A program made the translations under genes and the position numbers. From Heliocidaris erythrogramma (taxonomy: Eukaryota > Echinodermata > Echinoidea > Camarodonta > Echinometridae): a DNA stretch of 64,000 nt. The stretch lies in contig CM046858.1 in the NCBI GenBank assembly GCA_025617745.1, positions 49,179,197 to 49,243,196 of the forward strand, written 5' to 3'. Shown in pieces: positions 1 through 64,000 of this stretch. The stretch's first letter is position 1. Every line of letters starts with the position of its first letter. Below the pieces are notes generated by a model. The model was given only the letters and a program-made list of their open reading frames with translations, had not been told where the DNA came from and made no database searches.

Positions 1-2119
1 ATACACAGATAAGGGAGCAATTATGGGTCCTTGCCCAGATATTTTTTTCTCACCCAAACTTGCCATTCATTAGCATATAAAATAGTTTTAATTTTGTGCA
101 GTGGTTTATTGCGTCATGTGTAAATGAGCCTTTAGAAAAGTTTATACAGCTGTGCAATCTCCATCATCGTGAATGATGGTGGATAGGCATCTATTTACCT
201 TCCAGTCTGCTCCACCAGTTTGAGGTAAAATTTGCCATTTCTGCCATTTATACGTTGGAGACAAAATCCTCTCTCACATGGGGGATATTACATTAAAAAA
301 TTCATTATATATACAAATATATCTAAAAAAATCATCATGTGTGTAAAAATTTAATACATTAACAGGTGATATCTAAATGATTACTGCTTTGTCGTGTATA
401 TAGATGTCATGTGATGCTACAAGCCATGGAGGCACATATCAGTGAGTCTATTCTTTGCATTGGGTAATGTAAGTTTCAATGAAGGTAGACCATCTTGGTG
501 ATTTCAGAAGCTCACTACTTTAAAAAATAAATATATAAATCAAACTTTTTTCCCAAGCATTACGACTCATATAAAGCAAGATCTGCTAAGAGCTGGATGG
601 CATTTACGCTCTTCTATCTCTCAGCACATCAAATGACATGAAAGTCATGAAAGTCATTTCGAAATTTCGAATGATAGAAAAATGCCCTTTACAGCTTCAA
701 ATTTCACTGTATTGATAGTTCTTCGATTACATAGAACACAGCGTCTTCACAAAACAAATGAAGGACTTGCTATGCATTGCCATGATTAGATGCAAGAGAA
801 GTGGCGGAGATGTGTCTCATTTGGCCACCTGTCTATCACGACCATGTAATTTTGTCTTCGCAGTGCCAACTTAACACACTCCCACGGCCCCTCAGCACAT
901 TAACGTTTTAATGTGCCAGCGTGCAAGAGACGCGAACTTGCACTTTCATAAGCTCTGCACCGCCTCTGCACCGCCTCTGCACGTAAATCCACACCACGTA
1001 CGACTGCTACCGAAGCAGGTATGTTTAGCTAAGGAGCAGTTCATCCGCTGACCCTTGCCAATCCTCAAATTGGTAACTAGAAACCCTCCTATCCATCTAA
1101 TTCGTTCAAATGAAAAGAGTACATCTCCACCCTAAATGAAGAGTGATGGAAGGTCTCCATCGAGAAGTCAATTAGAGCTCTTTGCGATGGAATTCCTTCC
1201 GCCGTCCACACGGAGATAGAAATTTAACCAATAATGCCTCTTTCTTTCTCTTAGATTCTTCCCCCATTATTGATATAAGATATTCATCTAGATTTAGATA
1301 TCACTATTCACAAGACAGGAGGGCGGAAATTAGTCACAATTTTGAAGCGGATGGTAATGATTTAAATATAATTTGAATATAATTTGAAAAAAAGTTATTT
1401 TTGTTTATTGACGAAACGAACCCGTTTGTTATTCTCAGATGATAGATGAAAAGCATTTTTCTATCATTTTAGCCTGCAATCAATATAGATTTGGCATTCA
1501 TTACATAGAATTGTCCAGTAGAAGGTCATTAGGATAAGTAATATAGTCCAATTCAGGCTCATTGTCAGAGAAGATAAGGAGATATTGCAGGTAAATTTCA
1601 ACCACTGTAATCTGTTTGCTTAGAATCTCTGAAACCTTATCACCAAGATATCTGTCAGCAGACGCTGAGGCATGTATGAGAAATATGATTTCAAAAGCTT
1701 TACAAGTTCACTGACTTGCTCTTAAATTCCAAAAGTTAACTAAAGAAAACTAACATGACCGTGATATTTACAACACTACAACTAAGCACAAAAACAATTA
1801 ATGAAATCATTTTTATATGAAATGTATTTTTCTTCTGATATAATTATTCTTGTCAGTTTAGTAAAGAGTAAACTAAAGAGTAAACTAAAGAGTAAACTAA
1901 ACAGCTTGAGTTTTCAACAAAAAAAAACAATACTCCCTGAGCTGCAATGAGGATAAGTCATACACATGTAAGTTGTATCGAATTGAATTACTTATTGGTT
2001 TCTGCCCACTTTTGAAGACAAATCTGAGGCAAAATGGGGATAGAAAAAAAAATAACATAAAACTGATCGGGGATCTTGAAATGATGACTGGCTTAAATGC
2101 ACTATAAAAGGTGAAAGAC
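1..2119. other. Non-coding A+T-rich stretch
   Basis: I see no gene, RNA gene or recognisable transposon here. Open frames are short and of low-complexity composition. A 12-base unit (AGAGTAAACTAA) is repeated three times in tandem around 1,861-1,900. It may be part of the first intron of the WAVE-homology-domain gene whose first exon lies at 51.5-51.8 kb on the minus strand, but this is only inference. Confidence 0.5.
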
Positions 2120-2271
2120 CTGGGCCCTGTATAAACACAAAGGTTTGCAATCACCTGCAAAATGGAAATGGCCAATCAAGATCATCATTGAATGCATGTA
2201 TTGTTCAAAACCAATCAGAATCGTTTCAAATTTGCAATCGATCACAAACCTTTGTGTTATGGGCGGCCCAG
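2120..2271. mobile_element. MITE-like inverted-repeat element, GGCCCTGTATAAA type
   Basis: The termini form an inverted repeat: CTGGGCCCTGTATAAACACA on the left pairs with TGTGTTATGGGCGGCCCAG on the right, and CAAAGGTTTG recurs as CAAACCTTTG. The end resembles that of the GGCCCTGTTTCAT elements at 20.3 and 23.3 kb. The interior holds CCAATCA motifs. The flanking triplets are CTG on the left and CAG on the right, which fits a CWG target only loosely. Confidence 0.6.
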
Positions 2272-2330
2272 ATTGGATAGTGGGTCACCAATCTATTTGA
2301 GGCTCAAAATGGAATAGGGTCATATCATGA

Positions 2331-2502
2331 TATCAACTGTTCAGAGACACAAGGGCATTAAATCATCTTATTTAACAGAGAGCTAATGCTGCTCTGGCTC
2401 TCAAGAGATGATATTGAATAATATCTGCAAGAAGGGCATTACCTCATATACTTTAACACAGCTACATGTGTATTAATGCCCTCCTGGATCTTCACAGATG
2501 GT
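2331..2502. repeat. Two diverged copies of the 80-85-bp hairpin repeat
   Basis: Two degenerate copies of a hairpin repeat lie head to tail at about 2,331-2,414 and 2,420-2,502. Each has an arm with AAGGGCATTA or a close variant, an A+T-rich loop, and a returning arm (GCTAATGC...CTGGCTCTC in the first, TTAATGCCCTCCTGG in the second). The best-preserved member is at 12,771-12,855. No coding potential is seen. Confidence 0.55.
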
Positions 2503-2747
2503 AAATGTCCAGACTTCAAACAAATATAGCAGAATGAGGGAATAAAATAGAGTAAAGAGAAAAGTAATCAAAATGGCATTTCCTCCTCCTCTTGGAATCA
2601 TCCAATTTAGATTCCAACCATCATCTCCCTCATCTCTAAATGATTTCTGATCGATTGCTATCTCCCAGCAGTCAACAAGGCCTTGGTCAATCCCATTTTA
2701 TCCTTTTCTCCCGCTGGAAATGATTTTGTAAACGCCTCAAGACATTG

Positions 2748-2799
2748 CATATTGTTTGTTTGGAGCCAGAAGGTTGTTAACTCGATGTAAATATATGAG
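2748..2799. repeat. Interrupted hairpin repeat (left arm and loop)
   Basis: TGTTTGGAGCCAGAAGG followed by GTTAACTC matches the left arm of the hairpin at 12,771-12,855, and ATATATGAGTTAAC matches the start of its right arm. At the TTAA of that arm the sequence changes to a piggyBac-like element end. The right remainder of the hairpin was not found downstream. Confidence 0.55.
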
Positions 2800-3020
2800 T
2801 TAACTCTTTCGAGACAATTGACCACATTTTGCGGTTTGGCTCAATAACTTTTGATTCAGAGCTCTAAAATATATACCAGATGCATGAGTAGAAAAAGCAA
2901 AAATTTCTGTACACAGATACACAAATATTATGCAATCATGCTGGCAAATTGCCCTTCTTTAGCATGTACACAAACGTTGCCAATTAGGACATAGGCCAGA
3001 TTTTTGCTCAGTGGATGAAA
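2800..3020. mobile_element. piggyBac-like MITE fragment (TTAA-CTCTTTCGAGACA end)
   Basis: Starting at TTAA, this matches the reverse complement of the right half of the element at 13,828-14,228. Shared blocks include TTTCGAGACA, ACTTTTGATTCAGAGC, ATATACCAGATG and GCAAAAATTTCTG. The other end is not visible, so this is a fragment or a strongly diverged copy. The end is of the TTAA-CCC type typical of piggyBac; the family assignment is inferred from termini only. Confidence 0.55.
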
Positions 3021-3059
3021 GATCTTATAAAGGATTTTTTTTTTTTGCTCAAATATATA

Positions 3060-5829
3060 CATGTGTATTTCATAAAATAATAGAAATATTTCTACTTTGA
3101 ATTTCACATGAAGCCATTCCAGGTGGAAAAAAGGAAAAATGAAATAAATTCACTTTTAATTTCCATTCATTCACATTCAAACTTGCTTCTTGTCCCTCCT
3201 CCCACGTTTTCGTTTCTATCTAGATCTTAACAATTTCTTTCGACCGTTCATTATACTAGCCATCTTACCCGTATCGCGATTTTTGAAATGGAGCGTTTAG
3301 TGCATAAACGTGTTTAAGATGTGGGATTTTTAGGCAGGAAAAACAGGATATAGTACAATTTTTTGGACTTTTTGTTGCTATGATGTACAGCACTGTGTAC
3401 AGCACTGTTGATTTCCTATGCGCGCGGAGAAGTTTATAATCGATTATGTTCATGATCGACTGTATGTGTTATGAAACAGTGTTTATTTTTACCTTTGACC
3501 CCAGTGATGACCCCAGTGACGTTTTAAAAAAAAAGCCAACCCCTTTGGTGAAGATCTGTCGAAGGATCTAGGAGGAGTAGGGGAACAAACAGACAGACAG
3601 ACAGACGAACAGACAGACAGACAGACGAACAGACAAACGGTTCTCGAATTATAGTATGATGATGATGATGTACCTCTACTTCTTACATGAGTCTTTTTCT
3701 CATTTTCATCTACTTCTTCTTCCCCTTCTGTTTCCCCTCCTGCTCCTCACCCACTTATCTCCTCATTCTTCTCTCTTTCCCCCTTTCCTATCTACATGTA
3801 CTTCTACTAATTCTCCATCTTTCATCATTTTCCGTATTATCCCTATTATAACACCCTGTCCTAGTCTTTTTATTCTTATTTTCTTCTCCTTTCTTGGTAA
3901 ATTTCCTTTTGTTTTTAAAGGGGAAAACCCCAAACTTCATTGGATGTAGATCTATGCATGTTGGGTGAGAGACGTTTCCAGTATCTTCTCCGCCATCTTC
4001 AAGTGGTTTACCGACGATGACATGTTTTCTCGATGAGATGCATGGCGACAGTTGTTGAAAAACAAATGTGTATAATGAAGCATGCGTCCATGACATTTCC
4101 TGGGCCAGTGGGATATCACATTGTTTTGTCTTACTCTTTTAACCCATAGCAGTTCAGTTTTCTTAAGGTCTCAATAAATAATCAGCCTTTCTCCTCAAAT
4201 TGGCATCAGTTATACATATTTTCCACTCCTACATATTTTAAAAAAAAATGAAAATATATATTAAATGAATCAATGTTAATTAAAATAATTAAAGTCAACA
4301 AAAATTACCAACATTTATATGAAAATAGTGATTACAAATTTCACATCGCATTGCCAACTTAGGGACTTTCATGATTAATTACAAAGAAATCATTTTTATT
4401 CATGAATGGCACAAAGTACTGCAATAGAAATAGACCGAAAAAAATTCTGTGATTAAAATTGCTCTTTCTGTTCACGTACATGTATAATGTGTAATTGCTA
4501 ATGTTCTGGATCACAACATATTTCAAAAACATCACTAACAGGAGACACTGAACTGTTATGGGTTAACCTCTACAATGCCTAACCAGAACTATGTCGGGGT
4601 GAGCATGCAATGTTTACCCAACAGATAGATATACAGATAATCCATGATGATTATGATCAAGTCAATTACACAATTTAGAACATGTGTATTTAATCGCCAT
4701 TAGGATGTTATAATATCAAGAAAATTAGGAGTGGAATGAGGGAAATTAGGAGTGGAATGAGGGAAATTACAAACATGCAAAGAAATAAACATGGAAAGAG
4801 AATGAAATCATCATTTACCTATATGTATACATGTAGGCAGGGAGAAGAAAGTACAGCTACATGCATGTATTGGAATGTGCTAGAAAGCAATAACAAATTG
4901 GATACCGCAACCAGTAGCGACTATGAAGAAAAATACTTTGTCAAGCAATATCATGCAAGAAATTCAAATGCCACAAATAGCATTTAGAAGGCATCAAATA
5001 GTTTAATAGTGTCAGAAAAGGGAGAAAAGTCAACCTAACTAGACTATTTTTTTATATTCTTCACACACAAACAGAATTGTACTAAGAGAGTTGAAATAAT
5101 CATGAAAATTTCATGAAAAATCTTCTTCTTACGTTAGTGCTGCTTCAATGTCTGAAGATAACCCAAGAGCAGGTGTGAAACCCTCTAGCGTATTCTTTAT
5201 TTTTCTACTGATCATCATGTCATCGAAGCATTTGAACAATGAGACATAAATGACTGATTTCTTTGCTCAAATATGACAGGCAGGCAATCAGACAGCAATG
5301 TTTTGATAATGGGTGATGTGGAAAAGAACAATCGATCAGAAATCACAAAGCACCTGCACAGTTTCCCCCGGTCAGTAACCCAACAGGAAAATTATTATTC
5401 CACCGTTGGGAACACCACCAATACAGGTGAACTTCCTGGAATAACGCTTGTCTCGGCACGAAGATGGTATTGGGTACACACAGTACAGAAAGCAGTGAAA
5501 AACATACTAAGGCGCTGTCAAGGAATGGCTGTGGACAGCTGCAAAAGAGCTCTTGTAAAAAAAAAAAACACCATTAAATTTAATACTTACAAATCACTGC
5601 ATGGAAAACTCAGTTTTACAATTGAAAGCCTCTATAAAGTTCCTGTGAACTAAACAATATTTGTTATGCTCATGTAAGGTTTCAACCACTCCTCCATAAT
5701 GCTGGATATTACTTATTGATGTTCCTAACTGATGTATGAGAAATTTAATCAATGAAATCAATTTATTTTTCTATTTTCTATTTATTCTTCCCCTAATTCT
5801 CTTTTTGTTATTCCTAGGCTTAGCACAAA
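3060..5829. other. Non-coding stretch with microsatellites
   Basis: No gene is recognised. It contains an (ACAG)n tetranucleotide repeat at 3,586-3,640 with regular GAAC interruptions, following a TGACCCC-rich tract that looks like an old repeat 3' end. Pyrimidine-rich sequence runs at 3,680-3,800. A 22-base unit containing GGAGTGGAATGAGGGAAATT is repeated twice at about 4,720-4,768. An open frame of 126 codons at 5,273-5,653 (plus) resembles nothing I know. Confidence 0.5.
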
Positions 5830-6115
5830 GTGGGGGGAGGGAACCTTCGCTCATGCTGGGCCTTCAATATGGAATACTCTCCCTCAAGGGATTAGAAATA
5901 TCAGTTCTGTTATTAAAAGTGTTCAAAAATAATCTTAAAAAGTATCTGTTTAATTTGGTCTATAATTGATTACCACTACCTTTCATGTCCGTACCTCTCC
6001 TATTGCACTTTTGCTTATTTGTCATGTAATTCATCTTTTGCACAAGTTGCGGCTTGAGCAATTTTGATCATCAAATGGATTTGGCGCCTTATAAATCTTA
6101 TATATTATTATTATA
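5828..6115 (+). mobile_element. LINE 3' end remnant (C-terminus of ORF2 plus tail)
   Basis: The translation across two frames reads TFAHAGPSIWNTLPQGIRN then, after a frame change, FKNNLKKYLFN. This is the typical extreme C-terminus of CR1/L2/RTE-type LINE reverse transcriptase proteins (W-N-x-L-P ... F-K-x-x-L-K-x-x-L-F). The sequence after it (TTGAGCAATTTTGATCATCA, then GGCGCCTTATAAATC and ATTATTATTAT) resembles the 3' UTR and short-repeat tail of such elements. The copy is 5'-truncated and frameshifted, so it is inactive. The clade cannot be fixed without database comparison. Confidence 0.65.
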
Positions 6116-6116
6116 C

Positions 6117-6137
6117 TATTCTCTCTTTCTTTCTTTC

Positions 6138-6168
<31 letters not shown>

Positions 6169-6172
6169 CTTC
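6117..6172. repeat. (TTTC)n microsatellite
   Basis: A run of TTTC units with a few TCTC interruptions directly follows the LINE tail. The pyrimidine-rich composition continues to about 6,310, which explains the serine/leucine/phenylalanine-rich open frames there. Confidence 0.85.
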
Positions 6173-6312
6173 TCTTATTTTCTTCCTTTTCTCTTTCCTT
6201 TTCTTATTTTCTTCCACTTCTTTTCTCTTTTTCTCATTTGATTCCTCCACTGTTCCCTTTTATTCAAAGCTTTCCTCTCCCACTTTCCTTTCAATTTTCC
6301 AATCATTTCTGA

Positions 6313-7494
6313 TTGAATCTCATCCTTTCCCAACCTCATCCATTGTTGACCATCATATTTCTTTAATAGTATGGGAGGAGAAATGTCATATCATGGGCCA
6401 GAGTAGAGACATAAACCTACTTCACCATATCATATCCTACTCCACTTCACTACCAAAGAACTATCATCATTTCTTTTTGCCCTAACCTCCCTCCAACCAA
6501 GCACATGTAGCCTTCCACCGGAGCAATTTAGCTGATGAAAACGAAGAAGGCGGATCGCATCAGGGCAAACTAAATCAACTCTGTTATGCTCAAGAGACCG
6601 GCCCCCAAACTATATTTACAATTCCGCAAACGATGCTGGCATATTGATAATAGATTCCACCAAGGTAATGGAATGGGATGGAATAGACGTGCATGGTGTA
6701 CTACAAGCATATCTCCCTTTCCACGTAGCCGGACATGTTGAATACTCCTACTTTGTTCCTAAAAGAGTGCACCTTTTTCAGTCAGATCAGAGGGTTTTCC
6801 CAGGTGTCCTGCTGAAGAGTTCAAATACCTAGCTGTGATTTCTTTTTTAATCTTGCGGGCGATATACAGTAATGGTATTTTAAAAAGGAAACAAAAATGC
6901 CTTACAGCACTGACGGCTCAGGCCAGTATTGACCTACATGTAGAATAAGTTACTACTTTTGTAAGAATTATAACTAGTAACATACAGATTGGTTTGCTGT
7001 TACATAGCCTACATTAAGCAGGTCTGAGTAATTTTTACATATACATTTCTATAGGCCTACAAAACAGGTACATAACAATTTCCCTCATCACTGTTACAAT
7101 CCAATTTTCTGCAATTTTCTAGAAGGACACTGGCATTTCAAAGTTTAGACCTTATGTTATCATATGAAATGTGGCTTTGCTGGTTTAACATTTTTTTCCT
7201 AACTACATAATCATTTCTAACCACTGTAACAATACAAAGACTTTACTAAAATATCGGCCGTTTCATCAAAATGCATTTTTTTTTTCATCAAAAAGTTTGT
7301 CAAATAGTGAATTTCGAGTAGTGACATAAAAGAATATTCTTTATACCTAAGTGCAATTTTTATTGTACTTTGTTTCATTTTGAAGCAAATGGAAACAAAC
7401 TGAAGGTGAAATAAACTTGGTATATTTGCACAGTTGGAGCTCCCTGGAGTTAACATTCAACCTGACTAACAGGAACTACATGTACAGCCTACAC
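6313..7494. other. Non-coding stretch, nothing recognised
   Basis: I see no gene, RNA gene or transposon end. Open frames are below 80 codons and do not resemble known proteins. Confidence 0.45.
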
Positions 7495-7669
7495 CAGGGG
7501 GGTGTTTCATAAAGCTGTTTGTAAGTTACGCACAACTTTACGCACGACTGGTGATCAGTTCTTGTGCTAAATGATTGAGAATCTGATTAGTATAGCACCC
7601 AAGAACATGTTCCAGTCCTTCATAAAGTCATTCATAACTTTACGAACAGCTTTATGAAACACCACCCAG
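7495..7669. mobile_element. MITE with CAG target duplication, GTGTTTCATAAAGC ends
   Basis: A 169-bp element (7,498-7,666) has inverted ends: GGGGGTGTTTCATAAAGCTG on the left and CAGCTTTATGAAACACCACC on the right. Both sides carry CAG directly (7,495-7,497 and 7,667-7,669), read as a 3-bp target-site duplication. It encodes nothing. Its end shares the TGTTTCATAAA signature with the elements at 20.3 and 23.3 kb. An (AGT)n run follows at 7,749-7,767. Confidence 0.75.
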
Positions 7670-7769
7670 TATCCCAGTAAATCATTACCCATTAAGACTA
7701 TTAAAAGGATTGTTACCCCTAGCCTTGCACTGTGGGTGCCCAGCCCAGTAGTAGTAGTAGTAGTAGTGA

Positions 7770-9392
7770 TTGACCTTAAATGCCCTCTGTGAACTCTTGT
7801 CAGGTCACTCCTGGCTGGGTTTTCTGAAGCACAATTGTACCTCTGTATTATGCCTGGATGCAGGGTATGCAGTTTAATCCTCCTCTGTGGTTAAATCTCA
7901 CAATTGTAATATGATATCATTCAGCTGTGTTACATGTATCAATTAAGAAGTTTGATTTGATATGTAATATGATATTATTCAGGTCGTGTGAATAGTATCA
8001 AAAGGTACATGTATGGTACGATTCGCATGCTGAGGGCCAGAAGGGCTTTAAGTCAAGGTTTTGGATACACTTCACCTGCGATACATGTATCAAAAGTATG
8101 GAAGGGTATGAATACAGTTTGTCAGCTACAAGGGCCAGAATGAGTCAAGTCCTTCTCATTCTTAATAGCAAACACATTTATTCACCCATTTATTAATCCA
8201 AAACAGTAACATTTCACTGTGATTCATGCACGAAACTCACCTGGATTGTAATTCCCCCCCCCCTTTTTTTGTCCTTTTAGAAGAAAGCTATTTTCATTTT
8301 CCAATGTCCCTGATGTGTGAATAATGCATATTGTATTGTATGTAAATCATACTGAAAAGTTCATTGGACTGGACTATCATCAAGCATTAAGAAGATAAAA
8401 TATATTTGTGGATTTCTCCTTTTCCTTCTTTGATATTAATGTCCGAGTGCTTTTTTTTGCAGGAAAGTAAGTGAAAATCAATTTAGCATTCACAAAGCAA
8501 CTGCAGTCTTAATCAAAGGATTCCACAAGGATTCCTCAGTTCAATGTACAATGTAATAGCTAACATGGAGTCCTACACATGCAGGTCTATACGATAAAGG
8601 TCAAATGAACTGTATAAACGTACTTTTAGAACTCTTTACTAATTACAAATGACTTTTGAAGCATCTACACATCTGCTGCTTCACTGTGCACAAGCAGATC
8701 TTAATCACGCACTAAGCATCATTAGCATGAAACCTCCTTCGTTCGTTGTACGTCACGGTGCACTAATCAGAATAAAAGTAGAAGTCATGTTCCGCAACTT
8801 CTGTCACCGATGCAGGAAGTCCAATCAATTGACCAATTTTTCCCTTGATTGGCGAACCATTTCCGTAGAGATATTTAGTTCATACAAATGCTGGCTGGCA
8901 CCTGTTCTAGCAAGTGTAATACAATAGTTTCCTTCCACACTTAAATAGGACATATGTGGTTTTTTTTCTTTCTTTTCAGCTTGGAATATAAAGCAGATTT
9001 GGTCACAGAAAGCCTTTGCATTTAGGGAAATATATGCCTACATTCCTATAGATGTAAAGGTAAGTGTATTTCCATTTTACTAGTACAGTGTGTGCCTTCA
9101 AAGTCTTGTGCGGTTAATCTGTCTGCTCTTGCTTATTTCACCAGTATTTGACTTAACATCTTCAGAAAAAAAACAATGAGGCACATATGTTAATCCATTG
9201 GTTTTAATATGTTTTTGGTATCACAAACTTTCCAAACACATGGACTCTAGCTCAAGATATTTCATGCTTTGCATGAATAGCATGCATTCAACAGGTTAAT
9301 ATAATACTGAAAAATTACTTTTCTATAATTTAAACATTTAAATATCCAGATTTTCTTTTTCCATGCTGTACACTACTCAGCCTCTTTCCAAC
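7770..9392. other. Non-coding stretch, nothing recognised
   Basis: No gene or clear element is seen. GGCCAGAAGGGCTTTAA at about 8,035-8,052 resembles one arm of the hairpin repeat, but no pairing arm follows. TACATGTA palindromes are frequent. Confidence 0.4.
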
Positions 9393-9607
9393 TACTGTAA
9401 ACGTGGAATATTTCACGGTATGTGGAAATTTTCACGCATTTCGCGCAGCATGAAATGTACGTGAAAATAAAAACGTGCAAATATTTTTGTTTATGTATTC
9501 TTTTGCCCATGAGCCTAGCGCATCGGTGAAATTAAAAACAAGCGAAATTCACTTTACTCAGCCGAGCGCGAAATATTAATCACGCGAAAATTTCCATTTT
9601 TACAGTA
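9393..9607. mobile_element. MITE-like element, TACTGTAAA ends
   Basis: The ends are inverted: TACTGTAAACGTGGAA on the left and TTCCATTTTTACAGTA on the right. The interior carries GCGAAA/TTTCGCG and GTGAAA motifs on both strands. The ends start with TA, which suggests a TA target as in Tc1/mariner-type MITEs. A more diverged relative lies at 18,927-19,128. No coding capacity. Confidence 0.65.
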
Positions 9608-9707
9608 CACCAGGATCAATACGTAATCATGGTAATAGAGCATTAACAATTCTCAAACTACTTCAGTCAATTCAACAGCATCTCTTATCCCAGGGAGAAT
9701 CTTACCC

Positions 9708-10183
9708 CACGTTCAGACTACCAAAACTCATCGTATAGCTATATGAGAACCGTATCTACAGCTATACGACAAGCAATTGTTCTTATCTAGTCTGAACGTT
9801 GTATAACAAAACGTTTAAAAACACTTTGTATCACAAAGTGTCGCATATAAAAATTGATGTCTGAGCATCGTTTCTAAGGAAAACTAAGTAAAGAATCAGC
9901 ATCCACTTGTAGTCTGAACATCGCATCGTACAAAAAAGTTGTAAACTGGGTGGGGCTCATCATGACCAATCAGCTGTAATTTTGCACGCTCCAGCACTGC
10001 CCATGGCGAAACCTGACACTACAAACGTATGGTGTCAGCTGACCTCCCAAAAACTTGTGTCTTTATAAAGATGATTCTTCATACGATATTTTTTTAAAGT
10101 AACCCGTTTCGCTTTAGGATGATTCTTTGTCCGATGTTTCTTTATACGACTTTGGTATAAATTTCCTGTCGTCTGAACAGGCC
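9708..10183. mobile_element. Inverted-repeat element with GTTCAGAC ends
   Basis: The left end ACGTTCAGACTACC pairs with GTCGTCTGAACAGG on the right. The same motif recurs inside (TAGTCTGAACGTTG near 9,779; GTAGTCTGAACATCG near 9,910), as do CGTATA-rich segments on both strands. This fits a non-autonomous DNA transposon. Target duplications are not clear. Confidence 0.45.
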
Positions 10184-10623
10184 ATTATCGGAAGCCGGAA
10201 CAGCAGCAGCAGGCTAGTCTAAAACCACATCTTGAGCTAGAATTCATGAGGCTGCATAATTGGTGAAACACAGAGTGACAGCACTCTGACAAGCTGAAAA
10301 AAGATGTGGTTTGTGAATAGACAAGTTTGGCATATAGTGAAACAAAGGGAATACAGCATCTTCCGAATGTACGAGTATCCCTATCAAGTATCATTACCAA
10401 GCATTGAGGGAGTAAATCTAGTGATGATAAAAATTAAAAAACTTTATCTCTGTATTAAAAGTGTCATTTTATTTGATGATCAATCATCGTAATGAAGCAC
10501 TAAAAATGGTTGAAGATCATTACTAGACAACCAGTATAATTCATTTTATTATGCGTGCTGTAGAAAGATATTAACAAGTCAATTCCAAAAAGAACAAAAT
10601 ATAAGGAATTCCTTTAAGTTTTA

Positions 10624-11446
10624 TATACACTAAAGGGAAAAAGAAACTTATAAAAGTTCAAGAGATCACCAAATTAAATTCTCTGCATGGAAATGTACCA
10701 AATTTGGATATAATGTTGATTCAATGCATGGCTTTAAATGACAGTCAATAACAAAAAGTTTTCTTCAATGCCACAAAAGAAATGTGCACTGAAACAAAGG
10801 ACTCTCTAATCCCAAAGTCACAAAGACAAACTGCAGCCTTGTACACCATATGCATGTCAATGAATGATACAAAAGAATTTCAAAAGGGATTTGCAAGTTC
10901 ATATCCAAACAGATTAATAGCCAGTATGTCCACCTCTAGCTTGCTGGCAAGCTGTACACCGTCTTCGCATGCTTCCGATCAGATTCGCGATGGTAGCCTG
11001 GGGAACATTGTTCCATTCCTCTTGCAGTGCTGCAATGAGCGTCTCCCTATTGATGGGTTGATTGTCACGCCTTGACACACGTCGACCAAGCTCTTCCCAG
11101 AGATGTTCAATTGGGGAAAGGTCTGGTGAACGGGCGAACCATGGCAGAACATCAATATCCTCTTGCTCGAGGGGTGCAAATCCCTTTTGAAATTCTTTTG
11201 TTTCATTCATTGACATGCATATGGTGTACAAGACTGCAGTTTATCTTTGTGACTTTGGGATTAGAGAGTCCTTTGTTTCAGTGCACATTTCTTTTGTGGC
11301 ATTGAAGAAAACTTTTTGTTATTGACTGTCATTTAAAGCCATGCATTGAATCAACATTATATCCAAATTTGGTACATTTCCATGCAGAGAATTTAATTTG
11401 GTGATCTCTTGAACTTTTATAAGTTTCTTTTTTCCTTTAGTGTATA
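10624..11446. mobile_element. Tc1-like transposon with ~270-bp terminal inverted repeats, internally deleted
   Basis: The element starts TATACACTAAAGGGAAAAAG and ends with the inverted CTTTTTTCCTTTAGTGTATA, so a TA target is likely. The inverted repeats run to about 10,893 on the left and from about 11,175 on the right, roughly 270 bp each with few mismatches. The ~280-bp centre holds only the C-terminal part of a Tc1-type transposase on the minus strand. An autonomous relative would be ~1.6 kb or more, so this is a deletion derivative. Confidence 0.85.
10914..11174 (-). pseudogene. Tc1/mariner-type transposase, C-terminal fragment
   Basis: About 86 residues of a DDE transposase C-terminus are encoded on the minus strand. 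The core WFARSPDLSPIEHLWEELG matches the Tc1 signature around the third catalytic acidic residue (the E of PIEHLW). The downstream helical tail with NRETLIAALQEEWNNVP is also typical of Tc1 proteins. The DNA-binding domain and the two catalytic aspartates are missing. Upstream the open frame runs into the terminal inverted repeat and gains an ATG only by chance at 11,231. The fragment cannot be catalytic. Known of the family: these enzymes cut and paste DNA at TA dinucleotides. Confidence 0.85.
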
Positions 11447-12706
11447 TTTTCTGCTTAATTTCTTGCTCTCCTTCTGGAGATTTACTCTTTATACACACTC
11501 ACACAAATTCCTTCTCAATTTACATAGACCAATATAAAGAAATATTTCTGATAAGCTCAAAGAGAAGCTTATTCTGGAAGTTCCAAAACTGAACCAATGC
11601 ATCACCAAAGCAGTGATGTTCAAGCTAGAATGACAAATTGAATATCATATTACACAGAAGAGGAAAATATGGGACAGAGACGTGACATCTTTGCACCTGG
11701 AAAGGTACATGTGCTTGTACTCATAATATTAAATTACTCTTCACAAACAGTAATGTTGTTAAATATTATGTTTAGAGTGAGATGACAAACTAAATTCCTA
11801 TACTCTTTATGAATGAATCTTTGAAATATAATACGCAGGTGGCGTTCAGCCCCTCAATAACTTGATATGGCCATCAAAGTAAAGTGAAAAAGTGAGTAAC
11901 TAAATCAAGAAGAGCATATCAATTATAGTAGCCAAACAACTCAACACTTTCACACGAGACGTAGCCCTACAAATATATCTACGATCATACAAAAAGATTC
12001 ATTCTACAGCAAACACTGAATTCATAATGTGAAGAACAGTTTTGGAGACTAGTTTTTGAAGACTAGTTGCCACTGACAGTGCGAACACCCCCTGGCATGT
12101 GACAATCGATGTGTATTTTAACGAAAGGTGGGAGGAACATGAACATGGAAAGCGTGATGACTGGATGCATCCCCCCCCCCCTCAACTCAAGAGCCTTCAC
12201 TTTATACAGAAGGTACATGTAGTTCAAAGAGAGCCACTTTTACTCATCTCGTGCTTCCTCTTCTGCTCTATGTAGTCCAAATTTTGGAGAAAGGTGAAAG
12301 GGCATGTTGCTTTGCTGGGCAAGCACACACAACAAAAGCATGTGTTATGTTGTGTCCCACTGATACCAAAAGACAAACTCTGTGTATAGATGGCTCTACC
12401 CAATCTTAGGCCCTCTTGAACCTTCCTCATCATCATTAACATTCTCTGAGGGCATCCTCCGACGACGACTACTACTGCACTCTGATCATCCTCCTCCTAC
12501 AACATTTTGATTATTCTCACATCTTCCCATACAAGTCACACCTTTGAACACAATGCACCTTACTTCATAAGCTCTACATCTACATGTACGAATATGAATG
12601 TATGTACTTGAGTATCAATGTGAATATGACAATGTCATGATGTTTTGTTCCAAGTAATTTCATTTCATTATGATGTCATCACTGACGCTCTGAATCTCAT
12701 CGTTTT
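11447..12706. other. Non-coding stretch, nothing recognised
   Basis: No gene or element boundary is seen. A short poly-C run lies at about 12,171-12,181. Confidence 0.45.
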
Positions 12707-12760
12707 CCACTCTCTCTCTCTCTCTATCTCTCTATCTCTGTTACCTTGTCTCTCTCACCT
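12707..12760. repeat. (CT)n microsatellite
   Basis: CT dinucleotides with scattered A interruptions lie immediately before the hairpin repeat. Confidence 0.8.
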
Positions 12761-12770
12761 ACATAAGACA

Positions 12771-12855
12771 ATATCGTCTGTTTGGAGCCAGAAGGGCGTT
12801 AACTCTGTGTTAAAGTATATGAGTTAACGGCTTTCTGGCTCTCAACAGACGATAT
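12771..12855. repeat. Near-perfect 85-bp hairpin repeat (best copy)
   Basis: ATATCGTCTGTT at the left end pairs perfectly with AACAGACGATAT at the right end. GAGCCAGAAGGGCGTTAACTC pairs with GAGTTAAC, GGCTTTCTGGCTCTC with minor mismatches, leaving a loop of about 15 bases. Arms are ~35 bp. Relatives are at 2,331-2,414, 2,420-2,502, 2,748 (broken), 34,200/34,823 (split by a transposon) and 45,920-45,997. The repeated pairing suggests a tiny foldback element or a conserved structured repeat. Confidence 0.75.
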
Positions 12856-13525
12856 GACCTTTGCATTCTTCTTCAGGCTTTCAGCTTCGTTTTCTTGCTG
12901 ACATTTCTCTTGGTTTTTCCTTCGCCTCTATATTTTTCCACTTCCGCATCAGAGCTATTCTTATCCTTATTGATATACAGTATTCAGTCACCCCCGCTAC
13001 TCGGTGCACGCTTCTGAAACATGCCTACCGACCGCTGCACGGAGACGATGCCAAGCGTGCATAACGGTGACGGATTGATGCACGCACTCGTCCATGCCCG
13101 TCTAGGTGTGATTACAACATAGCTAATGATCACCTTAGAGTACAGAGAGATGCATGGGTGGGACTACAAGATCTAGTAATGTACCCAAAGCATACATGTA
13201 CATAGGGATACTATATAGTCTTATGTACATTTTCAAGTCGCAGTGAATCTACAGACTGATTGAAGCATTACCCGCCCAAATTGTTATTGCTTTCATTTCC
13301 ACTCTTACCGAAAAATGTTTATAACCTTCTAAATTCACCACACGGCATATCCTTCCTTCTCAACAAAAAAAACGTTGACCATCAATTAACATCTCAAATT
13401 CAAATTCATCTTTTCACATCACAAATTGTCCTGCCATGCCTTCTCCCTGTTATAGATGAACAGACTGCACATCCCTGATTTGGCCTAAATTCAACTGCAC
13501 AACTGCTGTCTATTTTCTAAGGCTG
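12856..13525. other. Non-coding stretch, nothing recognised
   Basis: Open frames at 12,861-13,064 and 13,260-13,478 are short and do not resemble known proteins. No RNA gene or element end is seen. Confidence 0.4.
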
Positions 13526-13827
13526 TTAAAGGGATACGCCACCGGGCGGCCGTGGGGAAAGTCAGGATTGCGTAAGCCCCATTCACTCGTACACAAAGTT
13601 TGTGCGTTGAACGCGTCCGTTGGACTAAGTGGGATTACATTTCGACTGCACGAATCCGACCGAATCTCGCACAAGAGCTCGAGCTCAGGCGGAGGGTGCA
13701 TGTTTGTGCGGCGACCAGTTTATCCGAGGTTTGCGCCTCGCAGGGCAACGGCATGATCGGGTAACGATCACGGTGCCCTCTCGCGGCATTAAAACGTCCA
13801 CAATCTGCGGGTTGAGTATCCCTTTAA
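13526..13827. mobile_element. TTAA-flanked MITE with AGGGATAC ends, copy 1
   Basis: A 294-bp G+C-rich element (13,530-13,823) starts AGGGATACGCCACC and ends GGGTTGAGTATCCCT, with TTAA on both sides (13,526-13,529 and 13,824-13,827). It is closely similar over its full length to 25,082-25,374. TTAA with an AGGG end fits Kolobok-type rather than piggyBac-type MITEs; this is inferred from termini. Its right TTAA is shared with the next element, so it was inserted into that element's target duplication. Confidence 0.8.
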
Positions 13828-14232
13828 CCCTTCCATGCATGACAGGAATTATTTAATGGCTAAATCGATCACATTTTTTTCTTCAAATTGACAATAATTT
13901 TCTTTTAATGCTACTTGGTTCTAATAAAATGTAATGTCTCTGAAAACAATATACAGGATTGCGAACTATGTCAAAGTTGAAAAATTGCCAATGTTGATAA
14001 AAAACAATCATTTTGAACCTCTCAATGTGTTGCCAATTTAAAGGTTTTTAAAGCTTGTTCTTTTTAAAATTCCTGGCATCAAATGCAGTACGGTCATGCA
14101 ACAAAAATGGACACAGTGTGTGCAGAAATTTTTGCTCTTTCTGCCCATCCATCTGGTATATTTTTTAGGGCTCTGAATCAAAAGTTACTGAGGCAAACCA
14201 CAAAATGCAGAGTGATGTCTCGAAAGGGTTAA
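13828..14232. mobile_element. piggyBac-like MITE, TTAA-CCCTTCCATG...GAAAGGG-TTAA
   Basis: A 401-bp element lies between TTAA at 13,824-13,827 and TTAA at 14,229-14,232. Its ends are CCCTTCCATGCATGACAGG and TGATGTCTCGAAAGGG. TTAA plus CCCTTT-like ends are characteristic of piggyBac. The right half matches the reverse complement of 2,804-3,000. No transposase is encoded. Confidence 0.7.
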
Positions 14233-15163
14233 TAAAATGTTCACCCAACCCAATTACTCCAGTGTTTCCTGGATGTTATTCCAAAGAGCAAACCAAGACA
14301 AAACCATACAAAGCATCCTCTCTCTATAAAGGTCACATTAGGCAAAGTACAACATACATGTAATCTTCACTGACTAAAAGGCTTCATCACATCCACCATT
14401 CCTTGAGAAGGTATGTTCCCATTATTTCAAAGTAACAACATTTATAACCATTTTGTTTAGAATTCAAACAAACTAGGGGAAACCCTGTTTTTAAAGCAAA
14501 ATCTTACTCAACTGAAATCAAATCAAAACTGTTGCTTAATCATGACAGAAAAGTTTATGAACACAAGGATTTACCAATCATTAGAGTAAAATAAAATACG
14601 GACATGCTGTGCCTTTTAAATGGCAGTGGGCACAGACCGACAGACATCAACAACTCGTACAATTTGTCCCCAGAACGGAAACAACAAGAGTTAACATGCT
14701 GAAGTAAATTTAGTTCGCGCAATGGAAGGACAGTCTAAACCCTAATTTTCATGCTCTATTAAATCCTCTCCTTTGAAGCATCAAGGCTCTTCATAGCGAG
14801 TTAGCCACACATGCTCCAGAGATGGACGTCCAACTAATTCTATACCTGAAAAGCCTGATCTGGAAGGTCACTGGGCATGTTGTGGTTTCTTTGGATATAA
14901 AGCAGTCACTCCTTAGAGCATGCATCTAATAGGAATATCAATTACATTGGTCAAATTGATTGATGGCTGTCCTAATTACATTTACCCTAATTATCACGCT
15001 TTTGCCTTTCAGAAATAAAAGCACGTAAATGTAGGAACATTTATACTCCATTTCGTAGCAGATTGCAAATTAATCCAGAATAATTATGCAAATTGCTCTC
15101 TCAGTGTTTCCCACTGTAGCCTATAGCAAGGAGTATTACACAGGTAAACAATATTCATACTTG
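14233..15163. other. Non-coding stretch, nothing recognised
   Basis: No gene, RNA gene or element boundary is visible in this A+T-rich segment. Confidence 0.4.
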
Positions 15164-15434
15164 GACCTTGTTCTCATTACGAGATTGGAAAGTGGATCGC
15201 GCTATCGTGGCGTGACCCATGATGTGCGCCAGGGAGGTCCACTGGCACACCGCGGGTTCACACCTGCAGAGGTTAGTGCCATATATCTTGCCACTCTCGT
15301 GGAGCACCCCCTAGAGGTGGTCCAGCGGTCCACCGTTTTGGATCGCGGTTGACCTCTGTGGATCGCATCAAAACGACGTTGCCGCGTTCTCACCTTTAAT
15401 AGAGACGGCGCGATCTAGTAATGAGAACAGTGTC
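15164..15434. mobile_element. MITE with TTGTTCTCATTACGA ends, copy 1
   Basis: GACCTTGTTCTCATTACGAG on the left is inverted as CTAGTAATGAGAACAGTGTC on the right. The interior is G+C-rich (CAGGGAGGTCCACTGGCACAC; GGTGGTCCAGCGGTCC) and matches, in opposite orientation, the element at 27,543-27,868. The composition contrasts sharply with the surrounding DNA. Short open frames on both strands are by-products of the G+C content. Confidence 0.7.
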
Positions 15435-18400
15435 TATGATAGACTTCAAGTGGAAGTTGGTAAAGTTGTAACCTGAGTCTTTGACAGAGCCTAGTAAAGC
15501 TGCTGCTATTTTAGCTCTTCAAGCTGACTAGTTTGTCAGAGGGCCCAGTTCAGGGAAACACACAAATAACATGAAAGAGCAATAGAGTGAGTTGTTGAGG
15601 TATTAGACTTGCCAATTTAAAAGTAAGATTTGCATGCAGTGATTTTTAGGCCTTTAAATTTGTTTTTTTTAATCTAAACTCTACTTTACTTTCCAAAGCT
15701 CTTTCCAATTTCCGAGAGCTAAATAACTCTGCATCCTAATTTTTCACATCATATCAGTGATTTCACTCAAGAGGATGAGACAAAGTTTTCATTTTATAGG
15801 AGAATTAAAAGTTCAAACATTATATTATATTTACTTGTAAAATGAATACATCATATCCATAATATGATACTTTAAATCATTTCCAAGGGTTGGCTTGACT
15901 ACATAACAAACATGATAGGCCTACAGCGTATACTCAAAACGTTGACTGGTTAGTCAACCTACACGTAGAGCAGATTGTTGTCCCTCCATTCACAAGTGAC
16001 ACCTAGCAAACCATAAATCATTTTTAATCCTTCGATTCATACTGATTGAGTGAGAATAATTAGCTGCTTATGGTCAGGAACAACCCTGACCGTAAACAAA
16101 CCATAACTCAATCTCAAATATGCCCTGTTTGGTGTTCATAGGCTTATAAATCACTGCAGGAACTGAGAAAATATGCTCCCCATGCACACAGCAACTCACA
16201 GAGGATCGTACAAATCGTGCACAAACAGCTGTCTACATGTTTTACTTGTTTCGATGACATGTTGGAATTTACACTGTAACCAGGGAACCTTTTTTTTTTA
16301 CTTCTCCTTCATTTAATGTTCCATTTAACATTCTACAGAGAAAAAACAGCAGCTTAGAATGGTTATAGTATCCTGCTATTCACCAAGTAAAATCAACAAG
16401 GTCCTATCAAAAAAAATATTGGGGCTTGCCGCTTACATACATGTGCCTTTACATGGGTTTTAACCTTCCATGAGTACCAAATTGCTGTCCAGCATACATG
16501 TACATGCAGTTCCTTCATTCCATGGATTAGCTGTAATTTTTTTAAATCTTGTTATCTGAGCTTAAACCACTCATCTAATCTTCTTCCAAAATCTTGTAAG
16601 TATCATATTTTGAGGGCATGCAATGAATAAGAAAGGTACAGTTTCGTATAATGCCCATAAGGTGTGGAAATGATTGAATTCATAACAAGATTACATTGTA
16701 TGACAACTTCCTAAAGCATTCACGGTATAATTCTCATACTTGCTACTTAATAATTCTTTCCAACAACACAACTGTTGTTTGTTCATTTTCATTACGATCC
16801 TGCCTTTTCTATAAAATTCCTTATGCACTATAAAATCCTGAATAAAAAAATGATCATATGCAAAAATATGCAGAAATTGATGTTTCCGGGAGGTGCTCAT
16901 TTATTATAGGAACCTTCCCATTTTCAAAAAAATAAATAAATAAAAAAGTCATGTTCCATCCAACTTGTGCTATCCATATACAATGTACTATGTATCTTTC
17001 TCCCATTTTATCACCCTACTGAAATTAACATTAGAAGTAAATAAGTTTATATTCTATGATTCAGTTCACCCTGAAATTACAAATTTTCTGAATTGCAATG
17101 GTTGCCTGTCACTAAATTTACAAGGTAGAAATATGATATTGTTATTATACAATAAGGAAACTGAGAAATCATGATAAATCATGAGGCATAAACTATATAT
17201 GACAATAATAAAAACTATTTTTAAAAACTATCTTGTGAAAAATGTCTTCCTCAACCGCTACAGACACTCTCTCTCTAAAACCAATTATTAAAAAAACAAG
17301 ACTGAATTTCACTGCTCGGAAGTTACGTCATGATCACTTGTTTAGGAGTGAATGTCAATTTATTTACTAAGACAGAAAAGAGTGACTTTTTCACTCTATT
17401 TTCACTCTCCTGGAAGTCGATGATCACGCTGGTGATCCATTTTTGTTAATGAGAGAGAGTACATTTTAAATGTGCCATGGGCTAATCAATGGATCCATGC
17501 ACCGATATTTTTCTGCTAGTAGCTCCAATGTAATTAATTTTAAAGAACAGTTTCACAGAAATCTTTTGCAGGAAAATTTATGATGGCAAGTAATATCAAT
17601 CATCTACTGTACATTGTAATAGTATGCTGTATTATAATTTACATCAATAAATCTCAGTAAAACTTGCTTTTTATATTTTTTGTAACATGACCAGCTCTAT
17701 CAAATCTTTAACAGCTCATGTATCACATCTTATCATTTATGTTTTCCTCTGCAAGTAATTCATTTATCCAATCCAAAATAAAAACTGTCTCAATAAATCT
17801 ATCCATTCTCACACCAGACAATTATACCAACAAAGGCCATTCTTATTATTCCACAATGAAGTGTGACTGTCCCAGTTTTCACTAGCCTCACACTATGCAT
17901 TGCTGAAAGGTGTTACAAAGGCTGATTGTAACCTGCTGAGAGTCCTATGGGAACACTACTACCTCGGCCAAAAGCCTGCATGCTTATTTCATGAGCAGCA
18001 ACCTTCATTAATCACCACATAAAGCAGCCTTCTCCAGCTATGCTCAGGCTACTATTTGTAGAATATATGAATATTAAAGCTAGATACAATTTATAGGTTT
18101 CCATAGAATAACAATCCATTTCATTGGAGATATCTGAAAATATTTAGCCAACATCCCCTTGTATTTTCTTTTCAAAAGCACAGAACAAAACAGATGATTC
18201 TCCATCTTTATTTGAGTATTGTGGGAACACCCCCTACCTGCATACATGCCATGGCAGTGGTGACAGCTTGTATGATTTCAAGCAATTCACTGCCAATTAT
18301 GATTTATTGATGATCCTAATAGATTTATACATCAATTACTCTTGGCTTAGATGTTGTGAGTCACAACTGAACTTGGAAGGAGATTTAGGAGTAAAATTAA

Positions 18401-18533
18401 ATGTTAGTCCCTCCATGACGGAGAACCTCAGTAGATACATGCAATATTTCTTCCTAATTACTTCTTACAATGATTAAAGGTAATGAACAGTTGTGGCAAG
18501 GGTGTGTGAAGAATCAATCATATTTAAAGGGAA
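15435..18533. other. Non-coding A+T-rich stretch
   Basis: Three kilobases with no recognisable gene, RNA gene or transposon end. Open frames at 16,691-16,900, 16,965-17,174 and 18,268-18,477 are short, A+T-rich and without family resemblance. Confidence 0.45.
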
Positions 18534-18894
18534 GGTTGAGTTCTGGGAAAGGTGAAAAATAATTTGTTAGCTTTTTCATTCCTTTTTTTGTCAGTTTGGA
18601 AGAACATGATAGTAGAAATGTCCCCTGAAAAGAACTGCTCTCCAAATGCCTTTATATTCAAAATGCGACAATGCGAACATTCTTGCCACAGGTATGTACA
18701 GTCCCATATACCCATTTCTGTGTGCACTGCATGTGCTTTTCAGCAAGATGAGATCAATTTCTTATCATTTTGATGATTCCAAACCTCACAATATACACCC
18801 ATTCGTATGTAGATGTGATCATCCTTTCCCAATTACTTTGAGAAAGTTTCTTTCACAATGTAATGGCATGACCAGAACTCAACTTTATTTTTAA
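18534..18894. mobile_element. TTAA-flanked MITE, GAAGGTTGAGTTCTGG ends, copy 1
   Basis: The element (18,538-18,890) starts AGGGAAGGTTGAGTTCTGGG and ends CCAGAACTCAACTTTATTT, with TTAA at 18,534-18,537 and 18,891-18,894. It matches 30,653-31,033 closely in the same orientation (for example GAAATGTCCCCTGAAAAG in both) and 46,079-46,319 in reverse. No protein is encoded; the short frames inside belong to the repeat. Confidence 0.75.
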
Positions 18895-18926
18895 TGATCA
18901 GTATCAGGCAAATTGTAACTAACAAC

Positions 18927-19128
18927 GTCTGTAAAACCATAAGCGTTCACGACATGAAACTTTTGAGAATTATAAATGACAGCAAGAAACTTTAGCAATT
19001 TGCAAAAATTTTGTGTTATGTCAATTATGATTCAATGATATCACGGCATTAAACTTTAGCGAATCTGAACCTCTCACGAAATTCGCAAACATTAAATGCG
19101 CGCGAAAGTATCTGGTTTTATTACAGTA
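18927..19128. mobile_element. Diverged TACTGTAAA-end MITE
   Basis: CGTCTGTAAAACC on the left is inverted as GGTTTTATTACAGTA on the right. The interior carries TTCACGAC, GCGAATCT and GCGCGCGAAAG blocks like the element at 9,393-9,607. Strong divergence suggests an old copy. Confidence 0.45.
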
Positions 19129-19386
19129 TACCGGACTTTTAGACATATTTAATGCGCTTTTGGCTCTTAATCTATTTGTTCTCTAAATTCAAAGTGCAAA
19201 TTTCAAATCATAAATAAAAACTTTGAACAATAAAAAGATCTAGAATAGAATTAATGACACTCAGTAATCTACTAGAAAATCATGCTAGAAGAAAAAGTAC
19301 ATGCACCCGGCATGCTCAAGTGTCTTTTCAGGGAAATGTATTAAAGTTAGTCACATTTCCCTGGCTTTATGTATCAAGGGGGTTTG

Positions 19387-19553
19387 CCCTTGTAAAAAAG
19401 TACCATAGTACCCATGGTAATTTGACAGTAATTTGACCAAATTACCACCAAATCATGGTAATCTGATAGTACATGTACTGTGCATGATTTGATGGTAATT
19501 TGGTCAAATTACTGTCAAATTACCATGGGTACTATGGTACTTTTTTACAAGGG
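19387..19553. repeat. Near-perfect 167-bp palindrome
   Basis: CCCTTGTAAAAAAGTACCAT at the left end is inverted at the right end as ATGGTACTTTTTTACAAGGG. Pairing continues through GTACCCATGGTAATTTGACA and CAAATTACC to CCAAATCATG/CATGATTTG, giving arms of ~70 bases with very few mismatches and a short loop around TACATGTA. The arms also contain a direct sub-repeat of ATTTGACxxTAATTTGAC type. No coding role. It may be a foldback transposon of recent origin. Confidence 0.85.
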
Positions 19554-20081
19554 TGGTTCAAGCTGGGGTAACCGTACTAGTAACTTTATACAGCACTTAC
19601 AAACATTAGTACGAAGCAATATGAATGTAAATATTATTATTTGCTATCATCACTTGCACTGTTCTAAAATTAAAGTGGAATTCATGGACTTTCCACACTT
19701 CAGCATGAAAGCCATGTACATTCTAATGTAGAGTAATTTTCAACAGTACTTCCCTTTGTGCATATTGCATGTCTATTGCATGTCTATATTACAAACAGAC
19801 AGTTTGGGCAAGGAGCTTGTGTTTGAAGCTCCTTGGGTTTGGGGATGGGGAGGCTCAGCAGAGCTGCTATCAAATATTCTGAATCGTGATGTTTGTGAAT
19901 CAGCTAAAAGAGCGGAATCCTTGGAGAGATTAGCGTTGGCAATCTGAGCTGCAAAGTGGCCCTGGAAATTGTACTCATTTCAATGATTTCCTGCTATAAC
20001 TGAGAAGCTATGATCTCATAGACATATTGCAGTGATTTTGAAGAAACATTCACACTGAAACTAGATATTGATAATAATAGT

Positions 20082-20123
20082 GGTAATTTGTTCTTCTATA
20101 GTGGTAATTTGTTCTTCTATAGT
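20082..20123. repeat. Tandem 20-bp duplication
   Basis: GTGGTAATTTGTTCTTCTATA occurs twice in direct succession. Confidence 0.85.
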
Positions 20124-20275
20124 GCATTTCAGGACTGTAGTCCCTCTCAATGCACTTTACAAAGGATAATGTTTACAATCATTGGAAACATTTATCAAAG
20201 AGATACATGCAGGCCTAAGTTGTCAGTGCACTCTCAAAAAAATAATGTCAATTTTTTTTTTTACGTTTAATAGAC

Positions 20276-20423
20276 CAGGGCCCTGTTTCATAAACTTCAA
20301 TAACAACTGCCTCATTTCTATGACAAATTTGCTCTCAGCCAATCAGATTCAAGGATTTCAGTAGCTTATAACACTTTATTGAAACTTGTTATTCATATCA
20401 AGTTTTTATGAAACAGGGCCTAG
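20276..20423. mobile_element. MITE with CAG/TAG target, GGCCCTGTTTCATAAA ends, copy 1
   Basis: A 142-bp element (20,279-20,420) has ends GGCCCTGTTTCATAAACTT and AAGTTTTTATGAAACAGGGCC in inverted orientation. CAG precedes it and TAG follows, consistent with a CAG duplication with one later change. The core (GACAAATTTGCTCTCAGCC, CAATCAGATT, GGATTTCAGTAGCTTATAAC) is shared with 23,280-23,419 and with the GGGAGCGTTTCAT elements at 31.9, 47.6 and 54.7 kb. Confidence 0.8.
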
Positions 20424-20537
20424 GACTTCTTACTATACTCCTGGGACATTTTTTGCAGACAAAATTATTATGAACATAACACAAGAAGTAGTAAAAAATA
20501 TCACTTATGGCCTGTCAATAGAAATTATGTACTCTTC

Positions 20538-20998
20538 TCATTTCGTCATCATGCACCAGTTGTTTGGAACAATCTCCCCATAGAAATGCAATTAATGAAA
20601 TCTTTAACAATATTTAAAAGAACATTGAAGAAATATTTATTATTTGAATAGTTTTTAATGATTATTACTGTCATCTTATATATATATATATATATACTGC
20701 ATTTGTGTAGGGTTTGTTAGGTTTTGTTTGTTTCTGTTTAAGGTTCTATATGTATTACAATATTGTATTGAGTTAAACGTGTAACATGACTGCAATACTA
20801 TTAATCTACACATGGTTGGCTGTCTCGACAAGACCAGCACCTGGTCTTTTAATGGTCATCCCTATTCCTTTTATAGTTAAAATCCTGTATTGCATTTTAT
20901 TGAATATTTAATCCCTATATTATACTGTTTTAATGTATCTATTTCAAGTTTGTATACTTTTTTATCGGAATTTGAATAAACTGAATTGAATTGAATTA
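20538..20998 (+). mobile_element. LINE 3' end remnant with (TTGAA)n tail
   Basis: From 20,538 the plus strand encodes SFRHHAPVVWNNLPIEMQ, continuing to FKRTLKKYLLFE and a TAG at 20,649-20,651. This is the characteristic C-terminus of CR1/L2-type LINE ORF2 proteins (A-P-x-x-W-N-x-L-P ... F-K-x-x-L-K-x-x-L). A ~330-bp 3' UTR follows, with a (TA)n run near 20,678-20,696, and ends in AATAAACTGAATTGAATTG, a short tandem tail typical of this group. The copy is 5'-truncated; upstream reading is interrupted. Confidence 0.7.
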
Positions 20999-22917
20999 TT
21001 TTCTTTCTCATATCTTCTATTATTACTGAATTACCTGTAGACTGCAAAAATACCAATTACGTTCCTAAATTGTTGCCCAAGTGACAAATTTGATTGCCAG
21101 AATGCTTATAATATAAATAGGCAGTATACATGCATGAACAGCCTGTACAATAAATACAATCCACTTATGAAAAGAATTTGTACACATGTATGTCTTAGAA
21201 ACTTATTATTATATAAAGATGCTGTACTATATATGTACCTCCAGGAATAACTCACTCCAAGCTACATGTAATGTATAGTGCTTCTTAATTGGCCTTTGGA
21301 AGACAAATTGAGATGACCACTTCAAGGCCATAGTCCTCATATTCATCTAGCTATAACATTTAACCAGTCTCCATATTTCAGACCTCTGTCAATACTTTTT
21401 CAAGTTGGCAAATGAACTTTGATGCAAAGGTATTGAAAACAACAATCAGGGAAATAATCACTATCTCTTTCTGCATGTAACTGTAGTGTACTGAGGAAAT
21501 TATAAATCACACATAAAGGACAAAGTTCATGAAATGAATGCAACCATATCCCAAACTTGATTCTGGGCTGGAAAAAAATCCTATGAACACATTGTATGTA
21601 CATACATGTACATTTAAAGAAAAAGGTTTTTGACTACATGTACACTACATCAGAGCCTCCTTTCCTTTTCAAATGCGCTTCCCCTGACCCTGGGGTCTAG
21701 ACCGACAATTCACTATTCAGGGGGAGCAGGAGCCCCAGGCTTACTACTGGCAAAGTAAATGATCCATATGTACCAAGAACACATATCCTCTTGTCTCTCT
21801 CTCTCTCCCTCTCTCTTTTTCTCTATTAATTCTCTGTCCCTCTCTTTACATCTCTCTCTCCCTCTCTCTGTAGCCATCTTGCTCTTCTTTCACGTTCTCT
21901 CTCCTATTCTTTCTCTCCCATTCTCCCCCTCTGCTCCCCCCTCATTGCGCCCTTCTCTTTGACCTCCTAACCGCATCGTTATTCAACGCAATCCTCCCCG
22001 AAGCTCTCTACTGCCCAGGCTATGCAGTATAGCAGCAACGTTAGGGTACTATCTATAATAATCATATAGCATTGCCAACCGAAGGATAGTGTTGCGTTGC
22101 AGTGGATTGCCCGTTTTATACAGGAAACGCTATGTGCCACTTCACAACTCAGGTGACAGGTGCATAACCCCTATGCGAGGCATTGACACTTTCACCTCTA
22201 ATAACATGCCTATAATATCTGATTACATTTTGGCCATGTTCATATGCATGCTACTATACTGTGGCAAGCATTTGTATCTGATTAAGATGTTGTCTGAATG
22301 CTGACAGCCAGGAGTGTGATAACTCTATCTCAATGGGTATGAATTAAACACCATTTGGAATTTCTCCAGAAAATATATTTTATAAATATTTGTTGTTCAT
22401 GCATTTCATATTGGCTCTCTTAAGATGCTCAAACAAGTACATTCATGTAAACATGTAGTAATAATGATATACATGTACTAAATGTAAAATATATTTCCTG
22501 TTCATTTTGTAAATAAATTACATTAAAGCATTTCTCACAAAGTTTCTAAAAGCCTGTATGTTGTATATTGGAAAGTGCAAAATAGCAAAACAAATGGTAT
22601 AAATTAGATAACTATTTCATAAACAAAAATGCCCAAGGCAGCCTTTTAAAGTTTGTACAAAGAATTTGATGGTCAAGTATGAGGTCAAAGCAAATGGAGA
22701 TGAGGTCAAAGCTGGGTTCAAAGCTAAGGTCAAAGCAGAGGAAAAACTCCTTGACCTATGAAGTATAAATCACACACTGAACTCATTGACCTGTCACATG
22801 TTAAAGCAACAGTCCAGATATAGTATTCATGGGTAAATGAATACTATGTACTGGCATATTATCTTCCATTGAAAAAAAAATGTAGTGCAAAATGATCTGC
22901 CTCTGAATATACATGTA
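20999..22917. other. Non-coding stretch with CT-rich tract
   Basis: No gene is recognised. A CT-rich low-complexity tract lies at 21,790-21,960. Confidence 0.4.
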
Positions 22918-23044
22918 CTGGACCCTCTTGCATAAAAAGTTGCAATTAAACGCAGCTCAACAAATTTAACGCATGTCCAAAATGCGCGATCCTGATTGGT
23001 TGAAAATCAAGATTAAACGCAACCTTTTATGCAAGAGGGCCCTG
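22918..23044. mobile_element. MITE with CTG target duplication, GCCCTCTTGCATAAAA ends
   Basis: A 121-bp element (22,921-23,041) has ends GACCCTCTTGCATAAAAAG and CCTTTTATGCAAGAGGGCC in inverted orientation, with TTAAACGC/TTAAACGCAACC just inside. CTG flanks both sides (22,918-22,920 and 23,042-23,044). The centre contains CTGATTGGTTGAAAATC, the same CCAAT-type motif found in the other CAG/CTG-flanked elements. Confidence 0.8.
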
Positions 23045-23276
23045 TAAATGTACATTCAAGTGCAAAAAAGGCCATGTTAATTTAATTTCTATGAATTTGG
23101 TAATATACAAGAGAGGAGTGAATGAAAATTTTTAGTATATGTCAAAACTTTTTTTTTTTTTTTCTTATATTCATCTATCTTTATAGGACTGTGTCAAAAT
23201 GTTGAACAGCATTCAAAGAAGGTCTATGCACTGCAACATAATACAACAAAAGGGATTGTGAAAGAGGGTAAAACTC

Positions 23277-23422
23277 CAGGGCCCTGTTTCATTAAACTTT
23301 ATAAGGACTGCCTCATTTCTATGACAAATTTGCTCTCAGCCAATCAGATTCAAGGATTTCAGTAGCTTATAACACTTACTGTAACTTGTTATTGATAACA
23401 AGTTTTATGAAATGGGGCCCAG
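23277..23422. mobile_element. MITE with CAG target duplication, GGCCCTGTTTCAT ends, copy 2
   Basis: A 140-bp element (23,280-23,419) starts GGCCCTGTTTCATTAAACTT and ends AAGTTTTATGAAATGGGGCC, with CAG on both sides (23,277-23,279; 23,420-23,422). The core is almost identical to that of 20,279-20,420. It stops 4 bp before the TTAA of the next element. Confidence 0.8.
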
Positions 23423-23426
23423 GAAC

Positions 23427-23647
23427 TTAAAGGCCAAGTCCACCCTAATATCAAGTTGATTTGAATAAATAGAGTAAAATTAAACAAGCGTAACAGTGAA
23501 AATTTCATTGAAATCGGATGTAAAAAAAGAAAGTTACGGCATTTTGAAGTTTTGCATTATTTCATGAAATTATTTCACTTTTACGCTTGTTTAATTTTAC
23601 TCTATTTATTCAAATCAACTTGATATTAGGGTGGACTTGGCCTTTAA
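23427..23647. mobile_element. TTAA-flanked MITE with perfect ~63-bp inverted repeats
   Basis: The 213-bp element (23,431-23,643) begins AGGCCAAGTCCACCCTAATA and ends with the exact inverse. Pairing is perfect for about 63 bases, up to AAACAAGCGTAA. TTAA flanks both sides (23,427-23,430; 23,644-23,647). The unbroken arms imply a recent insertion. The centre contains AGAAAGTTACGGCATTTTG. It is non-coding. Confidence 0.85.
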
Positions 23648-23981
23648 ATGTCCCGCCTGTCCAATGAGTTACATAACAGACTGCACAATAGTGACTACAT
23701 GTTGTGATAACCTTGTGTGTTCAAGAGAAGTTTATCCTCCAAGACTACTTGAGAGAAATAATAGCAAGGTTTTGTACACAAAAATGGGGTAAAGGCCAAA
23801 TGGGCAACATTGTCGAATTGCAAAACATTTGTCTGTTTTCGCACAAAGCTTTGTGTCTGGGAGGAATGTGAAATAACACTTTGTAGTCTGTACAGGCAGG
23901 AACCCTGGTACAGGTACCGTATACATTCACATGCAAAATAAAATCTGGTGATCTGGTGAACTGTCTGTCAGGCATAATACA

Positions 23982-24012
<31 letters not shown>

Positions 24013-24440
24013 ACATTAGTGTCTGAAGTCAACATTATTTTATAGGCTACCATATACTATCCTCTTCTCCATGCAAATGAATTTTCTTAACTTCAGACTC
24101 ACAATAGACCTGTTTACTAAGTGGTTCAAATTTATGGATGTTTCTTTCCTGGGAACCTAGTAACGAGGTATACATTAACCTGTTATTAATGAATGAACTA
24201 CAATACTTGGAATCCAGTTAGCATACATAACTTGTTGCTATGTCTGACAAGCCTCTGGCAAGCTTTCAGGTTGTCAAGAACAACCTTTGTTTCAAAAGTA
24301 TGCATAAAATTTGAATCACTTAGTAAACAGGTCTATTCATGTACCTCTTTTTAATGGCTGGTCACATATGCTGATAACGATAATAATAAAATCAGCCTAT
24401 TTTTATATAGAAAATGTATTGGATATCAAGGTTATACTAC
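23648..24440. other. Non-coding stretch with (CT)n microsatellite
   Basis: No gene is recognised. A clean (CT)n run lies at 23,980-24,008. Confidence 0.5.
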
Positions 24441-24577
24441 ATTCACACCGCCAAACCGGTGCCACACCAACACCAAACCGAATTATTCTTGGCCATAGGC
24501 GTAATGTAACTTTTTTGTTCGGTCTGGGGTCGGTTTGGGGTCGGTCTGGTGTCGGTCTTGCCGGTGTGACTATGGTA
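24441..24577. mobile_element. MITE-like element with TCACACCG ends
   Basis: TTCACACCGCCAAACCGGTG on the left is partly inverted as GGTCTTGCCGGTGTGAC on the right. Between them lie repeated GGTCTGGGGTCGGTTTGGGG-type blocks that pair with ACACCAACACCAAACCG on the left. This is probably a small non-autonomous element; the target duplication is not clear. Confidence 0.5.
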
Positions 24578-25077
24578 TTTTACCGGTTTATGCCAATACT
24601 AAGTCTTCAATTCAGGTCTCATTTCTCTGATCCAATATTAAACTGATTCTATCATTATCACCATCAGTGCTATGTGGCCAGCTCTTCAGATGGGGGAACC
24701 TCACTCCACCTTGAACTAGACTTTAAATATGAAAACCTTTTCTTGACTGAGGCACGGGTTACGGGTTACAGGTGACAGCCAAAGGCCACAACACCCTGAT
24801 GTTCTGATTCTTTGTACATATATACATTTGGAGAAGTTTTATTTATCAAACATTTTTGTGAAAGATATAGTATTGTGAAAGAAGTAATGTCGCAAAATTC
24901 AATGTCAAACTTAGGGGTGAAACCCATAGAGTGTGTCACCGTAATAAAGTTTCCAAATTTTCCCTACATGTACAGTATATAGTCTTACAGCAATCACATA
25001 CATGTAAAGGGAGGCCCACTCGTTCTGGGTTTAATACTGCGATTCATCCAAGAATATTCTGAAACATAATCCACCAC

Positions 25078-25378
25078 TTAAAGGGATACGCCACCGGGCG
25101 GTCGTGGGGAAAGTCAGGATTGCGTAAGCCCCATTCACTCGTACACAAAGTTTGTGCATCGAACGCGTCCGTCGGACTGCTGGGATTATATTTCGGACTG
25201 CACGAAACCGACCGAATCTCGCACAAGAGCTCGAGCTCAGGCGGAGCGTGCATATTGCGCGGCGACCAGTCTGTCTGAGGTTTGCCCCCCGCGGGGCAAC
25301 GGCATGAATCAGGTAATGATAACGGTGCCCTCTCGCGGCATAAAAACGTCCACAATCTGCGGTTGAGTATCCCTTTAA
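25078..25378. mobile_element. TTAA-flanked MITE with AGGGATAC ends, copy 2
   Basis: A 293-bp element (25,082-25,374) starts AGGGATACGCCACCGGGCGG and ends GCGGTTGAGTATCCCT, with TTAA at 25,078-25,081 and 25,375-25,378. It is the same family and orientation as 13,530-13,823. High G+C and many CpG sites contrast with the flanks. The 165-codon open frame on the minus strand over this region is a by-product of the element, not a gene. Confidence 0.8.
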
Positions 25379-27542
25379 CTCTGCCCTTACTGAATCTAAT
25401 ACATGTAACATGTATTTCACATTTAATCTTTTGGGTGCAGAAGCCCTGGGCCGTTTCAACTTTACATTATGAACAGGTACTAAAGTTCTGTATGGACTAT
25501 TTACGTTTGTTCTAGTTCCACATACCACTCCTGTGAGTCACAAGCCCATAGTCTGACAAGTAGGTCCAGACAGGATTGACTGTCTGTTTGTTAGTCAGAA
25601 GTAATGTTCTCCTCTGCACAGTGCAGAGGTGAAAGGTCAAGTCTATTGAGTATTTGCTTGCACTTTGAGCGTATTGCTGGATTGTGGAACATGAACACAG
25701 GCACTTCCTTTCCAACACAAATGCATAGATAAATGTAGTGTACCCAGGTGTCTCAGTGAATTATACTTTACAACAGGCCTCAACTTTACATGTGGCATAG
25801 CAATCAGTGAAGACTTATCAGCCACTTCTCTTTCCTCATTATGCATGGGCACATCCAGCAATATAATATTCCATTCTACAAACTAAACTTCAATTTCCCT
25901 GCCTGTAGTTCCTGTGCATGATTCCTGTGTAGGCCTTTCTTACTATCTCCTTTTCTCTGTATATTTCTGTTTTCATGTTCTTTCCCTTACTCCTTATACT
26001 TTCAAAATATACCAAATTAAAAAAAATGTTTTTGAGGGCAGACACATGTGTATAATTTGTCACCATCTCCATCACTCTAATTTCAATTGATTGTTCATCT
26101 TTCTCTTATTCTATCCCCTTCTCTCTCTCTCTCTTCCTCATCATTGTTTCATTTTGTCCATCTCTTTTCTTTTAGGGGGGGGGCTCATTTTCCATTTTTC
26201 TTCTTAGTCCATATTTTAATGATCCTCCAACAAAATTTGATTTTGATTAGCCCACTCCCTTCATTTTTCTATCTCTATCATGCACTGGATCCCATTCCCC
26301 CTACCTATATACATGAACTTCAGCAACAGGTCGCCATTCATGTGCCCTTGTGATAACAAGGCATGACTGTACACCACTTTTAAATCCGGCAGGCTAATAT
26401 TAGGCTAGCGATTCCATGCAAACTCATTACTCATCATCACAATGCATCGCCGCACTGAGGCATTAATGAGACTCTACTTCATCGTCGGGTACCAATGATA
26501 CATGTACGTAGGAGGTTAATCAAATTGATATTAGCGGGGGAAACGCTTTGAACTAGAACACAACATACATCTATAAAGTCATGTCTTCCACAGCCAAATA
26601 TTAGGTACAGTGTGCATATATTTGCTCAACAATATGCCACAGGACATGCATAAGTGCGCAAAGCAAAGCAACTCGCATGTAATTCCTTCATAACAATTAC
26701 CAAACACTATGTATTTCTAATGTTTTTACAAAAATTTACTGATATACTATCAACAACATGGATATTCATTCCTGGAAACATTGATAAAATATTTAATTCG
26801 CTTCATGTATGACAGCATCTCTAAAGATGGAATCTACTCCGGATAAATATGTGTTAGAGACATGTAGGACTCTGCAAACGTTTATGCTCAAAAGTAAGTT
26901 TTGGTTAAGAAGTTATGGAAATCATTTGAGAAGTACATGCAGGCTACATGCAAATATATACCGTTCTGTTTTGTTGACTTGAAAACTTAATAAAAGCTTT
27001 TACCTGTAAATTGATATCCTAAAATTACACTCATATTCATGTACTGTATTGCAAAATATCATTATCATTGTAGTCATTACTTCTATTATTGAGAAGGGCC
27101 CATTTGCAAGTAAAGGTCTGCAATTAAAGACTAAGTATATGACCTAAGATTGTCCTCAGCTACATGTATTATTAGTTGAGATTTGAACTTAGCCATGCAT
27201 GGAGTGATATCAAGACAGTTATCTTTGAAGATTAGCAAGACATCAACACACTCTTTGTAGAGTCAAACAAAAGGCAAATACCAGTATATAGTCATTGGAG
27301 TCACTGCCCCCCCCCCCCCCCCCCATTTGTTATGTCAAGATTGCATGTACAGTATTAGTAGTAGTTTTTACCTAGTGATAAGATCCCACACATTTTTAAA
27401 AAGTGTTATGAACAACAAAACAATATGTCCCCTGTCAAGATTTTCTAAGATTTTCCAAGTTGTTCAAATTATCCCAGTCTGCAAGATGTAAATGTAGCCT
27501 ACATGTACATGTATAGCAATCTTTCCCAGTCCATGACCCAAT
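25379..27542. other. Non-coding stretch; poly-C run near the end
   Basis: No gene is recognised. Low-complexity CT sequence lies at 26,087-26,180. A poly-C run of about 18 bases lies at 27,307-27,325. Confidence 0.4.
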
Positions 27543-27868
27543 GACCCCGTTCTCATTACGGTCTAGAGCGCACTAGATCGCACCATCTCTAAGGTGAGAA
27601 CGCAGCGACGTCGTTTCAGTGCAATCCAAGGTCTTCCGCGATCCAAAACGGCGGACCGCTGGACCACCTCTAGGAGGTGCTCCATGAGAGAGAGACGCGA
27701 TCTAGAGCGACCCCATTCGCATTCTCCTGTGCAGAGAGTGCCAAGATAGATCGCGCTAACCTCTGCAGGTGTGAACTCACGGTGTGCCAGTGGACCTCCC
27801 TGGCGCAAGTTATGGGTCGCCCCATGATAACACGATCCATTTTCCTATCCCGTAATGAGAACAGGGTC
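27543..27868. mobile_element. MITE with GTTCTCATTACGG ends, copy 2
   Basis: TGACCCCGTTCTCATTACGG on the left is inverted as CCGTAATGAGAACAGGGTC on the right. The interior (CGGCGGACCGCTGGACC; CAGTGGACCTCCCTGGCGC) is the reverse-oriented relative of 15,164-15,434, with about 55 extra bases. G+C and CpG content are well above the flanks. Confidence 0.7.
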
Positions 27869-29582
27869 CATCATTCTGCCCCTCATTCTGCCCTTCCCCC
27901 TTCCTCAGGTCCCTCTCTTTCTCTATAGCCTCACAGTTCCCTCCTTTTGTCCATTCTGAACAGTATCTGATCAAAGCAAGGCCTAATAGCTTAGCTGCAT
28001 GATCAATCTTGGAGAACAATGAGGCATTGGGTTTATTAGGTGGTCTGTCATTTATGACAGACCTCCTTTTAATTTTGTCAAGATTTTCTTTATTTTTATT
28101 TTTAATATTTCTTCTTTTTATAGCAAATTTTTGTTCCCACCAAATCTCAAAATCGGCCAGGTCAATATCATCGAGTTTCATGTCATGTATGAGGTCAATC
28201 ATGGACATGGTCATCTAAGCTTTTGGAGGTCATCAGGTCATCGTGACGTCATCAAGACGCCATTTTGTAAATTTACAAGATCGATTATATCTTCATAATC
28301 GATCATCAAAAATAAACTATATTCACATCACATAAACTTCAAATGACGAGTCATCAAGCAATGTCCTCACAGGTCATCTAGAGGTCAGGACGTGCGCGTA
28401 CGCGCGCGTCAAAATTTAAAAATGCTCAAAATCACGTAGGATCAAGTCTGCACACGTTTCAGGTCATTTTGAGCATTTCAAAAATGTCCGTGCGTAAGTG
28501 TCCGCGCGCGCGTTTTACGCGCGCGCAAGTCGTAACTAACGTTAAAACACTGTTTTTTCGATTGATTTGCAATCTTGACACTTTTCTTCATCATTTCCAT
28601 CAACTTGGAATCGATTTCAATCAATAATAAGGTCGTACGGGCGCGTCAAACTTCAAAATCCGTGCGCGCATCTATGGCGAAAATAACGTAAAAACGTGCA
28701 AAAACATGCCTCTACAAAATTAACTCTAGCTCTTTAAATAGTCCATAAATCCCCCAATTTTTTGTCATCATCAGGTAGGGTATGAATCATAGATATGATT
28801 TCATGTATCATTTGACCCTTATAAACATTATGACGTCATCAAAATGGCACCAGAAATCCAAATTTCCATTTTTCATGTTTTGACGTCATCACATTTATGC
28901 AAATTTGGCTCTAGATTCGTAATTATTGGTCTTTTTTCGCCCAGATTTTGATATGTCATAGCTGAGGCAATTTCCTACAAAATTAGATGCCACCATTTTT
29001 CATTTTGATGACGTCATCACAGTGAAATTTTCAATTAAAGACGCCATGTCAGAATTTTCCCTATTTGCGTGTTATGTCTATGGAAGATGACTTTTTTTCG
29101 AATCATGAATCTACATGACATCGTTCTCTGAGCAGTATCTCAGTTATTTTTGGTCTATTTTCTTCCAGATTTTAATATGTTGTAGCTGAGACTATAAGCT
29201 TTTACAAGTGTGGTCTCCAATTTTTGATCAGATGTCGGGATCATGCCCAATTTTTCAGTACAAAATGTGATTTGAGAATCCCGTTTTCGTTTACGTGTTA
29301 TCTCTATGGGAAATATTCTGGTCTATCGGTAAAGCACATGACTACCATGGTCAAGGTACCTGGTTCGATCCCCGGGGCCGATTTTTTTTGGTTTTTTTTT
29401 TTTTGCTTCTTTTTGCCTGTCATTTTACAATCCTCTTCGACTAGTATAACATAAAAACTGCCTTATTTTCCCGTATTATGTCTATTAGAAAGTAGTGTGC
29501 AGTAGTTTTGTGTACAACCCTATGGAAATTGTGATTTCCTGTCCTGTATTAGAGCTAAGGGGTTAATCTGCCAAGTATCCTG
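27869..29582. repeat. Unclassified repeat block rich in TGACGTCATC and CpG
   Basis: The block is unlike its neighbours. TGACGTCATC occurs at about 28,237, 28,831, 28,880 and 29,009. Alternating purine-pyrimidine CG tracts occur at 28,388-28,410 and 28,498-28,528. Two imperfect sub-repeats are visible: GGTCTTTTTTCGCCCAGATT near 28,930 and again near 29,150, and CGTGTTATGTCTATGG near 29,068 with variants at 29,297 and 29,472. GGTGGTCTGTC near 28,040 is inverted as GACAGACCACC near 29,842, which could be element ends. A minus-strand frame at 27,810-28,214 includes DIDLADFEIWWEQKF and may be a worn coding piece; I cannot name it. Confidence 0.45.
29326..29388 (+). repeat. tRNA-like remnant (possible SINE head)
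   Basis: GGTCTATCGGTAAAGC resembles a tRNA D-arm/A-box and GGTTCGATCCC is a perfect B-box, followed by a GGGGCC acceptor-like stretch and a T run. TGAC/GTCA could pair as an anticodon stem. The expected U before the anticodon is missing and the D-arm is short, so it is a tRNA-derived remnant and not a functional tRNA gene. Confidence 0.4.
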
Positions 29583-29697
29583 TATCATCATCATTATTAT
29601 CATCACCGTCCTGATCATCATCGCTATTATATCATCGCCATCATATATCATTATAATCATCATAATCTCCATTATCATCATCACCATAATCATTTTA
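29583..29697. repeat. (ATC)n-type microsatellite
   Basis: Imperfect ATC/ATT trinucleotide units dominate this stretch and explain the methionine/isoleucine-rich minus-strand frame. Confidence 0.8.
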
Positions 29698-29882
29698 CAA
29701 TGACCGTTACACATTTTGCTACATTCCCGTCCTCAAGAAGGACCTCCATTCATGGCATTCTTGACATCCTATCTTCAGTTTAGTATTTCCCCATTATTAT
29801 GATCATCCTGATTACAATCATGATCGTACAAATTGAAGGACAGACCACCTAATTCGTCCTCATGACGAATTAAATTCTAGTT

Positions 29883-30648
29883 CAAAGTGTACTTGAAACT
29901 AACACCCAAGATTAAAGTGATTTGCTTCGTATGATGTACAATACACACCTACTGGCTTCACACTGGCTTCACACTACCTTCACTTCCCATCATCTAAAGA
30001 GGTATTCCCAATGGACTCCCACTGATGACTAGTGAATGGAAATAGTAGACTAAACAGATCAATGAAAATACATGTACTGCAATCAACAAATCATGGGAAT
30101 CAAAGCATGAGCCGAAAAAACAATTTTTTTAGAAATGTAAGGAAAAAACCTACAATCATTACAATGTCATGGAAGAAATAGATGCAGACAACAGTGATCT
30201 CAATTTTAAAAAAAGAATCTCAGCAAGTGCTCAATGGTACATGTACCGGTAGATTAAAATTGTAATCGAAGGTCAATTCCAAAATTAGATGGTGGCCTGT
30301 AGCCCTACATAAAACTTAGAGACATGTATACCCTACATTATGTAAACAACTTTGAACAATGTACACTAAACTAAAGCAAACTTCAAAGCCCTGTATAGCA
30401 ACAAAATATGGCACTTAAATTGTCATGTTCTAATACATCATATATCCATTGGATTACCTAATGCTTAAAGTTTGGAAAGGTTATAAGGAATATAAGCCTA
30501 TTTGTTCATAGATTTATCTCAGATATTTGTAAACAGAAGACTTACATATATAATTCAGAAGCACAACAAAACACCAGGCCAGTGAATGCTCAGGCCTAAA
30601 ATTCTACCAGATATTCTATGGCAAATTTTTTAAAGGGTTCAAAAAGGT
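29883..30648. other. Non-coding stretch, nothing recognised
   Basis: No gene, RNA gene or element end is seen. Confidence 0.4.
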
Positions 30649-31037
30649 TTAAAGAGAAGGTTGAATTCTGGGAAAGGTGAAAAAGTAATTTGTGAGTTTT
30701 CCCATTCCTTTTAGGTCAGTTTGGAAGAATATATAATAGAAATGTCCCCTGAAAAGGATTGCTCTTCATAAGCTCTCATATTCAAAATATGACAAGAAAT
30801 AGCTGAAGTGTTTGGGCCGAACATTCATGCCACATAATTGTGCAGTCCCATATACCCATTTCTGTGTGCGGTGCATGTGCTTTCAGCGAGATTGAGTCGA
30901 ATTATTATCATTTTGATGATTCAAAAACCTCACCAATTCTTTTGTATGGACATAATTAACCTTTCCAAATTGCTTTAAGACGGTTCCTTTGCATTTGACA
31001 ATGTAAACGCATGACAAGATCTCAACTTTATCTTTAA
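30649..31037. mobile_element. TTAA-flanked MITE, GAAGGTTGAATTCTGG ends, copy 2
   Basis: The element (30,653-31,033) starts AGAGAAGGTTGAATTCTGGG and ends CAAGATCTCAACTTTATCT, with TTAA at 30,649-30,652 and 31,034-31,037. It aligns along its length with 18,538-18,890. Confidence 0.75.
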
Positions 31038-31438
31038 ACTTTGTAACCAAAAGTCAAATCCAAAATGACACTCATGCAACTTGGTTTTATGTAAACTAAC
31101 CAAGGATGAGCCCAGATATACAATACTTTGTCTAGTTATAATGGGGAGGTTAGTGGGGTTGGATTTATTCATTTGATTTATCCCAGCTCCCTTTTGAAGT
31201 AATCCAGAGGATATGCGAGGAGTCAGGCTGGATTAGACTAAATGTGATACCCTGTTTCCTTTCATTGTAAACCGATCCCTGATTCACTCAGACACAGACT
31301 TGTTTTGTACTTTTTCCTCTTGGTTTCGTTTCAAATTTTCATGTAGGATGTAAAACTGCAACCAAACCATATGCAGTTTGCAACAAAAAAAGGTCTGAGG
31401 TTGGTCTGCTTCCTTCAGTCTGAAAGATAGCTCCTAAA

Positions 31439-31631
31439 TACAGTGAAACCTGTCTGTAAAGACCACTCAAGGGAGACAAGAAAAGCGGTCTTTACGAGCA
31501 GGTGGTCTTTATGTACAGGTTCCTCTAATCCACAGTTCAATGAGAAATACTTTTCAAGGAAACAAGAACTGAGGCCTTTATAGAAAGGTGGTCTTTCTAT
31601 GCAGGTGGTCGCTAAAGCAGGTTTGACTGTA
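31439..31631. mobile_element. TA-flanked MITE, CAGTGAAACCTGTCT ends, copy 1
   Basis: TACAGTGAAACCTGTCTG on the left is inverted as CAGGTTTGACTGTA on the right; TA is the likely target. The interior is built of repeated blocks of the type GGTGGTCTTT and GCAGGTGGTC. This is a familiar repeat type in animal genomes. A second copy is at 41,010-41,191. Confidence 0.75.
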
Positions 31632-31949
31632 TCAGAATCAGATCAAGTGTGTACCGTACCGTATGTTGTTTTTGTTCATCATCATACCCTTCTGTGTTAT
31701 TTAAGGGAAAGATTAAAAAAGGAGATTCATTTATAGAAAATATTGGTGTAGCACTTTACATGTAACTCGCTTGATCTACTGTGGTACTGATGGATGGATA
31801 ATTTTTGAAAACCTTTTTTTACTGATGATACAATCTTCTTGCTTAAATATTAATATTCTGCATGATAATGTGTATTTTTGATTGATTTGCATGGATAGAT
31901 TTCAAATGTCCTAATTTGACAGTAGACAATAATAGTGTTTTGTATTCCC

Positions 31950-32091
31950 CTGGGGAGCGTTTCATCAAGCGTTTTGTAAGTGATTTTTACTGACAAATTT
32001 GCTCTCAGCCAATCAGATGCCAGGATTTCAGTAGCTTATAACAGTTGTCGGTAAAAATCACCGACAGAATGCTTGATGAAACGCTCGCCTG
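31950..32091. mobile_element. MITE with CTG target duplication, GGGAGCGTTTCATCAAGCG ends, copy 1
   Basis: A 136-bp element (31,953-32,088) starts GGGAGCGTTTCATCAAGCG and ends GCTTGATGAAACGCTCGC, flanked by CTG on both sides. The internal AGTGATTTTTAC/GTAAAAATCACC also pairs. The core TGACAAATTTGCTCTCAGCC and GATTTCAGTAGCTTATAAC is shared with the GGCCCTGTTTCAT family. Confidence 0.85.
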
Positions 32092-34198
32092 AAGCAGTGA
32101 AGCTTCACTCTGAATAGATCTAGAAACATAACATTGCCTATGACTGCCCTGTAAACCCATCATCCACCCGTAAAGTCATATTATGCATGAGACGCAAAAG
32201 CCCATATTCATTTTCCAGCTGGCAGTTTGGCATTCTGCTCATTCTATTCAAACTGTGAAGAGTTGTAATGTCAAAACGAGTGCACGCAAAGTGCATCAAC
32301 CTCCAAAATCAATTCGCAATAAATTGCCATTCTGGATCATGATGTCTTTGACCTTTACCAAAGTGCTGAAACAAACATGTCTTTATCATTCATTTCAAAT
32401 TGATCATCATTTATTTTTTAATGGATCTACTAGTCCTGAATTAAAATGAAAGTGACTTAAAAGTATACCACTTAACATTGTGACAAGGTCGTGAAAGTAC
32501 ATAGAGCTGCAGGAGTGATCAATTTTAGTGTCTTAAAAGGTCAAAAAATCCTTAATAGTTTCAGCAAAATGATCAGCATTTACAGTACTGGTAGTTCTGG
32601 CTGGTCACTTACTGTTGATTGCTAATCTTTGACATTAAATGTCATTAATGAATATTATCAACATACCAGTATAAATAGTTAGCCTGCAGAAATTTCACAC
32701 CATGTAAACTTGATCTGTCCTGATTCAACTTGAAATTGATTGTAGGCCTATTGCTCATGCTGTCATTTATGTTCTCATATTAAAAACTTCTGCATACTGT
32801 TCACTATTAATAAATTGAGTAGTAATACAGTGAGTACTTTAGTGTGAACCCAATATCAAATAAAAGAGGACTACGGATCTATAATCCCAGGCTTACAGAT
32901 AGAAGAATCTATTTTCTTCGCTCTCCTCAACCCCTCTCTCCACCTTGTAATTGATCTCCTTTCTTCAATATTCTCTCTGTCCGGATCAATCGTCTGATCT
33001 AGTTTCGGCGCAGCGAATGTTTTTCAAGGGGTTTTCATGAAAATTTATGAGGTTGATTCTTTTTACCATATATATTGCTCTCCACAGCGGAGCTTTAATC
33101 TAACTCCGACCCAAACATTGACACTAGTTCTTGCTCATGTCCACTTTGACAAGGGGAAAAGGGATTTTGGTACATTTCTTAGTAGATCTTTTTGATGCTT
33201 CAGGGGAGTTAAAAATCTACAAATTAGCAGTTAGCGATTTAGGAAGGCTCTAGATAAGAGCTTGAGGAGGCTCAAAAAGAGCTTGGATAAAAAAATTCCA
33301 TGAATAAATCTCACTTATTTACTCTTTCAAATCTAAAACAGCTTCCAAGCACAATGAATTTTTTTTAACAAGAGTACATTTCGATTTGTTTTCAAAAATC
33401 TCTTCTCCATTATAAATTGTAAATGTACCATAATGATAGAGTTCAAGTAAAAATGGGCTGACATGTAGATTTCAAACAAACAATCATCCTGTACTTGTCA
33501 ACAGGGGTTTAATTGTCTTTTCTCATTCAAATGTTTTTCATCTTGCAAACAGAGATGAAAGATGAGGTGGGATACTGCATACTGTATTTTTCTCTATTAA
33601 AGATTATTTCTTGTCTTCATGTACCTTGTTAAAATTATGATAAACTTTGTAATTTCAAATGGTGAAAAGTTCTTTGAATTCCTACAAATACATGTAGGCC
33701 TACACACGTTTTGTTTTTGACTTACAAGTACCTACCGAGCTACAAGACATCTTGACAAGATAGATACATGGCAAACAACTGTGACCTACAAGTTACATTT
33801 TTGAAGATCATCCTACATGCACATGTACATTTGTCTTTCAGGATGGACGTCAGTCGTGACCTACATATCTATGACAAATGATGACCATTGGCATGAAGAC
33901 TTGGACGGGCCTGCTGTGGCATTTTCCTTGCAGAAAAGCCATAGGACCTTTTATAGATCTTCATGTGTGTCGTCTTCCACACAAAATTGGTTTTAAGAAT
34001 GAACCTGAATCAAGGTGCTCATGCAATCACTTTTAATCATTCAGTATTTACAGAATCATTGATTTCCTGCAAGAAGTTAGGATATAAAGGGCAATTTCAT
34101 GAAATGTATGACTACATGTATATTACATGTATCGGTACATCAACTGGCCGATTCAGTACAGTCATGAATACACACACTGGAGGTACTATGTGGAACTG
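32092..34198. other. Non-coding stretch, nothing recognised
   Basis: No gene, RNA gene or element end is visible. Open frames at 32,183-32,449 and 33,963-34,232 do not resemble known proteins. Confidence 0.4.
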
Positions 34199-34199
34199 T

Positions 34200-34878
34200 A
34201 TTCTTATATGTAGAGAGACAGAAGGCCATTAAAGGGCAATCCAACCTTGGTAAGAAGATGATTTATGTGAAAGCAGAAAAATAAGAAAAACAGGAAAGTT
34301 TGAAAGAAATCGGGCAAGGACTAAGAAAGTTATGGATGTTTGAAAAATGAGATCACTACATCTATGCGAATCTCAAACTGGCAATTTGGTGAGTCGATTG
34401 TGACATTTTTGTGGACAACTCTCCCGTTTGTCGTACACAAAAATATCATTAATTTGCGGTTTTCTTCGAGGAGCATTTACCCTCGGGGCAGTACTCAAAA
34501 TATATTGGAGATAGCATATTTTTAATATAGGTCCTCATGAAAGAAAAGGATCATTACTGAGTAATTCATTTTGAAAAAAGTGACATTTTAGTCATTTTGT
34601 GTGTTGGAGCGAATGGGGGAGTTGTCCACAGCTACATCACAGTGACCTAATACCTATTCAGCCAATTTGAAATTCCCATATGTACATGTATAGTGATTAC
34701 AACTTTCAAATATTCATAACTTTCTTATTGCTTGTCCGATTTCGTTAAAACTTTCATCAATCTGCTTCTCTGATTTTTCCTCTTTCTTTGAAAGCAACTT
34801 GCTATCAAGGTTGGATTTCCCTTTAACTCTGTGTTAGATTACATATACATGACTTAATGCCATTCTAGCTCTCAACAG
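34200..34878. repeat. Hairpin repeat split by a TTAA element
   Basis: GAGAGACAGAAGGCCATTAA at 34,212-34,232 and ACTCTGTGTTAGATTACATA at 34,826 onward, followed by CTTAATGCCATTCTAGCTC and AACAGAC, together make one hairpin repeat of the 12,771-12,855 family. The two parts are separated by the 590-bp element at 34,233-34,822, which landed on the TTAA of the left arm. Confidence 0.7.
34229..34826. mobile_element. TTAA-flanked element, AGGGCAATCCAACCTTGG ends
   Basis: A 590-bp element (34,233-34,822) begins AGGGCAATCCAACCTTGGTA and ends ATCAAGGTTGGATTTCCCT, with TTAA at 34,229-34,232 and 34,823-34,826. The inverted ends extend with mismatches through GAAAGTTTGAAAGAAATCGG / CCGATTTCGTTAAAACTTTC and CATAACTTTC. 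Inside, TGTGGACAACTCTCCC is inverted as GGGGGAGTTGTCCACA. A diverged relative lies at 61,513-61,930. It is non-coding. Confidence 0.8.
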
Positions 34879-34948
34879 ACTACGTTCTGTGCATTTCTGA
34901 TCATTCTTTAAAATATTAGTTTGGAAATTCTATTTTCTTCTCACTCCT

Positions 34949-34967
34949 CCCCCCCCCCCCCCCCCCA
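34949..34967. repeat. Poly-C run
   Basis: An almost uninterrupted run of about 18 C residues. Confidence 0.9.
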
Positions 34968-35654
34968 ACATTTTGCTGATTATAACCCCTGCTACATGTA
35001 TATCTTCAAAGTCAATGCCTGTCGTGGATTCATGGACCGCTCTAAAGATGCAGCAAAAACCATCAAGCGTATTGTCATTTTCAATTATTCATCTGGTCTG
35101 ACCAGCAGCAGAGGGGGTTGTTGTTGAGATTTCTTGAAAGTCCCTCTTCAAAACGTACACCGGAGAAGGTACCCTCTCACACATGGAAGATAATCCTCAT
35201 GCAAATGTATCTTACACAGACACATCGGGATAACTTCAGGCGTAATATAGGTATTCATATCGATACCAAGCAGTGAACGAAACGATATTGCACAACGCTG
35301 GATGATCAGGCACTGTGCTGTGTGCTTAAGTTATACGTACAGCAGGGAGTTGAGAGACTGCTTACAATTTTACAGAAAATAATGCACACTTTATCACTCA
35401 TAACAAAATCTAGATTTTGATTTTTAAACACACTGCAGATGAAAATATACATGTAGATGTACCTGTATATTTGTATCCAGAAACTTTTTTAGTGATTTCA
35501 CTATGATTAATATCTCTCAAGGAAAAAAATAGTTAAATAAAAACAGAAAACAATCAATAATGTATCCAAAATGTATACATTTATTTCAGCCTACATGTAC
35601 AAGTATGTACCTCTATCTAGGGGTACATTGTACATGTGTATTCCTTGTTCGATA

Positions 35655-35905
35655 TTAACCCCTACCATGCCGTGGGCGGCAAATCCCGCCCAAATGTTGG
35701 AGTGTTGAACATTTCGTTTAGGCTCAGAATGGCTTGAAAATTCTTCCTCATACAGAAACCTGTGCCTTCAATATAAAGTTTATTCCTATGCAATGTATCT
35801 TTGCCCAGTTTGCTCAAGAAAAAAACTCATTAAAAGTTAATATTTAAGGATTGAAAGTTCGTTTTTGACAACTGCTCAAAAACCTGGTGGCATGGAAGGG
35901 GTTAA
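35655..35905. mobile_element. piggyBac-like MITE, TTAA-CCCCTACCATGCC...GGCATGGAAGGGG-TTAA
   Basis: A 243-bp element (35,659-35,901) has ends CCCCTACCATGCCGTGGG and GGTGGCATGGAAGGGG, with TTAA at 35,655-35,658 and 35,902-35,905. The TTAA-CCC arrangement is that of piggyBac. The end (CC-TACCATGC) resembles CCCTTCCATGC of the element at 13,828. No open frame of note. Confidence 0.75.
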
Positions 35906-37618
35906 GAATTTAAGTACAGTCGTGTATGCCTGTCTGGGAAAGATACAAATACATTTCTGAAAAAGATTTTCCTGCAAAAGATTTTCTGTACAAACAAATA
36001 CATTTTTCACATTTTTCACAAATGCATACATTAAAATATTAAAGTAAATTTTGTAAATGGACATGCATTCCTGCAGTCTAACGAATCGCATGCAAAAGGG
36101 GCTTGCACAAACGCATTGATTGGAATTCAAGACCGGACTGCGGAGAGCTACTGCATGAATTAAACAGCTTGGCTGCATTTCAATCTCCCAATAGACTTGG
36201 CTGCAGTCGACACCGTAAGAGGCCCTCTCTAAGCGAGATGTCATCTACAATGTATGTACAGCATCAACAAAGATACAGAATGAACTCACGAGATAGCACT
36301 CAAAGGAAAATAAAATGTCATTTAATGATTAATGAATGCATAAAATCTAACAAATAAAATCATGTGCAAACATTATTTTGATGATTTCTTAAGTTGTATG
36401 AATTGTCGTTTTTTTATTGTCATTGTGTGCACTGTGTACATGTACAACTGTCATGTTAGGATATTAATAATAACGTAAGAGCAAATATTGCAGGGCATAT
36501 TTTAAGCTTCTCAGCTAATAAAAATGTCAATATTTCTACTGGTATTAATTTGAAACTAATATTAACTACTAGAAATGAGTACCTGGCACTCATGCATCCA
36601 ACGTGAGCATTGCCTGGTTAGCTGTGTTAGTGTACATGCATGCTTTACATGAAATTAAACAGCTACCCATTTTTTTTTTAAATCAAAATAATATACAACA
36701 TAGGTGTAGATCTGTACATGTATCTACATCCTACAATCCAAATTAATACAGAGTGTTCAATAATCTACATGTCACATGCACCTGCTTTTCTGAAAGTACA
36801 CAGAAGAGATGTATCATTCTTTAGTATCTTCAATCATCACTTTGACCAGGGAATTGTAATCCTAGGCTAGTATAGGACAATGTATATGTAGGTCCATGCT
36901 TTTGATAAATAACTGTATTACATAACTGCACCCCTTGGGCATCCAATAACAAGGAGATAACCCCTGCAGGATGATTAGAAGAACTTGAAAACCTGTCTCC
37001 AAGAAAAGTGACCATCACAATGGTCATCCATTAGCAGGGTATCAGAGGCTGAAGTGACAAAGACCTTGTGGTCTTCACACTCTGGACATAGTCTGCAAGC
37101 ACAGACCCGAATTTTACACTTTATCAGAAATCATTGTGTCTTGAGAGAAGCCTAACCCAGCTACCTACTGCTCGTGTCAATGACAGCTATAGTACAGGGC
37201 CTATGGTAGTCTTACAGTGCAGACACTCTTTTACGACTAACCAGGGTTTGTGCCTGCAAACTACCTTGTGGTATTCACAATCTGGACATCATCTATGGGT
37301 TAGTCTTCAACAATTCAGCCCCCATCATTTGAATATAACAGACTGCAAGTGAGTCAAGAACTTGAAACCAAAGGTTACCTTATCAATATTTGTTTTTATT
37401 TGGGCCAAAAGTATCTGGATAAAGAAAAAGGTTTTCAATCAATATTTAGTCCATATAAAGCTTACATGTATGTCTTAAATCTTTAATCACACACTCACTA
37501 AGCAATACCAGTAGGCTAAATTTCCTGAACTCTTCATTATAAATGTACTCTAATTATTTTGAATTTCTCTTTTAGATAATCCAAAATTTATACACTGTAC
37601 TCAATGTACAAGGTACAG
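35906..37618. other. Non-coding stretch with a partial duplication
   Basis: No gene is recognised. ACCTTGTGGTCTTCACACTC at about 37,061 recurs with changes at about 37,262 (ACCTTGTGGTATTCACAATC), which suggests an old ~200-bp duplication. Confidence 0.4.
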
Positions 37619-37890
37619 ATAATAATAAAAATAATATTGTCCATTTACATGTATATAGCGCAGCTACATGTACTATTCAAATATACTCTACTGCACTTTA
37701 CAAAGTTTATTATTACCCCGGCTTAAGCCCAGCTGCCATGATAACCAGGTACCCATTTACTTAACCTGGGTGGAGAGTGGCAAATGTACATTAATGTCTT
37801 GCCAAAGGACATTAGAGCCGCAGCGGGACTCGAACCACGAATCATGTGATGCAAAGTCCGGTGATGTATCCACTAGACCATGACACCTCT
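37619..37890 (-). mobile_element. tRNA-derived SINE, copy 1
   Basis: Read on the minus strand, the element starts with a tRNA-like head: GTGTCATGGTCTAGTGGATA, then a CCGGACTTTGCATC anticodon-arm-like stretch and a B-box GGTTCGAGTCCC. The head resembles tRNA-Gln. A body with CACCCAGGTTAAGTAAATGG on the plus strand follows, and the 3' end is GCGCTATAxxxAAATGGAC plus an ATTATTATT-type tail. It aligns with 48,477-48,764 but lacks ~25 bases inside the body. RNA polymerase III transcription of the source copy is expected from the A and B boxes. Confidence 0.8.
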
Positions 37891-38079
37891 ACATAAAATA
37901 AATCACTTGTAGTTTTCAGTTCATTTTTAGTTTATAAGAAACCTCCCTGGTTAATGTCATCATTCTCATCATTTCTCTCCTTCACATACATGTACATTTA
38001 TGAAACCCTACAAAAATAAGAACGTACCACAGCAAGTATACATGTATCTCCATGTTCAGTACAATGACTTGTAAACACA

Positions 38080-39010
38080 TTACAAGCTAAGCCTGAGTCA
38101 TATCGAATATTTCATAAACCGGGATTCGACGGCTTTGATTCGATCGAATACCGGTTAATCGATAAATGATGTGCGGTGAAAACAGAGTTGCACACAGTTG
38201 CACGCAGTGCATGCACCATGCACCGGTGACCGGTCTGCTGGCATCGCGGGCATATGTTGTATGGGCTCTCGCTGCTCGAAATTAACGATAGCCCGCTAGC
38301 CAATGGCTAGTAAAAATCACAGCGGACGAGCCAAAATCTTAAGTTTCTAGTCCGTATGTCTAGCCAAAATGTCACTAGTGTCGCACGAAGCGATGCTCAT
38401 TGTCGACACACCCGACAATGATTCAAATTCAAAGAATTAATAATCTTACTTTGTCTTTGGAGAGCTGAATGGAACACGTTTGTTCGATGCCAAAAAAAAA
38501 AAACAATACGAAATAAACTTTTCGTCGCTCAATATAGACTCGACTTCATTCAGCTTCAGAGATCATTCAGAAGTAATTGCCAATTTGATGAGAGTGTGAT
38601 ATTAGTAGGAACACTCGTACTCATGCCCGTATTTATCATGTTCAATTATACAATTGTCAAATTGACAATGCAGAGAGAGTGCAAGAAAATTATCGTAAAC
38701 TTCAGTTCGTAACGACAAAACGATTTTTCCATAGAGAAAGCACAGGTACAGCGCGAAGTCCTGCGCGAGCGAATTAGCGAAAGTTAGCCAACAGTTTGAA
38801 CTTTGAAGTCGCCTTCACGTTCTCTGCTAGTATATATGCTGTACGTTACGGAGTTTCTTTTTTTATTTGATTTTTTCATGGTGGCTACGGTAGTCAAAAA
38901 TTTGGCGGACTACAAATCGATGCACCGAATTTGCCAAAACGTATTCGGGATTCGATGTCTTCGATCGAACACCGGCTAACCAATCGATTCGACTCAGGCT
39001 TATTACAAGC
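38080..39010. mobile_element. Non-autonomous element with 8-bp target duplication (hAT/P-like)
   Basis: The 915-bp element (38,088-39,002) begins TAAGCCTGAGTC and ends with the exact inverse GACTCAGGCTTA. The direct repeat TTACAAGC flanks it at 38,080-38,087 and 39,003-39,010. Sub-terminal blocks TTCGAT, CGAATACCGGTTAATCGAT and CGAACACCGGCTAACCAATCG are inverted relatives. No transposase frame is present. An 8-bp duplication points to hAT or P-type transposases; the end sequence does not decide between them. Confidence 0.85.
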
Positions 39011-41009
39011 ATCTGATGATTTGACTGCATGTGATCAAATTGTTATTCATATCATACCTTTGTCTATGGACATGTACATGTACTATATGTATAATATACA
39101 AAAGTACTTTGGAGGCTACAAGTCTTGTATGGTCACGAGATCATGACAGACAGTGGTGACCGTTTTAGTAAGGACAAAGACCTATACTGACCAACATCGG
39201 GGTCATTGTGACCATGATAGGCCAGCTGATAGATAATCAATAGTGGCTATGGTCAATGGAGTTAGGGGTGGTAAACAAAATGGGGCATCACTTTAATACA
39301 AAATTAAGGGAATTATCCCTTTCAATGGATGATGGATCACTGTACCACTGTTTTTTTTTCTCTTTGTTTGGTAGATTTAATACCATCTGTTACAAAGTTA
39401 CTAAGAATCACTTGGACTTATAAATCATAAATAATGTTTTGTAGACATCATGTACATGTACATGTACATGTAGGCCTTCCTGGCAAAAAAGCTTAATATT
39501 TTGTTCTTGAAGTTGAAGATATATGACCCCTTTCCACAAAAATTGTACATACAAGTATAGCGTATTTGTGAAATTGTAACAAAATACAAATGTACATTTT
39601 GTTCTGTACATGTACAGGTGGAGATGTATATGTTATTACATTTCCAATGACACGAATTAAATTATATTTGTTACCATTTTCTACTTCTGTTGATAAAAAA
39701 AATATGATTCTTTGGATGGATTTCACAGAAAGCTGGAAAAGTTTCATTTTCTCTCCAGGGCAAGATACAAGGATATCCCATTAACCCATATCTCTATTTA
39801 GAAACCTTTTCATTTCAAAAGTTTGAGAAGGTTTTCATGGTAACTTTGACAAGCCCAAGGGTAAACTACAGCAAAGAATATCAAGCAATGTTATTCACAT
39901 CGTTTCATTACATACATGTGTAACTGCAAATTGGGGCTCGACTGTTGATTAAATGGCCTTGGACATTTGCAGCAAACACATTAATGGAGTTGACATTTAA
40001 AATGCATTATCGAATAGCACTTCTTTATTCTTTCTTCTTTTTTCCACTTTTTTGCACATATAAGGCTATTTACACATACATGTAGCACACTTTCTTAAGA
40101 TGAAACAATTTTTTTTTAACATCGACTAGTATATATTACAGTATTCATGAGTGAATCAAATAACAAAAAAAATACCAATTAAATGCTGACACTTTTGTCT
40201 TTACAGCAAGTTTACAGCAAGGAAAATCTAGACATACATTGTACTACAATACTATTTTTTTTAAAGTACTGATGTTCCTAAGAATGCACCGAGCTGACCC
40301 CAACCAGTTTGAAAATCTGCCTCCAGGGGCCTTGAAAACATCCCCTCCAAATGGGATTTGAGAAGTAAAAAAAAACTACTCCAATTTATCATGGCACCGT
40401 AGAAAAGACACAAAGAGATTAGAGGAGATGGCTTGGTTCATTCTCTGCTCGTATTCATCTCAATTTGATTTGAAAAGTAGAAATGAGATGGAGTCGATCA
40501 AGCTGCCTTGCCAATTCATTTCCAGGGTAGGATGAAGATCTCTATTGGATTGAAGAGTGGCTGACATGGAAGGCAGCATTCTGGTTTTACTAATAACATG
40601 TAGCTCTTGGCTCCAAACCCAATTGTTGCCCATGGAAAGGGATAAAGAAGGATATGCAACAGATAGGTTGTAGGCCGATACATCATAGAGTGCAGGAGTT
40701 AATAAACATGTATTGTAAGCAGTACACAATTATCTATCTGATCGGTGGGAATTTACTTATACAGCTGAACAGTTTAAAAATGCATTTACAGGACTTGTTT
40801 GGCTACAGGTCACACCCTCAATATCCAGGTCATACCCTCAATATCCATTCTGTGCATGCAACTATCTCTGCAAGATTGAGAGGATTTAAAAAGCACTTAT
40901 TCTGCAATACAGACATTACCACTGTTTACATGCAGGGTTCTCATAACACCCTTGGGGCTAGTACCAAAGGTATGGGGGGGGGGGGAGGGGGCTAAGAACA
41001 AAAAAAAGG
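39011..41009. other. Non-coding stretch
   Basis: No gene is recognised. (ACATGT)n repeats occur at 39,450-39,472. A G run at 40,975-40,990 precedes the next MITE. Confidence 0.4.
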
Positions 41010-41191
41010 TACAGTCAAACCTGTCTTTTAAGGCCACCCAAGGGAAACAGAAAAAGTGGCCACTGTAGACAGGTGGCCTTTATAGACAGGTTCTAAGGCA
41101 CATATTTCTTGCTACAGGGAGGCAATATAAGTGACCACTATAGACAGGTGACCGCTATAGACAGGTGGCCACTAAGACAGGTTTGACTGTA
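41010..41191. mobile_element. TA-flanked MITE, CAGTCAAACCTGTCT ends, copy 2
   Basis: TACAGTCAAACCTGTCTT on the left is inverted as AAGACAGGTTTGACTGTA on the right. The inside holds several near-identical blocks (TATAGACAGGTGGCC type). Same family as 31,439-31,631. Confidence 0.8.
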
Positions 41192-42179
41192 ATCTGTAGG
41201 CAAAGTCTAGCCCAACAAGAGCAACAACAAGACCAATATGTCATTGCATACATGTACAAGTACTACATGTACATGTACTTTCATCCTGCAAAATTGCTTC
41301 AAATGGTCTTCTCTATCCACCCCTGGGAATGACCTGATGCTTGGATGTCTTCCACTGAACTTGGACCAAGGGTAACACATTCTTATTAAAAGAGAATCTT
41401 GTGTACACATGTATATTTTCAGAAGACACTCAACAGTAGAAGGTTTTATGACACAATCACCATCCACGTTTCTCTTTGCCACCACCCCCCCCCCCCCTCC
41501 CTCATATCATCTCAGGTTTAATATTGGGTCAACAGAGTTCCCATGCCACCTGTTAATTGATCGACCAGTCTATAGCACCTTTATGTCCTCTTCTTTGTGC
41601 ATGCTTCAGACATTGGTCATCTCTATTGTCCAATAAGTGTTGATTAGTCTCAATATCAAGACCCTATGATTCTTACATCATTACCTTTATTTCCAACTCA
41701 TCCATAAATTCAATTTATATGAGAAAACATGTTAGCTTTTAGATGTTACATGCGATTCCAACAATAAACAGTTTATTTAATAGTTTATAGAAGCACAAAC
41801 ATGTTATACACATTTGTGTGTAATCTTGATGAGATTTTGGTATTTGATTAGTAAAATACTGTATTTAAAGACTAATCAAGTCTGTACAGGACAGACAATA
41901 GAGGTAGTGCAGATGGAGTCAGAGCATCAAAAGAAAGGAAATGTATCAATGGGCATGGGTAACAATGTGTAGAAACAGTTTTTTACTCCTGTACATGAGA
42001 CAAAAATACAGTATGGATGAGTCATGATGAAATAACAAAGAGAAGTGAGTATTTTTCAGGACCTGTTGCCCCAGGGCAGTAAAATGTTTGAAAGAAGATT
42101 TATCACATGGTGCAGGGGTACATGGATACCTGGCAGTCTGTACAACTGATCTGTATAGTCATCTATAAAGCAAACATCC
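41192..42179. other. Non-coding stretch, nothing recognised
   Basis: No gene, RNA gene or element end is seen. A poly-C run lies at about 41,484-41,496. Confidence 0.4.
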
Positions 42180-43400
42180 TTAAAAGAAGACACCACTGGC
42201 AAATTTTGAAAAAATATGTTGTTCTGCATGTCCCTAGGAACTAATCAGTATCGAAATTGTAATATTTGAACAGCCTACAAGTGCGTATATTTTGATATAA
42301 AAAGTATGTTTTTGCCACTGTCGATACGCAAATTGGCTCGTGTCGGCCAAAGCTGTCACGTCATTGCAGCACTTTGAGTTTCCACCACAATGCGTGTGCG
42401 TTACGCGTCCGTAAAAGCAGACGATAGCGCATAATAGCATGCATACATATTCGTGGAGTTGCAAAAATGCCGTTGTGCCAAGCAATTTACTGTTCGAATC
42501 GTCGTGAAATTGTCCGGTAAAATCCTTTTTTGCCATCCCTGATCCGAAGAAGGATAGAGAATGGTGTGCTGTATGGATAAGGAACATTGGAACAACCAAA
42601 TTCAACGTCAAAACGTACATTTATTCCCGTTTTCGAGTGGTCTGTGAAGACCATTTTGACGTTTTGGCGTTCGAGACCAACCTACAAGCCGTGTGCCTGG
42701 GATACAAACCCACTGAAGCTGCTAAAGCCAGACGCTGTACCAACCATATTCTCCCACAAAATCTTTACAAGCAAGCACTCTTTCTTCGCCCAGAAAATCC
42801 CTCATTCATCTCCTTAGCTTAGATTACAAGCTTATTGAAGAATGTGATCAGATTTTACTTGAAGATTAACCAGGAATTTATGTTAATGTCGTACTTGCTA
42901 TCTATATCGCGAACGTAAGAACGTAAACAATGCAGCTTGCTGCATTAGCTTTCCGCGCGTGCCTTAAAGTACACGCGTTAATGGGAAGCACGTACGAACG
43001 ATGACAAACAGTAGTGCCAATTTTAATTTTATTAATTCGATAAATTGTGAGGAAATTTTCAAAAATATTCAAAAATACAAAAAACTGAAAAATTAATGAC
43101 ATTTTCTTTTTGTCATACATAATTGTCTCACAAATAGCATTTTTATAGGCGCTGTGAAAGCGATCTGTGTATTGCTCCAAATCGGCATTACCGTGATTTG
43201 CCGTGGTTTTTGCAGTAGTGCTGCAGTGACGTAACGGATTTCTGCGGCTCGTACTAGTAGATATTGTAATATTTATTTTTTAAAAATCGAGATCTATGAT
43301 TTTATCGACCTGAGCGATGAGTTTTTTGGTCAATCTGACTAGTTTTATAACATTAAAAATTGTAAAAGTGCTAAAATTTGTCAGTGGTGTCTTCTTTTAA
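42180..43400. mobile_element. Kolobok-like transposon, 1.2 kb, TTAA-flanked, with THAP coding remnant
   Basis: The element (42,184-43,396) starts AAGAAGACACCACTGGCAAA and ends with the inverse, TTTGTCAGTGGTGTCTTCTT, one mismatch over 24 bases. TTAA flanks it at 42,180-42,183 and 43,397-43,400. Inside, the plus strand encodes a frameshifted THAP domain. TTAA duplications together with THAP-bearing proteins are known for the Kolobok superfamily; P elements also carry THAP but duplicate 8 bp. No catalytic domain fits in 1.2 kb, so it is a deletion derivative or a carrier of a captured THAP gene. Confidence 0.75.
42467..42822 (+). pseudogene. THAP zinc-finger protein fragment, frameshifted
   Basis: The ATG at 42,467 opens MPLCQAIYCSNRREIVR and then hits a stop at 42,518. 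A different plus frame takes over from about 42,517 (SFFAIPDPKKDREWCAVWIR) and runs to FRVVCEDHF and a stop at 42,820-42,822. Read together these give the C2CH signature of a THAP DNA-binding domain: C at residues 4 and 9, the F-x-x-P and W positions, then C-x2-H in CEDHF. About 50 further residues follow with no known domain. THAP domains bind DNA specifically and occur in host regulators and in P/Kolobok-type transposase genes. Its position inside a TTAA-flanked element argues for a transposon gene. One small indel breaks the frame; it could be a sequencing error. Confidence 0.75.
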
Positions 43401-44351
43401 CGTATGTTCCTACATGTATGTGCCTACATGTCTGTTTTCATGTCTGTTAAAGTGTACTTATCACCTGAAATTGTCTACAGCTAGAAAATATGAAATCAAC
43501 CTCAAAGAACTTTATCTGGCATAAGTGGCATTCTATACATGTTGGTCAACAGTTAAGGAGTATGAAGGAAATAAAGGATAACATGAAAATGCTTGCGCAG
43601 AACGGAACTCCCGAGTTTGGTTCCGCGGGAGCCCTTATCTTGGCATGCGTGTATGAGTGCGTCGAGCAGTCTACTCACAAGTCGTTTTTGCGCTTATAGA
43701 GAGTGTTATTAAAATTGCAATATCTCTTTATAGAATTAATATCTGTAGTCAATAGCAAAACGATGTATGGAACCTCTAACATACAAATATTTTGTGGTGA
43801 TTGGTACCATTTAAATGTACACATTAAAAGACAAGCATGCTGTAGTTTGGAAATGTCGTCTCGGACCCTATCCCTCGGACCCTATCCCTGGTACCCCCAC
43901 TCCCCATCCTCGTAATATACATGGACACTGATCTTTTTCTCTCTTTTTCCTTAATTCTCTCACATGGCATCTCACCATCGGCCAAATCTGCTCCAATTTA
44001 AAATTTCCCTTTCCTTGACCTAATATTCAGCATTACTCCCTGCTTGCTCTTAATCCATTAATAATGTATGAAAACAAAGAGAATAGGACTTTCTGCTTCC
44101 AGCTTCCATTCTTATCCTCAAGGAATATACATGTACATTAACACTCCTCTTCAGTGACAGTCAATCATGAATATCCTCTCTATTATTTTAAAAAAAAACG
44201 CTCTTTTTTATCACTTCACATACCATTAAAAGAAATGCAAAATGTATTGCTTTCCTTTTCCCACCACCCTTCTCCCCTCCCTTCATTTCTCTCTTTGCAA
44301 TACATGTACATCTCTTTCATCAAGTTGCTCTTGTTAATCATTTCCTCTCCT
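43401..44351. other. Non-coding stretch with an unplaced 69-codon frame
   Basis: A plus-strand frame at 43,490-43,699 (with MKEIKDNMKMLAQNGTPEFG) has fairly balanced composition but no family that I recognise. A 14-base unit, CTCGGACCCTATCC, is repeated at 43,859-43,887. Nothing else is seen. Confidence 0.35.
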
Positions 44352-44720
44352 TTCAAACGAGCATATAAAAAATCAATAGCAAACAATCAATTGTTTTCTT
44401 TAATACTCCACACTGTTGTAATTTGTCTTTGCCAATAACTTTCTTTAGCCATGGTGCAACATACAGTACATGCACATATTTGAAAGCCTACATGTAGGCA
44501 TGTGATGTGCCCAAGTTCAACAACATTGTAATTTGCCAATATGCTTTCAAACGAGCATATAAAAAACACTGTTGTAATTTCTTGTCTTTGCCAATAGAAT
44601 AGTATTTTACAACTTTCTTTAGCCATGGTGTAACATTAATGTTTATAAATGCAAACCAAAACGCCTAGGCGTGTGATGCGCCCAAGTTCAGCAACATTGT
44701 AATTTGCCAATATGCAGAAC
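44352..44720. repeat. Tandem duplication, ~175-195-bp unit, two copies
   Basis: TTTCAAACGAGCATATAAAA occurs at 44,352 and 44,547, CTTTCTTTAGCCATGGTG at about 44,439 and 44,612, and CAACATTGTAATTTGCCAAT at about 44,520 and 44,692. The order is preserved, so the region is a diverged two-copy tandem duplication. It is non-coding. Confidence 0.8.
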
Positions 44721-45919
44721 CGCCTGCAGGTAAATCTTGCATTATTAAGTTCCCATCAAGGCCTAAGTGAACTGGAGAGCGTCCACATCCTGTGGACAGG
44801 GGGAAAGAGGATACCCCAACCAAATTTGAACCTCAAATTTGCAAACCAAATTTAGTCGCCGTAATTGACGACTATCCGACGATAAGTGCGTAGCGAGCGT
44901 CGTCTTAGGACGGAAGATGGTATGTGTTTGCATAACGAGGAGCAATGGAAAATGCTGGTTGACTACAGAAGTGTGCGATGTACAGAGTGTACACTGAAAC
45001 CAATACCAAAGCCGAGTCGATATTGATTTGGCGTGTGGAGGAAGAGACCTGCATGAAATTTATATCGTTGAAAAACTTGAAATCATCTTAAGATGTCAGT
45101 AACCCAAAGCAGTGAATTATAAACACACTTTTATCAGACTACTGTATTTTGTAATAATCAGTTTTTTCCATCGTAGCAGTATTTAAAATTTAAACAAAGG
45201 CCTAGGTAGTACCATAGACTATCTTTGACGTTCACACTCCCAAGAAATGTTACATTGGTAAAAATAAACACTGAAATGAAAACAATTATCCATGTATCTG
45301 GAAATTTTGCATACAAGTCTGTCTATTTTATGCTATTCATGTTCACAAATTGTATGGCATACTGTAATGTCCAATGTACATATACAATGTAGTTCAATTG
45401 TAGAATTTTCTTCCCTTTATCTTCAAAGTTATCTTTACCTCTGCATACATGTACACTTTAACAATAATAAATTCATGAGAGTCACTTCTCCTGGTGTAAA
45501 CGCTCTTAACATCAAATGGCATCATCTTCATAACCACTCGATACCAAGTTGGTATTGATACCAGCCTAGACGGAGGGGCAGAATTCACTCTGTTTGTTTT
45601 ACACTATTGACACTGGCACTCTGCCTCCCTGTGTAAATCAATATACGCATAGAATTGCAGAATTTAATAAGACATGGTTTTATTGCCAACCGTCAGAATA
45701 GGTTCGCCGGCCTGTGAGATTGCCATCAGGCTGCTAACGCTGGCGAGTGGTATCGTGGGAAGGTAGGGCGGGGGCAATGGGACGGACGACCATAGACACT
45801 ATAGCCTGGTGTGGGCGGCAAACTGGGCCAATCTATGAAAGTGTGTGTGAGAAGAAACAAGATAAGAGGCTTGATACCCTCACTGCCTCTGTTGTGAGGT
45901 AACTATTCAGATTAAATCA
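44721..45919. other. Non-coding stretch, nothing recognised
   Basis: No gene, RNA gene or element end is seen. Confidence 0.4.
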
Positions 45920-45997
45920 CCTGCTGAGAGACAAAAGGGCTTTAACTCTATGTTAAAATGTATCAGTTAACATCCTTCTAGCGCTCATCAGCCAGCA
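45920..45997. repeat. Hairpin repeat copy
   Basis: CTGCTGAGAGACAAAAGGGC, TTTAACTC, an A+T-rich loop, then CAGTTAACATCCTTCTAGCG and CTCATCAGCCAG form the arms. It is a diverged member of the 12,771-12,855 family, with several changes that keep pairing. Confidence 0.6.
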
Positions 45998-46074
45998 CGC
46001 GACATGATAGATCAACAGGGTGATATCTTCAGTCTTTAAGAGGACAGGTAGAAGAAGAAAACATGATACAAAAC

Positions 46075-46323
46075 TTAAAGATAATGATGAGTTCTGGTCA
46101 TGCCATTAGTTTGTGAAAGAATCTGTCACAAAGCAATTGGGAAAGGTTGATGATGTCTAGAAAAGAATTGGTGTATACTGTGAGGTTTCGGAATCATCAA
46201 AATGATATTAATTAATTGACCAAATCTCGCTGAAAAGCGAAACTGACATACAGTAAAAGGAATGAGATACATGTAGCTCACAAATTATTTTTCACCTTTC
46301 CCAGAGCTCAACCATCCCTTTAA
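46075..46323. mobile_element. TTAA-flanked MITE, reverse copy of the GAAGGTTGAGTTCTGG family
   Basis: A 241-bp element (46,079-46,319) starts AGATAATGATGAGTTCTGG and ends CCCAGAGCTCAACCATCCCT, with TTAA at 46,075-46,078 and 46,320-46,323. It is the reverse-oriented, internally deleted relative of 18,538-18,890 and 30,653-31,033. Confidence 0.75.
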
Positions 46324-46777
46324 GGTTCGTTCACATACATGTACATGCCACAGTAAACTTCCACAACGTGTATTAAATGAATGGCAAGTGGGAATGCATG
46401 ACCCATGACGCATGACCTGTGTTTTATAAGATACAGAAATAGGAACTGCAGTACACTTTGAAAAAAAGAAAACATGTTTTCAACGAGCCTTTTAAGAACT
46501 TATTATACAATGGTCTATCACCTCAAAGGACTATCACCTCAATAGGTCTTTCAGTATCTCTACATGATGTATCCATGGTAACTGCCATGAAAGCTAGAGA
46601 GTTCCTTTCCCACCTTTTCTTCAAGAACAGTAATTATGACGCTCTTATCCAATCCTAATACTCCATGAGCACTTTTTTTCTATATTTAATCTGCAGGCTA
46701 CACAGACTACAATGAGATGAAGCTAAAATAAAATATAAATAATATAGGATTGTCAGAGAGACAGCCAAGTATCACGT

Positions 46778-46815
46778 CAGGGGAGCATTTCATCAAGCGT
46801 TTTGGTCAGTGTCGA
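46778..46815. mobile_element. Solo left end of a GGGAGCGTTTCAT MITE
   Basis: CAG followed by GGGAGCATTTCATCAAGCG and TTTTGGTCAGTG matches the left end of the elements at 31.9 and 47.6 kb, then the similarity stops. The rest of the element is deleted. The preceding CAG fits the target preference of the family. Confidence 0.65.
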
Positions 46816-47052
46816 CAAGGCCCCTATCCTCTTCCAATGTGCCTTACATTGTACATACATGTAATTACAAATTTATTGATGTACATGTACCGTACATCAA
46901 AGTCTGATGTCTCACTTGTCACACCATAGCATTTTAATACAGGCAATGTGCATCACGCAATGTACTGTACAGGAGAATGATCATTGTTTGCAAACTAATA
47001 AACAGCCTCAATCATGCATGCCTGCATGCACACAAGGGTACAATCGCCGCAT

Positions 47053-47467
47053 GTAAACATGAAAATCCTGTTTTTGACAGTACTTAGCGGTTGAAATGAA
47101 ATGAAAGTCAATAAAACATAATATTTGATTTGATGTTCAAGTATATTTGTACAGTGTCAAGCTTTAAATTTTATTCCAAAAGCAAAATTTCCGACTTCAA
47201 ACTACAAAACCCCCAAAAATAATAACATGGGGGTTTTTTTCCTGTCATGCAGAAACATTCCGAATGTAAACATCATTCCTGTTTTTGACAGTACAGTGGG
47301 TGAAATGAAATGAAAATCAATAAAAAGTAATATTTGATTTAATGTTCAAGTATATTTGTACAGTGTAAAGCTTTAAATTTTATTCCAAATGCAGAAATTT
47401 CCCAGACTTCAAACTACAAAAACGAACAAATATTAACATGTTTTTTTCTTGTCATTCAGGAACGACA
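47053..47467. repeat. Tandem duplication, ~210-bp unit, two copies
   Basis: The unit runs from ATGTAAACAT through CCTGTTTTTGACAGTAC, TTCAAGTATATTTGTACAGTG and AAGCTTTAAATTTTATTCC to CTTGTCATxCAG. The second copy starts at about 47,262. The two copies remain highly similar, so the duplication is fairly young. It is non-coding. Confidence 0.85.
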
Positions 47468-47573
47468 ACTACATGTAGTACAAGTACAGGTACAGGTAGT
47501 AATTAATCAATTGATTTAATTGCTGTCAACTCTAGCCATCATAGATGTACATGTACATGTATGATAACAATTC

Positions 47574-47715
47574 CTGGGGAGCGTTTCATCAAGCGTTTTG
47601 TCAGTGATTTTTACCCACAATTGTTATAAGCTACTGAAATCCTTGAATCTGATTGGCTGAGAACAAATTTGTCAGTAAATATCACTGACAAAATGCTTGA
47701 TGAAACGCTCCCCTG
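47574..47715. mobile_element. MITE with CTG target duplication, GGGAGCGTTTCATCAAGCG ends, copy 2
   Basis: A 136-bp element (47,577-47,712) starts GGGAGCGTTTCATCAAGCG and ends GCTTGATGAAACGCTCCC, with CTG on both sides (47,574-47,576; 47,713-47,715). The core is in reverse orientation relative to 31,953-32,088 (GTTATAAGCTACTGAAATCC, CTGATTGGCTGAG). Confidence 0.85.
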
Positions 47716-48476
47716 ATTCTCCCAAATCAACTTGTATCATTTTACAATTTCCATGTACTAGTATGTGATGCATGACAGATACACACTGTACTAAATTTTG
47801 CACTTGCATGGGTTTTTGCATAATACATGTTACACAATGTACATGTGGTAGGCCTACATGTATAACCTACAGTACTGCATACTTTCCTGGAGCTTTCATA
47901 TTGAATTTTCTCTTCCTTCATGATATCAGGATACCAATCAATTTCAGCTGACCCTTATTTATTGCAGGCCTTCCCCCGAGTATACAGAATAAAATTCCTG
48001 AATGGCCCAGCCAACATCAGACATCTATGTACAGACTCCACGTTCATTCGTTACCAAGCAACCAAATCCAAGCATCCTTAGATCATATGAAAATTTTCAT
48101 CATCTTTGTAACTCGTTCATATGTAGGCTCTATGTACAGTGGTCCACTCCTGCCTAGCTTCCAGCGAAGGTTTTTAAATTAGTTTTCTATGCAATGAAAT
48201 GGGTAGGGTTACAGTATGAAAACATCATTTCTTTTTTTCTGGAGACACAGAGGACAGAGAGAAGATAGGTAACCTGAACTGTCATTGCCTTGGGTCAATG
48301 GCTGGAGATGTTCAACATTCTGTTTATATAAATTCTATGAATCCTTCAGCAAGATATCTATGTAGTCTGAGGAGAGACAGACCCAATGAATTACAAGGAG
48401 GAATACTTAGAATCAGCAGTCAATTTTGGGTGGTTTTGTACTAATAATGTACACTACATATGTTCACAGTAAATAC
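47716..48476. other. Non-coding stretch, nothing recognised
   Basis: No gene, RNA gene or element end is seen. Confidence 0.4.
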
Positions 48477-48764
48477 ATAATAATAATATGTCCATTTATA
48501 TAGCGCAGCTACTATACAAATATACTCAGCTGCGCTTAATACAAAGTATCACATTATTACCCCGGCATTAGCCGAGCTGCCATGATAGGCGCTAAAGCAT
48601 TCAAGGAATTTCTTCCTAACGGGTACCCATTTACTTCACCTGGGTGGAGAGTGGCAAATGTAGATGAATGTCTTGCCAAAGGACATTAGCGCCGCGGCGG
48701 GATTCGAACCGCGAACCATGTGATCCACAGTCCGGTGACGTATCCACTAGACCATGACACCTCT
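48477..48764 (-). mobile_element. tRNA-derived SINE, copy 2 (more complete)
   Basis: On the minus strand the head reads GTGTCATGGTCTAGTGGATA, followed by a CCGGACTGTGGATC anticodon-like arm and a B-box GGTTCGAATCC. The body with CACCCAGGTGAAGTAAATGG on the minus strand is shared with the copy at 37,619-37,890. The 3' end is GCGCTATATAAATGGACATA then ATTATTATTAT. The full length is about 288 bp, with no clear target duplication seen. Confidence 0.82.
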
Positions 48765-51495
48765 ACATGTACAAGTAGTTCAAAAAATGGGTTGATAAAA
48801 AAAGAAAATTAAAAAGTGAACTCAAAAAAGCATGGCAAAAGCAATTTGAATGCAGCAGTAGCACCAATTTGAAGCTAAAAAAAAGGCTTTCAAAATGTCT
48901 TTCATGCATGGAAAATCAGCTGAGCATGGACTTATAAATGATATCTTTCAAGACCTGCATATACTTACATGTATTTGCTGCAAATGAATTGCAAATTACT
49001 TATTGGTAACCATTTCATGGACACATACATGTACCTTTAAGGCCTGTCAAAAGCCTCCCATAAACACATACGTACATGTACTTCATTTCAATTTCTCCTC
49101 CGTCAGAGCAAGGAATAAGTTTATCATGTCTTCAAGCTAAGACTACCCTATTGGGGCATCAAAAACTTTGGTGGGATGCACTTGCAAGATTACAAGAGGG
49201 GCAACGTTTCACACCCATCCTATTTGGAACCAGGCAGTTCCAGGTGTAATGAACTTTCAAGCTGGGAACCCCATCTTGTCATGAGCGCTAGCCTTAGCCA
49301 AGGGCGATTCTGGGCAAGCAAGGGGTTTTCATTACGGATCTCAGCGCATATTGACAGGGATCCATGTCACAAGTAAGGATCAAATGAGCTGCTCAATTTT
49401 ACCACGGAGGTAGGAGGACTGTTCCAAGTGTTCAACACTCCTTCTCAATTCTTTGTATTTTTCTCAGACAAGATGGCTAAATACAGTATATTGCAATACA
49501 CAGCCATAGTACATGTATGTATTAAAGTCTGTGACAGAGTCAAAACAAACAGAGCACATCACGACCTACAGGTACCCTACTCTGATTACTTTCCAGATAT
49601 ATCTTTTTATTTGCATGGTGAGCAAAATGCGGATACATTTTTAGTTGCAGTACGATTCGACATTGTGTAGATAGTTTGAATAACACACAATCAAGATATT
49701 TTTATGTATCTACCATAATTATATACATGTACATGTATAGTACCTACCTAGTGTAAATAAAATGTGTACCAGTAAGCTAAGCTACATTGTAAAGGGTAAA
49801 AAAATCAAATCTTTTAACTTTTGGGCAACATTTAAGCATTCTCAGCATTTTTTCTTTTTAGCTCTCTCTCTCTCTTTCTCTATTTTTTCCCTATCTCGCA
49901 ACATTACTAACATATTATTTAGGCCTATGTAAAGGGAAATAATGTCTTATTTGATCAAATGTGACTATTTTCCTGTTCATTCTATCATGAGCTCCTTTGT
50001 TTACATGGCTGACTTAACATTAGTCAATAAACAAAAAAAGTCTGTCATAAACAAGACACATGGATGAGTGGTTTCAAAGAGGGAGACAGGTTAGTCTTCA
50101 TGGCAGACCTTCCAGGGCAAGAATAAACAAAAGCGATGAAGCAAACTATAAATTAATTCTCTTCAGGAACCTACACACAAATGTGAGAAATTACATACAT
50201 TGTACATATATACATGTACATTGTTTTCAAATAATTAATGTATAATTATGCCTTTATTAATGGGCATCGTCACACTCATACAATGCACATTTTGCTAATT
50301 ATGGCCAGCATACACATTATACATACAAGTTCTCCTGACAAAGGGGTGGATCTCTTCATTTGACTGAGCACATTGTATTTGTAGGCCTACATACATACAA
50401 TGCAGTTGAATTTTAAATGTGTAGAATACAAGCAATCATATACAGGTTCCTCATAGGCCTTCTTGTTGAAAAGAACAAGAGAACTGCATCAAAATCATTT
50501 TCACTCATTCAAACTCAAAGCAAAGAGAAGCAAAGAGAAGCAAGGAATCTCAAACCATCTCAGCTGAGTCTGCGTGGAAGACTAATTATGGCAGGTGTTA
50601 TCTCCTACTCCTGAGAGGGGCTGAGTGATCACTTTGCTTAGTAAAATCTTTGTTTACTTTTGAGCTTTAGAGATCTTTAGGGTATAATTAATTGCCTTTA
50701 TCTTGTACAGAGAAAGAAGGATGTGGCAAGCACAAGTGTGAAATAAATGAATCTCAGACAATGTCAATTTTTTAGAACTAGATCAGACTTCAAGTCATAC
50801 ATCTGTGGTCACAATGAGTTTGTAAATGTACATGTTCTATATTTTTATTGGCCTAAATTTTACAGTACTCGCATTCTCCTCTCTGCATTTGTACAATGCG
50901 AACATTACATTACAAGTCGAAAACACTCATTCATATATATGGAGATAAATTTGGTGAGGTGGTCTGCATCATGCATGCATTAATCTCTCTTTCTTTCAAG
51001 TCTCATCATAAATTTCACAATCATTCACACAGATCATTCATATTTAGTCATTTTAGAAAGACTATGATTACGGTGGGAGTCAATCTTCAATATCGGATTT
51101 GTACATGTACCTAAATTTAAGAGTAAAATCAAATATAAATAATTCATATAGGTTCTAATCTACTACGCATGTCATGAAAATATAGGTCGAAGTGCTGTTT
51201 GCCTTTTATTTAGTTTTCCATTTGTCAGTGTTTGTAATTTCTCTCTCTCTCTCTCTCTCTTCACCTGCTCTTTGTCTCTTTTCTTTTCTTTTTACCTTTT
51301 GCTACAGAAATGTAAATGCTCTTTAAAGAGAGCAGACAATTTAGATCTTCAGTAGATCTAGATCTACTGACGTGACTACATTCGTCTCAAAACAAATTAA
51401 CAAAACTCAAAAGGATTAAGTTTGTTCTAATTCATTTATCTGAAGGCAGCTTATAAAAATTAAAATAGTAAATAACTTGCAATGTGGATACTTAC
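48765..51495. other. Non-coding stretch, probably intronic
   Basis: No gene is recognised. A (CT)n run lies at 51,241-51,262. This lies immediately downstream of the donor of the minus-strand exon at 51,496-51,766 and should therefore be the start of that gene's intron. I could not find its next exon anywhere in 1-51,495. Confidence 0.5.
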
Positions 51496-51766
51496 GAACT
51501 CTCACGGATCTAGCATCCAGTTTCTCCACAAAATCCTCCAATTTTATAATCCTCCTTCTCAAAAGAACTGTTCTGTGTGCAAGCAAATGAGCTTCACTAC
51601 TGATGTCGCTGAAAATGTCATTTGCACGGAGCGACAGGTCGGAGAGCTGCCGGACCAGTCCGCATAGCGTATTGTTTGAGACCGTATCCAACTCACGGTC
51701 GCAGCCAGGAGGCAAAGGACTGTTGCTCAAAAACTGAGGCTCGATAACTCGCTTGATGAACGGCAT
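51496..51766 (-). CDS. First coding exon of a WAVE-homology-domain protein (NHS/GUKH or WASF family)
   Basis: The exon encodes about 90 residues from the ATG at 51,764-51,766 to a consensus GTAAGT donor (acttac at 51,490-51,495 on the plus strand), ending in phase 1. The protein starts MPFIKRVIEPQFL, then ELDTVSN, LVRQLSDLS and ANDIF, and ends near EKLDARSVRV. This is the order of the WAVE homology domain: M-P-x-x-K-R-x-x-E-P start, then R-Q-L-S-x-L-S-x-x-A-x-D-I-F, then a heptad-like helix ending in L-D. WASF/WAVE proteins activate Arp2/3 through this domain, which joins the ABI/CYFIP/NAP complex. NHS/GUKH proteins carry the same domain. MPF.KR..EPQ.L leans to NHS and ELD.V.N.TL is equally good for WAVE, so the family is left open. 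No further exon was found. The reading frame past the donor is intron. Confidence 0.8.
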
Positions 51767-53342
51767 GATGGAGGTTGTTAGACTTATTCCGATCCAAAGA
51801 CGTTATGTGCTGATAACTGATGACTGAATAAAATCCAATTTAGATAAAAATCCACATCAAGAGAAGCTTTACATCACTATTATCCATGGTTATGTATTGC
51901 AATCGACTCTGGATTTCGTATCAAACCCTCCATTCAGTGAATGCATGCGCTATGCTAGCTAGCATATCTCGTTCGAATATCCCTGCCGCGCCATCAGGCC
52001 CACCACACACTCAGTGGTATACACATGAAATGGTCACACACAAAAATATACGTTGATATTTTACTCGTAAATGCAAATGTGCGCTGGCTCGCGCTCAGCT
52101 ACGAAGTCCGAGGGATCGTGAGAGTTTTTGAAAGAAAGGGGGGCAGACCCACCCCCATTGTGGGACAAACGGGACAAAAGCGACATAATGCCTCCATTAT
52201 TATTATACGAGATTCTTTTCCAACTGCAGACATTTTCGCGTTATAAACAAATATAATGTAAGATAGATGTAAGAGATTAGATATTAGGCATTATGTTCTG
52301 TACTAGCTCTTGGTTGAATCATTTGAAAGATTGTGTATGAGCAGGGACTCTTCCACCTCCCTGGTATGATCGAGGGAAGAGATGAAGACATTTTTCAAAT
52401 TTGGAATAACCTGTAAATATGTAAATATGATAAGTACATACATGTAGTATAGATCGTGACATACAATTATACATATTTGCCTTGTGCTAGTACTTTATAA
52501 ATATCCTTGAGGATTGATTTTTATATATTGTCAAAGAATTTTGATGTGATGACAAAGCACCCCGATCACTTTTGGGGGTTTTTTTTTGTATTGTCAGAGA
52601 ATAATCGTTTTTGTGTCAACCCCTCCCCCACCCCCACTCCCTTCCTTGTCAGAGAATCCTGGATCTGTCCCTATTTATAGAACTGAGTGTATAATGTAAT
52701 CAAATCTATCCTATACGATTCTCTAATTCAGGTAGCAGTAGATTACGTGTCATTATAAATGCATTGTAGAAAGAGCATGGCCTGGGCGTTGCCGGGGATT
52801 TCCCCTTTGAGCGCGTAAGTTAATTATACGCGCAATCTTAATACCCTGGATCAACGGAAGCGCTGGCCCTGAAAATGCATAATTTATCATTTTGGTCGAT
52901 ATCAATTTTACAGCATTAACAAATCAAAGGATCACTCATCCAAGTTGTGAGGGTACAAGTATGTGTCCTCTCCTCCGTTTCATCATGTATTTTGTAGATT
53001 TGTTAATCATTGTTTTGAGATTCTAGTCCAGGGCCTAGACTCCTAATAAGCAATGCCAGAAAATGGCTCTCAAAGAAAGTAAATGATTGTATCCAGCAAG
53101 AAAATAAAGACAATGCATGGATGTAATATATAAAAATTGCAAAAATAACCCCCCAAAAATGAAAATAGCTGTTTAGGAATTATATTATTTTATTGTTAGT
53201 GAAATCTTAGAAAGTCGTACAGTAGGTATTAAATAGAAATTTATATGATCTTTTAATGGACGATTTACATTTTTATTTCAAATTACCCCTTTATACGTAG
53301 ACCTAATTTCTCTGCAAAACACAAGATCTGTTTCATCATTTC
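51767..53342. other. Upstream region of the WHD gene; non-coding
   Basis: This holds the 5' leader and presumably the promoter of the minus-strand gene starting at 51,766. I see no TATA box at a sensible distance. Modest CpG content near 51,980-52,100 is compatible with a TATA-less promoter. No other gene is recognised to 53,342. Confidence 0.4.
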
Positions 53343-53372
53343 TGGTAATGATGATGACGGTGGTGGTGGTGA

Positions 53373-53404
<32 letters not shown>

Positions 53405-53556
53405 TTGGTGGTGGTCTGGTAATAGTGGTGGTGGTGGTGGTGGTGGTGGTGGTGATGATGATGATGATGATGGTGGTGATGATGATGATGATGATGATGG
53501 TAATGGTGGTGGTGGTGGTAGTGGTGGTGGTGGTGGTGTTAGTAATGACGTCAGCT
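53343..53556. repeat. (GGT/GAT)n trinucleotide microsatellite, ~210 bp
   Basis: Blocks of GGT and GAT alternate over about 210 bases, followed by a poly-C run at 53,561-53,575. The strand bias makes a threonine/isoleucine/proline-rich minus-strand frame that is not a gene. Confidence 0.95.
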
Positions 53557-53613
53557 ATCACCCCCCCCCCCCCCCTGATTACAGTGACCCTATAAAAGAG
53601 AAGTAGGCTACCA

Positions 53614-53832
53614 GTGATTGATCGGGGGGAACGTGCCCGAACTCTTGTCAAAGGTGGGTTTTTTTATTATAGGCCTACATGCCCGTTAAATTTTGATAAT
53701 CTTTTCCCTTTTTTTCTCTCTTGCTTGTCAGAATTCGGAGGTGCCTCCCCGAGGAAAATGAACCTGCATCCGTCAATTATTATGGATGGTAAACATTTTG
53801 ATCCTGAGAGTCATGCAGAGTTGAATTGTTGA
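53614..53832 (+). CDS. Candidate small gene end: two exons or one 72-codon frame
   Basis: A plus-strand frame runs from ATG at 53,614 to TGA at 53,830-53,832. Within it, TCAAAG/GTGGGT at 53,653-53,654 looks like a donor. A strong pyrimidine tract ending in CAG at 53,729-53,731 looks like an acceptor. The implied intron is 78 bp, a multiple of three, so both spliced and unspliced forms stay open. The last part reads EFGGASPRKMNLHPSIIMDG and is balanced in composition. AATAAA at about 53,875 could serve as poly(A) signal. I do not recognise the protein. It may be a terminal exon of a gene whose earlier exons are elsewhere, or chance. Confidence 0.3.
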   Translation: MIDRGERARTLVKGGFFYYRPTCPLNFDNLFPFFLSCLSEFGGASPRKMNLHPSIIMDGKHFDPESHAELNC

Positions 53833-53899
53833 TCTTGGATTAGAATGTAAGAAAAAAACATCCCTGAAAGTTTGAATAAAAGTGGGAAATGTTTCGTAA

Positions 53900-54482
53900 G
53901 GAAAATATTAATGCTCTCATGTTCAATCAGAATGATAAGAACTAAGTTTATACCATCGTACTATGACCATTTATTATTGATAACATATTAAACTGAAGGA
54001 GTAATTTCAAAGGTGTCATGTCCCACTCCCATATAATTTTTGCGACCAGTTTATTCTCACAATTTTCCCTCCAAAAATAATAAACATATAAACTTGCATT
54101 TTCAAAAGTCAAATATAGAACCTTTCATCATACATAGCGCCGACATATAGAACCAAAGCAATAAACAGAATATTTGTATATAAGCTGGTATTATGTCAAA
54201 ACAAATAAAAAAGGCTCTATAGTTTTGGGTTGTAACATTTGAAAGGGACACACGTCTTCTGTGTGTATAGTAAGGGAAATTCCCATTGTATTTTATGGGG
54301 CACAGGCCAATTATTATTAAAGAGTGTCTTGTTGATTAAATGAGCCTGCAAGGACTGCAAGGACCCCTTCCCGCCCCCCCCCCCCCTTAAAAAAAAGGGC
54401 GACGCAAGAGCGAGGTGCAGGGGTTTCCACTCACCACAATTCAACATTTCTATTGTTATATCTCGAGGAGGAGCTTTTTCTT

Positions 54483-54487
<5 letters not shown>
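53900..54487. other. Non-coding stretch with poly-C run
   Basis: No gene is recognised. A poly-C run lies at about 54,375-54,387. The long minus-strand frame 54,217-54,741 crosses the (TA)n tract and the Penelope end and is not a gene. Confidence 0.4.

Positions 54488-54554
<67 letters not shown>
54485..54554. repeat. (TG)n(TA)n microsatellite at the Penelope left edge
   Basis: Seven TG units pass into about 29 TA units and stop exactly where the inverted Penelope copy begins (GACAAAATAGG). The element probably inserted into, or expanded, a TA repeat. Confidence 0.9.
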
Positions 54555-54558
<4 letters not shown>

Positions 54559-54589
54559 AAATAGGAATGAAAAGTCCGTATACGATGAA

Positions 54590-54623
54590 AAAATTCGAAT
54601 TTTCGGCCATAGGCCTTCATCAG
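54590..54623 (-). ncRNA. Hammerhead-ribozyme-like motif, left arm
   Basis: This is the inverted twin of the motif at 59,550-59,583: CTGATGA, a GGCC/GGCC stem with a TAT loop, GAAA, then the self-complementary AATTCGAATT, read on the minus strand. See the right-arm entry for interpretation. Confidence 0.5.
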
Positions 54624-54723
54624 GAAATGATGAAAATTTATTAGATAGGTACACAAAAGAGCGTGAAGCGCAAAAAAAACAACGCAAAAGCTCCATGGAT
54701 ACCAGCGCAACCATGGTAGAGAT

Positions 54724-54864
54724 CAGGGAGCGTTTCATCAAGCGTTTTGTCAGTGATTTTCACCGACAACTGTTATAAGCTACTGAAATCCTTGCATCTG
54801 ATTGGTTGAAGGCAAATTTGTCGGTGAAAATCACTGACAAAACTCTTGATGAAACGCTCCCCAG
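54724..54864. mobile_element. MITE with CAG target duplication nested in the Penelope left arm
   Basis: A 135-bp element (54,727-54,861) starts GGAGCGTTTCATCAAGCG and ends CTTGATGAAACGCTCCC, with CAG at 54,724-54,726 and 54,862-54,864. It belongs with 31,953-32,088 and 47,577-47,712. The corresponding site in the right arm (59,447-59,449) is empty and has a single CTG (CAG on the other strand), which directly proves the 3-bp duplication. Confidence 0.92.
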
Positions 54865-55698
54865 GAAGGAGAGGAGAGAGAGAAAGAGAAAGATATAGAG
54901 GCGTAAAAGAGCAGAAGCGCAGAAAGGGAGAAAGCTCCATGGAAACTCGCGCAACCATGGTAAAAGAAGTTAAAGAGGAGAGAGAGAGAGAAAGAGAGAA
55001 AGAAATAGAGATAGAGGCGTAATAAAACGTCATAAAAGAAGAGAAAAAGAAAACAAAAAAGGAGAAGCGCTAAAAGGGACAAAGCTCCATGGAAACTCGC
55101 GCAACCATGGTAAAGAAAGTTAAGAGGAGAGAGAGAGAGAGAGAAACACGTCACAAAGAAAGAAAGGGAAACAAAAGAAAACACAAAAGCGAGAAGGAAG
55201 GAAAGGGAGAGAGGATGACGTAGTAAAACGTCATAAAGAAACCAAGGGAAAAAGAAAGAGAGAAAGGGGTGGTGGAAGGGGGAGAGAGAGGGGGGAGAGA
55301 GAGGGGGAAGGGAAAAGAAAAGAGGAAAAAAAAAAAAAAAAAAAAGAAAGAAAGGGAAACAAAAGAAAACACAAAAGCGAGAAGGAAGGAAAGGGAGAGA
55401 GGATGACGTAGTAAAACGTCATAAAGAAACCAAGGGAAAATGAAAGAGAGAAAAGGGGGGGGGGAAGAGGGAGAGAGAGAGAGGGAGAGGAACAAAGAAA
55501 ATAAAGAGAGGAAGATGAAGCACAACGGAAAGAAAAAAAAGAAGAAAAGGGGGAAAAGGAGGAAGTAGTGAAGAAAGAGAGTAAAGAGCAAAAGGAAGTG
55601 AGGGAGAGAGAGGAAAAAAAAAAAAAAAAAAAAAAAAAGTAGAAGAAAAGCAGAACGAAGAATGGAAGAGAAAGGTGGAAAGGACAAAAAGAAAACAT

Positions 55699-56265
55699 TC
55701 AATTCGTACGAAATGATCGAAATGTTACATTCATCCCACGAGGATGAAGGGTTCCCAGGTGGAAAATCAGTCTTTCCTCCCTTCTCTTCCTGGATAGATC
55801 ATCGCCATTGCACTTGATGGCGCCGATCACTTTGAAGTCTTCAACCGAGTGGCCGGGGAGGTTGAAATGGCGTGCAACAGGCAAGCCACTTGTGTTCAGA
55901 CGTATGGAACGTAGATGTTCAGTAACCCGGTCCGCTAGACGCCGCTTGGTTTCGCCCACGTACAGTAGATTGCAGGCCTTGCAACAAATCACGTAGATTA
56001 CATTCTCCGTCGTGCAGGTGAAATCATCATGGATGGTGAAATTGCCCTTGGGGCCACTGATGTTACGTTCTGTAGAAAGACGGGAGCATGTCTTGCATCG
56101 TGGGCGGAGGCAAGGACGGGAATCTAGGTCTCTGTCAGCAGGTTGGACTCTGGTGTGGTTTGAATGGACCAAGCTTGATTTCAGGCTTTTGTCCTTCCTG
56201 AACGCTGTCAGAGGGGTTCGCTGAAAATGTGAGAAGTTGAGGGGTTGTCACTCAGCAACTTGAAA
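55699..56265 (-). pseudogene. Penelope-like C-terminal fragment (GIY-YIG), inverted copy
   Basis: A minus-strand frame of 157 codons (56,172 to 55,699) begins at an internal methionine and encodes the same residues as the last 156 of the plus-strand protein. It includes the cysteine cluster PCLRPRCKTC, then ENVIYVICCKAC, NLLYVGETKRRLADRVTEH and the C-terminus. Upstream (56,173-56,265) homology continues but a missing G in a G run (about 56,214) changes the frame. There is no reverse transcriptase here, so this is a 5'-truncated copy. It forms the left arm of the palindrome. Confidence 0.9.
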
Positions 56266-58624
56266 GCCTCCTATACTTTAAACGCAGGAAATTATCTTCA
56301 TTGCTACCTAAAAGACATTCTATCTCAGTAGATAAGGACGTATCTCGTAACCTTGTTGTCACCATTCCGGAAGATCTTCCTATCACTGACAGTGAACGTT
56401 CTCTCTTAGCTAAGGGTCTCTCTTTCGTTCCTAGTCGCAAACATAGTGATGAAATCCAAGTGCGTTGTGATTTTGAGAACTTTGCCCGCCGCCTTCGTCT
56501 CAAAGCGTACTTTGCTTCCTTAGATACCACTCAGCCTGCAGATGAAGCCAGCCTTGACACCAACCACGACGATATCTATGTTCCCTCTCAGCAAGCTGAG
56601 TCTGTGCCCATTGCCTTTGAGAAGCTTCAACGTCGACCCTCTTCCTGGACTCCCCCGGAAGGCCAGTTTCCTAACCTAGAACTTTTCATTCAAAAGTGCA
56701 GATCTGATATAGACGCCCTTGATTTGGAAGCGGGAAAAGCTTCTAATATTACCCCTCAAGAAAGGTCTGCAGTGAAGTCGCTTCAAAGCAACGATGAATA
56801 CATTATCAAACCAGCTGACAAGGGAGGCGCTGTCGTTGTCTGGAAACGTGACCTGTACTTAGCCGAAGCCTATCGACAACTCCACAACCCTGAATATTAT
56901 GAACCGATTGTGCAAGACCCGACTCCATCTCATCAGCAGACTGTCAAGGATACCATCAATGATCTCATTAATAACGATCTCTTACCCCCTTCTGCTGTCA
57001 GTCTTATTCAGAAGTTCCCGAAGCCGCCTACTTTCTATTTACTCCCGAAGATTCACAAGGAAGGAACACCTGGTCGCCCCATTGTGTCCACGATTGCCTG
57101 CCCTACTGAGCTAATAAGCCATTATCTTGATAGCATTTTTGCGCCAATGGTCTCATCGCTACCCTCTTTCATCAAAGATTCTTCTGAGGCCCTCCGTTTG
57201 CTTGATAGCATCACCCTACCTGAAAATGAGAAAGCACTTCTCTTCACGATGGACGTGTCCGCTCTCTACACCAACATTCCTAACCATGAAGGCCTGCAAG
57301 CCATCCGCCATTTTCTGCAAGCCAATCCATCAGCGAATAGACCAGCTGACGACACCATCATACGTCTGACGGAGCTGGTCCTGAACCTTTCATCATTCCA
57401 GTTTGATGGGAAGTTCTACAATCAGAGAAAAGGTGTTGCCATGGGGACCAAGATGGGACCTTCATATGCCTGCCTTTTCATGGTTTCATGGAGTCCCAAA
57501 TGCTGACATCTTACGAGGGCCCCCGCCCCATTCTCTTCAAGAGATACATCGATGATTTCTTCGGCATCGCGACTTGTTCACGAGATGAATTGAACTCTTT
57601 CATACAGCATTTCGATTCATTCCACCCTTCTCTCCGCTTCACCCACACCATCTCCGACAACTCTCTCCCTTTCCTGGACATAGAGATTTCTGTCAACGGA
57701 GGTCGCCGGATCGATACAAGCATCCACTACAAACCCACTGACGCCCACAGCTATCTCACCTTCAAATCTTCCCATCCACCTGCGTGCAAGAAGGCTATTC
57801 CCCAGTCCCAATTCACCCGTCTCAGGAGGCTATGCAGTAAGGAGGACGATTTCCAGGCCCGTTCCGCAGAAATGTCGTCGTTCTTCATCGACCGGGGGTA
57901 TCCTGACAACATGGTTGAGAGCGCCGCCAAGAAATCAGCAAGAGTTACTCGGATAGAAGCTCTGAGACGGAGTGAGAAGAAGGCATCATCCCGCGTTCCC
58001 CTGGTGTTAACGTATAATGAGCCGAATGCTAGACTCGCGTCTACCATCAAGAAAAATTTCAAGTTGCTGAGTGACAACCCCTCAACTTCTCACATTTTCA
58101 GCGAACCCCCTCTGACAGCGTTCAGGAAGGACAAAAGCCTGAAATCAAGCTTGGTCCATTCAAACCACACCAGAGTCCAACCTGCTGACAGAGACCTAGA
58201 TTCCCGTCCTTGCCTCCGCCCACGATGCAAGACATGCTCCCGTCTTTCTACAGAACGTAACATCAGTGGCCCCAAGGGCAATTTCACCATCCATGATGAT
58301 TTCACCTGCACGACGGAGAATGTAATCTACGTGATTTGTTGCAAGGCCTGCAATCTACTGTACGTGGGCGAAACCAAGCGGCGTCTAGCGGACCGGGTTA
58401 CTGAACATCTACGTTCCATACGTCTGAACACAAGTGGCTTGCCTGTTGCACGCCATTTCAACCTCCCCGGCCACTCGGTTGAAGACTTCAAAGTGATCGG
58501 CGCCATCAAGTGCAATGGCGATGATCTATCCAGGAAGAGAAGGGAGGAAAGACTGATTTTCCACCTGGGAACCCTTCATCCTCGTGGGATGAATGTAACA
58601 TTTCGATCATTTCGTACGAATTGA
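56266..58624 (+). pseudogene. Penelope-like reverse transcriptase / GIY-YIG endonuclease, one frameshift
   Basis: Two overlapping plus frames (56,301-57,506 and 57,488-58,624) make one polyprotein of about 780 residues. In the first are the Penelope-type N-terminal region, FYLLPKIHKEGTPGRPIVS (fingers), FTMDVSALYTN with the motif-A aspartate near residue 318, and GVAMGTKMGPSYACLFM. The second frame opens just before RYIDDFFG, the YxDD catalytic box at 57,545-57,556. It continues through the thumb to a cysteine cluster (CLRPRCKTC) and a GIY-YIG nuclease: VIYVICCKAC, LYVGETKRRLADRV. The break at about 57,489 is a one-base loss in a G run after LFM. The protein copies RNA and cuts target DNA. 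The N-terminus is cut at the palindrome junction (56,265/56,266). The cysteine motif suggests a Neptune- or Poseidon-like clade; this is not certain. Confidence 0.93.
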
Positions 58625-59460
58625 ATGTTTTCTTTTTGTCCTTTCCACCTTTCTCTTCCATTCTTCGTTCTGCTTTTCTTCTACTTTTTTTTTTTTTTCC
58701 TCTCTCTCCCTCACTTCCTTTTGCTCTTTACTCTCTTTCTTCACTACTTCCTCCTTTTCCCCCTTTTCTTCTTTTTTTTCTTTCCGTTGTGCTTCATCTT
58801 CCTCTCTTTATTTTCTTTGTTCCTCTCCCTCTCTCTCTCTCCCTCTTCCCCCCCCCCCTTTTCTCTCTTTCATTTTCCCTTGGTTTCTTTATGACGTTTT
58901 ACTACGTCATCCTCTCTCCCTTTCCTTCCTTCTCGCTTTTGTGTTTTCTTTTGTTTCCCTTTCTTTCTTTTTTTTTTTTTTTTTCCTCTTTTCTTTTCCC
59001 TTCCCCCTCTCTCTCCCCCCTCTCTCTCCCCCCTTCCACCACCCCTTTCTCTCTTTCATTTTCCCTTGGTTTCTTTATGACGTTTTACTACGTCATCCTC
59101 TCTCCCTTTCCTTCCTTCTCGCTTTTGTGTTTTCTTTTGTTTCCCTTTCTTTCTTTGTGACGTGTTTCTCTCTCTCTCTCTCTCCTCTTAACTTTCTTTA
59201 CCATGGTTGCGCGAGTTTCCATGGAGCTTTGTCCCTTTTAGCGCTTCTCCTTTTTTGTTTTCCTTTTCTCTTCTTTTATGACGTTTTATTACGCCTCTAT
59301 CTCTATTTCTTTCTCTCTTTCTCTCTCTCTCTCCTCTTTAACTTCTTTTACCATGGTTGCGCGAGTTTCCATGGAGCTTTCTCCCTTTCTGCGCTTCTGC
59401 TCTTTTACGCCTCTATATCTTTCTCTTTCTCTCTCTCCTCTCCTTCCTGATCTCTACCAT
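58625..59460 (+). repeat. Pyrimidine-only 3' UTR of the Penelope-like element, with internal repeats
   Basis: After the stop codon about 830 bp consist almost wholly of C and T on the plus strand. A block containing GGTTTCTTTATGACGTTTTA and CTACGTCATCC is present twice (about 58,880-58,920 and 59,067-59,105). The unit CCATGGTTGCGCGAGTTTCC followed by ATGGAGCTTT is present three times, at 59,201, 59,351 and 59,457. The mirror tract lies at 54,870-55,695. Long open frames here are low-complexity artefacts. Confidence 0.85.
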
Positions 59461-59549
59461 GGTTGCGCTGGTATCCATGGAGCTTTTGCGTTGTTTTTTT
59501 TGCGCTTCACGCTCTTTTGTGTACCTATCTAATAAATTTTCATCATTTC

Positions 59550-59583
59550 CTGATGAAGGCCTATGGCCGAAAATTCGAATTTT
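59550..59583 (+). ncRNA. Hammerhead-ribozyme-like motif near the Penelope 3' end
   Basis: CTGATGA is followed by a 4-bp stem GGCC-TAT-GGCC, then GAAA and the self-complementary AATTCGAATT, then TTT. CUGAUGA and GAAA separated by stem II are the two conserved blocks of the hammerhead core. The palindromic segment could act as helix III within one molecule or between two. Penelope-like elements are known to carry minimal hammerheads near their termini. A convincing helix I (pairing of ATCATTTC before the core with sequence after the expected cleavage site) is not obvious, so activity is uncertain. Confidence 0.55.
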
Positions 59584-59797
59584 TTCATCGTATACGGACT
59601 TTTCATTCCTATTTTGTCTATAACTTTGCAAGTCCGAAGCAGAACTATATTTTTTTACTATATATATATATATATATACGAAAGTTGAAATATTGAGTAC
59701 TTCCAAAGAGTGCTCTATGCCTTACAGCAGAGCATATTAATCCATGGTGTACCTGCTCAATCCGACCTTAGGTTTCGTGCCTCTCTCAAGACACTCC

Positions 59798-60448
59798 TCA
59801 GGGATAATGAGCTTGGCTTTGGTGTTCGGCATCTGCGATGCTTCCTGGATCGATTTCACGGTCTGGTGTCTTTCTTTTGGGACATTGTGTGTGCCTACAT
59901 CCTGTTAGGATTTCAGCTCTTTTGTTTAGTGATTCTTTGTTCGCTATGATCAGAAGCTTTTCATCCATGCACAAATTGCATTGGCCACTCTTTCTCCTAA
60001 GCAGGTTTGACTTTTTAGCAATTTCCCATGATAAGCTGTAACCCGTGTTTGATTTTTTCAATTCCCATACATATTTAGATAGCTGGGTTTCCTTACTGTA
60101 TTTCTCGTGGGTGAATGATTTAATATGATTCCTATAGCGCTCCTTGAAGGGCCCTCCCGCTAGACCAAAGTATGCATTTTCCGTATTCCCATGGCGCACT
60201 GTCGCTTTGTACACAATAGCTTTCTCCAAACATTTTCCATTGAGTGGACATCCGGTTTTTTTGCAATTGCATTTTCTCTCATTTGTGACTGTCGCTTTTG
60301 ATTTCTCTATTACTCTTTTGTTATGTCCTTTTATTATCGAATCGATATTCCTCATACAACTGTAGCCCACTTTCAAAGTATTCTTATTGAAAATCTTATT
60401 GAGTTTGTGCCCCTTGGGAAATGCTTTTCCACCAGTTTTAAGAATTTG
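59798..60448 (-). pseudogene. Penelope-like C-terminal fragment with GIY-YIG domain (second lineage)
   Basis: The minus-strand frame is 291 codons (60,673 to 59,798), but only the last ~216 residues, from QILKTGG (60,448), look like a Penelope protein. Visible parts are FPKGHKLNKIFNKNT, a cysteine cluster CNCKKTGCPLNGKC (residues 135-148 of the frame), IVYKATV, AYFGLAGGPFKERYRNHIKS (the GIY-YIG core, with Y-F-G for Y-I-G and the conserved arginine), then LSKYVWELK and CNLCMDEKLLI. The reverse transcriptase is absent. The first ~75 residues of the frame translate the terminal-repeat-like DNA and are fused by chance. It is a dead 5'-truncated copy. Confidence 0.85.
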
Positions 60449-60520
60449 CCCGTCGGTGTGTTGAAATAGATAGCAAACAATTATGTTGAAATAAAAACAC
60501 CGCAAGACGTAAAATTTACT

Positions 60521-60550
60521 GACGTTTCGGTCACAGACCTTTATCAAAGT
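60521..60550 (-). ncRNA. Hammerhead-ribozyme-like motif of the second Penelope element
   Basis: On the minus strand: TTGATAA, a stem AGGTC-TGT-GACC, then CGAAAC and GTC. GAAAC and GUC fit the conserved block and a classical cleavage triplet, and ACGT between them is self-complementary as in dimeric minimal hammerheads. The first block is degenerate (UUGAUAA for CUGAUGA), so this copy is probably inactive. Confidence 0.5.
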
Positions 60551-60663
60551 AAAAGACTGAACACATTCAAAGTAATAATAATCAGATGCGTGAATTATGA
60601 AGACGCGGGCAGTTGCTTGGATACAAAAAATTAGGCGCGAGAATTGAGATTTTGGGCGCAAGT

Positions 60664-60903
60664 GACGCCACAAAGAAAAATTTAAAAAAAAAAATTAAAA
60701 AAAAATTTGTACGTATTTTGAAAAGAAATTAAAAGCCATGATAAAAGCAGTAAGAATGACGCAACAAAGAGGCAAGATATGCATGAATTGACGCGCAATT
60801 TTACAAAAACTATGTCTGCTGCGCAAAAAAAGGGGATATGCTTTTAATTTCTTTTCAAAATACGTACAAATGTTTTTTTTTTTTTTTCTTTCTTTGTGGC
60901 GTC
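60664..60903. repeat. 240-bp foldback element, GACGCCACAAAG ends
   Basis: GACGCCACAAAGAAA on the left is inverted as TTTCTTTGTGGCGTC on the right. Further in, AATTTGTACGTATTTTGAAA and AGAAATTAAAAGC pair with GCTTTTAATTTC and TTTTCAAAATACGTACAAAT. Arms are ~70-80 bp, separated by A- or T-runs, with a ~100-bp centre. It sits at the 5' edge of the second Penelope fragment. No coding capacity. Confidence 0.8.
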
Positions 60904-61069
60904 CGATGTGAGGGGGGGGGGCTCTTTTACATCCACCATTTACATTCATTTTGTCCTTTCAATATTTCCCCCCTCATATTGTCAAGAACATTCAGGTGCT
61001 TCATATTCATAAACAAATCTAAAACGCCACGTATACTTGCCGTCCCTCTCAATCGTTTGACCCCTTCGT

Positions 61070-61089
61070 CCCCCCCCCCCCCCCCCCCC
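61070..61089. repeat. Poly-C run (~20)
   Basis: An uninterrupted C homopolymer. The flanks hold no recognisable gene. Confidence 0.9.
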
Positions 61090-61512
61090 GGATAGTGGAC
61101 TTGCGTGATTTTCGTACCACCTGCCAGTTATCTGCCCCTGTTATTATGATATTTTGTTGTGGGGTTTTTTTTAATACATGTAGTAGGCCTAGATCTCGTT
61201 TTTTATTGGTTGGTTCGTTGTTGGTATGTTGGCGCTCCTCAATCTGTCAATCTCTTCAGATTATTCTCTTTTTATGCCAATGGTTTGAGAGGGCGCTCTT
61301 CAAATTCAGGATATGAAGACAAGACTACCCATTCTTGTAGCAAGCATACAAGGGATAAAAGTGAAAATATGTCGTTTTAAATTATAGGTCTAAAATCATT
61401 TGGAAACAGCTTTTGCTTGAAGGAACTGGTAATTGGTGCCTATATGTCAAGTAATTTTAATAATCTTTTTAGTCAAAGTTTTTTTTTAAATTCAATTTTA
61501 AAATATATTTTA

Positions 61513-61930
61513 AGGACAATCCAATCCAAAATTCAGAGACACGGATTAAGTTGGAAAAATGAATCGGAAAATTAGAATAGGACAGTTGAATCATTGTAAT
61601 CACAATTCACATGGAATCTCAAATTGGCGAGTATGTCATAAATAGACTGTGATGTATAATTTATGGACAGCTCTTCCATTATTTTATTGTATTCTAGAAT
61701 AGGCCTACCTTTAATTGAGTCTTTTCTGCTGGGCGCCTTTTCCCCCGGGGCAGTATGGATAGAAGAGGCATACTATAGGTCATTAAAAAAAATAACTAAC
61801 CCCGGCCCCCCCCCCCCCAACCCCAACCCCCGACATTTAAGTCTGTCGTGTTGGAACAAATGGGCCCGAGTTGTCCATTGCTAGGCTGGCACATTACTGA
61901 TTCGGTCAGTTGTATAATAATTATGATTAT
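61513..61930. mobile_element. Diverged relative of the AGGGCAATCC TTAA element
   Basis: TTAA followed by GGACAATCCAATCC, then ATGGACAGCTCTTCCATT, CCCCCGGGGCAGTATGG and GTGTTGGAACAAATGGG correspond in order to blocks of 34,233-34,822. A poly-C run at 61,806-61,818 interrupts it. The right end is not found; a 27-G run lies at 61,993-62,019. It is an old, partial copy. Confidence 0.55.
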
Positions 61931-61992
61931 AACTTTATATAAGCTCATTCTCAGAAGCCTTTTGTTGGCTAAAATGGCTGCCGCCGGTGGAT

Positions 61993-62019
61993 GGGGGGGG
62001 GGGGGGGGGGGGGGGGGGG
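61993..62019. repeat. 27-base poly-G run
   Basis: An uninterrupted run of 27 G residues, with further G runs at 62,088-62,096, 63,350-63,364, 63,830-63,847 and 63,867-63,886. These may form G-quadruplexes, and their exact lengths are likely uncertain in the assembly. Confidence 0.9.
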
Positions 62020-62100
62020 CACGATTTGCCGGGCACATTTTAGTTAGACCTATTTTGTAGTTAAGGAACATCATATTAGAAATTCGTGGGGGGGGGCGCA

Positions 62101-62584
62101 TAGGGGAGAGCGGGGTGAGTGGGACAAGAATCGTGATCTGGTACTCTTTCCTTTGTAACATTACTTCAAAAATAATTATTCATTGTAGTCTCTCCATTTT
62201 TGCATGGTAAATATTTTATAGTAGGCTACAAACCAAGGTATTTGACACAGTCCCTGCAAAATATTAGTGTTCGTATTTATCGCTAGAAATATTATTGCAA
62301 ATTATATAGGGTCATATAAGACTTATATGTTGTATGCGGGGTATTCACTTTAGCCAAGTGGTATACGTATAAAATATTTGACAATGAATAATGAAAAATT
62401 TAAAAAAAAGTGTAAAAAAAAAGAAGTGAAAATTAAGGTTACAAGCAAAATCGCAGTATAGCTGTGAATGTATTTGTGAACACTGATAGTCAAGACATTT
62501 CGTAGGATCCAAACTAATTTATAAAAGGTTAATTATATTTGAGTGGTGTCCCAGTGGCGTCCCAGTTCACCCCGCTCTCCCCTA
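62101..62584. mobile_element. TA-flanked MITE, GGGGAGAGCGGGGTGAGTGGG ends
   Basis: TAGGGGAGAGCGGGGTGAGT on the left is inverted as AGTTCACCCCGCTCTCCCCTA on the right, with GGGAC/GTCCC just inside. TA is the likely target. The 480-bp interior is A+T-rich and non-coding. This end type is widespread in animal genomes as a mariner-like MITE; that is from memory of the pattern. Confidence 0.75.
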
Positions 62585-62745
62585 CAGGTCTGCTACAAAA
62601 TGCATGGTTGACGATTCTGGTGCGCCTGTAATCCAGCTATAGTGGAAGTTATAAACTGATTCAGCGGACCCAGGTTCGAGACTGAGTGACGTCTTTCGGA
62701 TGGTGACGTTAAAGGTCGGTCCCAGACGTAAATAATCATATCTGA
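62585..62745 (+). mobile_element. tRNA-derived SINE remnant
   Basis: CCAGGTTCGAGACTGAGTGA contains a B-box-like GGTTCGAGACT. GACGTCTTTCGGATGGTGAC and GTTAAAGGTCGGTCCCAGAC match a conserved SINE motif seen in many marine animals (CTTTCGGATGGGACGTTAAA type). The A-box part is eroded. It directly abuts the preceding MITE. Confidence 0.5.
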
Positions 62746-62976
62746 TTGATACCTTTTTTTTTTTTCAATGATCTGTATTGACGATTCCATGAAACACAAA
62801 TTATACAATCAACATATTCTCTTGAATGTTCTAACAATATAAACAAATAAAATATTTTATCATCACTTATATAATTATCATGGAAAATATTCTCACTCTG
62901 GATTGTAAAATCAAAATTAATAAATGAGCGTTTCTAATGCTGTAACTGAACTGAAATCACGTCTGTAAAAAACCCA

Positions 62977-62981
<5 letters not shown>

Positions 62982-63007
<26 letters not shown>

Positions 63008-63032
63008 CCACACACCCCCACACACACACACA
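62982..63032. repeat. (CA)n microsatellite
   Basis: CA dinucleotides with a few CCC interruptions. Confidence 0.95.
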
Positions 63033-63552
63033 CTGATGGGACAGGGCACGCTTCTTCCTGGAAACATTCGAGGGGGTCGCCCCTGGTCCTCCCCGAAATT
63101 GAGAAAGACCCCCTTTCCAGGGGGAGTGGGGAAGCCGGTCAAGAATGACTCAAAATAGTTACTTAACAATAATTTTACACATTAAATGAAAGGACAAATA
63201 GTGTGGAAACAATTATATGATCAGACTTGGATTTGCCTATGTGATCAGTTTTTTTTTCTTAAATGCAACATTTAGAGAGCAAAAGAATAAAGTGGTGACT
63301 GAGAGCTTCAAGTTCTTATACTAAAAATTTAAAAATCATTTTATTCGGGAGGAGGGGGGGGGGGTGACCTGTCACGTACAGGCTCCCTTATCCTCCCGGC
63401 GTCATTAACCTTCCTTGGATGTCGCGTCCCCATAAAGAAATCGCCGCCCGTGCAATATGCTTGATACGCCACAAATCCGCTGAAAAATAGAAATTCTTTT
63501 AAAAAATCCTTGAGTACGTACGTATAGGAGACTAGCAAAACAAAATCTTGAA

Positions 63553-63758
63553 ATGGCAGACCGCGAATCTGAATCCACGTGTGAAGCGACAACATCGGTT
63601 TCAAAGGTGAGTAAACTCGTCTTTTTAGAGGGCACTGCTCAGCTATTATCGTATGATAACATTTCATGATCATGAAATTTAACATGGAGTATGATTTATT
63701 TTTCTCTAGGGATGTTTTGTGTTCAAGTCCAAGAAGAGACGGAGGCCTCTTTATCCAG
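63553..63758 (+). CDS. Start of an unidentified gene: two short coding exons
   Basis: Exon 1 starts at ATG 63,553-63,555 and encodes MADRESESTCEATTSVSK. It ends at 63,606 before a good donor GTGAGT in phase 0. Exon 2 starts at 63,710 after a TTATTTTTCTCTAG acceptor and encodes GCFVFKSKKRRRPLYP. It ends at 63,758 before a consensus GTAAGT. The intron is 103 bp. The frame stays open across the junction. An acidic/polar N-terminus followed by a basic KSKKRRR cluster suggests a nuclear protein, but I do not recognise the family. The gene should continue beyond 64,000. Two strong donors and one acceptor in register are the main support; there is no promoter evidence. Confidence 0.5.
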
Positions 63759-64000
63759 GTAAGTGACCCAGCCCCACCTATGTATTCTTGTGATGTATTT
63801 TGGGCGAATTCCGTGGGGGTGGGGGTAAGGGGGGGGGGGGGGGGGGGTGGGAGAGACAGAGAGAGAAGGGGGGGGGGGGGGGGGGGTAATGCAATGCCTT
63901 TTTGTAGCCAGAGAGCCTCTACCTTTATGATTTCAATTTCTTTTTGCGTACCAATGTAGTAAACTAGGATTACACCACTCCCGGGTACATTTCTGTAAAA

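What the first reader, a model, noticed from the sequence alone, without database searches (positions are those of the whole stretch)
2120..54864. A guild of short inverted-repeat elements that all duplicate CAG/CTG
Seven insertions with four different terminal sequences carry CAG or CTG at their borders: 7,498 (CAG/CAG), 20,279 (CAG/TAG), 22,921 (CTG/CTG), 23,280 (CAG/CAG), 31,953 (CTG/CTG), 47,577 (CTG/CTG) and 54,727 (CAG/CAG). A solo end at 46,781 also follows CAG. Three-base CWG duplication differs from the TWA of PIF/Harbinger and from TA or TTAA. A single unseen transposase with a CWG target could drive several MITE families.
Basis: partly seen in the sequence, partly recalled or inferred. 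Interest (0 to 1): 0.75.

Follow-up and report, generated by a model that had tools for sequence, protein, structure and literature searches.

The report
CWG-targeting Harbinger-type (NuwaI) mini-transposons
The short inverted-repeat elements are real and look like a known kind of jumping gene that copies a CAG or CTG triplet when it lands; unusually, in about a third of the copies examined the two flanking triplets disagree at the middle base, which hints that a piece of the old site may travel with the element.

Summary
The seven elements are present and 13 of 14 flanks read CAG or CTG. In the whole 1.06-Gb genome the F4 end has 6,723 exact copies, 5,697 (84.7%) of them after CWG, against about 3% by chance. 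Paralogous empty sites for four copies show a true 3-bp duplication.

CWG is not new: it defines the NuwaI group of the PHIS (PIF/Harbinger) superfamily, and zebrafish Harbinger3_DR targets a palindrome centred on CWG. The "four different" ends share one core. Transposases are present elsewhere in the genome: two elements with DDE_Tnp_4 and Myb/SANT ORFs lie between CWG-flanked ends. Upstream of 38 further related transposase genes, 24 show such an end (22 after CWG, 2 after CCG) on the sense strand, 0 on the antisense. One is identical to F1 over 28 bp. So a clade of transposases, not one, is the likely driver.

Unexplained: in 33 of 100 copies with CWG on both sides, W differs between sides, unrelated to copy divergence in F4. 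I favour piggyBac-like carry-over of the donor's 5'-CWG overhang (about 40%). Verdict: new members of a known kind, with one testable oddity.

The parts
7498..7666 (+). F1 MITE, ends GGGGGTGTTTCATAAAGCTG, flanks CAG/CAG
   Evidence: genome search scored 40 of 1593 candidates
20279..20420 (+). F2 MITE, ends GGCCCTGTTTCATAAA, flanks CAG/TAG
22921..23041 (+). F3 MITE, ends GRCCCTCTTGCATAAAA, flanks CTG/CTG
   Evidence: genome-wide search did not complete
23280..23419 (+). second F2 MITE copy, flanks CAG/CAG
31953..32088 (+). F4 MITE, ends GGGAGCGTTTCATCAAGCGTTTTG, flanks CTG/CTG
46781..46811 (+). solo F4-like end after CAG; no right end of its own found
47577..47712 (-). F4 MITE, flanks CTG/CTG
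54726..54861 (-). F4 MITE, flanks CA(G)/CAG, inserted in one arm of a Penelope-like element
59370..59527 (-). paralogous empty site of the 54726 insertion: single CAG
   Evidence: 98.75% identity to the joined flanks
2123..2268 (+). candidate diverged element (F5), ends GGCCCTGTATAA.. / GGCCGCCCATAA.., flanks CTG/CAG
   Evidence: weak, TIR imperfect at its outer part

Best explanation
The elements are non-autonomous MITEs of the NuwaI type (PHIS/Harbinger superfamily). SHOWN: 3-bp CWG duplication, TIRs starting GG, a weakly palindromic target AYCWGRT, and longer relatives in the same genome that encode a Harbinger-type DDE transposase and a Myb/SANT protein between CWG-flanked ends. INFERRED: transposases of this clade recognise the shared core near the ends, cut the element out, and join it to a staggered CWG target. 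INFERRED and less certain: the excised element keeps a 5'-CWG overhang from the donor that pairs with the 3-nt gap at the new CWG site (C and G pair, W may mismatch), so one of the two final triplets can come from the donor; this would give the W disagreement seen in a third of copies. The stated confidence is for NuwaI-type MITEs; the carry-over step I put at about 0.4.
For: Genome-wide CWG at 5,697 of 6,723 exact F4 ends. Empty sites with a single CWG for window 54726 (98.75% identity), L116 (78%), L120 (76%) and L075 (84%). Outward target logo of 61 F4 copies: CWG, then A 43% or G 41%, then T 62%, against 28.5%, 21.0% and 27.1% in window CWG contexts. L057:1651-4342 (CAG/CAG) with DDE_Tnp_4 (E 2.5e-35) and Myb_DNA-bind_5 (E 1e-11); L055:1342-4420 has both domains, its transposase split over two frames. 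Transposase search: 118 matches, 11 of them full-length at 97-100% identity. End predicted upstream of 38 transposase loci: 24 sense, 0 antisense, 0 reversed. Family link: L198 end identical over 28 bases to the F1 copy of L005 (the window copy's left arm differs at one of these); N2 ends match F4 at 38 of 48 against at most 24 of 48 for the other five groups; L184 37 of 48. W differs between sides in 18 of 61 F4, 6 of 23 F1, 5 of 9 F2, 3 of 6 N0 copies and in L055; W stays A or T in 145 of 148 F4 flanks, and discordance is unrelated to divergence (p=0.99).
Against: F4's own autonomous partner was not found exactly (best 38 of 48); none was assigned to F2 or F3. In 14 of 38 transposase loci the end was not found at one substitution; two of these, L135 and L201, have it at two, L185 has the end without CWG, and L141 has GGGCCGTATGCATAAAA after CAA. 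The 24 positives are not independent: many are copies of the same family (for example five of N1). L025's F3-like copy lacks CWG. The two complete-looking elements are 2.7 and 3.1 kb, shorter than the published NuwaI mean of ~4.5 kb. Against carry-over: mPing given TCA donor flanks made 45 of 46 insertions at TWA and 1 at TCA (PMC4561436 section 8). No clade test with published NuwaI transposases was possible.
Confidence: 0.9

Rival explanations
1. One single, unseen transposase with a new CWG target drives all families.
For: F1, F2 and F4 share the end core and the CWG target.
Against: Several transposase lineages (42-68% identity to L057 for N1, N2, N2b, N3 and N4) sit next to their own variants of the end; the CWG target is published for NuwaI.
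Confidence: 0.05
2. No duplication: elements that begin GGGG and end CCCC insert between the Ws of CWWG, as Spy inserts in AAATTT; CATG and CTAG targets would then look discordant.
For: Explains W disagreement without extra steps.
Against: Empty sites of four copies carry one CWG, not CWWG; the L028 pair CTG/CAG lies in a repeat whose empty copy has CAG. Three of the four empty sites are only 76-84% identical.
Confidence: 0.02
3. W disagreement comes after insertion: mutation, or recombination or gene conversion between copies.
For: Thousands of near-identical ends exist. Exchange between copies would also leave only A or T at W. The highest rate is in the older F2 (5 of 9), though n is small.
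Against: Within F4, discordance is unrelated to divergence; C and G of the triplet are kept in 139 and 143 of 148 flanks, so simple mutation looks too slow; the low-copy N0 family shows it too (3 of 6), again with small n.
Confidence: 0.3

Closest known systems
NuwaI group, PHIS (PIF/Harbinger) superfamily (PMC4482050)
   Same: CWG duplication, TIR 12-61 bp usually starting GGG, DDE transposase plus Myb/SANT ORF, animals
   Different: The two elements seen here are shorter (2.7 and 3.1 kb); several families start GGC; MITE numbers far higher (6,723 exact F4 ends against 3,845 NuwaI copies counted in that study, which says MITEs might be missed); W discordance is not mentioned in the passages and section that I read
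Harbinger3_DR of zebrafish (PMC3016246, passage; the original paper, PMC2290759, is not held)
   Same: Palindromic target centred on CWG
   Different: Longer target consensus AAACACCWGGTCTTT; here mainly AYCWGRT
mPing/Ping (Tourist, PIF/Harbinger)
   Same: MITE moved by a two-protein Harbinger system, 3-bp duplication, extended target preference (PMC2836001, passages)
   Different: TWA target; almost no donor carry-over in the published test (1 of 46)
piggyBac
   Same: Proposed analogy only: excised ends carry a four-nt target-site overhang (PMC7351741, passages)
   Different: TTAA target; relation of ends and transposase not tested here

Membership tests
NuwaI | CWG target site duplication, confirmed by paralogous empty sites | tested here: met
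   F4 and F1 by empty sites; F4 genome-wide; F2 24 of 38 flanks; F3 not tabulated
NuwaI | DDE (Harbinger-type) transposase in autonomous relatives | tested here: met
   DDE_Tnp_4 in L057 and L055
NuwaI | Second ORF with Myb/SANT domain | tested here: met
   Myb_DNA-bind_5 in L057 and L055; not tested for N1-N3 and L198
NuwaI | TIR 12-61 bp, usually beginning GGG | tested here: met
   F4 arms 44-45 bp beginning GGG; F1, N1, N2, N3 begin GGG; F2, N0, N4 begin GGC
NuwaI | Transposase clusters with published NuwaI sequences | not testable with these tools
   no reference NuwaI sequence held; PDB search gave 0 matches
PIF/Harbinger sensu stricto | TWA duplication | tested here: not met
Spy | No duplication, AAATTT target | tested here: not met
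Pangu | ANT duplication | tested here: not met
piggyBac | TTAA duplication | tested here: not met

The most novel reading that the evidence does not exclude
NuwaI elements transpose with a donor-derived 5'-CWG overhang that is annealed and ligated into the new target gap, in the manner of piggyBac's TTAA overhang. The two flanking triplets of a copy would then record one base of its donor site and one of its target, so thousands of genomic copies would form a fossil record of the reaction.
Probability: 0.4. Interest if true: 0.65.

Novelty: new member of a known kind. Interest (0 to 1): 0.42.

Why it matters
It places an abundant MITE guild in a named group, links one family (F1) to a transposase-bearing relative by an identical end, and shows several transposase lineages sharing one target. 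If the W discordance arises at insertion, it is a readable trace of how Harbinger-type transposons fill the target gap.

Tried and rejected
Rejected: no-duplication model (empty sites); TWA, TA, TTAA targets; one-transposase model; mutation alone as cause of W discordance. Led nowhere: solo ends L020 and L036 as autonomous copies; around the other transposase genes fetched first (L039-L054, L056, L058, L059, L061-L063) no pair of CWG-flanked F-like ends was found within the 1.5 to 3.5 kb at hand, only a stray end CAG|GGCATCGTTTCATCAAACG in L046; transposase traces in the window (tblastn, none at E 1); PDB relatives (none). F3 genome-wide: not completed. Literature on natural mismatched duplications: one search listed 2 papers, neither on NuwaI; one search found 58 papers for looser terms, 15 listed, one of them read in passages and one section. 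This is an open-access library and not proof of absence.

Rows dropped before the count of 100: copies without CWG on both sides (F4 13 of 74, F1 2 of 25, F2 10 of 19, N0 1 of 7). L082, a further F4 copy with CAG/CTG, was missed by the mismatch limit and seen; it is not counted. Window copies of F2, F3 and F5 are not counted. F4 copies came from contig C1 in order (1.4 to 26.3 Mb) plus the window; F1 and F2 from best-scoring matches. N0: 9 copies tried by predicted ends, both ends found in 5, one of these with a right flank lacking a C; with L057 and L060 this leaves 6.
Full report
OBSERVATION. The window lies at G000:C6:49179197-49243196 of an unnamed 1.06-Gb, 26-contig genome. The seven elements and the solo end are present. 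Thirteen of 14 flanks read CWG, the 14th TAG; CWG makes up 2.7% of triplets in the window. In a strict scan for CWG-flanked pairs of 14-base ends with at most 4 mismatches, 3 of the elements passed in the window and 1 chance pair appeared in the reversed window, so the window alone is suggestive and the genome is decisive.

GENOME. The 24-base F4 end occurs 6,723 times exactly (3,352 + 3,371; control 0); 5,697 of these follow CWG. In 74 distinct two-ended copies 134 of 148 flanks are CWG. F1: 26 rows, two flanks read CCG and the rest CWG. F2, 89-92% identical to the query: 24 of 38 flanks. F3 was not tabulated; the one F3-like copy met, L025:238-375, has TCG and GAA.

A TRUE 3-BP DUPLICATION. 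The MITE at 54726 sits in one arm of an inverted repeat; the other arm (59370-59527, 98.75% identical to the joined flanks) has a single CAG. L116 and L120 (F1) have paralogs with a single CTG (78% and 76% identity), L075 (F4) with a single CAG (84%). This rejects insertion between the Ws of CWWG.

TRANSPOSASES. DDE_Tnp_4 (PF13359) gave 150 matches, the 150 scored of 581 candidates. L057 holds a 2,692-bp element, CAG/CAG, with a 343-aa DDE_Tnp_4 protein and a Myb_DNA-bind_5 ORF; L055 a 3,079-bp element, CAG/CTG, with both domains, its transposase split over two frames. In both the end lies about 200 bp upstream of the transposase ORF. I used this as a prediction on 38 further transposase loci (18, 20). 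At one substitution 24 show the end on the sense strand (22 after CWG, L128 and L131 after CCG), 0 on the antisense strand, 0 in the reversed sequence; random 450-bp pieces of the window, which itself holds MITEs, match in 7.4%, the reversed window in 0. The 24 are not independent, since many are copies of one family. The ends fall in groups: N1 GGGAGGATTTCACTAAGG, N2 GGGGGCGTTTCATGAAAC, N2b GGGGGTGTTTCATCAAAG, N3 GGGTCCGTTGCATAAAAC, N4 GGCCCATGTGCATAAAAG, and further ones. L198 begins with the first 28 bases of F1 as in L005; whether the L198 element is complete was not tested. N2 agrees with F4 at 38 of 48 positions and L184 at 37 of 48, against at most 24 of 48 for the other groups.

W DISCORDANCE. 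With CWG on both sides, the middle base differs in 18 of 61 F4, 6 of 23 F1 (one duplicated region merged), 5 of 9 F2, 3 of 6 N0 including L057 and L060 and in L055: 33 of 100. One search lists 7 more F4 pairs outside the fetched set, 4 of them discordant by my reading of the list. An earlier pooled set (27 of 80, which includes those 7) gave P = 3e-7 against 12% and P = 0.002 against 50%; 12% is my own generous bound for mutation, not a measured rate. In F4, discordance is unrelated to divergence (p = 0.99), and W stays A or T in 145 of 148 flanks. In L028 the pair is CTG/CAG while the paralogous empty site (93% identity) has CAG, so one side differs from the target.

MECHANISM. Published work on mPing infers a staggered cut across the 3-bp duplication (PMC4561436, passages). 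By my inference the excised element would then bear a 3-nt 5' overhang of donor flank. If it pairs with the new CWG gap, C and G match and W may not. piggyBac opens its hairpins to leave a four-nt TTAA overhang (PMC7351741, passages). mPing with TCA flanks showed almost no carry-over (1 of 46; section 8 of PMC4561436), so this step is a hypothesis for NuwaI. Exchange between copies remains a live rival.

KNOWN OR NEW. NuwaI is defined by CWG duplications, with TIR 12-61 bp usually GGG and DDE plus Myb/SANT ORFs, in 16 animal genomes (PMC4482050, passages and section 7). The features that I could test are met; clade membership of the transposase was not testable.

Noticed in passing
window 54600-59530: Probably a Penelope-like element (recalled from its parts): inverted arms (54862-56265 and 58057-59449, 98.65% identical), a weak RVT_1 match (56241-57503, below Pfam's cut-off) and a GIY-YIG domain (57407-58621). 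One arm carries the F4 MITE.
   Followed up: partly
window 20279-20420, 23280-23419, 31953-32088, 47577-47712, 54726-54861: F2 and F4 have different ends but share a core of about 45 bp (TTTGCTCTCAGCCAATCAGATTCAAGGATTTCAGTAGCTTATAACA), as if ends were exchanged between MITE families.
   Followed up: no
L046, L050, L056, L062, L141: Another transposase clade has ends GGGCCGTATGCATAAAA with flanks ATT, AAT or CAA, perhaps Pangu-like (ANT).
   Followed up: no
G000:C8:48859122-48883202: Eight transposase matches of the N3 group at a regular 3,393-bp spacing, a tandem array of an element or its surroundings.
   Followed up: no
L185-L189: N2-type copies whose transposase match ends near residue 62 with a stop inside: a repeated deletion derivative between MITE and full element.
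   Followed up: no
window 10623-11447: Inverted repeat with 273-bp arms, 99% complementary, 279 bp between; not of the CWG type.
   Followed up: no
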